Below are positions 1 to 64,000 of a DNA stretch of 64,000 nucleotides, piece after piece. The position numbers and the translations under genes are program-made. Source of the stretch: Ulota crispa. Its lineage: Eukaryota > Streptophyta > Bryopsida > Orthotrichales > Orthotrichaceae. The DNA lies in NCBI GenBank assembly GCA_963920765.1, contig OY987243.1, forward strand, positions 15,996,001 through 16,060,000. Direction: 5' to 3'. Numbering within the stretch: the stretch's first letter is position 1; each line of letters starts with the position of its first letter. Under the pieces are notes generated by a model. The model worked only from the letters and a program-made list of their open reading frames with translations. It did not search any database and was not told the origin of the DNA.

Positions 1-450
1 AAAAATAAAACAGAATCTTTTAAAATCATTTGGATCTTTTGGAATCTCAATTGTATAATTACAAGGATTTTTTTCATAATTTTCCATAATTTGGTGTCTT
101 TTCAAGCTAGCAAACTATGGAGGCTATTTTAACCTAATAAAAAAGAATTAAAAAATAATAATCATATTTTTTTAGAAATGAAGCCGACTGTCACCTTTAA
201 TAGTCTATTTGGCATTTTTGCATTCCAATAAAAAGTTTTAGACAAAAATTAGAAAGGGTGAAAATAAAATATATTTTTAAAATCATGAACATCCTCTTTA
301 ACTTTTGCTTATAGCTTTTGATTAAAGAATGGAAATTTAAAAAAAATTATTGGAAGAAAAAGTTAATTTCGTGATCAATTACTTTTAGTTTGAAAAAGTT
401 TGAAAAAGATTCATTCACTAGAACATGATGGCCTTCATAGTCTAATAAAT
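1..450. other. AT-rich DNA, nothing recognised
   Basis: This stretch is very AT-rich with poly(A) and poly(T) runs. I see no gene, no terminal repeats and no RNA gene in it. Confidence 0.5.
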
Positions 451-520
451 TTACAAAAAAAGGCAAAATTTGGGATTAATTATACAAATCATCTTTTTAC
501 ATTTTTCATGTACATGTGCA

Positions 521-600
521 CATATGTGTGGTGTAATGGTAAGAGTCCTCCAAACTAATCCATGAGGTCTAAAATTTAGACTTTGATGGTGACACTTAAA
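521..600 (+). repeat. Possible degenerate tRNA-derived SINE head
   Basis: The stretch at about 528-545 (GTGGTGTAATGGTAAGAG) reads like the A box of a pol III tRNA-type promoter, and a CCTC/GAGG stem with an anticodon-arm-like loop follows. A B box would be expected near 570-590, but only a very degenerate candidate is there. A decayed SINE head fits better than a working tRNA gene, since no acceptor stem pairs. Confidence 0.35.
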
Positions 601-719
601 GTATATCCACGTGGCAATTGACATGCTTGTGAGGTCTTTTGCCACAAGAAAATTTCTAAATAATTGATTTTTTTTAATTTTAATTTTTTGTTATATTATT
701 AAAAAAAATTAGTGAAAAA

Positions 720-780
720 ACAGCAGATGAACAACAAATAAATAACAAATAAGCAACATATAGACAACAAATGAACAATA
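720..780. repeat. Short CAACAAAT-type simple repeat
   Basis: Imperfect copies of ACAACAAAT/AACAAATA run through this stretch. It is low-complexity sequence with no other signal. Confidence 0.45.
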
Positions 781-1129
781 TATTTTTGTTAAAAAATGTC
801 TTGAACAATGCAACCAAATCACAAAAAAATAAAAATAAAAAATAAATTTTTGTTGTTTTCATCCTAGATTTTTCTACTAGTATCTTTGTGTTGAGCAGCT
901 GCAAAGATGCCAAGTTTAGCTTATAAAAGGTATGATCTTGCTTCTCAAATTTTAGCATTAACATTTCAATGTTTGTGTTTGTGTTGCTTTATTTATTCTT
1001 TTGATCAATTCATAAGAAGTTTTTGATATATTACCTTTTTGTAGAAGATATGGTCTCTCACTAAAAACATTTCAAAATGCTAAAAGCTCCCATATACGGA
1101 TTAAGTGTAAACTAAGAGTGCTTGAAATG

Positions 1130-2044
1130 TTATATTTGAAGGAAGAGGGGAGGAAACAAACACATTCTAAGTTTAATCATATAATGAAAATGTTTCACAA
1201 GTGGTAAAGATTTGGTAAAGATATAAGTTGTCATATCAGCTGTAGAGATAAATTTCAGCTCTATGTTTTTAGCAAAGACTCTATCATGTGTAAAATGATA
1301 TTGGGTATCAATGTGCTTAGAGCAGAAATGATACTTATGGCTACTTGTCAAACTAATAGCACTTTGGCTATTAGAATATATAGGTGTAAGACTAGTTTAT
1401 AAAAATCTAAGTTCTTACAATAATCTTCTTAATTAAATAGCTTCAGCATGTAGTGGCTTTTGCTAAAGCCAAGTATTCAAATTTTGTAGAAGACAAAGCA
1501 ATTGATTGTTGTTTTTTACTACCCCAAATGATAATCCAATCGGTTAAAAAAATCTATAACTAGATGTGGAGTGACAAATATCTTTATAACCAGCCTAATC
1601 AACTTTGGAGTAGCCATGAAGAACATCTTTTTGTGCAGATTGTTTCTAGCGTATGCCAAAAGGTAAAGTGTTGTTAACATCCCTCAATGCTTTTTTAAAT
1701 GTGTAAATATGTGAATCATCTAGAGTAGTTATATATTGTGTTAAAGTACTAATTGTATAAGCACAATCAGGGCAAGTACTTACAACGGCATGCATTGGGC
1801 TACCAACTATTTGAGAATATAGATGTTGGTCTTGTTCAAAATACAAGAGGTATTCTTTACACAAATGACTCCCTAATTGCATAGAAATACTTATTGAATT
1901 GCAATATAACATATTGTATTCTTGAAACTTGGATGTAAGATACTTTTGTTGATGTATAAGAATCCTATCTTCAATTCTGTTTCTCAAAATCGCATTTCCT
2001 AAGGCATAATGAAGATCTTTTTCATCTAACATGTTAAATTTCAT
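1130..2044 (-). pseudogene. Copia RNase H and RT C-terminal remnant
   Basis: Minus-strand translations match conserved copia positions. The segment at 1646-2044 carries the connection-domain pattern ending in an IVGS motif, then CPD..Y..S and LRDVNNT. The segment at 1130-1351 carries SKHIDTQYHF followed by IFTKSLP, the canonical end of copia RNase H. This fixes the orientation and the 3' limit of pol. It is a fossil with no intact reading frame. Confidence 0.85.
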
Positions 2045-2247
2045 TTTATAAAAAGGCTTTGATGTTGTGTATTAAAACAAGTTGATTATTCATTAAATAT
2101 AATCATCTACATAAATTGTAAGTATGATAAAATTGTTATTAGCTTCTTGTTTAATACATATACTTGCATGGAATTTTAATGTTTAAAATTTGCAAAAGAG
2201 AAAATATTGGTCTAGTCATTGATACCTTGAAACCCAATATTCATTAA

Positions 2248-3165
2248 CCCCTAAAGGACCAACTATCTGTTCAACGGACAAATGGGATTTTGGGCATGTA
2301 CCTATGGCCAAACTACTTTGCATGATTTTTTGAAACTTTTACTAAAGATAGGGAATTCAAAGATCTGCGTGGGCATCTAATTTTTATTCCAATTGATGGC
2401 AAGGAGCAAAAGTTATGCCCAAATAAGCACAAATTTGGGGACACTGGGCAGCAAAAAAATTCTTATAAAAACTTGAAAAACCAAATTAATTAATTTTTTC
2501 TCATAGATTATATCTTTGTTTACATCTGAAGCTTTGATTCATTCCATTTGGACTAGTTATGAGAAAGTTATGGACAATCTTGTTTTTCGAGCAACTCAAG
2601 CATCTTCTTGAAACAATAACTTATAAACTTCATTTTTGAATGCAGGTTTAACATTAAAAAAAAAAAAAATTGTTGGAAAGGGTGAAGTTTGCTTTCTAGA
2701 ACAATCTCACCATTGGGATTATCACATTTCAATTCCATTGCAGAATTATTAGCGATTTAAGTTTTTGTTCAATCTCATACCTTCTTCCACCTAATGATTT
2801 TTTAAAGAATGAAAATTAAATATATATATTTTTAAAATTCCTAAGATTCCCAACTCAACTTCCCACCATGTAGAAATAGAATTCCAAACTCTATGGTGCA
2901 AAAATTTTAAGTTAAAAAAGTTCAAAGTTAAATAATCTAGTCATGCAAGGTGCAAAATAAGCTATTTTTTACTTTTTAAATGCATATATCTTCCAATCTA
3001 TGCAATCAAAGTTCTTGAGTTTTGTATGACACATTCTTATAGTAGTCTAGTACAAGATACTATGGTTAGATATGCAGAAAGACCAAATTTCAAACTTTTT
3101 TTACTCTTTGCCATAGAGGTAGCAGTTTTGGGTGTCACAAAATAAAGGCCATGGTCCTTTAGGGG
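2248..3165. mobile_element. TTAA-flanked MITE, family A copy 1 (918 bp)
   Basis: The ends are CCCCTAAAGGACC and GGTCCTTTAGGGG, bounded by TTAA at 2244-2247 and 3166-3169. It lies inside the copia fossil. It shares its interior with the copies at 39563, 44550 and 48675 but is clearly more diverged, and it keeps a GATCTGCGTGGGCATCTAAT stretch that links family A to family B. No coding capacity. The TTAA target and CCC start are the pattern known for piggyBac; the assignment is inference from ends alone. Confidence 0.8.
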
Positions 3166-3559
3166 TTAAAATGAGAGTTTTCTACTGAAATGAGAGGTCC
3201 TAGTATCTCCTTTTCATTTTTTTGAGAGATTCTCATGAATTTGAGAGGTAATTTGATTGAAATTTTAAAGAAACATGACCTAAAATTCAAAGGTATTAGG
3301 TCGATTCAGCTCAATTTGAGCTAAACTTGAAACGTATTAGGTCGATTCAACCTCAAATTGAAAGGTTTTAGGTAAGTTTAGCTTGATTTGAGTTAAATGG
3401 TCAGATTCATATTCTCATTTCAATGAAAAGTCTCATATTAATGAAAATTGATGTTTTTAGTTGAACTTTAACCTAAATCAATATGATTATTTTGAGATAT
3501 CTAGAAACCTTCAATATTATGAATATTGTTATGATGGTAAAGACTGTTGAAGTCCACAT

Positions 3560-4690
3560 AATAACTTGCAAAGATTACAAACCAGATTTAAACTTAAAGA
3601 TATTGCAAACCTTTAGGTGTAGATACATAAATGTTTTTTTAATGAATCCATTTTAAAATGCAGTTGAGCATCTAATAGATAGATTTTGAAATTGTATTGA
3701 GTGGCAAGGGCAAGTAATACTTTGATAGAATCTAACTTAGCAACAAGAGAAAAATTTCATGTAGTCAATTCCTTGTATTTGAATAAAACTCTGTGGCACT
3801 AAAAGTGCTTTGTACTTGTCTAAAGTTCCATCAGCCTTAGTTTTAATTTTAAATATCCGTTTGTAACTAACAGATTTTCAATTTGATGGTAGAGGTGTGA
3901 GCAACCAAGTTTTATTCTTGTCTAAAGAATGAAATTCAACTTGAATGAATTTTTGCCATCATTCAAAATCAAATCTAGCTCATGCTTTTTGCATAGTTTG
4001 AGGTGGGTCTAATAAAATTTAAACCACATTAGCATGATTATTTGTTTTAGAGTTGGACCTTTTTGTGGATGTTTGTCCAGCACTTCATTTAAGTAATTGT
4101 CATGTAGATTTTATTTGTCTTGAAGGTCTAGCTAAAGATCTTGGAGGTGCATATCTTAGAAGTAGAAGTAACTTTGAGTTTATAAGGTAAATTTGCATCA
4201 ATCAAATTTGAACATGAAAGTATGTGACGTGGGCTATTTCTAATAGTACTCAATGAATCATTTTTATTTGGTTGATTAATTTAATGTCATTGAATTGACA
4301 AATATGGATTTTGTCAACTCCACTCACTTTGTTGTATGAAAATTTGTTCGTGTAAATTTGATTAAATAGGAAGCTGAAGCATCTTTTGAGTTGGTGGTAA
4401 ATCATTGTGATGATTGCTTATAATAGGTGATGTTTTAAAGAAAGTAGGATTTATTAAACTTGTTGTTTTAGTTAGCACTTCTTCTTGTGATAGATGTTGC
4501 TCAAGGATCTTTACAAGAACTTCATCAAAAATAACATCTCTAGATATTATGGATTTTTGGGTTTTCTTATTAATTCAAAACATCTTACATGCATTTTTTA
4601 AATTATTTTTTGTATTTCAAACTAATCTACTACAACATTTTTATTTTAAAATCATTTCAAGTAAGTACAAATCATATGGAAGGACACTCT
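3560..4690 (-). pseudogene. Copia reverse transcriptase remnant
   Basis: The minus strand reads ISRDVIFDE near 4500-4550 (the conserved copia integrase/RT linker) and, further downstream, KRIFKIKTKADGTLDKYKA and GIDYMKFFS.VAKLDSI, matching the copia RT entry region. It is a fossil. The integrase part that should precede it resumes only at about 9480, so a block of about 4.8 kb separates the two. Confidence 0.75.
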
Positions 4691-5449
4691 AAGGGAATAT
4701 TGGTAATTTTTTTTTGTTTCCAATTTTTTTTTTTATGCGGTTGTTTTTTTTCCAAACTTATGAATTTTGAAAGTTGTATATTTAATCTTCTTTCCTTGTG
4801 ATTTTTATCTATCAAAATTATGATTTATAAATTTTTAAAGAAACTTGTATGCTTCAATTGGTGGTTGATTTAACAATCTATAATAATACAGAGGGAGAGT
4901 GGTATTAGGGATAATTGTATATTTAGTATTTTTTCTTTGTGATTGTCATCTTCTAAATTTTTTTGATAGGTAGAGGCTTCTATTAATGAGTACCTAATTC
5001 TAAATTGTTCCCTTTTAAATTTTTTTTATATGTAGGGAATCTAAAATTTTGTCCACAATTTATTTTTGGTGATAATTGTCTAAACTATTTTGATAGGTAG
5101 AGTTCTAAATTTTATTTCATGTTGTTTTTTATTTAACAATCAATGATTGTGCTAAAAAAAGTCATAGCTAGGGATTCCAAAATAATTCAATATCTTTCTC
5201 GAAATTTTTAATGAGTATTTGCTAGATATCTAAAAATTTTCAATTTTGTTTTGCTTGAGTATTGGTTGGTTCTTTATGTGTGTTTTTTTTAATTTTTTAA
5301 TTTCCACTCTTGTAGACTAGATATTCTAGAAAATGGTTTATTTAAATTTTTATAACTTTTGGAACTACTTTAGATTTTAAATTGAATAAAAAATGAAGAA
5401 AGTACTTTAAAAAGACTAAAATTAGCTTTAAAATAAAAAGTAGCTTAAA

Positions 5450-5590
5450 GTAAAAGTAAAAGTATATGATAGGTCACATCCTTTTGGAAAGGATGCAACC
5501 TTTCAAAGTAAGTACTATAAATAGAAGTAAAAAACTTGTGAAAAATGGCAATAATATAAGACCCATTTATTATTAATGCTATTATAGTGT
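5450..5590 (+). promoter_or_regulatory. TATA box, probably LTR-derived
   Basis: CTATAAATAG at about 5517-5526 is a canonical plant TATA box. It sits in a segment with an AGGTCACATCC..GGATGCAACC palindrome upstream, an arrangement common in plant LTR promoters. No gene follows, so a solo or fragmentary LTR is the best guess. Confidence 0.35.
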
Positions 5591-6429
5591 TATGTTTTTT
5601 GTTGCATTGTTTTGACTTTTGAGTAATCTTACAAGACTAGTGCATGAATGTGAAAGTTTATGTTGTGTTGTAGTTTGTAAATTTTGAGAATGGAATAAGA
5701 ATTTGTAGAGGATTGTGGAAAGAAAAGAAGAACAATAAGAATAGTTCTAATAAAATAATTTAGAGTAACACATTGTGAAAGAAAAGAAAGAAAGAGAATG
5801 AGGTTGTGAGAAGAATTGTGACTGCTCCATTTGAGAGGATCTGCAAGGTGAAGCACTAGTGTGCAAATGCCAAATTCTACAAAGAATATGTTCATTGTGG
5901 ATAATTTGGAGCAAAATTCTATTGATTATCTGCCAAACTAAGGCAGAGGAAGGATTAGCAAGTGGAGGACCAGCAGGACAAACAAATTGCTGAAAAGACA
6001 AATGAGTAGCAGTTGAAGGTGATTCCTGCTGATCGACCATAAGGTAGAAGCTCTCCATTCTTCACTTGGCAATAAACGCACTGGTCGACTAACCAAGCAA
6101 ATTCAATGCATAAAAAAGAATCTCACTCCTCAAGCCCTAATTCTCCACCAGGATTTGAAACTCTGATATTTTCAAAAAGAATGCTGTGAAAATTGACTAA
6201 GCGCATCTTTCCCTGATAAAACAACCAACAATAGTCAATAAGCATTTGTGAGTAAAATTTGTATAAAAAGAAAGAGGAATTTAGAAGGACTTGATTGTCT
6301 TGAAAACTCTAGATCACCTTTCCTCTACTGATTGAGTTCTCTGGTCAAAAATTCAAATTTGAAATCAGCCTGTGAAAATTGGACCTTGTAAGTTAGATCT
6401 TGAAAGTGATTGATGTCGATCGACATCAA

Positions 6430-6650
6430 ACTTTCAATTCTTTTTGAAAATCCTCAAGATCGAAATCCTTGAGATTGAAAACCAAAGAGTGAAAACTAGA
6501 GATTGAAAACTTGAGATTAAAAAAACCAGAGATTGAGAAATCCTTGAGATTGAAAAACCAGAGAGTGAGAAAATTTGAGAGTGAAAACTTGAGAGAAAGA
6601 AACGCTAAGAGAGGAACAAGAGAGAAATTAAAAACCAGAAACTCACGAGA
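6430..6650. repeat. Imperfect GAGATTGAAAACCAGA tandem repeat
   Basis: Roughly ten imperfect units built on GA(G)ATTGAAAAC(C/T)(A/T)GA run through this stretch with a period near 16-20 bp. The reading frame spanning it (Phe/Ser/Leu-rich on the minus strand) is a by-product of the repeat. Confidence 0.6.
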
Positions 6651-6890
6651 GTACAACTAACTCAAAGCCGGGTTCAAATTAGGGATTTGAAAGCAAATTA
6701 GGGATTCCAGCTTGTGGTAATAGGATACATTGCACGGTCATAGGGCCTCATTGCACGGTCTTAGAATTAGATCACAGGATTAAGTCTATTTGAGCTGATT
6801 TGAAGTGTTATAATACATAGCTTCATAGTACAATGTTTAACATGACATGAGATTATATTAAATAGTATTTTTTTAGAAATTCATTCATGT

Positions 6891-7108
6891 ACAAATAAAA
6901 ATTAGATTATATTGTTGTGATCAATACAATACAAGGTATTTTTCTTGTATTTGGAATAGAGCTCCACCTTTATTACATTTAAGGTCAACAAAAGAGTTGA
7001 CATTTAGATCAATGTGGTCCTAGTAAACTATTAATAATCCCAAATTAAAGTTCATTGCTGGTACTAAATGATAATTATACAATACTATACCTTATGAATG
7101 TTTAAGGG
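6891..7108. mobile_element. Family E TTAA element, copy 3, left end unclear
   Basis: The interior (Y-rich, with TTTGTATTTGGA and TTTATTACATTTRAGRTCAACA) matches the short element at 15424-15657. The right end TTTAAGGG is followed by TTAA at 7109-7112. The left terminus has decayed and the start given is approximate. Confidence 0.55.
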
Positions 7109-7819
7109 TTAAACATAGATTAAGTTTATAATATTAATTTATTTTATATATATATTATTTTTAATATAAAAGGAATTGTTTACTGACTGTTGCATGTAGA
7201 TGCTAATGTGTACAAGTGGACAATTGACCTAAAAGCCTGAAACGCATACCACCTTGTAAGTCTTCTAAACTATTTAATTGTGCAAACTATGAATAATTGC
7301 CAATTGAAATATTGCCCTAAAAGATTGACACATTAGGCATTTGCATTAGATAATAATGAAAAAGAAAAAGCATTGAAAAGAAGTGGTGACTAGACTTATT
7401 GACTAAAAACCTAAAAATGAATAATAACAAAATTATTTGTATTAGAAATTCGAATATTATCTTGACATTTTGATTGGGTCTATATAGAGCATGCATAAAG
7501 TCAAATTGACCAACCTGACTATTTGACCAAGATTATTTGACCTCCCTTAGAACACTAAACAAGATTGTGACTTCATTCATTGTATCTAATGCATAAGTAA
7601 TGGACTGCAAGTGATCACTGCAACTAACCTGGGAATAAAGTGCTTTCCATTTATTTAAACCTTTTTAACCAATTTCTATTTGAAAGTGATTTTAGTCACA
7701 AAACAATAGATTGCTTCCACCATTCCCCTTAAATAACCCCTATACTAGTGTTTCTTGGGTTCTTGTAGAAAAAGACAAAACCTAGTTTACAACTCTATTG
7801 AGAATTCGATCAATTACAT

Positions 7820-8520
7820 CTTTTGCTTGAGTATTGGTTAGTTCCTTACATGTGCTTTTTTAATTTTTTTTGCAATTAAATTTCAAATTATGGTTTTATT
7901 TGAATTTGGTTTATAAATTTCTGCATGTCCTATACATTTAGTTATCAAATTTTTTTTCTCTTAAATATTGGTTCATTACATGTGTAGTTTTAGTTTTTAG
8001 ATTTTTATTTTTCACTTTTTGTAACAAATAGTCAATAATTATTGAATGTTAGAATGTTAGACAGATACTTTGCTTTTGTATCTTTGAACACATTTTCAAG
8101 AATTACTGAATATTTGAGTTTTCATATTTTTTTCTCTTATATATTAGTTCCTTACATGTGCTTTTTTATTTTTTAAATTTTTATTTTCCACTTTTTGTAA
8201 CAAATATTCAATAATTATTGAATGTTAGATAGATACTTTGAATTTTTATCTTTGAACAAATTTTCATTTAATAGATATCTCTTTTAACTTTTGTCCATTT
8301 CTCTTTTAGATTTTTTTCTTAAATTATTGAATATTTGATCTTAAATATTGGTTCCTTACATGTGTTTTTTTAGTTTTTAGATTTGTATGTTTTACTTTTT
8401 TGAACAAATATTTAGTACTTATAGAATATTTGATATATCCTTTGATTTTGTGTCTTTGAACAAATTTTTAGTAATTATTTTTTTTTGGGGGGGGTTAAGT
8501 ATTGGTGTATTCATTGAAGT
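7820..8520 (+). repeat. Degenerate tandem array, about 150-200 bp unit
   Basis: The phrase CTTAAATATTGGTTCCTTACATGTG recurs in varied form near 7827, 7963, 8131, 8339 and 8493. Each occurrence is followed by a TTTTTAGTTTTTAGATTTTT-like tract and a TTTGAACAAATTTT-like tract. Another relative occurs at about 5255, so the unit is also dispersed. Confidence 0.6.
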
Positions 8521-8540
8521 TTTGATTTGAGATTTTTCAG

Positions 8541-8544
<4 letters not shown>

Positions 8545-8639
<95 letters not shown>

Positions 8640-8670
8640 GTATATATATGTATATATATATATGTATATA
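8545..8670. repeat. (TA)n microsatellite
   Basis: About 125 bp of alternating TA, with interspersed TATATATG variants at the 3' side. Likely length-polymorphic. Confidence 0.95.
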
Positions 8671-8899
8671 TTGTTTATCTAAATTTTATTGTTCATTGAT
8701 TATTCTAAGAAATCTTATATAACATTACATTGAAATTTTAAAAACTCACATTCAAAAAGATTCTCCCACTCTATCTTTTGATTATTTTACAATCAAAAAT
8801 ATTCTTCCTCCATGCTCCATCATTCCAAAACCTTCACTTATCCATTTTCCATACATGATTTATTTCAGTTTTTAATATATTTAGCTTAATTTTTGTGAA

Positions 8900-9465
8900 C
8901 AAAAAATAATATAGATCTTTCATAAAACATAATCCACATTTTAAGAATCAATTTTTTTAGTATTCAATAACTATAATAAGAGATCTTACATAAGATATAA
9001 TCCACATTTTAGGAATCAAAATTTTTAAATAACTATAATAAAAGACCTTACATAAAACATAATCCAAACTTTTGATGTGTTAATTTTCCAAACTTTTATA
9101 TTTTAGCAACAAAAATGATTAATCTTTACTCTCTACCTTAAAATAGAAGTTTGCAATATAATTTTTAATAATTTCCCATGCTCCAACAATTCACTAACTT
9201 CATCTATTTTTGATATTTTCCAAGCTTTTATTCTCCTTAGCAACAACTCTCTACCTTAAATAGAAGATTGCAATATAGTTTTTAGACTCACTTATACTTA
9301 TAATCTTCAAGAGTATTTTAGGTTAAAAATTTGATCCAAGCTTTTAGATTTTAGCAACAAATATAATGAATCTTTACTCTCTACCTTAAATAGAAGTTTG
9401 AAGTTTGCAATATAGTTTTTAGACTCAATTATACTTATAATCTTCAAGAGTATTTTAGGTTAAAA
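8900..9465 (+). repeat. Short direct duplications
   Basis: Two families of direct copies overlap here. A unit with CTTACATAARATATAATCCACATTTT occurs at about 8915, 8985 and 9045. A longer unit of about 120 bp containing TTTACTCTCTACCTTAAATAGAAG and AATCTTCAAGAGTATTTTAGG occurs at about 9115, 9245 and 9375. The last two copies of the longer unit are nearly identical. Confidence 0.7.
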
Positions 9466-9479
9466 ATTGGTTAGACATT

Positions 9480-10745
9480 CAAAAACTAATTTTTGACATT
9501 CAACTCAAGGAAAAAGTGGGCATTTTTTTATAAGGATAGATGATAAGTTTTAGCATCTTCATTACAACTCAAGAAAATTGCTTCATTTGAGTAAGAGTCT
9601 AATTTTGTCTTTGTTCTTTAGGAATAAGAACATAAGTTTTACATCAAAAATCTTTAGATAAGATATATTGGGTTGCCAACCATGTCATAATTCAAATGGA
9701 GTAGTATTTGATAATATAGCTTTGTGGTAAGACTTCTATTTTGGAGATAAGTAGCAATATGAAGTGCTTCTTCTCAAAATATGTTGGTAAATTTGCATAA
9801 GATAACATGAAAAGAATTACTTCCACTAATGTTTTATTTTTACGTTTTCACTCTCCATTTTATTGGAGTGTGTAGGTAGCAGTCACCTCTTGTTGAATGC
9901 CTTGTTCTTGAAAAATGTTGAAAACTCATTAAATGATACTTACCACTTGAGTTAGTTTGTAATATTTTGATCATGCCATGTGTTTGTTTTTCTACATAGT
10001 TTTTATAAAGATGAAATTTTGTAGATGTTTCATATTTATGTTCTATTAAATAAACATGACATAATATAGATCAATTATCAATAAATGTGATGAAATAAAG
10101 ATATCTCAAATATATTTCAAATTGCACAGGTTGTTTGAATGAATTAACTCTAATGTTCAGTAGCTTGTCTTGTTCCTTGTTTAGGAAATTTTTCTTTGCA
10201 ATGCTTGCTTTTTATGCAAGATTGAAATAAAGTAATTTGTTTTTCATCAATAGAGTCTATTTAAACAATTTGTATTTGTTTGAGTCTTTGTTGATTATAG
10301 GCCTAGTCTTAAATGCCATAAATCAACTTTATTTAATTTTGTAGTGGTTGGCGTTGTTAAAACATATTGCATAGATGTGATTGTTTTGCCTAACGCATAC
10401 AAATTTGGATGAAGTTTACATGTAGTAATGGTGTGACTCAATTTAGTAATTGGATTCACAAGCTTTTATATGGATTTCTCCACCTGCCTTGTCAAGTTCT
10501 TTTGCTAAAAACAAATTCTTTGCAAGGCCATGTATATGCAAAACATCAAATATGGATTTTTCATTGCCATTTGATAATTATATATTTACATCACCATATC
10601 CTTGCAGGGTATATGAAGTAGAGTCATCACCTAGATAGACTACTTGTTTATTACTGCATTTAATGTAATTTACAAATTGTATAATGCCTAGTTGGGTTTT
10701 TAAGTAAAATTTCAATGAATAGGTGTTCTTTTCCTACTTTTGAGC
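9480..10745 (-). pseudogene. Copia integrase and protease-integrase linker remnant
   Basis: The minus strand shows YDMVGNPIYLI near 9660-9700, GIQQEVTATYTPIKW near 9860-9900 (the conserved integrase segment around the catalytic Glu), and VYLGDDSTSYTLQGYGDVNI followed by DVLHIHGLAKNLFL near 10500-10640 (the GDG..I.G.G.V..DVL..P....NL block). It is a fossil and not intact. Confidence 0.8.
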
Positions 10746-10749
10746 AGTT

Positions 10750-12050
10750 TTAGTGCAACCAGTTGGTTAAAAAGATACAATTAGGTCATAGGGATTGGAA
10801 AGAAGCTAAATAGGCTAAGATTCGATGAGTTTCGTGAAGAGATAGGGTGGGAGATTCAAATAGGTGGGTGAATACTATAAAAGGAAAGAATTTCAAACAT
10901 GGAAGGACCCACTACAAAGAGCGTGAGAGTCCTGGCCAAGTTGGCCGTGTAAGTTTCTATTTTGTGTTTTGCTTGTGAATATATATAGAATGATATATTT
11001 TACTATTTATTGTTGTGTTGCAATTTGTGTATGTTGTGTAAGTTGATGTGTATGGTTTGAATGTTTCAGTTTAGGTTGAATTGAATTCAAAGAATTGGTT
11101 ATGGTTGAGTCTGATTGAGATTGATTAGATTTGTTATTTTTGTGTGTGTGTGTGAGAATTACCATTTGTACTTGTGAGACTACAAAGAATCAACAAATTG
11201 GCTTGAGCTTTGATGCATGCATGTGTCTGATTTCTATTTGTATTGTGTTTGCCAAGTGAGAAAGAACTGAGAACTATCTATTTAATCAAGCTGCTTGTGT
11301 ATGTGGTGTCGTTGTAGTATGATAGAAAATTAATTTGGAAGTGCAAGTGGTTATTTCTAATTTAATTGAATGAAACAATGAGTTGGAATGATGAATTTTG
11401 AGTTGGATCTATGAGCACTAAGAGAGAATAAACCAAGTTGGAAAGCTAGGTCAAGAGGGAGTGGAAAAGTCAATAATGAGTGACTGAGAGCTACTGGCCA
11501 AATGGAAAGGTTGTAGATTTTGAGAAGAGAGTGACATAAACCTAATTGGGTATGAATGAGCATATTAGCCAAATTGGAGTGGAAACTAGAGAGAAAAAAA
11601 AGATTACTCTGAGTTGATGTGAGGAATTGAGAGAATAAAAATTCCTAATTGAATAGTAAAGCCGAGTGGCTGTGAGAGCAATTTAATCCAACTTGGAGTA
11701 AAGACCAAAGTTGGGAAGCCAATTTGTGGAGTACTGCTACCGATTGGAAGACAAAAGCATAAAGCTAAAGAATTTGGACAAATGGGAGAAAAAGATAAAG
11801 AATGGAGAAAGAAAACTTGAAGATTGTTGGATGTTAAAGAAAAGAAGCAATCAGATTTGAACATTCTAACTCTACTTGGGGCATATAATTAAGAGTGAAA
11901 CATCCTAATAGTAATTAGGAGCCTAGCCATGATCTGATTAATAAAAGAATTTCCTACTCAAGTTTTAAGTACAATTGAAAGAGTTTTGCAAACCTATGAG
12001 AAATAGCTGCCTTGAATGAACTCTTCCCTAGATTAGGGTCACAAATAAAA
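10750..12050. mobile_element. 1.3 kb insertion splitting the copia protease
   Basis: Copia protease homology stops at about 10745 and resumes at about 12050. The inserted DNA has a TATA-like ACTATAAAAGG near 10875 followed by a long purine-biased, GAGAGTGG/AAGTTGG-rich stretch. A solo LTR would fit its size and promoter-like start, but I could not define its ends or a target duplication. Confidence 0.4.
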
Positions 12051-13100
12051 TAATCCAAATATTACTCTACACAAACATTTTACATTGATGGCATTTATGT
12101 TGAGTTGCACCAAATTCACATACCATGTGGAATTTGTTTTCTCTTGAGTTGCAAAAGCTACTACATAGATTTTGTTGTCTGATATAATTAAATTTGTTTG
12201 GGATTTGTTGTAAACTTTTTCCGCATCAATTCTTATTCTGCAGACTTTTATTTGATGCTTGAGTTTTTTGCAATAAAAAAGATTTTTTCTCAATTGCAAT
12301 GTATTTTTTTTCATTAGGTTTATAGCTAAGGTAGTTTGTTCATAAACTGTCCAGGCATTAAAACTGCCCACCTTCTCAAATCTTCCCTTGTTGTACATGC
12401 TTTTTTCATAGTTTTCAAAATGTGGAGTTTACATTTGAGGAGGTGGGCAGTTTTAGAGAACTATGGCCTTTCTACTTCAAAATTTCATACCTAATTCCAC
12501 AAAGCTCCAAAAATTATGAAATAATCTGGTTAGATGTCAATTCTTTTTGTTTTTTAAGGAAAATTTATTGAAAAATAGTCCAAGGAATTTCACCTTTCCA
12601 AAATTCAATTTCAGCGCTTTAATGAACGATTTATGAGCACACTACCTTACTACTTTCTCTTTTTTGAATTTGAACTTTTCTTGAAGTTCTTATTGAAGTA
12701 GGATTTTTATCTTTGTTAAAAAAATCTTCCCAACATAGAGAATTGATATATAGTTAGAAGTAAGGCTAATATCTTTGATAAAAGTCTCTTTTTGAATGAA
12801 ATCTAAATTTAATGTTTGTAAAGTAATTCCAATTTGCTTTTGCAAGGAACAAATAAAGGATTGATAATTTTGAGGAAGACTCTTCATCTATATAATAATA
12901 GCTTCATCATCTGGTAATATTGAATTGGTTGCTAAAAGTTGTTCCAGACGAGCTCTTAAATTGTAAATATGTTTAATAAAACTCAAATTTTCTTTAATTT
13001 TTAAGTTAAATAATTAGTCTTTAAGATAGATTCTTGTATCTATCTCTTGAAATTCAAAAATACCAATCAATGTTATTCATGCTTGCTTAACAATTTTAAA
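12050..13100 (-). pseudogene. Copia gag remnant with zinc-knuckle trace
   Basis: The minus strand reads MKSLPQNYQSFICSLQ, then TLNLDFIQKE at 12690-12887, the pattern of copia gag (LP..Y..F..SL......L.LD.....L..E). At 12039-12398 a CKK..H....C spacing recalls the CCHC knuckle, followed by TWYVN, where the protease begins. It is a fossil. Confidence 0.7.
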
Positions 13101-13739
13101 TAATTGAATTTATGAAAAAAAATTAGATTTTCAAGGCAATTATTTATGATGGTTATTGATAATTCATCTTAATCTTCCTATGTGTTTATTCTTTACCACA
13201 TGTGGCAAGCAAAGCGGAAGTTTTGGCAATCACTTTTGCTACTCTTAGTGCCATTGATAAGCGTTGAATTCCACTTACTAAATGTCATAACTTATTTTCT
13301 TTGAAAATTAAAATTATTCTATATTTCCATATATTGAAGTAGTATCCATTATAGTTAGGGACATGACTTTTGTCTATTTTATGTATTGTCATCTATATTT
13401 TATTTTTAATAGACTTGTCTTAGAATTACATGAATTTCAAATGTTTTTACTAAGTCTTCAAGAGAGAATTCAAAATTTGTTTTGTCTGTAGTAATTAGTG
13501 TTTCCATGTGAATTGCATAATTGTTAGTAACTGGATTTGTGTTTTGTGCAGATACCAATTCTTGATTTTGCTCTTGAGTTAAAATTGGAACTAGAGGTAA
13601 TTGAAATTGTGCATTTCCAAATCAAAGGAAAATTTAAATTTCAGCCCTTTCAGGTTCATAGATTAATAAACTAAAAAATATCCTTACTAAAGCATTATAC
13701 CATAGAATTTTGAGGATAACACATGGTACTCACAACCTT

Positions 13740-13751
13740 GCTCTGATACCA
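13740..13751 (-). other. tRNA-iMet primer-binding site
   Basis: The minus strand reads TGGTATCAGAGC, the standard initiator-Met tRNA primer-binding site of plant copia elements, directly abutting an LTR end in CA. Confidence 0.9.
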
Positions 13752-14040
13752 TGTTAGAATTTAGAAAGTTGGAATATTTTAGTGTAAACTATATTCTTAA
13801 TAATGTAACATGCATCAGTTACAAGACTCAATATTTATTCTCTTTTTAGAGGGATATAACTTCTTTATCTAAAATGTACAATTCTTCAATATACCATATG
13901 TATGACTGGATTTTTACATATGTCTAACATGCATGTCCATAATCTGACAATATGAACAACTAGTATATTCATGACTGCATGATGCATCTAAAGAAATAAC
14001 AACATTTCAACTAAGTTTTTGCTTACTAAGTTCCCCTTGT
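13752..14040 (-). repeat. 5' LTR of the copia fossil, outer end uncertain
   Basis: The LTR edge TGTTAGAATTTAG at 13752 abuts the primer-binding site. The outer edge cannot be fixed because no second LTR was recognised at the other end of the element. Confidence 0.5.
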
Positions 14041-14495
14041 GCTCAAACATTCTATTCCAGGCAAAGAACACATAGAGAAAGTGCCATTCCACTTGGTTGT
14101 TTACATCAACAAGGTACTATAGTGAATAACATCACTTCCATTGTAGAGACAAGAAAACCCTGCATGACTTGATGAGGACGGTTACATTCCTTGATGAGTT
14201 CCATTATGTATTGATTTCTATAAAGTTTGACATCTCTGTATTCATGTAATGCAAATTACATTGGCAATGCATTCACTGCTTTCATGCAATACTACATCAC
14301 TATACCACAAAGGTATGTGGTGGCAACATTGCAGCAAGAAATAGGTCAAAGGAGGCAGATCCTGAGCAACAGAGGTCTCTAACAAACACCTTACAGTATT
14401 GAAAATGTGCGGGCTTGGGTACCATGCAGTTGTGACGGGTTGTTGGTAGAGGTTTGAAGTCAAAGGGCAAGAAAGTGGCAATGGAAAGCAAGTAG
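14041..14495. other. Unassigned DNA
   Basis: Mixed-composition sequence with no recognised gene. Its right part (GGCAAGAAAGTGGCAATGG) resembles the 30-bp repeat that continues beyond the CACTA MITE, so the MITE probably landed in the repeat's left edge. Confidence 0.4.
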
Positions 14496-14625
14496 CATTA
14501 CAAGGAAACCATGGTCAAATCTACAAAAATATTGACAAGATTGTGACCTAATCTATAGCATATTGTAGATTAGGTTACAATTTTTGTCAACTTTTTTGTA
14601 GATTTGACCATGTTTTCTTATAGTG
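14496..14625. mobile_element. CACTA-type foldback MITE (130 bp)
   Basis: It begins CATTACAAGGAAACCATGG and ends with the complement of CACTATAAGAAAACATGG, close to the plant CACTA terminus CACTACAAGAAAA. The 3-bp target duplication TAG is at 14493-14495 and 14626-14628. The two halves fold into one long hairpin around a short loop (GCATATTG). Confidence 0.85.
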
Positions 14626-14630
14626 TAGGC

Positions 14631-14775
14631 AAAGGAGGCGGCAAGGGAGGGCAAGTTTGCAAAGGAGGCGGCAATGGAGGGCAAGTTTGCAAAGGAGGCG
14701 GCAATGGAGGGCAAGTTTGCAAAGGAGGCGGCAATGGAGGACAAGTTTGCAAAGGAGGCGGAGGCAAAGGAGTTG
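14631..14775 (+). repeat. 30-bp tandem array (AAAGGAGGCGGCAATGGAGG...)
   Basis: Four full units of exactly 30 bp plus a partial unit, nearly identical. Because the unit is a multiple of three, frames stay open on both strands (KGGGNGGQVC on plus, a Pro/Cys repeat on minus). The plus-strand frame starts inside the adjacent MITE, so I do not call it a gene. Confidence 0.95.
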
Positions 14776-14809
14776 GCAAAGCGGAGGAGGAAATCGACAC
14801 TTGAGTTAA

Positions 14810-15348
14810 CCCCTACATGCCCTACGGGGTAAAGGCGAAACATAGATGCATTTTAAAATGATGTTTATGTAACTTTGATGAAGTTTGCTCCAAAAGAGAA
14901 AACAAAAATGTTGATGTTAAGTAATTATCCATGTAGTCAAACATTCAAAAAAAGTTTTGGATTTTTATTTAATGAATTTAGAAGCATTTACCATTTAATA
15001 TTCACCAAAATTAAAAAATTTATTCATAGATTTTAAAATTTGGTATGATTGGTTGAAAACATACATTCTATTGTAATCTTCAAAAATGCAATCTTTTCAA
15101 AGGAGAGAACGTCATTAATTTCCCAAAATAATAAATTTTACAATACTAGCAAATATTGAAGTGTTTATTTTTGAAAAATTCTCCTTGATGGAGTGTAACT
15201 TGGATTGACTTGATTCAAGTTGGGTTGGAAATTAGACTTGATTTTTTTTAAGAATTTTTTTGATTTTTCAAAAAAGTTTTTTTCTCATCTCAGGCAGCCT
15301 GCAAAAAATGGGCAGCGACCAAAAAATGGTCAATTAAGCACTCAGGGG
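14810..15348. mobile_element. Possible TTAA-type element, family O (539 bp)
   Basis: The left end CCCCTACATGC after TTAA (14806-14809) is mirrored by GCACTCAGGGG at 15338-15348, followed by TAAA. The interior is AT-rich and non-coding. The ends match only over about 10 bp and the right target site is altered, so this is less certain than the other TTAA elements. Confidence 0.45.
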
Positions 15349-15423
15349 TAAATTTGCAACATGAAGCTGACCTTCACTGCCAAAAACAACACTATTGTAA
15401 GTTAGGCGCGTAACATACATTAA

Positions 15424-15657
15424 CCCCTAAAGAACAAGGCAGCCCTTTGTGACTAATACAATATGGTGTATTTTTTTTGTATTTGGAGTGCATCCACACC
15501 TTTATTACATTTGAGATCAACAAAGAAGTTAGAATATAGATCAATGTTATTCTAGTCAGGTAGTCAAGATCCCAAATTAAAACTTTTTGTTGGTAACAAA
15601 TGCCAGTTATACAGCAGCATACATAGTATGAATTATATTAGCCTCGTCATTTAGGGG
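15424..15657. mobile_element. TTAA-flanked MITE, family E copy 1 (234 bp)
   Basis: It begins CCCCTAAAGAACAAGG and ends CATTTAGGGG, with TTAA at 15420-15423 and 15658-15661. It is the best-bounded member of a short subfamily also seen at 6891-7108 and 63122-63340. Confidence 0.8.
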
Positions 15658-15661
15658 TTAA

Positions 15662-16341
15662 GCCTTGGTTGTGGATGCTGTCTAGGGACTGTGAGTGCTC
15701 AAACCTCCCCCTCGAGAAGTAAGCGCAAGCACAACCGAGTTTTAATAAAAATTGGAAAAGAAGCTAAACGTAAAGGAATAGCAAGAAGGTGGGATTGGTT
15801 GTAGATTTCCAACTAAAAGATGCCTTCCAAGCAATGGATCTTCCTAATGAGTCTACAACATACAATGATGAACAAAACAGAGTGTTTTTTAAGGAACTGG
15901 ATGTCTAAGTGAAGTGGCTAATTGGAATAGGGGTGTAAGAGATCATACCTTGTCATGGGGTCCCACATACCCTATAGCTTGATCATGAATGGCCTCCATT
16001 CCCTTTGGTCTTGACAATTGAGATCTCAATTTAACCAATGATCAACTCTGATTCACGACAAATAATTACAACATATGAATGGGTCCTTGAGTGCAAGGGT
16101 CCACCAATGGATCGGTATCTACCGCGTGGATGTGACAAATAGTCACAACATAGCGAATAATCGGAAAGGAGGTTTGTAACAGCTTCCTCCTCCTCTAGAT
16201 ACTTACAATGGTATCCAAGATGACGCAAATTGACCTTCCGATTAACTAATGAACCAACTATGATAGTTCCGTTTTCCCAAATACCTACTTGTGACATGAA
16301 GTTTTAGAAAAATAATACTTTTGTGATTGATATTTAACCAC
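15662..16341. other. Unassigned DNA with one unrecognised minus-strand ORF
   Basis: No repeat ends or known gene. An 88-codon minus-strand frame (16031-16297) begins MSQVGIWENGTIIVGSLVNR and contains an acidic YLEEEEAVTNLLSD stretch. I do not recognise it and it has no visible neighbours or signals. It could be chance or a fragment of a decayed gene. Confidence 0.3.
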
Positions 16342-17858
16342 TGTCATGATGTAAATTACAGCATTTGATAAAAATAAAAAAAGTCATTCAATTATAGTAT
16401 GTGTGAGGTGTTGTACTCTTTTTCCTTCATCCGCAATTTTGTCCTTGTTTAATAAGGTTTTCTCGAATAAAGTTTTGAAGAGACAACAACCATAGTTTTC
16501 TATAGTAAAGAGATTCCAAGAACCAATAATAGAGAGTAACTTTTACCTTGGAGTTATTTTTATTTAAAGTAACTCAATGACCAATAGTAGAGAAGGACTT
16601 TTACTTTATGTCTTCTCTCTTTAGTATATAAGTGGAAACCTACTTGAGAAAAGATGAGATGTTTTTCATAATATATTTTACATACTCCATATCTTACTCT
16701 TCTTCTTGCATATTTTTGTTCTTTTATCTTCTTGCAGCTTTGATTTATAGAGCAAATTTATATTACATGATATCTTTCCATCTATTGATATGAGATAGGT
16801 TGCAACTAGAATTCCAATGATTTCTCAAGGCAAACTCCTCTCTACTTGACATTTGGTGCTTCCATTGAGAGAGCTTTGGAGCAGCTTATTTTATTTTGAT
16901 GAGATGGAGGATACTGCATATTTGATACTTACAAGTTTTAATTTGATTTTGAGTCTTCTGTTGACAAGCATGAAAGGTGAATTGGGAGGATTTTGATCTT
17001 GGATGCAAAAATCAAGCTTCAATAACAGAGATTCTGGAGTAATTCCAAGACGGATTTCCATAGCTTAATAGTGATGTCAAGAAGATGAAAATGCAAATGA
17101 AGACCAAATCAAAACCATATTTATTGCTTACAAGCTTTTAGTTTATATTTAGTTTTCAATTGACATGCATGAAAGGTGAATTCAAAAGATCAAGATCTTA
17201 GATGCTAAATCAAGTTTCAATGAATGGAGCTCTAGGTATACCAAGATGGATTTCTATAAGTTTAATAGTGATGTCATGAAGAAAAAATGCAACTGCATGC
17301 TCTGATAGCTATAGTAAAAACATTTGATAATTATATGATAAAAAAATGAAGAATATTTTGATTTGAAAAAAAAGAGGAAGAAAACTGAAGGTTAGCACAT
17401 ATCAAAGGATGTGGAGGTCTGGAGGAGATGGATGTTGTGATGTAAATCACGGCATATGATAAAAATAAAAAAAGTCATTCAATTATAGTATGTGTGAGGT
17501 GTTGTACTCTTTTTCCTTCATCCGCAATTTTGTCCTTGTTTAATAAGGTTTTCTCGGATAAAGTTTTGATGAGACAACAACCATAGTTTTCTATAGTAAA
17601 GAGATTCCAAGAACCAATAATAGAGAGTAACTTTTACCTTGGAGTTATTTTTATTTAAAGTAACTCAATGACCAATAGTAGAGAAGGACTTTTACTTTAT
17701 GTCTTCTCTCTTTAGTATATAAGTGGAAACCTACTTGAGAAAAGATGAGATGTTTTTCATAATATATTTTACATACTCCATATCTTACTCTTCTTCTTGC
17801 ATATTTTTGTTCTTTTATCTTCTTGCAGCTTTGATTTATAGAGCAAAATTATATTACA
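16342..17858 (+). mobile_element. Small non-autonomous LTR element (TRIM-like)
   Basis: Two direct LTRs of 426 bp (16342-16767 and 17433-17858) differ at only about eight positions, start TGT and end TTACA, and flank a 665-bp interior with no pol. A purine-rich tract lies just before the second LTR. The sequence after each LTR is TGRTATC, resembling the start of a copia-type primer-binding site. The homology continues about 80 bp past the second LTR (to about 17938), so a leader follows both LTRs, as in a tandem or recombined arrangement. Non-coding and fairly young by LTR similarity. Confidence 0.8.
16920..17290 (+). repeat. Internal direct duplication in the small LTR element
   Basis: Two diverged copies of about 160 bp share TTACAAGYTTTWA, GCATGAAAGGTGAATT and TTTAATAGTGATGTCA. 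They make up most of the element's interior. Confidence 0.65.
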
Positions 17859-17939
17859 TGGTATCTTTCCATCTGTTGATATGAGATAGGTTGTAGCTAG
17901 AATTCCAATGATTTCTCAAGGCAAACTCCTCTCTACTCA

Positions 17940-18230
17940 ACACCATCACCACTGATTGTAGCTTGCTTAAACTGTTCTAGGAAAGTTGGTTGGAGAGCAT
18001 TAATTCTTTTTGGTTGTTGGCTGGAGTTGAACTTGCTAAAGGGGGGCAAGTTGAAGCCTGGCCAACCGAAGGAGGGGAGGTCCGGGTATCTTCAGGTCTA
18101 GGTACCAGTAGGTTCAGGTATTGCTGGTCTGGGCCGCTGGGACAAGGGAGAGCCGTCGCAAGTGGAGTGACTGCCGAAGCAGGACCTGCTGTAGCTAAGA
18201 GGAAGGATCTGAGGTGGTTGTGGCTGGAAG
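17940..18230 (+). other. GC-rich unassigned segment
   Basis: It is richer in G and C than its surroundings and leads into the minisatellite. An open frame (17990-18268) crosses it but has no recognisable domain and runs into repeat units, so I do not call a gene. Confidence 0.35.
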
Positions 18231-19140
18231 AATTCTCGAGGGAACGCTGGCTCGACTGGGGAATTTAAGGGATTACTGGCTAAATTAAGGAGTTTTTGAG
18301 AGAATGCTGGCTAGACAGAGGAATTCTCAAGAGAGAATGCTGTGCTAGACTAAGAGTAATGCTGAACTAGACTGAGGATTCTTGAGAGAATGCTATGCTA
18401 GATTGAGAGATTTGTGAGAGAATGCTGTGCTAGACTAAGAGATTCTTGAGGGTAATGCTGGCTAGACTGGGGAATTTGAGGGGATGTCGGCTAGAATGAA
18501 GAGTTCTTGAGAGAATGTTGAGCTAGACTGAGGATTCTCGAGAGGATGCTGAGCTAGATTGAGGATTCTTGAGCAAATGCTGTGCTAGATTGAGAGTTTC
18601 TTGAGAGCATGCTGGCTAGAGTGGGGAATTTGAGGGAACATTGGCTAGATTGAGGAGTTCTCAAGAGAATGCTAGCTAGACTGGGGAATTTGAGGGGATG
18701 TTGGCTAGACTGGGAAATTTGAGGGGACATTGGCTAGACTAAGGAGTTCTCGAGAGAATGCTGAGCTAGAGTGGGGAATTTGAGGGGACGTTGGCTAGAC
18801 TTAGGAGTTCTCGAGAGAATGCTGAGCTAGAGTGAGGATGCTGAGCTAGATTGAGGATGGTGAGCTAGACTAAAGGTTCTCGAGAGAATGCTGTGCTAGA
18901 CTAGAGATTCTCAAGAGAATGCTGTGCTAGGCCGAGAGGGTCCCGAGAGAATGCTGTGCTAGGTCAAGAGGCTCTTGAGAGAGAATGCTGAGCTAGACTA
19001 AGAGATTCTTGAGAGGAATGCCGGCTAGATTGAAGATCCTTGAGGGAACGTTGGCTAAGCCAAGGTTGTAGTGGCTGAGAGAGCAAAACTTGAGCTAGGC
19101 GGTGATTGAGGGATCCTAGAGGGAATGCTAGCTAGGTTGT
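18230..19140 (+). repeat. Long minisatellite, GAGAATGCTG(A/G)GCTAGACTGAGG units
   Basis: More than twenty imperfect units of about 30-45 bp combine TTCTCGAGAGAATGCTG, GCTAGACTGAGGA and GGGGAATTTGAGGGGA. The units vary in order and length, suggesting repeated slippage or unequal exchange. Confidence 0.85.
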
Positions 19141-19289
19141 TGGTGCTGAATGGAAGGCATTGCCACCAGCTAAAGACTCTGTGAGCAAGGCGGGGCCTCA
19201 AGCCGAAAGAATCAGTGAGCAAGGTAACTTCTCAGGGAACTGCTAAGGAATCAAGAGAGCTAGCCACTAAGGCTAAGCTGAAAGGATCT

Positions 19290-20470
19290 CCAAACACTAG
19301 TAGAAAACCACGTTTGAATAAACGTGTTCAAAACGCAAAATTTGTGTTAATAATAACGATTTCATAGAACATAGAGGCATCATGTAGTTTTTGTTGAGTT
19401 TTGCATTCTCAATGTTGCTAGAAGGACATGTTCAGAGTTCAAAACTTCAAGTTAAGGTTGATATTGTTGCATTTGAGTGAACATGGAATGTCAGCCATGT
19501 CATAGTCCATGTGTATTCATTTTCATGTGCAATTTGCATGTTATGAATGACGTGGCAAGTGATCCAGGGATTTCAATTATTTTTGGATCCAATAACACGT
19601 GTTGTATACGTGTCAAATAGTTATGAATTTCCAAATTGGGCTCTCTTGTGGACATGTGTTGATTTTTGCTAATTTTGGAAAGTGGCTGAATGTAGTTTTG
19701 TCTCGTTATAAACGAGAGTCATGTGCTTTCCATAACACCAACGCGTCATACATAACACAATTATGTAAGGGTTATTTGTTAGATTGTGCTTTGGGACTTC
19801 ATACCACGTTCTATTGAACATGGATTTTGTTATTGTTGCAACATCCAAATTCCTGAACGTGCATATTTTCCGTGAACTAACAAAAATCATGGACTTTATC
19901 TCACCACCGCGCAAACGGCAAACATGAAAAAGAATGCCTGTAATGCTTTTAGGACTGCATCTCAAGAAATCACAAAATAAGCAAATAAAACCTGCAAGCA
20001 ACCTTTCCAAGCACGCCTAAAATGTATAGCAAAGAAACTCCTAGATTTGAAGATTTTAAAGAACACCTACAGAATCTAGATGTAAATCTCTTGCACACAC
20101 AATTAAGCATGTGCCTTAAAGTGCTCTATGAAGATCCTAGATGCGAAAGACAAGGACAACAATAGATGCGGTATTTGGGATGTAAGAAAATGCTACCATA
20201 AGGATTCCACAAAATGATCAAAAACAACGCCACAATGCAATGAGTGAGCTCCAATGCCATAAGATAACCATAAAAGCCACTCACTATTTTGTCAAATGCA
20301 AAAAGCTAGCCACAAAAAGCTTTCCTACACAACGGTACTTTGCCCGTCCTGCGACACTCGAGAAACAATAGTATTGTACTCTCAGATCTCCTCCACATCT
20401 CATATCTCTTCTACATCTCAAATCTCCTTCACATCCGTTAGGAGATACAATCACCACAAAACATAGGTCG
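19290..20470. other. Unassigned DNA; possible CACTA end at 19296
   Basis: CACTAGTAGAAAACCACG at about 19296 resembles a CACTA-superfamily terminus, but I did not find its inverted partner. The rest contains several ACGTGT-like motifs and no recognisable gene. Confidence 0.3.
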
Positions 20471-20479
20471 ATATCCTTT

Positions 20480-20685
20480 CATTCCCCCCACTCGTTCATT
20501 TTGCTTACTTGTGGCTGGTGCTCCAGCAATAGCTATAGATCCAGATGCATCTCACTCGGCTAAGCAAGCTTACATAAAGAACAAAGCGCTGCGGCTAGCT
20601 GAGGTTCAACTTCAACTACTTGCGGGCCCTAAAAACAAAGCAATCATTGAGCTCCGTGAAAATGCTGGTTACGGAGACAAGTGAA
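20480..20685 (+). other. Open stretch of unknown origin, no ATG
   Basis: About 60 codons stay open without a start codon, with a protein-like composition: GAPAIAIDPDASHSAKQAY, then NKALRLAEVQLQLLAGP and NKAIIELRENAGYGDK, then a stop. It could be an exon fragment, a captured gene piece or a decayed polyprotein. I do not recognise the family. Confidence 0.25.
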
Positions 20686-20799
20686 GCGAGCAAGACAATC
20701 CAACGGAGCTTCTTGTCCGGTGACAGGTGCAAAAAGGCTATTACTAGACACCTTTGTAGGTAGCAACATGAACAATGCCTATTAGTGGTTGAGCATTTT

Positions 20800-21159
20800 T
20801 GCGGATTTAAATGACACTTATTCAATGATGACCCACTTTGGGGTCACATTTTTCACAGGCAGCCAAAAGGGCGGGCATTTTTTATCACTTAGCAAAAATG
20901 CTTGAATGGAGATACATTTTTCACAGTAGCTTTATGCTAGGATAAGATGCCTCCATGAATTTTTGTGGTGGCATTGGAGTCGTTTAGGATGGTGACTCTC
21001 TTTGGGTTACAATTTGACAAACATGCTCTAGAGAGGGTAAATTGGAAATTAATTCAAATGACTAATCAGAAAGTGTGGGAATAGGCTGAATTTTGCACTG
21101 TAGGGTACAGTGCGGGTAAGGATTACGTGGGAATTTTTGTGAAATTAATTGACACTTAT
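20800..21159 (+). repeat. Diffuse tandem repeat, left part
   Basis: Two diverged units carry ATTAATTGACACTTATTCAGTGGTG-like sequence and a GGGAATGAGGTGGAACTTGCACTACAAGG-like stretch. The second unit is cut by the MITE at 21160-21888 and resumes at 21889. The same unit occurs twice more at 24060-24400. Confidence 0.55.
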
Positions 21160-21888
21160 GGGTAGTTGCAAGAAACACTTAACAGTTTTGTCTCAAACAC
21201 TCTTAAAACTGGTAGTACTATGTAGTACTATGAGCTTTTGAAATATGTATTTTTAAATAAAATAAAATATGGAAAATTTGTAAAGCACTTAAAATAGCAT
21301 ACTCGTGAAAATTCAGACCTAGAAAAATTTTATTCTAAAAGTTATGCACAAAACACAATTACATATAAAAAATCAATTTTTTTCTTGCTTTTTAGAAAAT
21401 AGTAAAATGATTCAAAAAATAAAAATAAAAATTGGCCATTTGAGAACCCATTAAACACATTGACATGGTATAATTTCTTTGCTAAGGAATTTCTTTGTAT
21501 TTTGCCAATGAAAAGAGATAGGATGCCCACTTTGAGACAATGTAGATGCCATGGAATTTATAATCTTGCAAAACACTTCTATAAATGCATGTAAGTATGC
21601 TCCATAAACAACATCCTTGATTTATAGCCCTAGAAAAGCTTTTTGGATCCAAAATAGTACCAAAAACCTTCAAAATGGCCAAGGTAAATATCTATTTAGA
21701 AGCTGTTCAAAAATAGTAAAATAATTTTTAAAAAATCAAAAAAATCATGGAAGGTTTGTAACTATGACATATACTATACTCTGAAATTTCAGCTCAAAAA
21801 AACTTACTGCACAAAAGTTACAAGCCAAAAAGCACTTACAAGAGGTGAAGGGGATAATAAATAAGATCGGTGTTTCTTGCAATCACCC
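21160..21888. mobile_element. MITE with GGGTRRTTGCAAGAAACAC ends (729 bp)
   Basis: The left end GGGTAGTTGCAAGAAACAC is mirrored by GTGTTTCTTGCAATCACCC. TTAT flanks both sides (21156-21159 and 21889-21892). Removing the element restores the GACACTTATTTAGTGGTG phrase found intact in neighbouring repeat units, which supports the boundaries. A 4-bp duplication fits no standard class neatly. No coding capacity. Confidence 0.75.
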
Positions 21889-21929
21889 TTATTTAGTGGT
21901 GACTTGTTGTCGAATTGAGAGGAGCATAC

Positions 21930-22600
21930 TTTGGAAACACGCATGGTGTCTTACTGCAATCGTGTGTTGCTGACTAAAATCGTCTTTGATCTTGATCTTT
22001 ACTCTTCAAATCTTCAATCTTTAGTCTTCTGTTGGCCTATTTTGTGGCTGACTCTAGGGATACAAGGGTCAAGGTAGGAATAAGAGCCTACTGGGTACAG
22101 GACAAGTAGATTGGGACAGCAGACACGAGCTGCCATTCATATGACGGGATCCTAAATTCAAATTCACGATCTGCTGGCCAAAATTCCAGATCGTGAGAAC
22201 AAAGCAAGCCTCGATCATATGGGTGATCAATCTCACTTTGTCACCACGACAATAAATATGGTTAAATTTGGTTTAACCAAAACTACCCGCAACAAGGTTT
22301 ACAAAATATAATGGAAATGAATTGACAAACAAGCCTCCAAAACCTGCTAGGAATAACAAAGCCATTCCCATACACACATAAACAATAAACCCAAAACATT
22401 TCTCTTGAAATCTTTGTATCTTCAAATCTTCAAGTCTTCATGTTTTAATAAAAAAACAATGGGAAAAATCACAAATAACAAGTTATAGAAAGACTGCAAC
22501 TTTCTATCTAGTGCCACAAATGGCTCAAGGATCCAAATGCTAAGTGTAATAGCAATTTGAAAAGCTTTTTTAATTTTTTAACGATTCTTCAAATTTCAAC
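21930..22600. other. Unassigned DNA
   Basis: Mixed sequence with runs such as TCTTCAAATCTTCAATCTTTAGTCTTC. No gene or element ends recognised. Confidence 0.4.
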
Positions 22601-23420
22601 TCAATCTAAGGTACTATCCAAAAGTTATGCGAGTTCAAAGTAGAGGCTCTTCTTCCTTCTTGCAAACTAAACACTGCCTTTATAAACCTTTATAACTTTT
22701 GTTCTATACATTATCTATAGAAACATGATATCAATTTGGAAAAATGATACTATTGGGTACAATCCATAAAAATTTTACTTCAAAACAAAATTATGTCCAT
22801 AAGTTCTAGTCAATCAAAGTGTAGGTCTCAATTTTTTAGAGAGCACCCAAATCTCCAACTTCTACACACTACAACTTCTTCAATAAAACTCCAAATTGAA
22901 TGATTGAAAACAATTTAAAAAGCTATGACAATAAACTATCATTTCTAAAATTTTGAAAAGAAAATTTCATACTGTCTAAAAATTGTAGCTCGTCAAAATT
23001 TTGGCCTTCTCATAACAAAAGGGCAACCACTTCTAATCCTTCACACCTCCATAATTTTCTCTTCTAAGTTTCAAATCTTGAGTTCAAAGGTTTTTTAGAG
23101 AGCTAAGACTAAGATAAATATTCTTTTCAAATCTTGTTGTAAAATGATATACAGATTATAAGCTATGATTTGTCAAAATCTCAGCCTTTCTTCATAGTTT
23201 GGCTTCTTTACTCTAAAATTCAAACACTCATAACTTTTGCATCACAACTCCAAATCAAACTTGTAAATTCATTTAGGAAAGGTAATCACACAAGAAACAA
23301 TTTCTTTAAATGTCAATTCAAAATCATGTATATACAAAAAAATCTCTCCCATCAAAGTTTTGGAAATTTTTTTTTCTTTTCACTAACACTCATACATTAA
23401 CTTCCAACAACTAAAGAATC
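22600..23420 (+). repeat. Degenerate tandem repeat, about 200 bp period
   Basis: Variants of CTCATAACTTTTGCATCACAACTCCAAATCAAACTTG and of GTCAAAATTTTGGCCTTCTTCATA alternate three to four times. This kind of sequence is seen in untranslated parts of large plant LTR elements, but no coding remnant lies next to it here. Confidence 0.45.
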
Positions 23421-23714
23421 TCTCCTCCTTAATTTCAACCCTATTTAAAGTAGTGAGGTGGAGCACATCAGCCCATGTCCCTCTCTATCCTAATCCCACC
23501 ATAGATGCCAATCCCCTTTTTCTTTCACACTTTTTCCATTCACTTCTAAATCCTTAATATTTTTTATTCAAATAAAGGCAAAATATGTGAGCCTTCCAAA
23601 ACATCTAGATAAACATATAAAAATGATTAAATTACAAAATAAATACCATTGTAAAGTAACCATGTGCCTTTGCGGGCATATAATAACGTCAAATGTTTGT
23701 CTTCAGTCGCCAAG

Positions 23715-23960
23715 TTGTGGACTACATTGGCTGGAGAAGCGGTCATCTCTAGCCGCCCGTTGGTCCGGGTTCGAACTCCATCGGACTCGTTGAGCGATGA
23801 TGGCGGCCTATAGCTTGGCAGCTAGTGAGGCAAGAAATTAGCCCAGCTAATCCGCTACCTACCCCCCTAAATTGTGCATGTAACAAGACGGCGCAGTACA
23901 CTGGAATCTATGGTCGTTGTGCTGTTACCAAACCGTGATTTTCACCACGACTACCCTTTT
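23715..23960 (+). repeat. tRNA-derived SINE
   Basis: A pol III A box (GGCTGGAGAAGCGG, about 23729-23742) and a near-perfect B box (GGTTCGAACTCC, 23768-23779) stand about 26 bp apart, as in tRNA genes. A tRNA-unrelated body follows and ends CGACTACCCTTTTT near 23960. Head plus body plus T-run fits a SINE, not a tRNA gene, because the 3' side does not pair into an acceptor stem. Target duplications were not identified. Confidence 0.65.
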
Positions 23961-24059
23961 TGTCACAACTGTTGATTTATTGAAATCAACACAAACGTAA
24001 ATAAATAACGAATATTTATATGATGGAGATATCTTCATCAAGACATTGTTTTGGGATCA

Positions 24060-24400
24060 CATTCTCATTTTAAGGAAAAATAGAGGGTTAATTCAAAAGG
24101 ATTAGGAGAAGGTTTGAGTTTTGAGTGAAACTTGTTTTACAAGGTAAAAAAAGTGTTAAGGTTGTTTGAGAATTTTTGTAGAATTTATTGATAATTATTC
24201 AGTGGTGTAATTTTTTGAGGTCATAATTGTTAAAAGAAAGAAATGAAGGGTTATTTTAAATGATATAGCAAATAGTTTGGGAATGAGGTGGAACTTGCAC
24301 TACAAGGTAAAGGTAGGGTTTGGATTGTTTGAGAACTTTTGTAGAATTAATTGACACTTATTCAGTGGTGTTCCCTTTTGGGTGTAATTACCTTACACAA
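24060..24400 (+). repeat. Two tandem units of the 20.8-21.2 kb repeat
   Basis: Units of about 165 bp share GGTTGTTTGAGAA.TTTTGTAGAATT, TTATTCAGTGGTGT and ACTACAAGGTAAA. They match the interrupted pair near 20800-21900. Confidence 0.6.
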
Positions 24401-26846
24401 ATAAGTTTCAAAAATTTATTATATGTATATTAAATTATCCTTCCATCCATACATTCCAAAGCAAGATTGCTATGATTATGATCATTTTGCAGATAAAATA
24501 GTGTAATGTGTTTCATATATGCATAATTTTTCTTTTCAAAGATTACTAATACAGAGAGAAAAATTATTGTCACAAAAAATAGGGTTCACACAAACCAAAA
24601 AAGAGATCAGAATGATTCATTTCAATCACAATTTGGTCATTGTTCACTCACTTTGAACATGGATTTCTTCTAGTTATATTGTGTTGGAAAAAAGTATTGA
24701 ATATTTTCATCATTTTTTGTACTTTTACATGTCATTTGAAAGGAAAAATATATTTTATCAGCATAAACTGCCAAAGGGTCAAGGAATCTTTGTTCTTTTT
24801 CTTTTTTCTTTTTCAACCTAGATTTGTTTGGTTGAGAATTTTATACTTGCTCATAAGATAAATGTTTTAAAATATAAACCTATTTTTGAAATTCCCAAAT
24901 TTGCTAAATTTATAAAACTATAAAAGCCATTTCTCCAACATCTTATAGTGCCTCCAAAGATGATTCATCCTCATCCTCTAACTCAGTGTCTTCATTCGTA
25001 GAGTGCAGTCGAAAATTACATACAGCCAGCCATTTGTCATTTGCTAATATGCTAAAACATTCAGTGGGTTGATAACAAATTATTTCATTTTCTATCCATT
25101 AGAAATTGCATCTTCTATCTAGACTTTTTAATAATAGTCCAAGTCATCTTCCATATATAGGCAGAACCTTACATTTGGATAGTATAAGTGGCATGTTGAA
25201 TATTGCATGTTCCAACAAACAAGGTCAACGTTAATGGGAACAAGATTTAGAAACTATAAAATGGAACTAGCATTAGCAACATAATAGCAAAATGCGACAT
25301 ACATTGGCAACATCACATTAAATGCAACATGTTGCAATTAACAAGACCGCGAACAAAAATTGCAAATTCTAGGCCGCCGTCTTTGGGAAAAACTCTTCAA
25401 ACACAAAAATGTAACATAAAAACTCCAAATTGGAGGGGGTTTTCTATTAGTGAAAGAGCTACTATGAGGGCTTGTTATGGTACTAGAGTTCCGGTAGTGG
25501 CTTGTAAGCTAATTCTAAGGGGGGAGGTTCCTACTTAGCTATGGGGATTACTAACAATCAACTAAATAACTAGAATGCTAACTAGGACTTCTAAGAAGTA
25601 TGGAAAAGAGACATTGCCAATCATAATCCAACTTCCTAGAGGTTAGTAAGACCAAATGCAAGTGGAACTATGTTTTAACTAAGTGCAAGGAGGAGGGTTC
25701 TGCTAAGAGTAAGAGGACTCAAAACAAGGGAGGCTAATGTTGGAGTAATAGATTACAATGGAAAGTGATACAAATGAGAGAGATGTCAAGTGATAAGTGA
25801 TGATGAAAAGAGAGGTGGTTTGGAAGGAGGTGGGCTTCCTTCTATACATTTGGGGGAAGACACCTCGGCCCTCTATCTAGGAGATCCATGGATCCCTTGA
25901 AATCTACTTAAAACCGAAGAGAATTCTAAAATGAATGAAATTTGGATGAAATCCTCATAACTTTTGGAGCGTAGTTCCAAACGACAAATGAACGGTGGCT
26001 TTGGATTCCTTGGATCCAAAGTAGTCGGTTTTGGTTGTTCACACTTCCAATTCTGCGCTGCAAGGTGTCGGGAATCTTTAATAAAGGGTTAGAGGTGGAT
26101 GGATGAAAAACCCAGAATTGGGAGTTCATCCCAAATTGTGAAATTGACTTTCCGAGGTCTTCTAATGTTGTTGGAGGAGCTAAAAAGCACTCCTTGCTTC
26201 TGTCAATTGGACTCCAAATGGATGATATCTTGAAATTGGATGTTGCGCGAGTTCTTGAAATCAGCTGGATGTTGTCATTTGGGGCCTTACCGCTATCGAA
26301 ATGACTTCAAACTTGGGAAAGTGTCTCAAATCCTTAAGAAACTCTTCCATGAATTTTGGTAGCATTTTATTGCCATTTGTTAATCTTCTTTGACCAGATT
26401 TGATCAGTAACCTAGCGGGGTTGACCGCTTAAAGTCACACTCTCTAAAAAGCAAAAGATATTGGGAACCTTGGGTATAGATGCACCAAATGACATAGTAA
26501 CCGGAAACATGAATTGGGTGATGTGGCCACTCTACTAATCTACTCCTAAACTAACCCTCTCTAATTAGGTTAGTGAGGACTTTTGGAGGGGATCCCAAGC
26601 CCCATGTGTGTGTGTAACTCAAACTAGCTAAAACCTACTAAATCTCACTAAAGCATTCCTAATGACTTACCAAATGGAGGGGGGTAAATAGCAAATCGCT
26701 AACCATTTGGTCTAGCTAATCTAAATCAATATAAATGGCTATTCCACTTATATTAATGTAATTTCAGAGCTAAATAAAATGAAAAAGAAATTTAGGACTT
26801 CTAGTGCTGAATTTGGGACTCACAGGGATCCACAAATGGCCATGGC
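24401..26846. other. Unassigned DNA, no gene recognised
   Basis: The first part is AT-rich. The part from about 25300 to 26780 is more balanced and contains phrases such as CATAACTTTTGGAGCGTAGTTCCAAACGAC that recall untranslated regions of LTR elements. I found no paired LTRs, primer-binding site or coding remnant. Confidence 0.4.
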
Positions 26847-26849
26847 TAA

Positions 26850-27406
26850 GGGCGGCTTTACACTATGACCAGCCAAGTCAAGAGGCCGTGGAATTGAGTG
26901 GCCAAACTTTGGTGAGAGGCCAACAAAATAGGCTGAAAATATGTATTAAATTATTATTTTTGACACCTTTGGCCGACTTTAGTGTGAATCCTCTAAAGGC
27001 TAAGTCCAAAGGCCAAACTCTTGGAAATAAGCTTCCACAAACTCTCAACTAGAATGGCCATAGTGTGAAGCCTCCAAAGGCCAAGCCCAAAGTCCAAAGC
27101 CATAGCATTTATGAGACCTTCCAAATCCAATGGCCAAGATCTTGTAAGCTTTTGATTATTTTATGAAAACAATGTGATAGCCTCTCAACCATAGTTTGGG
27201 TCTTTATTTTTGCTTGACCCAAACTATTGCCAAGAAGCCATCAACCTTGGATGATAAAATGCTGCCATGTAGACATTTGGAGGATGACGGCCTTTGGAGT
27301 TTGGCCACTACTGTGAAGGGTTGAGTGGCCGGACTTTGGATTTCTTATAATTTGATTGATGCAAACGAACGCCCTCTTGACCTTTGGCCATAGTGTGAAG
27401 TTGCCC
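26850..27406. mobile_element. PIF/Harbinger-like MITE, family F copy 1 (557 bp)
   Basis: The ends GGGCGGCTTTACACTATG and CATAGTGTGAAGTTGCCC are flanked by TAA (26847-26849 and 27407-27409). A 3-bp TWA target and GGG-starting ends are typical of PIF/Harbinger. The copy at 56233-56790 differs in length by one base. Non-coding, although chance frames cross it. Confidence 0.8.
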
Positions 27407-27563
27407 TAAGAGTAGAAGCATCTTCATCATGAAATAAAGAGGAGGTGATGGAGAGAAGGGGAGGAATATAACAAGAAGTGTCAGCACATTGTGTGTTGTC
27501 GGCCTATTTTTTTGTGATGATGCATCCACCAACCTTTTAGTGCAGTGTTTGTTTTTAGGTACT

Positions 27564-27600
27564 TGTGTGTGTATATATATATATATATATACATACATAT
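27564..27600. repeat. (TG)n(TA)n microsatellite
   Basis: A short TG run passes into about 20 bp of TA and then ACATACATA. Confidence 0.9.
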
Positions 27601-27616
27601 TCGTATACGTATACAT

Positions 27617-28304
27617 AGGCTGGGGTTAGATGGCACTACAAGAAAAAGGGCCATTTTTGACTAAGGATTTTGACTGCCAAAACACTAAGACAACTACACT
27701 TTCATGACTAGTATTTATGACCACATGTAGTCATAAATAATTTAATTTATGACTAAGTGTAGTCATAAAATAAATTTTCATGACTAAATTAAATTATTCA
27801 ATCATAAATTAAATTATTTATGACTACATGTGGTCATAAGTACTAGTCACAAAAGTGTAGTTGTCTTAGTCTTTTTATAGTCAAAATCTTTAGTAAAAAA
27901 TGGCCCTTTTTCTTGTAGTGTGGCATGCCGTTTTGGCTGGCTGCTTTTCAGCTTGACACCCTGCTTGGTCCTCCTGCCCAAATCATTCTTTTGAACCGAA
28001 CTCTCACCCTTGCTTTCAATTTCAAAAAATTGTGTTTGAGCCCCCTTCACCTGCTATTGTGTTTTGTAGAACTTTGTTTGTTACTAGTTTTTTCACCTTA
28101 TTATGCGCTCTTGAACTAATTACAAACAAAGGTCTACAGAACACAATTGTAGGTGAAGGGACTCAAACACAAGTTTTTGAAATTGAAAACGGGGGCGAGA
28201 GTTCGGTTCGAAAGAATCGTTTGGGCAGGAGGATTGGGCAGGGTGTCAGGCTAAAAAGCAGAGAGCCCTAGCCAAAGCAACATGCCATCTAATCCCAGCC
28301 CATA
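27617..28304. mobile_element. Mutator-like foldback element with nested CACTA MITE
   Basis: Arms of about 200 bp are inverted copies: the left begins GGCTGGGGTTAGATGG and the right ends CATCTAATCCCAGCC. The outside sequences (GTATACATA and ATATACATA) fit an 8-9 bp target duplication, as in Mutator-like elements. The left arm carries the CACTA MITE at 27634-27920. Without it the element is about 400 bp, with almost no unique centre and no coding capacity. Confidence 0.75.
27634..27920. mobile_element. CACTA MITE (287 bp)
   Basis: Perfect ends CACTACAAGAAAAAGGGCC and GGCCCTTTTTCTTGTAGTG, with target duplication TGG at 27631-27633 and 27921-27923. The interior is made of palindromic TTTATGACTACATGTGGTCA-type repeats. 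Confidence 0.92.
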
Positions 28305-29260
28305 TACATATAGTATAAAGATGCTAATTTAATGATTTTTTCAAAGTTGGACAACAAATTTGAAAGGTTATTTTGCAAATTTGAGGCAAAGGATCTTTGA
28401 CTTAAAATCTCTAGTTGTTGTAACCTTCAGGTGTTGCCTTTATGGTGTTATGAATTAGAGATTTAATTTACTCAAAACAAAACTAAGGATTTACTATAAC
28501 AAAATTAACTTCTTAAGAGTCACAAGGTATTTCAAATTTCCAAAAACGTGTAGAAAATGTTTGGAAGTACTGTTTTGAAAAATGGACAAATAATGAAACT
28601 CAAGCAAAAGTATTTGTTTATAGTTCATTGATTATATCATAAGCACTCAATATCTCCTAGCACACTTTGGAATTTATAGTTGAATTTTGAAAAAGAATTT
28701 AAACTCCCCTTCACCGTGATTATGGATTCAAAATCAACAATTTTCACAAGAACCTTTTGTTTGAGTTAATTATGTGAAATTTTGATTAGTGTAGGTTTTT
28801 CAAATTCATGCATTGTGATCTAAGTTTGATGTTGTCTTTGAAAAGCCATTCACTAAATTACATATGTTGATTTTGCAATGCAACATGATTCTACTTTTGG
28901 AAACATACAACTATTAAGAATTTTTTTTGGATGATCTATATTGCATTAAATTACATTTGTTAACCATGGTTTATTTGAATACCAAGAGAAAATAAAATAT
29001 AGTAACAAAATTGACAAATTGTTTGATAGTACAACCTACTAATCAGATAAAATGAAACAACTCCACATTATCTTATGTGGCAAGACACTCCCAAAAGATG
29101 ACAAATCCTTCAAATGTTATCGTAAGGTTAGAAATTAAAGTGCTCCTTTGACAAGGTTATCATCCATTTGTTACTTTTCATTTTGTCTTAGTTTTTTCAC
29201 CTATGTGTGTGAAGTGCATTTCCATTGTGTGACTCATTTTGAGCAAAAAACAATGTTATC
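28305..29260. other. AT-rich DNA, nothing recognised
   Basis: No gene, paired ends or RNA gene seen. Confidence 0.45.
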
Positions 29261-29264
29261 TTAA

Positions 29265-30175
29265 CCCCTAGAGGACTATTGGTCTCCTAGGGGGACAAAT
29301 GGATTTTGAGCATGAACTCACAGCCAAACCAATTTTTGTGATTTTTTTTAGAAAAATTTAAAGGTGGGGAGTTCAAAGATCTACGTGGGCACCTAATTTT
29401 TTCTTCAATTTGACATTTGCCAAAGAATTCATGAAGAAAATTTCAAAAGAAGAGGAAAAGGGGCAATTTGGGTAGGCCTCTCCTTTGTAAGTGGGTGTTG
29501 ACTCCAAAGAGGGTTAGCTCTTATATGAGCACAAGGTGTGGACACTTGGGCAAAGGGGAGTGAAGTGGAAGGTGCTCTTCTTGGAAAGCTCCCAACCCCC
29601 CATTCCTTCCGCCCCTTGCAAAATTTGGTACTTTAATTTTTTGAGCGCTTTGTGTGTTTGTTTTTTGAGTTTTTGTTTTCCAAGTTGTAGTAGATTAAGA
29701 TTCCTTAGTTTTTACTATTTGGATAAAAGTAATTTAAATTTCTGAATTTTACAATAATCCTTCAATTTTGCCTAGTGTATATGCAAATTTCTTGACCTTT
29801 TGATATTCAAAGATTTTTTGAAGTATGTGTACCTCCATTGTGTTTGAAAATCACGTTCCTACTTAGTTTTCTACATGAAGCAACTGAACTTCTACTTTGT
29901 GTAGAGCAATTTTTTTGCTATAAGAGTGGTCAAAGGCTTTTGAAAATTTTGGGCAAGAAGGAAAAAAACATTTATTTTCACTTTAGATGTCAATATCTTG
30001 TTCTTCTTCTTTTGGAATGTGCTAATTTTTTTGCACAAGTACCTCCATTAGTCTAGGACAATATCTTATGGTTGGATTCTCAAGGAATTTTTTTTTTCTA
30101 CCTTTCTACTCATTCCCCCAAAAGTGGCAATTTTCAGTGAGTTTCACAAAAAAAAAAGGCTTGGTTGTTTAGGAG
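29265..30175. mobile_element. TTAA-flanked MITE, family B copy 1 (911 bp)
   Basis: It begins CCCCTAGAGGAC and ends GTTTAGGAG, with TTAA at 29261-29264 and 30176-30179. A subterminal palindrome (CTCCTAGGGGGAC) lies just inside the left end. The interior matches the copy at 60976-62152. No coding capacity. Confidence 0.8.
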
Positions 30176-30224
30176 TTAATTGACATAAATTCTATACTTA
30201 AAGCCGCTTTACATTAAGAGTTAC

Positions 30225-32309
30225 AGTGACTCACAAAACTAAGTCAGTGTTTCAATGTTTTTCAATAAGTAAGGAATGCCAACACATGGAATGAATAATT
30301 CAATAGGTATAAAATCATTTTAAAAAGTAGAAGCTTTGTTGATTATTCTTAAAGAAATTGAAAACAAAATACACATCTATACTACTAAGTGGGAGAATTT
30401 TCCTAAATGTGCCCTTTTCTAGAACCTTCTAGAATTTTTTGTTGTAAGTTGAAGCAACAAAGGATGCTCAAGATATAGAACACCAAGTGCCCTCCAACCA
30501 TGTCCATTTCCAAGATTTTGTAAACTTTTTGGTTGAAGTTGAAACAATAAAGGCTGCCCCAAATATAAAACACCAAACGCCCTCCAACTATGTGCTAGAA
30601 ATCAATAAAATGCCAAAAGCCTCCTAGCAAATATAAAAGAGTAGCATTGTGATGAAAGCAATTAGTATTGTTGGTCTCAAAGAAGGACCAAAATGATGGT
30701 GCAAGGGGATTAAAATCTAGATCAGTTGGGAGATATTGACTTTTTGTATAGTACATCAAGATTAGAATCTAGACCAAATAACTGCGAGATATCAATTTTT
30801 TGTAAAATTAAATGTTACATTACTCATACATGTCCTACTCACGCAAAGCGTGTGTCTGTATACTAGTATAATATGGAAGCACTAAAATTTTGAAATCAAA
30901 CCCCTCGCTGACTCAGTTTTGGACTTGTGTGTCTATACACACTCAAAAATCAATCTACTTGCCTTTTGCATAGATAATTACCCTCATTTTTGTCGCGTGC
31001 TCTCATAAAGGTTCTCACACTTTGATTCATGGAAGCAATAGAATCAAAAATCTCAAACACACACTCCCATAATTCTAAAAAATCCTTAAAAAGTATAAGT
31101 TAACAATTAAGCTTCCATTTTAGTGTTGCCTATTAGTGTTTTATAGGGTTTAGGTTGTGACAACGCATGCTACTTTAAACCATCGAAAGGTTGTTTAAAT
31201 GATTACTCTTTTGTTATTTTTGTTATATGTTTAGGATTGTTTTCATGTTGAAAAATAACTTTACATGCATCTATTTTGTATTTTGAAAAAAATAACATAG
31301 AGATTGGACTTTAATATTTCACAATAATCATACTAATTTATTCTACCTCCTATTTAGTAATCAAACCAAGTCTAATTGCACTCATGCAACCCCAAAGCAT
31401 TATAAAATTTCTTCCATGTTTTATTTGATTTCTTCATTATTTAATATGTACAACCCTATCTTCTCAATTCCAACATCAATAACAACCATTTAAGCAAAAT
31501 TAATTGGGTTTAGTCTCATTTTAAATATCACTTGATTCCAATTTGTAAAATTCAATTTTCATGAGATTAGGCAAAATTTAAACAAACTTAAATGTAAGCT
31601 GTGAAAAAAAAGTTATTTCTTCTTCACACAAGCCTTCAAACTTGCAAGGTTCAAGGCATGTTGCATTCTTTGGTCACTCATTTCATTGTCAAATTGTTGC
31701 CCAACTAATTTGCAAGATTTTATAATAAAAAATGAATATTTTATTTGCCATTGCTTGCGCATATGCCTCTCTCCAAGTGGTCTAAAATTACAATTGATTT
31801 TCCTCATATAGATAGTTTAGCATCAAGAAGACGTTTCTTTTGGATTCTTTTAACATTAGATTGACTAGTTGCAAACCATTAGGTTACTTCCTTACTGATT
31901 CACCCATTTTGTAACAATGATACCACACAATTTTACTTTTCAAAAAATAATGACCTTATCATGGTATGGAACAATTAAGAGTGCAATTTTCTATTGGAAA
32001 AGGAGAAGAAACACTCTTTCCTACTTGAAACATTCAACGCTAAAATTAGATTCTATGATGTATTGTCAATGTAAAGAAGAGATGCAGATATAAACATGCA
32101 AGACCAAAAGCGTGTTAGTGAGTGATGATCTTTTAAATTGAAATATCTCAAACACCTTTCTAGATTTTTCATTAAAATTTCCATGTATTAGTAGGTGCTT
32201 GGATACCTTTAGTCTACCCTTAATGAAACCTAAAGATTTTTATTAATGCAATTCATTTGACAAATTATATTAAGTAGTAATAAACATTGACTCGGTTTTG
32301 TGAGTCACT
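30225..32309. repeat. Inverted repeat pair AGTGACTCACAAAACT
   Basis: The 28-bp stretch at 30225-30252 is mirrored at 32282-32309 with few mismatches. A third partial relative is near 30905. No target duplication was seen, so whether this bounds an element is open. Confidence 0.5.
30376..30866 (+). mobile_element. Non-autonomous Helitron (491 bp)
   Basis: It starts TCTATACTACTAAG after an A and ends CTAG before a T, the A^T insertion expected of Helitrons. A perfect hairpin CACGC-AAA-GCGTG (30840-30852) sits about 10 nt before the CTAG end. There are no terminal inverted repeats and no target duplication, again as expected. The interior holds a duplicated segment of about 60 bp (AACACCAAGTGCCCTCCAAC and AACACCAAACGCCCTCCAAC) and no Rep/helicase. 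Confidence 0.88.
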
Positions 32310-33213
32310 AGGGATTGAATAACTTGGGGTCGTTTTAACCAAAATTTTAGCCCAATTGGCTTAGAACATCCCCAAACACCTTTAATAATGAGAGTGTACT
32401 AGACGCCATTCTCTTGCATTTAGAGGCCTAAAAGCCAAAAATTTAAGACCACTTGTGCAAATCCCAAAATTTTAGGTGAAGGAATAAAAAGAAAACCAAC
32501 TAAAGCAGTTGATGTTTTAATTCCATCCTACAGTATTAACTTCTAAATGCATGAGGGTACTTTTTTCAGTTCAAGAAGGCATTTTCAAAGTTTTTGAATT
32601 GTCATTGTGAGATCATTATTACACATTGACAGAAATTTGTGATTGTAGGATCTTGAATTTAAAGACTTTCAGATGGTGTTGCCAAAAAAAATTCTAAAAG
32701 AGCCATGCTAATGTTAAGATATTTGTGATTGAATGTGAATGAGTACAATTTTTTTTGTTTTTTTTGGAGCCACCCAAAATTTATTATGTAAATTGGCAAC
32801 TTTTGAGTACAAAATTTAGAAACCGTCACTTATTATGGTTTAGTACTTCAAAACTAATGATTCACCTTCCAAAACCATGATCACAATTTCAAAAATAAGC
32901 CTACAATGCAACTATCAAAGAGTTACCACAAAACTAGAAGAAAATATTTATCTCCAATTATTGAGTAAACATCATTTTAAACAAGAGAATTTCAAAAAGT
33001 GAATGAATTCAAATTTGTATAACAAAAACATTCCAAGTGAAATTAGCTCAAAAACACATTTAAATCATTTTAGATGATGAAATTTCTAAAAAAAGGGCCA
33101 TCATTACCCAAGGGAGTGCCCAAGGGAAATCTTAGCTTTACTCCCAATTTGCTACCCATTTTTCCAATGTGGCAGCTTGTCATAGGCTCTTTAGTGACAC
33201 TATTCATCACACT
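30867..33213. other. AT-rich DNA, no gene recognised
   Basis: No coding signal. A segment at about 32330-32480 (GAGGCCTAAAAGCCAAAAATT) resembles the last 80 bases of the window, so a dispersed repeat is present. Confidence 0.4.
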
Positions 33214-33364
33214 CACTACAAGGGAAATTGTCCAAAATGACAAAAATATGTCCAAATCAACATGGTTGAATGTACATAGATTGTCCAATTTGACAGTCTT
33301 TTTGTCCTTTTGGACACATTTAGTCAATTCAAACGTGTCAATTAGGACACAATTTCTTGTAGTG
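33214..33364. mobile_element. CACTA MITE (151 bp)
   Basis: Ends CACTACAAGGGAAATTGTCC and GGACACAATTTCTTGTAGTG, with target duplication ACT at 33211-33213 and 33365-33367. The interior is a GTCC/GGAC-rich palindrome. Confidence 0.9.
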
Positions 33365-33949
33365 ACTTTTTGATGCGCAAGAGAAATGCGTGAAGTTTAG
33401 CTTCCACCACAAACATTTGGAAAGTGGTATGGAGGAAATTCAAATTGAACATTGAAGCTAGCTTCAAATTGCAGCTTCTCCAAAAAAAAAAAAAAAATTA
33501 AAAAAAACTCAAAATCTTTGCCTTCAACAAGGCCTCAAAATTTCTTGAACACCCAAATTGAATGCCTAAGGGTTAACTATCTCAAAAAAAACGTTTCTTA
33601 TACAAATAACAATATTTCAATAAAACCTAACATTAGCCCCAAGGTCAAATATTGGCCTTCTATTTTCATAGGACTCAAGTTTTTGAAAATGATGCATCTA
33701 GACCTTCTTTTTTAATTATTAAATACATGTTTTTAAAATTTGATCTTCACTTCTAGTGTAAAGGCCTTGAGGTCGATTTTAGATACTCAACCAATAAAAA
33801 GCAAGCATGTAAAGTATTTGAGTCTCAAACCAACCTCAACTTGTAGTGTAAAGTCGCTCTTACTTGAATTTCAAAAAAACAGGAGAAACAAATAATAATA
33901 CTAAAAATAAAAATGAAGGAAAATAAAAATTTAAAAAAAAAATGAAGTA

Positions 33950-34326
33950 AAAGAAAAAAAGAAATAGACAGCGAAAAAGTAAGAGTAAAAGAAATCTTCA
34001 GTATTTAATGGCCCTGCAAGCGACAAAGTTTTGCAACTTTGATATATTCGCACTGTTACGAGGTCCACACGACAGAATCTCCGTTTTATAGCAAAATAGA
34101 GTTCGCAGCAAAGTTCGCAGTTCGCACTATCGACCACGGACGGCAGCCTGCGGCTGCGGTAGACAGTGAGAGACCGAGGAGCCGAGTGAAGCTGCGGCAG
34201 TGATATACAGCCGGCCGCCGCTCGCGACTCGTCAGGCATTCGTCTCCGTGGTGAAGCACCGGCGCCGCTCCGCTCCTTCACGCCACCCGCAACGCCTTCG
34301 TTGCCAAGGATCTCCGTCGCCTCACC
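33950..34326 (+). promoter_or_regulatory. TCTP promoter and 5' leader
   Basis: GC and CpG content rise sharply from about 34010. Two TATA-like candidates are visible: GATATATT near 34041 and TTTTATAG at 34084-34091. The second would place transcription start near 34115, giving a leader of about 210 nt before the ATG at 34327. The exact start site cannot be read from the sequence. Confidence 0.45.
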
Positions 34327-35987
34327 ATGCTGGTCTACCAGGATTTGGTTTCAGGTACTGCGCCCGCTTCTGCTCATTCCCTAGATCCCGACGGCGTCCA
34401 GTTTGATCGCGTGTGCTGGGCGCTGCAAGGGTGGAAGAGTGTCTTAGGGTTTTGGTGATTTTGGATTGTTTGTTTGCTCTTCCTGCTGGTCTAGTCTCGG
34501 TGGAGGAACAGCTGCGCAGCTAGAATTCGCTGGTGGTCGTGTTCACCGCCGGGATGTCAAGCGCGAATCGCTAGGGTTCGTGTTGGTTGCCCTAGTGAGG
34601 TTCAGGCGGTGCAACTAGTTGTTGGTTGGTAAGTTCGTGTTCGTGCGTCTTTGTTTTTCTGGTTGACGAGTGTGGTTGAGCGGAGTGCTGTTTAGCTTGT
34701 TCCTTGAGTTCTTGCGTAGGGTGGATTTACGCGCTCGCAGTGGTTGGAAGGAATCGCCCGTGACGATTTGGTGGGAGTGGAAGGGGTTTTGGCCCTGATG
34801 AGCGAATATTTTATTGACCTTTTAGTGGACGGTTTTACAGGTGACGAGCTCCTCTCGGACTCCTTCACGTACAAGGAGCTTTACAATGGTGCGCTCTGGG
34901 AGGTCGAGGGCAAGGTAGGTGTTTGTAAGGCCTTAGATCCGATTCTGTGTGCAGTCGACTTTTTTTTATGTGGAGACTGTTTCGGTTTGGATTGTCTGGA
35001 GATTTTGGTGTGTCTTTCTAGTAATGAAATTCTAGGGTTACGTCGCGAAGCGTGTTTGCGGTACGATTGAATAACAATCCGTGCCTTGTGACGGCGTGTG
35101 CGCGCAGTGGGTGTCGAAGGGCGCCCTAGATGTCGATGCCCTAATCGGAGCCAACGCCTCCGCCGAGGGTGGTGGCGAGGACGAGGGCGTGGATGACCAG
35201 ACCGTGAAAGTGGTCGACATCGTCGACACGTTCAGACTGCAGGAGCAGCCTCCCTTCGACAAGAAGGGCTTCATGGGGTATGTGAAGAAGTACTTGAAGA
35301 CGCTGACCCCGCTGGTGACCAAGGAGCGTGAAGCCACTTTCAAGGATGACATCCAGTCCGCGGTCAAGTTTTTGATTTCGAAGCTGAGCGACCTGCAGTT
35401 GTGAGTTTTCTTGCACTCCCAAGGCGGAGAATTTTTATATTTGGGAAATTTTCATGGATACCCCTGAAGTTTGCAATATTTTCATAGATACCCCTGCTTT
35501 TTCAGAAATTTCACATATACCCTTGGGCCAAACTTTTTAGGCATTTGTTTTGTTGTGCATATCACTTTCCTTCTTCCTTTGTGCACATGCATAACAAGAA
35601 AGAAGTCATGTGCGCACAAAGGGAGAAGGAAGTGACATGCATAACAAAACAAACGCCTATAAAGTTTGGTACAAGGGTATTTGTGATATTTCTGAAAAAG
35701 CAGGGGTAACTATGAAACTATGGCAAACTTCAGTGGTATCCATGAAATCTTCCCTTTACATTTTGCATCGAAATGCTTCTGTCACGATGTGAATCTTCAT
35801 GTTGTTGATGTGTGATTGTACCGGAAACGGGGGTTTGAGACTTTTGTGCTGTGTGACCGTGATTTGCAGCTTTGTTGGTGAGAGCATGAAGGACGATGGC
35901 ACCATGGTTTTCGCTTACTACAAGCCAGAGAGTTCAGATCCGACCTTCCTGTACTTCGGCGATGCGTTGAAGGAAGTGAAGTGTTAA
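34327..35987 (+). CDS. TCTP: Translationally controlled tumour protein homologue
   Basis: Four coding exons, 34327-34354, 34841-34914, 35108-35400 and 35870-35987, join in frame to 170 residues. All introns are GT-AG (486, 193 and 469 bp). The product starts [18 protein letters not shown] and ends [10 protein letters not shown], as in plant TCTPs of about 168 residues. The TCTP signature [11 protein letters not shown] lies at residues 47-57, the acidic EDEGVDD loop follows, and [12 protein letters not shown] spans about 131-142. Glu12, linked in other TCTPs to Rheb-type GTPase binding, is present. TCTP is an abundant cytosolic protein tied to growth, TOR signalling and calcium or tubulin binding; no enzyme activity is established. 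Residues about 85-125 ([20 protein letters not shown]) differ from the usual angiosperm sequence. The exons are GC-rich with strong third-position bias, unlike everything around, which suits a highly expressed gene. Intron 3 carries a foldback MITE. Confidence 0.96.
35443..35754. mobile_element. Mutator-like foldback MITE in TCTP intron 3 (312 bp)
   Basis: The two arms are diverged inverted copies (GGGAAATTTTCATGGATACC... and its mirror ending ...CATGAAATCTTCCC) around a short centre. Flanks TTTATATTT (35434-35442) and TTTACATTT (35755-35763) agree at eight of nine positions, fitting the 9-bp duplication of Mutator-like elements. It makes up two thirds of the intron and leaves both splice sites intact. 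Arm divergence suggests it is not recent. Confidence 0.8.
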
Positions 35988-36430
35988 ACCGGTAGATGGA
36001 TAGTTTTAAAAGCGGGTATAGTACGACATCCCTTGTACACTCGTTGTTTTCCGATGTAGGACCGTTTAGCAGACGCAGGCGCCTGCGGGGGTACGTGGGG
36101 TGTTTATTTGTTCTGGCAATTATTATTGCGAGTTTGAGTGGTTAGCTGTATTGGCTTGGAAAAGCGTAAAGTAGAATTGTGATCCTGGCATATCATATGG
36201 TTGTTCATGACATCTGTGGCTCTTGTCATGTCTGGTATTCCGGATAAATTTTGGCCGCGTAACTAGATTTTGTGATATCGTTGGAACGTAGTTGCTGTTT
36301 GCAAGGGATGCACCAGTGGCATACAAGCTGTTTTCAGTATGTATTGAAATCCGAAGTCCTCTCGGGTATGCTGGGTAGGTGTTTCCTGGTCAGTTTAGGG
36401 CAGGCCTCTTTAATTTACGTTTTGTAAAAA
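35988..36430 (+). other. TCTP 3' UTR and downstream flank
   Basis: The sequence stays moderately GC-rich for about 300-400 bp past the stop codon, which suggests the 3' UTR. I see no clear AATAAA; plant poly(A) signals are loose, so the end is not defined. Confidence 0.4.
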
Positions 36431-36969
36431 TAAGTTAACAAATTAACCTACAAAAACGTTTTCTAAAAATAAATTAATAAATTAACCTTCAACAATGTGC
36501 ACAAAAACTAAGCCCACTGCTTCCCTATAAAAAGGTTTGCACTTGGCGTATGTCATGTGGCAGTCATTGTGCAACTTCCATGGCGGCAAGGCCACCATGT
36601 TCCTTAGCATGCCCACAAGTGAATTTGACTTCTCTATTCTTAAACTTTAAAAAGATGAGCACTAAAAATTGCTAACTAACCTCTCACTTTTGCATTGTAC
36701 GCAATTTAATACTTTGGCACAATTAACATGATATCAAATATGCAAATATAAAAAATAGGTTTTTAAATTATGACAAAACCCAAATCAATTTTCATGATGT
36801 GCATAAATTAGGCTAATTTGTTAATTTATGAAAAGATGTAAATGAAAGAGACTTGGTTTAGGGTTTGTATACACTATTGTTGTGAGAGGTTGTTTGTTAC
36901 GGTCTACATGTACATGACTTTTCCCACTTGCAATGATGATACATTCATATTACTAGACCTCAATTGTGT
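36431..36969. other. AT-rich DNA with a short duplication
   Basis: AAATTAACCTACAAAAACGTTTTCTAAAAATAA is followed by a near copy at about 36480. Nothing else recognised. Confidence 0.4.
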
Positions 36970-37384
36970 AAGGGAATTGATATGTGCACACTGGAGGTTG
37001 ATATATGCACACCTCCTCGGAGGTAAATTATAGATTTCTACCATGAAAAAGTTGAATTTGAGAATTTTGAATTCAGATTTGGACTTAGGGACAATGATTT
37101 AGTCTAGAATTGCAATAAAGGTTGCAATTGAATAACACATAATGAAAAAACTTATCTTTTTTTATAAACAAAAGTAAAAATAACATTTTTTCCCCTAGCT
37201 ATGCATTTTCATTGGATGTTGTTCAATTGCAACCTTTATTTATGGTTCTAGACTAAATCATGGTCTCTAAGTCCAAATCTAAACTCAAAATTCTCAAATT
37301 TAGCTTTTTCATGGTAGAAATCTAAAATTTATCCTGGGGTGTGCATATATATCAACCACCTAATGTGCACATATCAATTCCCTT
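36970..37384. mobile_element. Foldback element (415 bp)
   Basis: Arms of about 165 bp pair, from AAGGGAATTGATATGTGCAC on the left to GTGCACATATCAATTCCCTT on the right, around a centre of about 80 bp. Target duplication not identified. Fragments of the same family (GGTTCTAGACTAAATY.GGTC) occur near 47730-47815, and more weakly near 50460-50545 and 56045-56100. Confidence 0.75.
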
Positions 37385-38170
37385 GTATAAAGGTATTGTT
37401 TTACAACTTTTACAAAATTGCCTACTTTTACTGTCAAATTGTACCCATTCATATACTTCCAAGAAAATTCTATTCCATTTGTCATTTTCCTTTTCAATGG
37501 CACTTCTTGATTATTGTTATACATTATTGTTGGAGACCAAAAACCACTGAAATTTTTGTTTAATGTAGGAGACTTGTAAATGGAGCAGCTAAAGGAAAGT
37601 GTGCTTGTGTGGAAGAATCAAGGCTACTTGGTAAAAATGGAAATATTTTTGGTAGAAAGTCAAAGAAGAGATAGTTATGTGGCCATTTAATTTGAATTTT
37701 TTTGAGTTAGTATGAATTAATTACAATTTATCAAAGCAAAAGGTGCATAGGTAGTTATTTTTAATCATAGGTGGTAGCATTCATGATGTAAAGGCGGCAT
37801 GTAAATGGAGCACATGAGTCCTAAAAGCAACCACTACAAAGCCAATAATGCTCTAATAAGGCTTAAAAAGTGCAAGCACCCATTCCTTATTCTAATACTC
37901 AAATCATGATTGAGAACACATTTTCATTTAATTTTGTATGACATATATCTATATTTTACTGAAAGACAAATCTAAACACAATTATGACCAATAAGCACAC
38001 TCAACAATGCCTCATGTCACTCTCTTAAGTTCCTAAAATAGTGCACACAAGTACAATTTTTGAACGTAGAAAATGTGACCCATTTAAGAACCTCTGTGCA
38101 TTGTTTTTGTGACCCATACATGGTTTATTCAAAATGCCCACTCTGAATTAGAGCCTCCTACCTTACAATA
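37385..38170. other. AT-rich DNA, nothing recognised
   Basis: No gene, paired ends or RNA gene seen. Confidence 0.4.
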
Positions 38171-38171
38171 G

Positions 38172-38589
38172 GGGTAGTCACGGTTGGTCTGAGATTGAGG
38201 TTTAGATGAAGATTGAGAAATGGTTGAGTGAATGTAGGAGCCAGTGGAAGAACTTCTTCATAGAAGGAGGTGTGACACCCCTTCTGTGGGTGATGGAGAA
38301 TGAAGAATGAAGAATGGAGAATGTTTTACCTAAGAGGAAGGCAACACGGCCACCAGTTGAAGGAGCAGAAAAAGCAAGGGTGAAAAGCAATTCACGAGCA
38401 GGTAAATAGACGGACCATGGTAAATGCTCTCACGCAAAAAATGTTTTCAGACCATTTCTTCAAGTTTGGAGGATGAGAATTGTTTTTCTCAATCTTCATG
38501 AAACTGACCTAGTTCTAGTCACAGACAGAGTAGCACCAAATCAATTTTTGATGAAAATTGAGAATACGAAAACTCAACCGTGACTACCC
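38172..38589. mobile_element. MITE with GGGTAGTCACGGTTG ends (418 bp)
   Basis: Perfect 15-bp terminal inverted repeats GGGTAGTCACGGTTG and CAACCGTGACTACCC. No clear target duplication. The GGGTAGT start is shared with the MITE at 21160. The interior is GAGAATGAAGAATG-rich on one side and has no coding capacity. Confidence 0.65.
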
Positions 38590-39195
38590 GTAATGACTCA
38601 TTTCATGTACCAAGTCGAATTAACATGTCATGCATTGACCTCTGCTTTTTGCCATAATTTTTTAAAAAGACATCACAACAAAGGGATTTAGTATAAAAGA
38701 ATCCACTGAAAAACCAGTGCATTATACTAGACCTTCAACAAAAGATAAGGAAGTTGTAAATGCTGCAGAAGAAAACAGTCAGATTGCACAGCACTACCAG
38801 CAAGATTGGGTACAACAAATATACAAAAAGTTGCAACAACAATAATAAAAACAAACATCCAGTTTCTTGCAAGCGCGGAAACTTACATTCAAGCAAAAAG
38901 AGAGCATTACTTTTGGATTCTTGATGTAAAACAAAATCAAAGCAAAATGCTGAGGCCTGCAAGGCAGTACCAAGAGGAATTGACTGAGGATCTAATGGTT
39001 GAGAGCTGCAACAATTCAACAGGATCGCTCAACAAATATATTGGGAAATCAAAATCTGCAACAACGCAGCGTGACGGAGGACTGAGGCACTCAGCTGCAA
39101 ATTGAAAGATAAAAAATCTGCAACTCGGAGCGGGAGGAAAAATAGCATCATCAAAAGCAAAGATCATGAGTAACAATGTCTAGGGACACTGTAGG
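38590..39195 (+). other. Apparently unique DNA with a 99-codon ORF
   Basis: This segment is not obviously repetitive. A plus-strand frame (38806-39105) begins MGTTNIQKVATTIIKTNIQF and is polar, with no domain I recognise. It may be part of an exon, a non-coding RNA or chance. Confidence 0.25.
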
Positions 39196-39330
39196 GACAC
39201 TTTGTAGGGTAAGTACCTCATGCAAGGAGATTCCAACGTTTATGCCATTGAAAACAAGGGCGAAGCCCTTGTTTACAGTGGCTTAAACGTCAAAACCCTA
39301 GGCATGAGGCACTTACCTTGCGTAAATGTC
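39196..39330. mobile_element. Small foldback MITE (135 bp)
   Basis: The halves pair from GTAAGTACCTCATGC to GCATGAGGCACTTAC, with a perfect central hairpin AACAAGGGC-GAA-GCCCTTGTT. No certain target duplication. The fold would be a strong substrate for small-RNA processing if transcribed. Confidence 0.7.
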
Positions 39331-39562
39331 ACTTAATCAAAATTCTCAAAATTAAATCATGTGTGCTTCTTTTGAGCGCCAAATTTCTTTTAAACTGTTT
39401 TGTCCATGTGACACCATTCTACAATTTTTGGAGTTACATTACACATTGTAATGTCACTTTGGGATTTTTTGTTTGTTACTTTCATAGGAATAAGGGCAAC
39501 TAAAAACATAAAGGATTTTGTCCATGCAACGTTTATGGAAGAGAGATTCACCTGCACATTAA

Positions 39563-40483
39563 CCCCTAAAGGACCATGGCCTTTATTTTGTCAAAAGACA
39601 TGCAAAACTGCCACCTCTATGGCAAAGAGTAAAAAAAGCTTGAAAATCAAGCATCTTGCATATCTGACTGTAGGATCTTGTGCTAGACTACTATAAGAAT
39701 GTGTCATACAAAACTCAAGAACTTTGACTACACAAGTTGGAAGATATTTTCATTTAAAGTGTAAAAAAAAACTTTCTTTGCACCTTGCTTGACTAGATTT
39801 TTTAACTTTGAACATTTTTAACTTAAATTGTTTTGCACCACAAAGTTTGGAATTCTATTTTTGCATGGTGGGAAGTTGAGTTGGTAATCTTGGGAGAAAC
39901 AAAACAAAAAAAGTAACTAATTTTCATTCTTTAAAAAAAACATTAGGTAGAAGAAGGTATGAGATTGAACAAAAACTTAAATTGCTAATAACCCTGCAAT
40001 GGAATTGAAATGCAATGATCCCAATGGTGAGATTGTTCTAGAAAGCAAACTTCACCCTCTCCAACAATTTTTTTTGAAAAAATGTTAAACCTGCATTCAA
40101 AAATGAAGTTTATAAGTTATTGTTTCAAGAAGATGCTTGAGTTGTCCAAAAAACAAGATTATCCATAACTTTCTCATAACTAGTCCAAATGGAACGAATC
40201 AAAGCTTCAGATGTAGAAAAAGATATAATATATAAGAAAAAAAATTAAATTTTTTTCAAGTTTTTATAAGAATTTTTTTTGCTGACCGGAGTCCCCAAAT
40301 TTGTGCTTATTTGGGCATAACTTTTGCTCCTTGGCATCAATTGGAAAAAGAATTATATTCCCCAAAAGCTAATGTGTTTTTCTATCTTCAAAAAAGTTTC
40401 AAAAAATCGTGCAAAGTAGTTTGCCATAGGTACATGCCCAAAATCCCATTTGTCCATTGAACAGATAGTTGGTCCTTTAGGGG
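39563..40483 (-). mobile_element. TTAA-flanked MITE, family A copy 2 (921 bp)
   Basis: Bounded by TTAA at 39559-39562 and 40484-40487, with intact ends CCCCTAAAGGACC and GGTCCTTTAGGGG. Orientation is opposite to copies 1 and 3. It is almost identical to the first 830 bp or so of the copy at 48675. No coding capacity. Confidence 0.9.
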
Positions 40484-40487
40484 TTAA

Positions 40488-40890
40488 CCCCCAAAGAACC
40501 AATTGTCCCTGCGAGGGACAAATGGAATTTCGGGCAGGTACTTACAACTAAACTACTTTGTATGGTTTTTTGAAATTTTTATGGAAGATGGGGATTCAAA
40601 GATCTATGTGGGCATCTTTTTTTTTTTTTTTTTCAGATTCTAACATTTATTGAAGAAGTTAAAAATGAATTTATGGAAAAAGGTTGAGCTTAGGCAGCCC
40701 AAAAAAGTATTTAAAATTTGCATTTAAAAAATAAAAGTATGAAATAGGTTCTTTATATTTATATATAGGTGGGGAGCTTTGAATCATTTGATTTTCATTA
40801 ATGAGATGAAAGTTATGAGAAATTTTTGTTTTTGGGTAGGTCTGGTTTCTCTCAAAAAAATTCATTCTCAAAGAAGGTGTGACTACTCCT
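40488..40890 (+). mobile_element. TTAA-type element, family B copy, truncated
   Basis: Starts CCCCCAAAGAACC directly after the TTAA that closes family A copy 2, then the subterminal palindrome GTCCCTGCGAGGGAC. It matches family B for about 400 bp and then loses homology; the right end is missing. It contains a long T run at about 40617-40633. Confidence 0.7.
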
Positions 40891-40974
40891 AATGTTCAAT
40901 ATATGACATGGCAACCTTGATATTCAATCATTGCAACTTTAAGATGGTCTCAAGCAATGATAGGAGAGAGTATA

Positions 40975-41118
40975 AGGTAACCATGCCAATCCCGATCCTT
41001 TAACAAACCGTCCTCAATTACAACCTTATGTTCGCAGGGAGTACATTTTAGAAATGAAACGTACATGCTAATCACATTAAGGGTCAGAATTGGGGACAGG
41101 TCGGGATGGGGTGCACCT
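40975..41118. mobile_element. TA-flanked MITE, family H copy 1 (144 bp)
   Basis: Ends AGGTAACCATGCCAATCCC and GGGATGGGGTGCACCT, flanked by TA. Relative at 54177-54318. Assigned to a Tc1/mariner-like group from the TA target and ends only. Confidence 0.6.
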
Positions 41119-41483
41119 TATTGGTAGCCGATTTGCATGGCAAGAAAAATGGGTTGGACGTTGGAAGTGCAACTTGCAAAACCGGACAGAAATTCAAGAA
41201 GTACTCAACTGGTAATAAAACAAACATTACAGGATATTTTGCCGGTCATTTTTCTGAAGAGGCAGATTTTAGCCTATCCACTATCAAAAACATCGGATGC
41301 ACTGTATGCAGGTGAGCAGGTCTAGTGGATGCAGTACTAGCTAATATTCACTGTAGGGTAGTTCGGACATGAACCAATCAATTATTTTAGTGTTTACAAT
41401 GGCTAGTTACTGGCGGCTTAATTACCGATGACAGATAAGAGCATCATTCTCCTGTAACTCTCTTGGAGAAACCTCGCCAAATG

Positions 41484-41671
41484 ACAGAACATTGTTTACC
41501 AAGACTAAACCCTCCCCTGCTGGAGGGATATTCGACCCCAGATACCTGGGCTCAAGTTTAGTTAAAGATCTTCATTTGTGTTGGTCCAGAGCTCAGGAAT
41601 GGCATTAGCTAGGGATTCTCATATTGGGGGAGCAGAAGGGAACCCCTCAGTGAAGGTTAACAATGTTATGA
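41484..41671. mobile_element. MITE, family G copy 1 (about 188 bp)
   Basis: AACATTGTTTA on the left mirrors GGTTAACAATGTTATG on the right. It contains a CCTCCCCTGCTGGAGGG stem. A second copy, carrying its own insertion, lies within 48657-49784 and has the same unit length after subtraction. Confidence 0.6.
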
Positions 41672-42062
41672 AGGTTTTGAGGTGACTGCACAAAGTAGCA
41701 AGGCATGGCATGAAGCTCCCATGTAATTTGGTGTGAAGTCCCTTATAATAGCACAAGGGAGCCTGCACCTTTAATGTCCTTGTTGTTGTTTCCATGTGGG
41801 TGTCAAGGGGCGTGAAGGGGTCCTATACAATGTTGGAATTTGTCATGCATGTGGCTCAGCTTGAAAGGCTCTACACCTGCACATCAACAAGTACGCTGTT
41901 GTTGGAGATTTGAAACAAAGGAGCCGTTACAGGTTGAACCCACGAGGCTCATTTAGCGAGTGGCAGGAGATGCTCTCAGGACTTGTAGATGTATGGTTGC
42001 CTTAGAGCATCTGCAGTACAAGAAGACCTTGTATATTATGTACAATTTTTTTAATACACAAT
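41672..42062. other. Unassigned DNA
   Basis: Moderate GC, no gene or repeat ends recognised. Confidence 0.35.
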
Positions 42063-42489
42063 AAATTATGGATATTGCTAAAGCCACACCCAAAATTGCT
42101 AACGTTACACCCTAAAGTGTGCTTTGAGCATGAAATGTGAGAATTTAATGTTGATTTTTTTTTTTTTGTATAAAAAGATTTGTTTCACTTCTATAATTCT
42201 AACTTCTAAGGCCATATTCAAAAAAAAATTGGAGGTGCTTGAATCTGAAACTAAAAATATAGGACTTTTGAATTATTTTTAAAAAAATTATATAAAAACA
42301 GCAACAATACAATAAATGTTCAACAAAAAATTGTATTTGTTCTTCTTTCTTTCAAGGAGGTTGTAATATTGTGATTGAACAAATGATGGACCACTTTAAT
42401 AAAATTAATAGCATTTAATTCTCAAATCACATGATCATAAAGGTGTGGTGATAGCAATTTAGGATGCAATTTTAGCAATTCCCTAAATT
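42063..42489. mobile_element. MITE with long imperfect inverted ends (about 427 bp)
   Basis: Ends of about 48 bp are inverted relatives: ATTGCTAAAGCCACACCC...ATTGCTAACG on the left, and the mirror on the right. TAAATTA occurs at both edges, but it may be part of the ends and not a target duplication. Confidence 0.6.
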
Positions 42490-42536
42490 ATTACATAACT
42501 TTTTATGATTAAAATTTTGGGATGAAAACATTATCA

Positions 42537-42785
42537 AATCTAAGTTTGAGCATTGATTAATATAGGCATATTCCATCAAATGTTAACTAGTTTCCAAAAA
42601 AAATAGAGGCCTCTCCAAAATAAGCCCAAATAAAGAAAATGAGCCAAAGGGACAGCAATTGTACTACCCCTTTGGCTGAATTTTCTTTCTTTAAGCTTGT
42701 TTTGGAGAGGCCTCTAAATTTTTTGGAAGTTAGTTAACATTTGATGGGATGTGTCTAAATTAGTCAATGTCCAAACCTAAATTTT
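42537..42785. mobile_element. Foldback MITE (about 250 bp)
   Basis: Arms of about 115 bp pair well, including CCATCAAATGTTAACTAGTT, AGAGGCCTCTCCAAAATAAG and GAGCCAAAGGG with their mirrors, around a loop of about 14 nt. Further diverged pairing may extend each end by about 20 bp. Confidence 0.75.
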
Positions 42786-42789
42786 ATTA

Positions 42790-44545
42790 CCTTTCCACAA
42801 CAATAATTTCAATGCCTTCCAAATCATAAATCTTTTATGTTTAAACTTATTGTTTATTACAAGACTAGATACAATATACCAGGCCTACCTGCCAAGTCCA
42901 TTGAAGAAGTTTCTAGGGCACCTCCAAACCCTGCCTCAATCCTCAATCGAGACCTTGCATCCTCAATCCATACCATGCATCCTCAATCCAAATCTTGCAT
43001 TAGGGCTTGGCAATGGGAATTACAAAGCTTTGTCGCTTGGCCTCAAGCAAGACGGGCAACACATCTGTTCCTCAAACCTAATGCACATTGGTAGAGAGAG
43101 ATGTAAACTCCATTTTTGTTAAGCTTTTGTTGATAGGATCTCTATTTTTGACTTGCAAAGTAGTCATCATTTCTTTGACATTAACTTAGTATTCAGAGCA
43201 ATTTGAAGGATTCTTGAGGACCGCTAAAACTACCAAGTTGGCCCAGGTTTTGCTATCCCCTTTAAGATCACGTCCCATATGTAAGGTGCGTTGAATCATG
43301 TTTGCAATTCTTAAGCTAAGACCCACTGTGAGAATGTCCTCACATAGTCGATATATCTGTTGGATTGAGGATGCTCTTGGGTCCTTGGCAACTTGGCGCT
43401 TCCATACTTCCACTCTTCCATAGCTCAAGCACTTGGCATTTACTTGGTAGCCTTGCATTGCTGAATTTTTTTATACGTTCAAAATAGCTTTCTTGGGGGG
43501 CAATTTACACCCTGCACTTGTTTGTTTCATTGCACAGTTGCACATAATGGGGTATTCATTAAATTGGGAAAAACAAAGGTATCATTTTGTACTCCACCTC
43601 AATCCAAAATAGTCACCTTAAACTAAATTCAAAAGTATCAAATTTAGTTTAAGCCACTAAGATTTTTTCCCTCACAAATTCCTCCTCTCAGGTGAAGACG
43701 TGTGTACCAAAAAAACACTGGAACTCGGTTGGAGGCTTAATTTGAGATGATCACCCCAAACCTTCAAAAAGTCCCAAAATGACAGTTTTGTCCCAATTTA
43801 ACCTATATCCCGTTACATTGCTCAATCTTACACTCTCGCTATTCCACTCGCTCAGCCGTTAGCTTTAATTATGAACATCTTGTGCAGTGACTTTGATGTT
43901 TGAATGCTCTTTGTTGTTGCTCTTCATTTCAAAGTTGAGAAACGACATCACACTGCCAAAGTCTTGGTGCCAATTGCCGACTTCAGGTTGCTCCAAGGTG
44001 CAAGGTATCATTGATTAGTCTTGTCATGGTTGTTATTTAGGGCAAGATTAAGGATAACAGACAAGTGGATAGACAAGTGGCAGGTGGTCTAAACCAAATA
44101 GGTTGGTGTGCTTGTTCAATGTTGCATTTATGGTCTTTGACTTGAAAAAAGAAGAATTAAGTTGTCATTATTGTAATTTTATTGCATGACGTGTTTAAAA
44201 TCAGTGTTTAAACTTCATGTCGGCAACCTTGTGTGCAACTAGCATGTATAAGAACCGCTTTTTTACCATTTCCTGAAGTCAATTATGAGTGAACTACATT
44301 GAACAAACAAGAGCTCAAAAGAACGTATGGTGTGGACGGGCAATTTGTCCAATGTGACAACCAAGACTATCTTGCTGCTCCCAAAAGCCAAAGTCTTCTT
44401 GTATTTTTGTTGCAACGTCCACATTTGTTGCTCTAAACCTCTTGCAACATCACGGCTTCTCTTGCAGATGCAATGCATTGTTGAATGTAGATATCAAAAC
44501 CTAAACGCTCCTCCATACCTGCAACCAACATTGCTTCTACATTGT
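42790..44545. other. Unassigned DNA with an unrecognised minus-strand ORF
   Basis: No element ends found. A 90-codon minus-strand frame (43186-43458) begins MQGYQVNAKCLSYGRVEVWK and has balanced, protein-like composition with no family I can name. A small palindrome TTAAACTAAATT...AATTTAGTTTAA is at about 43618-43655. Confidence 0.3.
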
Positions 44546-44549
44546 TTAA

Positions 44550-45469
44550 CCCCTAAAGGACCAACTATATGTTCAACGGACAAATGGGATTTTGGGCATG
44601 TACCTATGGCAAACTACTTTGCACGATTTTTTGAAACTTTTTTGAAGATAGAAAAACACATTAGCTTTTGGGGAATATAATTCTTTTTCCAATTGATGCC
44701 AAGGAGCAAAAGTTATGCCCAAATAAGCACAAATTTGGGGACTCCGGTCAGCAAAAAAAATTCTTATAAAAACTTGAAAAAAATTTAATTTTTTTTCTTA
44801 TATATTATATCTTTTTCTACATCTGAAGCTTTGATTTGTTCCATTTGGACTAGTTATGAGAAAGTTATGGATAATCTTGTTTTTTGGACAACTCAAGCAT
44901 CTTCTTGAAACAATAACTTATAAACTTCATTTTTGAATGCAGGTTTAACATTTTTTCAAAAAAAATTGTTGGAGAGGGTGAAGTTTGCTTTCTAGAACAA
45001 TCTCACCATTGGGATCATTGCATTTCAATTCCATTGCAGGGTTATTAGCAATTTAAGTTTTTGTTCAATCTCATACCTTCTTCTACCTAATGTTTTTTTT
45101 AAAGAATGAAAATTAGTTACTTTTTTTGTTTTGTTTCTCCCAAGATTACCAACTCAACTTCCCACCATGCAAAAATAGAATTCCAAACTTTGTGGTGCAA
45201 AACAATTTAAGTTAAAAATGTTCAAAGTTAAAAAATCTAGTCAAGCAAGGTGCAAAGAAAGTTTTTTTTTACACTTTAAATGAAAATATCTTCCAACTTG
45301 TGTAGTCAAAGTTCTTGAGTTTTGTATGACACATTCTTATAGTAGTCTAGCACAAGATCCTACAGTCAGATATGCAAGATGCTTGATTTTCAAACTTTTT
45401 TACTCTTTGCCATAGAGGTGGTAGTTTTGCATGTCTTTTGACAAAATAAAGGCCATGGTCCTTCAAGGA
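44550..45469 (+). mobile_element. TTAA-flanked MITE, family A copy 3 (920 bp)
   Basis: Left end CCCCTAAAGGACC after TTAA (44546-44549). The right end has drifted (CCTTCAAGGA) but TTAA remains at 45470-45473. Nearly identical, in opposite orientation, to the copies at 39563 and 48675. Confidence 0.88.
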
Positions 45470-45483
45470 TTAAAATAAAGTAG

Positions 45484-45725
45484 GATATATTTTATATTTA
45501 TTGGATGATCATTTAATGATGATGGCAAACATATTTCACTATTCCCTTTTGTTTTTCTTTTCTTTATCCACTCTTCTCTCCTTTCTTTTTATTTGATCAT
45601 TCATTACTTTCTTCTTTCATGTATTTGAATTAATTTCCATAACTCAAGATAAATATAACTCTAGAATAAATATATTTACTATAATCATTAAATGATCATC
45701 CAATATGAAATTTGCTCTTCCTTTC
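45484..45725. repeat. Inverted repeat / foldback (about 240 bp)
   Basis: TTGGATGATCATTTAATGATGAT at about 45500 is mirrored at about 45670-45705, with weaker pairing outside. Probably a decayed MITE; no target duplication found. Confidence 0.55.
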
Positions 45726-45849
45726 TTTGTGAAACTCCTAAACATGGTGCTGTGCAGCGGATTTAGTAATTTCTTAAAATGTACCATGACATCACAAGAG
45801 AAAATAATGTCCACGACAGGATTCCGTAGCCTGGCCTTCAACCTCAGTA

Positions 45850-46110
45850 AATTATGAACCTAGGAAGAATAGAAAGCCATATCACTGTGGGCCAGCTTTC
45901 CATCCCGTAACTGGAGCCTTTTAGAAAGCCCATTTGTCGCAGAGCCCATTTTTCCGCCCGGCACTTCCCAGATTCGGGAAAGTCCTGTTTGAGTACAGCT
46001 AGCATTCCCAGCATAGGGCTGGATGTACTGCACAATGCACAGTCTTGGTGGTGGGGCCTGGCTCAAAAAGCAGAGTTTTCCACGTGCCAGAAATTGTAAG
46101 ATAAGATTTT
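45850..46110 (+). repeat. Dispersed repeat M, copy 1
   Basis: CTGGATGTACTGCACA followed by a GGTGGGGCC-like stretch and CACGTGCCAGAAATTG aligns with 55925-56010. This is the most diverged member of the repeat described in the findings. Confidence 0.45.
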
Positions 46111-48376
46111 AAATAATTACAATCAGGTCTAGGAATCCGCCCCGGGTGAACTGACCAGCGCAAATATTTCTGGCTAAGTTTAGCAAAAATTTTACCTCAA
46201 TTTTCATTGTGCTAAAAAAGTATTGTAAAAAAAATCAAAAAAATCAAAAAATAGCCAGAAGTTGAAGATGTAAAATTGCTTGTGAGATGAGGTGCAATTT
46301 TAAAAGTGTCCTAGTAGCTAATGAGATCTTAGACCCAGACACCTTCAGTAACTAAGAATCACATTTGATTTTCTCCCATTTTGCATTCAAGCTAGGAGTT
46401 GGGTGCCACTTTGCCTCTAGTAGGATCAAAAGGGTAAAATGTGGGTATCCATTTTGGTAACTCTCGATAGCAATTGCAATTGTCAACTTCATCATAATTG
46501 CAACTTTATTGGACCTTGTTACTTGATGAGTTTCTAACCTATTTGTTTTGCAAAAGCAAGGGAATTGCAGATTTGGCATCATATCATTTGTATACACAAA
46601 CATTGGGGATGTGAGATGAAATCGACTCTTGGAGAATTACTAGTGTTAGAAGTTTTCATTTGCATGATGAATATACTCTTGCTTTCATTTTTGTTGCATT
46701 GCCATTGTAGACCTGTGTATTTTCAATTTAAATTGTTAGTTTACACTTTGCAAATGTCCAAGTTCAACACAATAAATAACAAAATAAAACAACTATGGAA
46801 GTTTGATTTTAGACATCACCAATTCACATAGTTAGAGAACATATCAAAAAAACTTGATAGTTACCATTTATATCTCAATAAGTTGCAAGACATGTAGCTG
46901 AAAGTTTCTAGCCAAGGAAAATTTTGTAGCCAAAATACTAAACAAAAAGGTAAACGGTTGCAACTTGCCCTCTACAAAATATAAGGTAGGTAGCAATTTG
47001 TTTGACCTACAATCCACAATTTTAGCAAGTGAAGCTAAAAATGAAAAATGAATTTTTGACCCCTAGAATTGACCTCCTCATTGCCCCTGCCTAGATGAAT
47101 GAGGCCTCTAGAAGCTGTCCATTGCACATTCATATATTGAAGCTAGGGTGGAAAAATTCTGTAATTCTTAAGCAACAGTAAAAGTAGTAATTTATCACTT
47201 GTTTTTGTACATAGCATTCAGTAGCACTTAACAGGCCTGTCCTCCCTCCAACTGAAGAGTGTGGAATTTCCCACACCCATCAATAGCTAAGAGGACACTT
47301 GGCTTAATTTGTCAGAGAGTTTATGAAAGAGAGGCTCAATTTAGTCCACATACGTCGATGTGGAGGCCAGCCATGTCAAAAAAATAAATTAATTAATTAA
47401 AAATAAAAAATAAAAACTTGTGTGTGTGTGTGTGTCATGATGAAGTTCGTGGATGATACCTGAAGAGAGGGAAAGGCAACCTCTCTTCAGGCTACTGAAT
47501 GTTATGGTAGTGATTAGTTAGTGGTTGGCACTTGTTGTGCTACATATTTACCATTAGAATTTTATTAAGATTTTCATATGTTAGATAGAATTCAAAATTC
47601 AATAAGTCTTCAAATTGTATCTATGTGATAATATCACAAAAGAGTGGAGATATGACATTACAAAGGTCAAGATGTGATGTTAAAGAGGTCCTTGTGATTT
47701 TTGTAATAATATGATTATATCCTCCTCCAAGGTTCTAGACTAAATTAGGGTCCCTAAATCCAAGTTTGAAGTCAAAGTTTCCAAATTCAATATGATGATG
47801 GTCAATTTCCAAACTCTTGAGTTTTTTGAAATATGAAAAGGCAAAGCTTTTATACCTTAGTCCTACAAACTATTATAGTAGTTGGTTGAGCCCTTGACCC
47901 CATTCATCCAAGAAAAGGGCAATGAGGGAGTCAATTCATCAAGGCCAGTCTAGAACCAAGGAAGTGAGTAGAACTGATGCTAAGGGCCACACATGCCAAA
48001 TCAGCTGGTTTGAATCAAATGAAAAAGTAGATTGTATTTTGGAAATCTAGAAGACAAATATTTGTTCAAGTTTCTTTTATTATTATACTAAAAATAATCT
48101 CTCCACCATTTTAGGGCAAAAAGTTGGAGATGCCAATTTGTAAACACTCAAAAGTGCCAGTTTAAAGTAGACCAATAACTAGGACCTAAATATTTAAAGA
48201 ATATGTTTTTACACAAAGAAGTAAAGGGAGCCACTTGTTTTTTGCACAACGTTGTTTTGAAATGTCAATTTGTTTTCATGTGGCCCGGCCTTCACCAACT
48301 CCCAAATGCCTCAGTGTGCTTCACATACGTTGATGTGGGGCCGGGGTGGAAGATCTCAGGTTTTTCCCATGTCAAA
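46111..48376. other. Unassigned DNA with small repeats
   Basis: No gene recognised. It holds a repeat-M core at about 47335-47375, a short (GT)n run at 47419-47436 next to AT-rich simple sequence, a relative of the 36970 foldback at about 47730-47815, and another repeat-M core at about 48290-48370. Confidence 0.4.
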
Positions 48377-48656
48377 TTTTCCCCTAAAGGACCAAGCAGC
48401 AATTTGACAGCCACTTGAGAACTTGGGTAGGCTCTAGGAGTCAATTTTTATTTGATTTTCTCAAAATTGTTACACAAGATGCAAATATGTACACCTTAAG
48501 TGGAAATGTAATTTTTTCCCCAATTGGACCGGTTCAAAAGTTATGTTGCCCAAAAGAAATTGGGCAGCTTGGGCATCTTTGGAGAATCTTATGCTAAAAC
48601 TCTCATCAACTTTTGAAATTTGTCAAATATAGTATATTTCTAAAAAAACATGGTGT

Positions 48657-49784
48657 ACAACATAACATTGTTAACCTCTAAAGGACCATGGCCTTTATTT
48701 TGTCAAAAGACATGCAAAACTGCCACCTCTATGGCAAAGAGTAAAAAAAGCTTGAAAATCAAGCATCTTGCATATCTGACTGTAGGATCTTGTGCTAGAC
48801 TACTATAAGAATGTGTCATACAAAACTCAAGAACTTTGACTACACAAGTTGGAAGATATTTTCATTTAAAGTGTAAAAAAAAACTTTCTTTGCACCTTGC
48901 TTGACTAGATTTTTTAACTTTGAACATTTTTAACTTAAATTGTTTTGCACCACAAAGTTTGGAATTCTATTTTTGCATGGTGGGAAGTTGAGTTGGTAAT
49001 CTTGGGAGAAACAAAACAAAAAAAGTAACTAATTTTCATTCTTTAAAAAAAACATTAGGTAGAAGAAGGTATGAGATTGAACAAAAACTTAAATTGCTAA
49101 TAACCCTGCAATGGAATTGAAATGCAATGATCCCAATGGTGAGATTGTTCTAGAAAGCAAACTTCACCCTCTCCAACAATTTTTTTTGAAAAAATGTTAA
49201 ACCTGCATTCAAAAATGAAGTTTATAAGTTATTGTTTCAAGAAGATGCTTGAGTTGTCCAAAAAACAAGATTATCCATAACTTTCTCATAACTAGTCCAA
49301 ATGGAACGAATCAAAGCTTCAGATGTAGAAAAAGATATAATATATAAGAAAAAAAATTAAATTTTTTTCAAGTTTTTATAAGAATTTTTTTTGCTGACCG
49401 GAGTCCCCAAATTTGTGCTTATTTGGGCATAACTTTTGCTCCTTAGCATCAATTGGAAAAGAATCATATTCCCCAAAAGCTAATGTGTTTTTCTATCTTC
49501 AAAAAAAGTTTTAAAAAATTAGGACAAAAATTGAGGCCGTAGGTACTTGTCAGAATTCCCATTTGTCCCTTGTAGGGACAACGGTCCTTTAGGGGTTAAG
49601 CCGGTTTGATTCCTCCCCCCAGCTGTGGAGGAATATGCCTCCCCATATACCCGGGGGAGGTTTTAGTTATAATTTCTCAAAGCTCATTGGTCTTGGGACA
49701 GAGCTGACAAATGACATTGGCTGGGGGATCCTCATTTTTGGGGAGCAAAAGGGACCCCTCTAGTGAAGGTTAACAATGTTATGA
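48657..49784 (+). mobile_element. MITE family G copy 2, carrying family A copy 4
   Basis: Outer ends CATAACATTGTTAA and TTAACAATGTTATG form an inverted pair. The right part (49600-49784) matches 41500-41671. The family A insert uses the TTAA in the left end. The outermost few bases are approximate. Confidence 0.65.
48675..49595 (-). mobile_element. TTAA-flanked MITE, family A copy 4 (921 bp)
   Basis: TTAA at 48671-48674 and 49596-49599. It is almost identical to copy 2 (39563) until about 49510. The last 85 bp are a different sequence with the family B-like subterminal palindrome GTCCCTTGTAGGGAC, suggesting an exchanged end. Confidence 0.9.
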
Positions 49785-50449
49785 ATTGTCAAAAAAAAAA
49801 AAAAAACTCTCACATCATATTTTGAAGGGAGTCAAATTTTGATAACTATGTTTGGGCAGTTTCAAGAAAAATAAAAATCCTCTAGCTTCAAGCCCTATTA
49901 TCTTTCAATCTATAAATCCAAAGCTCTTGAAACTATTTTTCATATGTTTCAAATGTTTGTCTCTAGTTTTTCACCATTCAGATTTCAAATAAAAGACTTC
50001 CCATTGCACAAGAAATCATGAAAGAATGACTAATGTATTGCCACTTTGCTTAACCTCTATGCATTGCAGGATGATTTAGAACAAGCTAGATTGTGTTTTT
50101 GCATCTGAAAATTTTCATGAGTGAACTTAACATCATATACTTGTGAATGGTCAAAAAGCTCAAATTTGTGTAGAGCAAAAACTTTACTCTAGGAAGGGTC
50201 AAAGTCTGCTGACCTTATTTTGCAAGAATAAAAAAAAGTAGTTTTCTCACTTCAAACATTATAATCTTACAATCCACATGGTCAAATGGGCTGAATTTTT
50301 TTGCACATATTATTTTATTTATTTTGCACACTTTTGTACGGTTGAAATTGAGAAAAAATTGTTCTAATTTTAATTTTGGACAATGCACTAAAAATTAACA
50401 ATTTCTGAGATTTTTTCTCAAAAAACACCCTTGATCCTTTAGGGGTTAA

Positions 50450-50856
50450 CTATTACCATCTAGTGATTGAATTAAGGAGTTTTGAATTCATTTTTGAACT
50501 TAAGGACACCTCATTAGTCTACATCATAGAGAAGAATACAATTGAACATTACATATACAGGGGACAGATTATTATCAATACCCTTCTTTGTGAAAATACC
50601 TGAGGTTTCCCACCCCGGTCCCACATCGACTTGTGTGCAGTAGACTGCGCCCTCCCAAATAGGGGCAGATGTTAACTTTATTGCTTGTTTGTAGCAGAGA
50701 TTTTTCCTCCTGGCTCCACAAACAGGTATTTGCCGTACATTCAGCCGTAGCAATAGTATGTATAGGCGTATAGCTTTTCGCTATGGAAGAACCTCTGAAC
50801 CTGGTTTCCCGAACTCCGGAGACCAGATCAGGCGCCCTGTTTAGATGACAGATCAA
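50450..50856 (-). repeat. Dispersed repeat M, copy 4, and flanking fragments
   Basis: The core at about 50595-50650 reads, on the plus strand, CCACCCCGGTCCCACATCGAC. GTCCCACATCG (50618-50628) equals the plant snRNA upstream sequence element. No snRNA sequence follows. The left 100 bp resemble the 36970 foldback. Confidence 0.45.
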
Positions 50857-51808
50857 TCCCTAAAGGACCAAGTGGCTGTTCAACAGTCACTTGAGAACTT
50901 GGGTAGGGTCATATGGAGTTAATTTTTATTTGAATTCTCAAAATTGTTACACAAGGTGCAAATATGTATCTTGTAAGTGGAGATGTAAATTTTTCCCAAT
51001 TTGGATGCCTGGTTCAAAAATCATGTTACCCAAAATAATTTGGGTAGCTCGGGCAGTTTGGGTATCTTTGGAGAATCTTATGCTAAAACTTTCATCAACT
51101 TTTGAAATTTGGCATGTATGTAACTAAAAATCACATTGAACAATTGTCAAAAAAAAAAAAATTTGAACTCTCACATCACATTTTGAAGAGAGTCAAACTT
51201 TGTTAACTATGTTTGGGTAGTTTCAAGAAAAAAAGAATTCTCTAACTTTAGGCCCTAGTATCTTTCAATCTATAAATCCAAAACTCTTGAAACTTTTTTT
51301 CACATATTCCAAATGATTGTCCCTAACTTCTCGCCATTGAGATTTCAAACAAAAGACTTCCTTATTGCATAAGAAATCATGAAAGAATGGCTAATGTGTT
51401 GCCAATTCACTAAACCTCCTTGCACTACAAGGTGATTTAGAATAAGTTAGATTTTATCTTTACATCTGAAAATTTTCATGAGTGAACCTAACAACATATA
51501 CTTGTGCATGGTCAAAAAGCTCAAATTTGTGTAGAGTAAGAATTTTACTCTAGGAAAGCTCAAAGTCTGCTAACCTTGTTTTGCAGGAATGAAAAAAAGC
51601 TATTTTTCTCACTTCAAATGTTATAACCTTACAAACCACAAAGTCAAATGGGCTGAATTTTTTTGCATGTATTAGCTTATCTATTTGACACATTTTTGTA
51701 CAATTGGAATTGAGAAAATAGGTTTCTATTTTGAATTTTGGGCAATGCACTAAAAGTTGGCCGTTTCTGAGATTTTTTTCTCAAAAAATACCCTTGGTCC
51801 TTTAGGGG
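50857..51808 (+). mobile_element. TTAA-type element, family C copy 2 (952 bp)
   Basis: Begins TCCCTAAAGGACC after TCAA (50853-50856) and ends GGTCCTTTAGGGG before TTAA (51809-51812). A subterminal palindrome AGTGGCTGTTCAACAGTCACT sits just inside the left end. This uninterrupted copy is the reference for family C. No coding capacity. Confidence 0.85.
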
Positions 51809-51812
51809 TTAA

Positions 51813-52155
51813 GAGCCATTTTCCATGGGCTCCCTTGACGTCTAGCGCCTAGACCAAAATTGGAGGCTTCCGGAGGGCTTGGACCTTGTAGAACATTCCA
51901 TGGGAAGAATCGGAGGCCCAAAGTTGAGGGAAAAAAAAGTACATGTGTAATAAATTTGGTCCACGTTGGTCCTTGAGTGGATGAGTTTCTAAAAGTTTTC
52001 AAAAAGTGGAGGTCTAGGCCCTCCAACCCTGCAAACCCTAAAAAATAGGACTGGAACTTGGACCCCAATCCTAGACCTCTGGCACAAACTAAGGGCCCAT
52101 GGAAAATGCTAGAGGGCTCCTGGGTTGGGTCTAGGAGAGCCCATGGAAATTGGCT
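51813..52155. mobile_element. MITE, family L (343 bp)
   Basis: GAGCCATTTTCCATGGGCTC on the left mirrors GAGCCCATGGAAATTGGCT on the right. TTAA lies on both sides (51809-51812, shared with family C copy 2, and 52156-52159). Either a TTAA or a TTA target fits. Interior moderately GC-rich, non-coding. Confidence 0.65.
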
Positions 52156-52158
52156 TTA

Positions 52159-52979
52159 AGGTAGACACACCCGTACCCAACTATTTAAGGGTTTGGGATA
52201 CCTTAAGGCCTTAAGAAATTCAAGAAGAAAAATTCAGTAGCGTTAAACTTTCAACAAGCTATCATGGAACATAATTTTTGTGGGAAAAAGTATTGTAGAT
52301 TGTTTTCTATTAAAGGGTAAAGTTGCAACTCATAGGGTCCTTGTTAACAACTCTAAACTAACCTTGAAATTGTTTGGGTGTGTTCCTATAATGGCACTTG
52401 ATGGTCCCTATCCCAACCATCTCAAATCAACTTAGCAATTGCCAGTTGCAAAAATATGAGCCCTCCACAAGGCCCCTAAGAACCCCTTTCAAGGGGTCCC
52501 CTTAATTGTTTTAATTTGTACTTTGGGACAGAAAAAATTCCTTACACCCTACTATGCCTTTGAGTACAATCATGGCTCACATTGGCATGTCCAATTTTCA
52601 TTGGGCATTACAATTACATGTACATATTACTATGGTCATTTTTCTCTATATTCAAATTTTTAACCTAGTACTTGTGAGGGTAACATTAGTTATGGTTGTG
52701 TACAATAGTAGGAGAATAATTAAGAAATTGTGCATAGTACTAGATTGCCATTTTCTATTCATAGTTTTTGTGATGTACGTCATACAAGGTAGAGACACTT
52801 CACACACACTTTAATGTACCCACTCTAGGCCCAATAAATGTTAAGAGAGACCATTTTTAAGGGCCTTGTGGAGGGCTCATGTTTTTTCTAATGGACATGT
52901 AGCAAGATTTGCTTGTGCAAGGAGTGTTCAAAAATAGGGTGCAAAATTAGGAAGCAATTGGGAATGGGTGTGTCTACCT
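52159..52979. mobile_element. TA-type MITE, family K (821 bp)
   Basis: Ends AGGTAGACACACCCGTACCC and GGGAATGGGTGTGTCTACCT, with TA on the left and CA on the right. A second internal inverted pair (GAGCCCTCCACAAGGCCC near 52465 and its mirror near 52858) extends the foldback. It starts where family L stops. Confidence 0.7.
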
Positions 52980-53072
52980 CACTCCAAACTTCAAAGTCCA
53001 AATCTGAGTTCAAATCCTCGTGCTAGAGACATGTTGTGTGAAATGTTCTCCATCAATCTACTTGGAGGACTA

Positions 53073-53300
53073 AGGTAGGTATACACAACACCGCTTGTCA
53101 ACCTAATGCCGTTCAAATGTAGGCCGTCAATTCATTTAGAACTCAAATGTAGACCCTCCATAGATAGCTTTTCTTCTGATATTATGAAAATCTCAAAAGA
53201 TAAGCTATCTATGGAGGATCTACATTTGAGTTCTAAAATGAATTGACGGCCTAAATTTGAACGGCATTAAGTTGACAAGCGGTGTTGTGTATACCTACCT
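53073..53300. mobile_element. TA-flanked foldback MITE, family J (228 bp)
   Basis: Arms of about 100 bp are almost perfect inverted copies from AGGTAGGTATACACAACACC to its mirror. TA on both sides (53071-53072, 53301-53302). The loop is only about 25 nt. A Tc1/mariner-like MITE, and a near-perfect hairpin if transcribed. Confidence 0.88.
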
Positions 53301-53365
53301 TACATGTAAGGAAAACTGCATAGAAAAACTGCTTTTATTCTCTATACTAAGGATGAATATATTTA

Positions 53366-53742
53366 GTGCATCTCCACCCGTACGGCAAATTGTGGTTTTT
53401 CACTGTGTTTTACCTATCATATGGATGCCGGGTCGCTTATTGAGCCCCACTTTTCCAGGTTCGAGTCTTGCATTTCACCAGAAATGGCATTCCAACTTCC
53501 CTGCTCGATGTTTAGTTTCCGATTGCCATCTTTGTTTCCAACCCGTCATTTCTTGTTGCATCCTGTTTCACATCCTATTTTAGGGGGATAAGCAGTGCAT
53601 GGCAAGAAAATCACGTACGAACTGCAAACATCGTGAACATATTCTTGTGAAACTCCACTCCAATAGCCATCCGCAAGTTTGCCAACCACAAAAAAAACAA
53701 ATGTTTCATCGAGTTTGTAGAGTAGAGTGAGTGGAGATGCTC
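53366..53742. mobile_element. PIF/Harbinger-like MITE (377 bp)
   Basis: Ends GTGCATCTCCAC and GTGGAGATGCTC, flanked by TTA (53363-53365, 53743-53745). GAGCATCTCCA-type ends with a TTA target recur in plant Tourist-like MITEs. A B-box-like GGTTCGAGTCTTG lies inside, but no tRNA fold. Confidence 0.7.
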
Positions 53743-54176
53743 TTACAAGAACATGACAACAAACATAAAAAGTTAGCTGAAACATCATTAAAAAGAAAAG
53801 CATGGATGGTCTTTTGTAGTGGATGGTGTTTGCAAGTATAAGGTTTTCTAATGTTGGGGACACACAAGTCAAAACAACTAGTTTGAAATAGATGAAGAAG
53901 TAACTTATTTTTTTTGGAAAATTGACAAAATCATTTTTTTTAAAGTTTCATCTATTGTTCTTCTAAGGATAACCTCTCCACCATTCTAGGGTAGGAGATT
54001 TGAGACACCAGTTTGTGAACCGTCAAAAACATCAATTTTGAATTGACCAAAAAAGTAGGCATGAAAAATCAAAAAATTTACATTTTCCACATACAAGTAA
54101 AAACAAACACTCCATTGTTACAAAATGCTAGTTTAGTTTGGTGTGGCCCAACCTTCAGACGTAATTTTTGATGTTA

Positions 54177-54318
54177 AGATTAACATGCCCATTCCCGACC
54201 CTTTTGCAGGTTTGACCCTTGTATACCAAGAGTGTTCATTTTAGTTCTAAAAGGAGCACCCTGGGTACATAGGGATCAGAATTGCAAAGAGGTAGGGGGA
54301 TAGGGAATGGGTATGTAT
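54177..54318. mobile_element. TA-type MITE, family H copy 2 (142 bp)
   Basis: ACATGCCCATTCCCGACCC on the left mirrors GGGATAGGGAATGGGTATGT on the right. It abuts family I copy 1, with which it shares a TA. Confidence 0.6.
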
Positions 54319-54320
54319 TA

Positions 54321-54718
54321 AGGTAGTCGGCTCTAAATGCGACCCTCACATTTAAAGTGATCCATAGCCCGTCCAAGAATGAATATGAGATGGTTCTTGA
54401 ATGGACCCTTCTTAGTCTTAAAAGAAAAGGTGTATTTTATCGCAAGAGCCAATCATACTCCTCTATTCACTTGATCTCTTTACAAGTTGCAAGGGTACAC
54501 TTTATGGGAGACCTAGGGTCACAGATAGGTGCCTACTACAAAAAAACTTTGAAAATTCATCAACAATTCAATAATGCTTCAAAAAATATGGAAAAAATTG
54601 GGTTACTTTTAGCATCCATTTCTCTTTGACGGGAAATTAGGTAGAAAATCTTCATGTCTTGAAAAACACATGAAAATTTAGAACAGCCCTTAAAGTGACA
54701 GTTTTAGAGTGACTACCT
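54321..54718. mobile_element. TA-flanked MITE, family I copy 1 (398 bp)
   Basis: Ends AGGTAGTCGGCTCTAAA and TTTTAGAGTGACTACCT, with TA at 54319-54320 and 54719-54720. The copy at 56990-57387 has exactly the same length. A frame crosses most of it (54357-54629) and has a counterpart in copy 2, but neither resembles a transposase. Confidence 0.8.
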
Positions 54719-54720
54719 TA

Positions 54721-56229
54721 CTTGGAAATGCACCGGTTAGGAGAAAGTTTGACACATATTTTGAAAGATACCAGCAAATCATTCAGGGCCTACAAGGTAT
54801 AAAGACTATAGATTAATACAATAGACTACATCTACGTCCAGATTGTAATACTAGGCCAAGGTCTGGGAAGAACCAATCGCTAGTGTAAGATTAGCCGACT
54901 AAAATTGAGATTTGGCCGGTTCAAATTCAAGTCATTAGGGTGTAAAACCAAAGGCAATGAAAATAAGACGGAAACTAACCGGTTAATAAAAAAACACAAA
55001 GGAAAATTATCTACTCTTTTTCAAGATGGGTAGGAAATTCACCGGAAGAAAATACAAGAAACCGGATATTAGAGGATCTTCAAAGGATATGTCCGGATTT
55101 TAGTTGACAAAGTCAAGGATAGCTAATCATCAATGGTAGTATAAGTTCAATACTTCAAGGCCAGCCACTGGAGCCTAGAGTTGCAAAGGCTCTTGACCTA
55201 TTCCTGCCTTTAAACCACTAGGTGATTCCATTTTAGCCTATTCATGATACCATTTGCAAATAAGTGCCACCAAGTAATCTCTCTATCTCTCTCTTCTAGC
55301 AAGTAGGATTTCTTTAAATTACAAATGTGAGCTTTGTACATTAGTAAAGCTAAGTATCTTGTCCTCAACTAATGAGGAGTTTCTAGGTTCAACTTTTGCT
55401 ATAGACATTACATTGTTTATTGATTTTATATATGTATATGTTTTTGTTATTTTTGAATTCTTTTTGAGGGTTTTGGCTAATTTAAGTTAAATATAGAAGG
55501 AAATTTAGTTGATTCATATCCCACATGAAAGAAAAATGAGCCGATCCATACATAAGACGAAAGGAAATTTAAGCGCTTAAAATTTGGTACCAAAGGAAAT
55601 TGGCCGCTTTCCCTAAGTGCAAAAAGGTAAAAACCAATCTCAAACAATGTTCAACCTAACATACTCTTGAGTAACTGACTTTTAACTAAAACTTTTGAAA
55701 TATTTCCCGGACCCTGTACTAGGCTACCAGCCAGCCTGCATGACATTTGCATTGGTTCAGCCGTCCTGTCCCCTTATCTAATACTCTCAAGTATGGAGCA
55801 TCAATTGATCCCACCCATGGGAACTGGGCACGTTGCGGACGGAAGTGTGCCACTTTTAAAACTCCAGACGTACTGCAAAGTCCACTTTTGTGCACAAGTT
55901 GGCGGACCTATATAGGATGCAGCCAAAGGCTGGAGTTACTGCACATACGTCGATGTGGGGGGGGGGGGCAGCGTGGTAAAGCTCTGATTATTCACTTGCC
56001 AGGAAATGAAAGAGTTTATATGTTTTTCATCAGGAGATTGTATTTGGGAGTTTTGAATTCATATTTGGATTCAGATTTCCAGATATGGACTAAGGGTTTT
56101 CGCACCTACACATGCGCAAGGATCCTGACGTGCAATATTTGGATGAGAAATGCTCAAGGTCCCTTAAAAGGTTCTTTTCACTCTCAACTTGAGTGTGTCA
56201 AGGAATGGCCCTTGAAATTAATATTTATT
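54721..56229. other. Unassigned DNA with dispersed repeat M, copy 5
   Basis: No gene recognised. Repeat M at about 55870-56015 includes CGATGTGGG (minus-strand CCCACATCG) and, 36 bp further on the minus strand, TATATAG (55909-55915). A poly(G) run sits at about 55956-55968. The 161-codon frame here crosses the repeat and the G run and is probably chance. Confidence 0.4.
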
Positions 56230-56232
56230 TAA

Positions 56233-56790
56233 GAGTGGCTTAACACTATGATCAGTCAAGTCGAGAGGCTGTGGGATTGAGTGGCTAAACTTTGGAGAGA
56301 GGCCAACAAAATAAGCTGAAAATAGGTATTAAATTATAAATTTTTGACACCTTTGGCCGCCCTTAGTGTGAAGCCTCCAAAGGCCAAGTCCAAAGGCCAC
56401 ACTCTTGGCAATGACCTTCCACGGACTCTCAACTTGAATGGCCATAGTGTGAAGCCTCCAAAAGCCAAGCCCAAAGTCCAAAGTCATAGCATTTATTAGA
56501 CCTCCCAAATCCAATGGCCAAGATCTTGTAAGCTTTTGATTATTTTATGAAAACAACGTGACGGCCTCTCAACCATAGTTTGGGTCTCCATTTTTGCTTG
56601 ACCCAAATTATTGCCGCAAGGCCGTCAACCTTGGATGATAAAGTGCTGCCATGTAGACATTTGGAGGATGATGGCCTTTGGAGTTTGGCCCCTAGTGTGA
56701 AGGGTTGAGTGGCCGGACTCTCGGTTTCTTGCAATTTGCTTGGCGCAAACCAACGGCCTCTTGACCTTCAGCTATAGTGTGAAGCCGCCC
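56233..56790. mobile_element. PIF/Harbinger-like MITE, family F copy 2 (558 bp)
   Basis: Ends GAGTGGCTTAACACTATG and CTATAGTGTGAAGCCGCCC, flanked by TAA (56230-56232, 56791-56793). Strongly similar to 26850-27406 throughout. Confidence 0.82.
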
Positions 56791-56989
56791 TAAGTTTAGT
56801 GAGTTCTAACTTTTTCTCTACTTCTTCTACACTTGATGATAGGTCAAATAGCTTTTTGTGGGACCAAACAACTATTTGTGGAATACACTTGAAGAGTAAA
56901 GATGGGGGACAAGAGTTTTGAGGGCTCTCCAAAAGCAGATGGAAACACTTGGCAAGTCATGGATTGAGTGCAAGGGTGCGGATGCTCTA

Positions 56990-57387
56990 AGGTAGTGTGC
57001 TCAAAAAGCAAGTGTTGACAGTAAAGCTCCCCACATGGGTGCCAAGAATGGTAATACAATAGTCCTTGAATGGATTTCTATAAGTCATAAAAGAAAAGAT
57101 GTATTCTATTGCAAAAGCCAATCATACTCTTTGGTTTCACCTCATCCCTTAGTAAGTTGCAAGGGACCGGGGAAGATTTATGGGAGACCTAGAGTCACAA
57201 ATAGGTATCTACCAATTTTGAAAATTCATCAACAATTCAATAATGCTTCAAAAAATATGAAAAAAATGGGTTACACTGGACATTCATTTCCCTTTACCTG
57301 AAAATTAGACAAAAAATCTTCATATTTTTAAAATTCCATGAATAACCATACCAGCTCTTACAAGGACACTTTTCAAGAAGACTATCT
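56990..57387. mobile_element. TA-flanked MITE, family I copy 2 (398 bp)
   Basis: Left end AGGTAGTGTGCTCAAAA and right end AAGACTATCT between TA dinucleotides. The interior aligns with 54321-54718 (CAATCATACTC, CAACAATTCAATAATGCTTC). Confidence 0.75.
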
Positions 57388-58100
57388 TAGAATCATGGAG
57401 GAGAGTACAATTACACAACATCAAAATAGGGGACAAATAATTACTTTTATTCATGTTTGTAAGAAATGCAAAACTTTTCCATCCTAGTCTCACATCAACG
57501 TGTGTGTAGTAACTCATCAAGCCACAACCTTGTTATCTACAAGCAACCTCCATGGACACATCATTTAGGCGCAAAAACTATAAGATGGGGATGAATAATG
57601 AAACACGAGACCTAATGGGAATTGTCACTAGCATTTTTGATTGAGGTGCACACCAATTGAGAGCATAGAAAAAATATTTTATAATTTGTTGTTGCACACA
57701 CTAAGTGGAACAAGACGTGTGATCAACAACACTATGACAACAAGTAGGCCTAGTTCTAAGTATTTTTAGAGATATTGCATTCTCAACTATGTAAGCCACC
57801 AGCACAAGTTCCCTCTTTAGCAAGTTTACCATTAGGTCCCTTCACCCCTAGTCCTACACTTCAAGCACAAGAGCCCAAAATTTCAACCCTATCTTATTCA
57901 GCATTCACATATTGCACAACCATTCAGGTTGCTCTAACAATTGCAAGCGTGGTTGGAAAAAACTTATCAAAACATAATTGTGGGGAAAGGTCAATAACCT
58001 TGAGTAGGAAGGTTTTCACAGCCTCTTGATACTGGTAAGAAGTAGGCGCTATTAGAAACATGATTTTCCTCTCTTTCTTACTTGCAATGCAAAAAAAGAA
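57388..58100. other. Unassigned DNA with a repeat-M core
   Basis: A repeat-M core lies at about 57465-57520 on the minus strand. An 84-codon plus-strand frame (57775-58029) has no recognisable domain. Nothing else identified. Confidence 0.35.
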
Positions 58101-58500
58101 GGAAGCGACTAGGCGGACACCCCCTAATTGCTACGTGGACACCCCATAGCCTACCTTATTAAATTTGAGATTATTATTATCCTAAAATATGAAATAAAAT
58201 CAAAGCAATAATTTTGCATACATTTGCGTCTACAAGCATTGCAAGCATACAACAAATCTACTTCATTTGCGACATGGTTAGGAGTTAAACTAGTAAATAA
58301 AGGGAGCAACTGGTTTAACTCCTGACAGTGCCACAAATGAGACAAATTTGTTGTATGCTTGCAATGCTTGTAGATTTAGATGTATGCTGAATTAATACTT
58401 TGATTTTATTTCATTTTTCATTAGAATAATAAACTCAAATTTAATAGATTGGAATATGGGGTGTCCGCGTAGCAGTTGGGGGTGTCCACCTAGTCGCTCC
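58101..58500. mobile_element. Foldback MITE, possibly Mutator-like (400 bp)
   Basis: Ends GGAAGCGACTAGGCGGACAC and GTGTCCACCTAGTCGCTCC, with long diverged arms that also carry mirrored CATTGCAAGCATACAACAAAT segments. The flanks are A-rich, which hides any target duplication. Confidence 0.72.
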
Positions 58501-58706
58501 CAAAAGGAAATAGTGAGCACTTGGATTCTCATTATCTTGAACATGACGGATTTCAAAAAAAGGGCACTTGAATGCCACAATCTTCAGAGGTCTTGAACGT
58601 CACAAAGGTCATGATCATAAAAATGACATGTTCCAAAGTTTGTACATTTATGACAACTCAAAAGCCAAGAGCTTTGAAAATTGGGGTTACTGTCGATTTA
58701 GATTGA

Positions 58707-60876
58707 CCCCTAAAGGATCAAGTGTCCCTTTCACAGCACTTGAGAATTTGGGTAAGGTTATCCAAAGTCAATTTCTTGGGGGCTCACACCTCTTTATGAT
58801 TGGATACCACTTGTGATAATGGGGTAATTAAATGGGAGGTATTTAGATCCTTTAAGGTAAATTTTTCCTCCCTTTTTTTAAATAAAAAACTACTTTAGAG
58901 TATTTTAGGGTACCCTATGCTTATTTCTAAATGGTTATATGACCTAATTTTTCAAACCCTACTTTTTTTGCAAATGCAGAAGTATCATAAGAAAATGTTA
59001 TGTGTATACAATGGGTTATAGAAGACTTTGACCTGCAAGAAGATAGTGTAAGAATTTAACACATAGCAAGTCCTTCAAATCATACTTACAAAGTTGCCTT
59101 CCTAAACCCTAATCTATTCTTAAAAATTCCGATAACCCTCAACCACATGCATACTCAAAAAACGGCAAATGACAAGCTTTGAAGTACTAAATCCTAAATT
59201 GGAGAAGAAAAGAGGAAAGGAAGAAAATCGGGTAGATCAAGACGGCATGTTAGTCTAAGCGTGAACCCAAGCTCTTATTATCGAGAATTGCAGAAAAAAC
59301 TGAGTGGTAATGTTGACATCTACCATCGTCGTTGGCAAAAGAAGATAAGAAATCCAACCCTAAATGCAAACTCCACTAAGCTCCCATTCCCTCGCTTGCA
59401 AGTACAGCGCTGTGAGTAAAATTCTGTAAAGAGGATGAGAAGTTTCAATTGCACAACACCCACGTTGCCACTTTCAGCGTGCTCAGATAATCCGGGGAGA
59501 GAAAAATTGCAAACTACAAGAAAGTAATCTCAAATTTGAGAATCCTAAGTGCTAGCAAGAGCAACGGTAGTAGCATAACGGCATGTAAAGAATCCAATGT
59601 GCTTGCCAGCACAAACCCTACTCTTGAGATTCCACAACAATGCTAGCCTTTGCCAGCATGCTTGACCCTTTTTCATTTACCCTATAGCCTGTTGCTAAAC
59701 CCTAAATCGTTACAATCCAAAACTTGGACAAAAAAATCCATTTTTCATCCATATTGCTCATGAACTCTAAACCTTACACTCATCCTACTAAACTATTTTA
59801 GGATAATCTTATAATTTCCACTTTTTTTTTCTACAATATTCTAAAATGGAGGATTATACACCACCCTATTTTACATATAATGAAGCAAGACATATTTTTC
59901 TGATGCTATGATAAATCTAAAAAAGATATAAAATTTATCTCCAATGATTAAAATTGACCCTATTTTTTATCTCACGTAGTTTACTAAAAATTGGAGAGTA
60001 ACCCCCCAAGGTCAATTTTTATTGAATGTTCTCAAAGTTATTACACAAGGTGTAAACATGTATTCTTTAAGTGGAAATGTAATTTTCCTCCAATCCAATG
60101 CCCGGTTCAAAAGTTATGTTGCCTAATAGAATTTGGGTAGTTTAGGTATCTTTGGAGAATCTTATGCTAAAACTCTCATCAACTTTTGAAATTTGTTATG
60201 TATGTAACTAATAAAATACAATATACAATTGTTAAAAAGAAAGAAAAAAAGCTTGCACATTACATTCTAAGAAGAGTCTAAATTTGTTCACTATGTCAAG
60301 GCATTTTCAAGAAAAAATATATTCTTCTAACTTTGGGCCCTATTATCTTTCTATCTATAAACTCAAAGCTCCTAAATTATCTTTTACATATTCTAAATGT
60401 TTGTCTTTAACTTTTCATTGTTCAAATTTCAAATAAAAGACTTCCTCAATGCAAAAGAAATCACAAAAGAATGAGTAATGTATTGCCAATTCATTGAACC
60501 TCCTTGCAATGCAAGATGATTTAGAACAAGCTAGATCCTATATTTGCTTTTGAAAATTTTCATGAATTGATCAACATCATGTACTTATAAATGATCAAAA
60601 CGCTCATTTTTGTGTAAAGTATTTTAATCCAAGACTCAAAATCTATTGACCTTATTTTGCAAGAATGAAAAAAGTTATTTTTCACTTCAAACATTATAAT
60701 CTTACAATCCACACAATCAAATGAGATAATTTTTTTGCACACATTGAATTATTTTTTAACACAATTTTGTAAGGTTAAAACTTAGAAAAAGTTTTCATTT
60801 TCAATTTTGGAGAATGCATTGAAAGTTGACAGTTTTTGATATTTTTTCTCAAAAAACACCCTTGGTCCTTTAGGGG
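58707..60876 (+). mobile_element. TTAA-type element, family C copy 3, interrupted
   Basis: Begins CCCCTAAAGGATC after TTGA (58703-58706) and ends GGTCCTTTAGGGG before TTGA (60877-60880). The identical non-canonical 4-mer on both sides argues for a true target duplication. Removing the hAT-like insert (1236 bp plus 8 bp) leaves 926 bp, close to the 952 bp of copy 2. Confidence 0.85.
58775..60010. mobile_element. hAT-like non-autonomous element (1236 bp)
   Basis: Short inverted ends CTTGGGGG and CCCCCCAAG, with the perfect 8-bp duplication GTCAATTT at 58767-58774 and 60011-60018. It sits in family C copy 3. The interior is richer in unique sequence than the other MITEs (about 59030-59700, including AACCCTAA-type phrases) and could include a captured gene piece, but I recognise no exon or hAT transposase. 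Confidence 0.75.
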
Positions 60877-61275
60877 TTGAAGTTGTAATGGTCATGTTTG
60901 TTATTTTATTTTGCTCACTTTTGGTGAGCCAAATGAACAGTTTGAATGTGAAGAATTGGAACTTTCAAATATTAATCCCTAAAGGACCATTGTCCCTCAG
61001 GGGACAAATGGGATTTCAGGCATGTACCTATGGTTAAACTACTTTGTTTGATTTTTTGAAACTTTTATTGAAGGTGAAGAATTCAAAGATTTACGTGAGA
61101 ATGTAATTTTTCCCTCATTCTGACAATTATTGAAGAAGTTATGCATGAAAATATCAAATATTGGGGAGGAGGGGCAGGCTAGGCAGCACCCTTCTAGTGT
61201 ACTTGAGAGTTGACTAGAACTATGGGCAGCTAGGAAGGGCAGGGATAGCAGTAGTAGTGGGTAGATTTTTGACAA

Positions 61276-61542
61276 GGTCCATTTTCACCCCCCAGCCTGA
61301 CATCCCGAGTTTAGTGGGAGTGGAGGAGGCAAAAGAATTTCAGAGCTATGTTATGATAAACACCTGGTAGTTTTCTTGCAAACTGCACGGAAGTGACGGA
61401 ACTTTCTTTGGGCCCACCTTGGCATACAAAGTTTTTATGCGCACTGAAGCACTTATTTAGGATCTCCAATGTAGGCAGTGTTGTAGTAATTGGAAAACTG
61501 GAGCCTGTGGGGCCTGGCAGAAGTCGGGGGTGGAATGGACCC
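61276..61542. mobile_element. MITE inside family B copy 2 (267 bp)
   Basis: GGTCCATTTTCACCCCCCAG on the left mirrors GGGGGTGGAATGGACC on the right. It is GC-rich compared with its host and accounts exactly for the extra length of the host copy. No clear target duplication. Confidence 0.65.
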
Positions 61543-61595
61543 AGTCCAGGGTTGAAGACACCCACCATTCTACTTGCCCCATGGCAAATTTTATA

Positions 61596-61612
61596 TATAT
61601 ATATATATAGTG
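61596..61612. repeat. Short (TA)n run followed by poly(T)
   Basis: TATATATATATATATAT within family B copy 2, with a T run at about 61624-61640. Confidence 0.85.
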
Positions 61613-62348
61613 GATTGTACTTGATTTTTTTTTTTTTTTTCGAGAGTTGTAATTTTGTAGTATGACTATCTTCTCACCAATTGGATTTATGTAAAACATT
61701 TTTTTGGTCTTTTCACATAGCTTCCAATATTCCCTAGTGTAATTGCAAATTTCATGACCTTCTGTCATTGCAAAATTTTAGAAAGTATGCTAAACACCTC
61801 CAATTCATTTGAAAATTCTCGCACACATACCTAACTTGGTCTTCTACATGGGAAAAATAAACCTCAACTTTGTGTACAATACTTTTTTTGATATGACAAT
61901 GGTCAAAGGCTTCTAAATTTTTTGGGCAATAGGGAAAAAAACTTTTGATTTCACTTTAGATGTAAATATCTCACTCATCACCATCTAGAATGAGCTAAAA
62001 AAATTTCCACATGTACCTCCCATAGTCTAGGACAAGATCTTATGGTTGGATTTCCAAAAAAATAATAATAATAACATTTCTACTTACTCCCCCAAAAGTG
62101 ACATGAGTGATTTTTCACAAAAAAAAAAAGGGGGGGCTTGATCCTGTAGGGGTTAAGAGTTCTCCAGTTGCCTTCCTGAAATCCGAGAGTTAAATTTGAA
62201 ATCTCAAATAAGAAAATACCGAGTTGTACAGTACATATGAGTCCTTCTTCCTAAACCTCTCACTTCAAGATGGACAGCCCGAATAACTGCGGCTACTTAT
62301 TCAGAATGGTAGTATTTCTATGGTAAATTTCTCTTTCTTAACCCTTAA

Positions 62349-63117
62349 CCCCTAAGCGTCTTGGTAGGAAATTTCAGCATATTTTCAAAATGAAACCTTC
62401 AACACATTTCCTTAGTTTTTGGAAAGTTGAATAAGTAATCACATAATCCAAACTGGTTATTCTATACCCAACTATAAATCAAATGTTTTAAACCAGTTTG
62501 ATTTCAAATCCAAGTAAATTTGCAAAATTCTCACCGTTGAGAATCTCATGTTTTCTGATTTGGGCAATAGTTCAAAATATGGATTTTGGACTTTCATGTA
62601 ATATTTTCTCAAAAAAAAGATTTACCTAATGGCTGATCCCATGAGATTGTGTCTTGCTATACTTGATGGAAAAAAAAACTCCACAAATGGATAAAAACCC
62701 CTAAAGATATGATCACTCAAAGTAGCTAGATTCCACTAGCTCCTTACATTAAAGCTATAAAAACCTTGGCCAAACCAAGAAAAAAAAAGTGACACATCAC
62801 CAAACTTCTCCCTTGAACAATACAAGACATGAGAGCACCCATCCCATCTGTTCTCTAAACTGCTCCCTTTGTTTGCCCAAAGACATTCTTCTCCTAATTG
62901 TTAAAAAAAAAAGAATATTTTCCATATTCCATATAGAATCTAGAGCAAAGGAGGCACTTCAAGGAACAACAAGCCGATCAAAAAAAATTCTTGAACTAAC
63001 GACTCCATTTGGACTTGAGTTGCAAACCAAATTTTGAGCTAAAAATGCCTCTTTTGTATTCTTTCACACCTCCAAGCACCCCATTTGGCCATATTGGGCT
63101 CTTTGGTCCTTTAGGGG
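62349..63117. mobile_element. TTAA-type MITE, family D (769 bp)
   Basis: Left end CCCCTAAGCGTCTTGG after TTAA (62345-62348), right end GGTCCTTTAGGGG before TTGA (63118-63121). The two ends differ more than in families A to C. No coding capacity. Confidence 0.65.
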
Positions 63118-63121
63118 TTGA

Positions 63122-63340
63122 ACAACCATAGGGAATAGTATATACTCTGACGTATAATTGTCATTTGCTACCAATAAACTTTTTTAATTTGGGATCTCAA
63201 GTAGCTCACTAGAATTGCATTAATCTATTTTTCAACTTTTTTGTTGGTCTCAAATGTAGTAGAGGTGTGAGTCTATTCCAAATACAAGAAAAACATCCCG
63301 TATTGTATTGGTCGCAAAGGGCCTTTCGATAGTTTAAGGG
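63122..63340 (-). mobile_element. TTAA-type MITE, family E copy 2 (219 bp)
   Basis: Starts directly at the TTGA closing family D and ends TTTAAGGG before TTAA (63341-63344). The interior is the reverse complement of 15424-15657. Confidence 0.65.
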
Positions 63341-63465
63341 TTAAGAGTGCAATATTAGGGACACTTTAACTGTAGGAGTAGAGGCCATAAAAATTGGTTC
63401 ATTTCAACAAAAATTTCAACTCAAACTGCCTCAAGAAAAACTTAGAGCTAATTATAATAAGAGTA

Positions 63466-63913
63466 CCGTAGTGTGACATGGGTCTCATTTTTTATTAATT
63501 GAAAAACGTTAAAAGCAAACTTCCACAAAATGCCAAGAAACAATTAATGAAATTTGTGAAAAATGAGTAGGAGCTACGACAAAAAGTTCACTAATAAAAC
63601 ATTAATGTTGAAAGGGATTTGAATTACCGGTACCTTGAATTGTTAATAATTTAATTTAAAATTGTTACATGTGCATACCCCAGTTCCACTCATGTGAACA
63701 TTATAAAAATTAAACTGTTTTCACTTTTATTGTCCCTTTAAATTTGAAAGGACATGATATTTTGTTAGCATTAAGTATGTGACAATTAGCAAAATAATTA
63801 TGTACTTACAAATTTGAAGTCATCTTCATTTCATATAAGTATAGAGGAACCACTTTGGGTGAAAACAATAATTATTTTGCCATTGCAAAGACAAAACCCA
63901 TGTCACATTGTGG
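63466..63913. mobile_element. TA-flanked MITE (448 bp)
   Basis: Ends CCGTAGTGTGACATGGGTC and CCCATGTCACATTGTGG with TA on both sides (63464-63465, 63914-63915). The interior is AT-rich and non-coding. Confidence 0.65.
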
Positions 63914-64000
63914 TATATTGGGATCCAATTCCCTTGTGTATACAGGCTTTGAGGTCAATAATTTGAGACCATTAGTGCAAACTTTGAAAGCAATAAATGG
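63914..64000. repeat. Dispersed repeat running off the window
   Basis: GGCTTTGAGGTCAATAATTTGAGACCATTAGTGCAAA resembles 32400-32470. The rest lies outside the window. Confidence 0.4.

Follow-up and report, generated by a model that had tools for sequence, protein, structure and literature searches.

The repeated elements described here are very probably non-autonomous transposons (MITEs) that belong to the piggyBac superfamily and are trans-mobilised by the moss genome's own piggyBac transposases. We observed directly the ends of the elements, their target, its 4-bp duplication, empty sites and relatives that carry a transposase and have ends of this kind. In the mechanism that we propose, DDE_Tnp_1_7 transposases from longer elements of the same genome would mobilise the MITEs in trans. 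The transposase would recognise short CCCYTAAAGG-like ends, excise the element by a chemistry that we infer and reinsert it at TTAA, or less often at TTAG/CTAA or TTAT, whereby the 4-bp target would be duplicated. We consider it quite possible, if tentative, that piggyBac has long resided in mosses, has diversified there and was active until recently, that several transposase lineages each spawned MITE families and that piggyBac thereby became a major class of DNA transposons in this genome, one largely undescribed in land plants.

Elements in the window

The window, i.e. the whole stretch of 64,000 nt that was analysed, contains ten uninterrupted elements with TTAA or a one-base variant at both flanks, plus two interrupted copies, in agreement with the preliminary description, which had claimed at least ten TTAA-bounded elements with mirrored ends. 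Sequence related to the element families accounts for 11,440 of the 64,000 bases. Four A-type elements have TTAA at both flanks: a non-autonomous element at 2248-3165 (+ strand, 918 bp) and copies at 39563-40483 (-, 921 bp), 44550-45469 (+, 920 bp) and 48675-49595 (-, 921 bp). The second and third of these are 99.0% identical, and the last is nested within a C-type element at 48381-50445 (+; TTTT on the left, TTAA on the right) into which further sequence is also inserted. TTAA likewise flanks both sides of the B-type element at 29265-30175 (+, 911 bp) and of the E-type element at 15424-15657 (no strand assigned, 234 bp). The C-type element at 50857-51808 (+, 952 bp) has TCAA on the left and TTAA on the right, and the D-type element at 62349-63117 (no strand assigned, 769 bp) has TTAA on the left and TTGA on the right. 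The sizes given in the preliminary description for A (918-921 bp), D (769 bp) and E (about 220-234 bp) were thus recovered. B was found as described but is 911 rather than 910 bp long; for C the only uninterrupted copy falls within the proposed range of 926-953 bp, the lower value of which was not seen.

Two elements lie outside all five size classes A-E, namely element F at 32540-33572 (+, 1,033 bp), which has diverged ends and TTAA at 32536-32539 and 33573-33576, and an A/B-related element at 60976-62152 (+, 1,177 bp) with TTAA at both flanks. A 2,170-bp stretch at 58707-60876 (+) is bounded by C-like ends and has TTGA at both flanks; positions 60011-60876 are C-like and the whole is a composite or interrupted copy. 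An E-related copy at 6914-7099 (no strand assigned) is 76-78% similar to the E-like stretches 15447-15613 and 63152-63317, and another one, at 63152-63340 (-), adjoins the D element and has TTAA at 63341-63344, with one end placed. We also noticed back-to-back elements with one TTAA in common. A search of the window against Rfam gave no match, and for six window ORFs no Pfam family scored above the cut-off.

Ends and copy number

The ends are strongly enriched. With at most one mismatch CCCCTAAAGG occurs 22 times in the window compared to 2.7 expected (maximum of 100 shuffles: 6), and with at most three mismatches TTAACCCCTAAAGG occurs 33 times compared to 8.3 expected (highest shuffle: 16). 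Across the 275-Mb genome we counted 15,411 exact occurrences of TTAACCCCTAAAGG and a single one of its reversed control. The MITE ends are CCCCTAAAGGACCA (14 bp) and the elements take the form CCCC...GGGG. Terminal inverted repeats of 12-19 bp with a CC[C/T]T motif are described as a piggyBac hallmark (PMC2872659, in part; here and below, these words limit a statement to the available portion of the source). The MITE repeats fit this hallmark, as does CCCCTAAATGCCTAA, which is found at both termini of the transposase-bearing element E38. The left ends of two further such elements, E37 and E32, read CCCATT and deviate from it, and the ends of both (CCCATTAAGG and YCCTTTAASG) differ from the MITE consensus.

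Transposase-bearing elements and their relation to the MITEs

E38, E37 and E32 are full-length elements with DDE_Tnp_1_7 (PF13843) between their ends, both of which were read. No element among these is intact: a stop interrupts the domain in E32 and E38, and the open frame of E37 contains an extra stretch and a poorly aligning part past the second aspartate. E38 (C5:10867270-10873007, 5,738 bp) has TTAA at both flanks, TTAA|CCCCTAAATGCC at both termini and the ends CCCCTAAATGCCTAAGG and CCCCTAAATGCCTAAAG. In both E37 and E32 (5,648 and 7,081 bp) their mutual similarity begins at TTAA|CCCATTAAGGAYC and extends to at most 2 bases from the opposite element end. At C6:14250317-14255832 the 17-mer CCCATTAAGGAYC flanks a PF13843 match on both sides, judged by position only. 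The bounds were resolved by comparing locus against locus and by extending four loci. Within ~2.2 kb on each side of the first ten transposase loci, TTAACCCCTAAAGG with at most three mismatches did not bracket a transposase, and an inverted-repeat search of four transposase loci gave nothing useful. For E30 we placed the right end at 9819-9835 and did not identify the left end; near each of L031, L034, L035 and L036 there is one candidate end and no bounded element.

The closest link between a MITE and a transposase was found for E38. The 923-bp MITE L022:3895-4817 matches E38 at both of its ends, along 554 bp (86%) at one and 142 bp (73%) at the opposite one, and the left end of E38 was predicted from this match before its 421 bases were read. 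Element F of the window also matches both E38 ends (73.8% over 595 and 66.4% over 143) and therefore looks like an internal-deletion derivative. Judged from these alignments, one MITE lineage thus looks like the product of internal deletion in a transposase-bearing relative. The full-length DDE_Tnp_1_7 relative for which the preliminary description had suggested a search exists with long terminal homology for the CCCCTAAATGCC subfamily, and extended homology of this kind was confined to that subfamily (the L022 MITE and window element 32540-33572). A transposase copy with exact CCCCTAAAGGACCA ends was not found among the 10 of 116 scored places that were read, three of them with both ends.

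Another TTAA superfamily, Kolobok or Sola3, might move the A, B and C MITEs and leave only the CCCCTAAATGCC lineage to piggyBac, which we regard as very improbable. Sola3 also duplicates TTAA. So does Kolobok (PMC9587614, in part), and A, B and C showed no extended match to transposase copies among the loci read. Kolobok ends are 5'-RR and YY-3', and among plants it is given for chlorophytes and rhodophytes only (PMC9587614, in part). The moss ends, in contrast, start with CCC, and by end sequence CCCC...GGGG speaks against Kolobok. Against either superfamily, the CCC start is near the piggyBac motif CC[C/T]T (PMC2872659, in part), and the MITE consensus end has 14 of 17 bases in common with each of the right end of E37 and the left end of E38. 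The ends of eleven transposase loci agree with the MITE end at 10-14 of 17 bases, but this very similarity was the basis of their selection, so the agreement carries no independent weight. In the piggyBac reading, families A-E would be tied to the transposase by similar ends and a shared target, and A, B, C and 60976-62152 also by a weak mutual similarity (58-62% over 270-540 bp). That A-E are physically moved by piggyBac transposase we infer from these resemblances.

Transposase copies in the genome

The profile search, in which 116 places were scored among 527 first-look candidates, gave 120 genome matches to PF13843 (best E 1.3e-73) and none in any of 14 control genomes. PF13843 was recognised by Pfam in four of six stretches taken from transposase loci, the other two giving nothing. 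The L030 and L029 copies match PDB 6x67 'Transposase', which we take to be Trichoplusia ni piggyBac (E 4e-20 and 8e-20), and PDB 9c0f 'piggyBat transposase' (E 6e-17 and 3e-24). The catalytic roles of the three aspartates are known from T. ni piggyBac. In our alignment the first is present in all nine copies, the second in eight of nine (L035 has N) and the third in seven of the eight copies covered (L030 has N; L031 lies outside the coverage). A cysteine-rich stretch C-terminal of the transposase, past an in-frame stop, was seen by eye in one copy (L038:2046-2513, -).

Foreign DNA, in the form of contamination or a single recent horizontal transfer, would be compatible with trans-mobilised piggyBac MITEs and would suit a superfamily that is little recorded for land plants in the openly licensed literature, but we consider it very improbable. 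PF13843 matches are spread over contigs C1-C11, i.e. all eleven large contigs, and pairwise residue identity among nine transposase domains is only 28-67% (28-40% amino-acid identity between lineages). Furthermore, E37 adjoins a C-type MITE and E32 contains a repeat also present in the window. An old horizontal origin of the elements is possible.

Target site and its duplication

Genome-wide, TTAA directly precedes 7,555 of 8,876 CCCCTAAAGGACCA ends (85%), and one-base variants at its four positions, in order, number 305, 288, 177 and 257. In a sample selected for the presence of such ends, 125 of them showed no strong preference at -5 to -8 and a bias towards A/T at -9 to -12 (T 0.53 at -11). 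We paired the off-consensus 4-mers at opposite ends, drawing on 361 of 1,027 variant ends. Out of 21 pairs 13 were direct repeats (TTAG/TTAG 8, CTAA/CTAA 3, TTAT/TTAT 2), none was inverted and 8 were neither; 2.7 direct pairs were expected and the maximum over 10,000 draws was 9. The target is TTAA with a 4-bp duplication, as is characteristic of piggyBac.

At the closest empty site we found a single TTAA for three of the four testable elements. TTAA was present in only 2 of 13 relatives at the L016 empty sites and in neither of two at L025 (CCAA). The final count leaves out L010:1137 (TTAA in both relatives), L010:2999 and L013:6701 (gaps at the site), L020:616 (TTAT in the relatives, with one side of the match too short) and two L011 elements whose matches were other element ends.

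The least probable explanation, MITEs with ACCCC ends and a TA target (Tc1/mariner, Stowaway-like) for which TTAA is merely preferred, draws on the slightly more variable outer bases genome-wide (305 + 257 vs 288 + 177 for the inner TA) and is not excluded by empty sites alone, because both models give identical-looking occupied and empty TTAA sites, but it is contradicted by the paired off-consensus duplications: a TA-only target cannot produce 4-bp direct repeats, 13 of 21 pairs repeat the outer base too, and the A at -1 would be an element base that could not co-vary with the outer base of the opposite flank. In the fetched sample the inner two bases vary more than the outer two, and the relatives carry PF13843. 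The piggyBac reading of the preliminary description is hence supported by the 4-bp duplication, the empty sites and the DDE_Tnp_1_7 match in a full-length relative. Neither of the observations it had named as contrary, a TA-only duplication at empty sites and a full-length relative with another transposase, was made.

Comparison with known systems

The superfamily, which serves as a genome-engineering tool, is most familiar from insects and bats, and land plants have received little study in this respect. The moss elements share with T. ni piggyBac and piggyBat a DDE_Tnp_1_7 domain with three aspartates, the 4-bp TTAA duplication and CCC-starting ends; in one copy the cysteine-rich stretch may correspond to their cysteine-rich C-terminus. 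They differ in their moss host, in the length of the bounded elements (5.6-7.1 kb, partly from inserts) and in the more than 15,000 exact MITE ends. Stowaway and Tourist MITEs of plants are likewise short, non-coding and high-copy with terminal inverted repeats, but have TA or TAA/TTA duplications and mariner or PIF/Harbinger transposases. Two TTAA elements, Wuneng and Microuli, come from rice. Both are named in PMC2872659 (in part), which describes TTAA-flanked coral CMITEs with 13-14 bp CC[C/T]T ends, one family of which is linked to the piggyBac-like element AmiPB1. The CMITEs are about 100 bp long and show very little similarity inward of their ends, whereas the moss elements measure 0.2-1.2 kb and one MITE has terminal homology over 554 + 142 bp.

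PiggyBac is listed among angiosperm MITE superfamilies (PMC10004981, in part), among plant class II superfamilies in a 2024 review (PMC10794571, in part) and with 1,230 copies and 122,417 bp in a fern repeat table (PMC6890710, in part). These entries and Wuneng/Microuli have in common with our elements either TTAA together with short terminal repeats or the name of the superfamily, but their available portions describe no bounded transposase-coding element, of which the moss genome has three. Single mentions of piggyBac occur in PMC10576809 (Oryza coarctata) and PMC6294377 (Dracaena cambodiana), both in part. The available text of a 2022 review of land-plant transposons has six TIR superfamilies and lacks the word (PMC9033089), that of PMC10619864 has 'piggybacking' as the sole form, and piggyBac or TTAA is absent from PMC12550479 and PMC12595863. 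We found no paper on piggyBac in mosses in the openly licensed literature. The superfamily itself is already known; what we add is that its copy number is very high in a group of hosts for which we found only annotation-level mentions. The 120 transposase matches, the bounded elements and the 15,411 MITE ends put piggyBac in a land plant on firm ground. Vertical descent versus horizontal transfer becomes testable over moss genomes, and bryophyte repeat annotation gains a concrete class to seek.

The land-plant host of the preliminary description was borne out by a LEAFY exon identical at 102 of 104 positions to PDB 4bhk, presumably a moss protein, and by a contig that begins with (CCCTAAA)n. 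The common end CCCCTAAAGG includes this plant telomere unit, CCCTAAA, and host telomere-repeat-binding proteins might therefore touch the element ends.

Target site and its duplication

The decisive test of target duplication came from sites that deviate from the TTAA consensus. Genome-wide, TTAA precedes 7,555 of the 8,876 CCCCTAAAGGACCA ends. Single-base changes were found 305 times at position −4, 288 at −3, 177 at −2 and 257 at −1, so that all four positions are similarly conserved, the outer two slightly less. From the 361 of these 1,027 variant ends with listed positions, we formed pairs of opposite ends separated by 100-2,500 bp. In 13 of the 21 pairs the two flanks bore an identical 4-mer in direct orientation (TTAG 8, CTAA 3, TTAT 2), in none was it inverted and 8 showed neither; one left end is common to two of the 13 pairs, giving 12 distinct left ends. 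The expected number of same-4-mer pairs was 2.7, with a maximum of 9 over 10,000 draws. These sites show a TTAA target and a 4-bp duplication.

The preliminary description had proposed a comparison with empty sites. Against the fetched DNA 36 of 37 elements were testable, and four had ungapped, uninterrupted flank relatives. For three of these the closest relative held a single TTAA (fetched loci L013:2826, L014:581 with 24 of 24 bases alike, and L016:1243), and for the fourth CCAA (L025:2023). Over all relatives of the four elements TTAA occupied the site in 9 of 11, 5 of 5, 2 of 13 and 0 of 2 cases, and thus the site has often changed in older relatives. Back-to-back elements or ends with one common TTAA or TCAA were seen at window 40484-40488, L013:1414-1419, L022:4817-4822 and L037:5046-5051, as would result from insertion of one into the target duplication of the other.

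Transposase-coding elements

The piggyBac transposase profile PF13843 (DDE_Tnp_1_7) gave 120 matches spread over the large contigs C1 to C11, 10 of them without an internal stop. We read ten transposase loci; Pfam confirms four stretches from three loci as PF13843, and with phmmer both copies tried matched PDB 6x67 ('Transposase') and 9c0f ('piggyBat transposase'). Nine aligned domains are 28-67% identical and mostly keep the three aspartates, one being replaced by N in L035 and in L030.

After each was extended by ~4 kb 5', L037 and L032 proved alike from TTAA|CCCATTAAGGAYC through to the opposite site. This similarity delimits E37 (5,648 bp, flanks TTAA/TCAA) and E32 (7,081 bp, TTAA/TTAA). 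E32 contains a 2.1-kb repeat of another family, 82% matched at window 21905-24049. At L038 the MITE L022:3895-4817 matches either side of the transposase, which implied the position of the left end; this was noted before the 421 bases were fetched that revealed TTAA|CCCCTAAATGCCTAAGG there. The MITE matches one end of the resulting 5,738-bp E38 over 554 bp (86%) and the other over 142 bp (73%), and window element 32540-33572 likewise aligns with both. A full-length relative of this MITE thus carries PF13843 between ends that resemble MITE ends. Judged from these alignments, the L022 MITE looks like a deletion derivative of a transposase element.

In a fourth case, judged by position only, the PF13843 match C6:14253071-14254207 lies between copies of TTAACCCATTAAGGACC at C6:14250317 (+) and C6:14255816 (−). 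TTAACCCCTAAATGCCYAAGG occurs 2,291 times in the genome and TTAACCCATTAAGGAYC 53 times. Short MITEs of its own probably accompany the transposase lineage of the CCCATTAAGGACC family; inverted ends of this family lie ~410 bp apart at C1:36756906-36757316 and C9:15547480-15547889 (positions only).

Related ends occur on transposase-coding elements. Eleven transposase-locus ends have 10-14 of 17 bases in common with the MITE end. As they were chosen by similarity, this likeness is support and not proof. At least 11 of 17 bases were alike at 11 of 408 TTAA sites in the real loci, some of which may be MITEs, versus 13 of 9,639 in shuffled loci. Subfamilies A-E would have been moved in trans by a piggyBac transposase.

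The piggyBac superfamily itself is already known. Corals have TTAA MITEs that are paired with a piggyBac-like element (PMC2872659). For land plants, a fern repeat table lists piggyBac (PMC6890710), PiggyBac MITEs are mentioned for angiosperms (PMC10004981) and one enumeration of superfamilies in plants includes PiggyBac (PMC10794571); another review names six TIR superfamilies, piggyBac being absent (PMC9033089). Searches of openly licensed papers turned up none that dealt with piggyBac in mosses.

Abundance and host genome

The window holds ten complete elements and two interrupted ones. The TTAA-type flanks described earlier were borne out on both sides of all ten, TTAA or a one-base variant in each case. 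Two of them, 32540-33572 and 60976-62152, fall outside all five size classes described earlier. Element-related sequence, computed with 38 query elements including ten from the window itself, covers 11,440 of 64,000 bases (17.9%). TTAACCCCTAAAGG has 7,719 and 7,692 exact genomic copies on the two strands (reversed-pattern control: 1 and 0). The window carries 8 exact ends per 64 kb versus ~1 per 18 kb genome-wide and is thus ~2 times richer; by rough extrapolation, related sequence would make up nearer 8% of the whole genome. The 99.0% identity of two A copies in the window over 929 bp suggests recent movement.

The genome comprises 274.8 Mb in 157 contigs; C1 to C11 range from 41.4 to 6.3 Mb, and seven later contigs inspected have 16-112 kb each. 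Among 15 contig starts read, five read N and that of C2 consists of the plant telomere repeat (CCCTAAA)n. On C4, an exon for the LEAFY C-domain shares 102 of 104 residues with PDB 4bhk ('FLORICAULA/LEAFY HOMOLOG 1', 238 bits), which we take to be the Physcomitrella protein, and scores lower against 2vy1 ('PROTEIN LEAFY', 169 bits), presumably from Arabidopsis. Given the telomere repeat and the closer match to 4bhk, the host was taken as a moss.

Other features of the window

A palindromic ~410-bp repeat (36971-37383) has relatives, matched in both orientations, in L019, L022, L026 and E38 and near E37. A 500-bp direct repeat (16347-16846 and 17438-17937, 98% identical) adjoins a diverged repeat cluster at ~18227-19057, and a dispersed repeat (26847-27410 and 56230-56794) shows 89% identity over 565 bp. 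The 141-aa ORF at 1646-2071 (−), without a match in Pfam, resembles by eye part of a Copia-type polyprotein.
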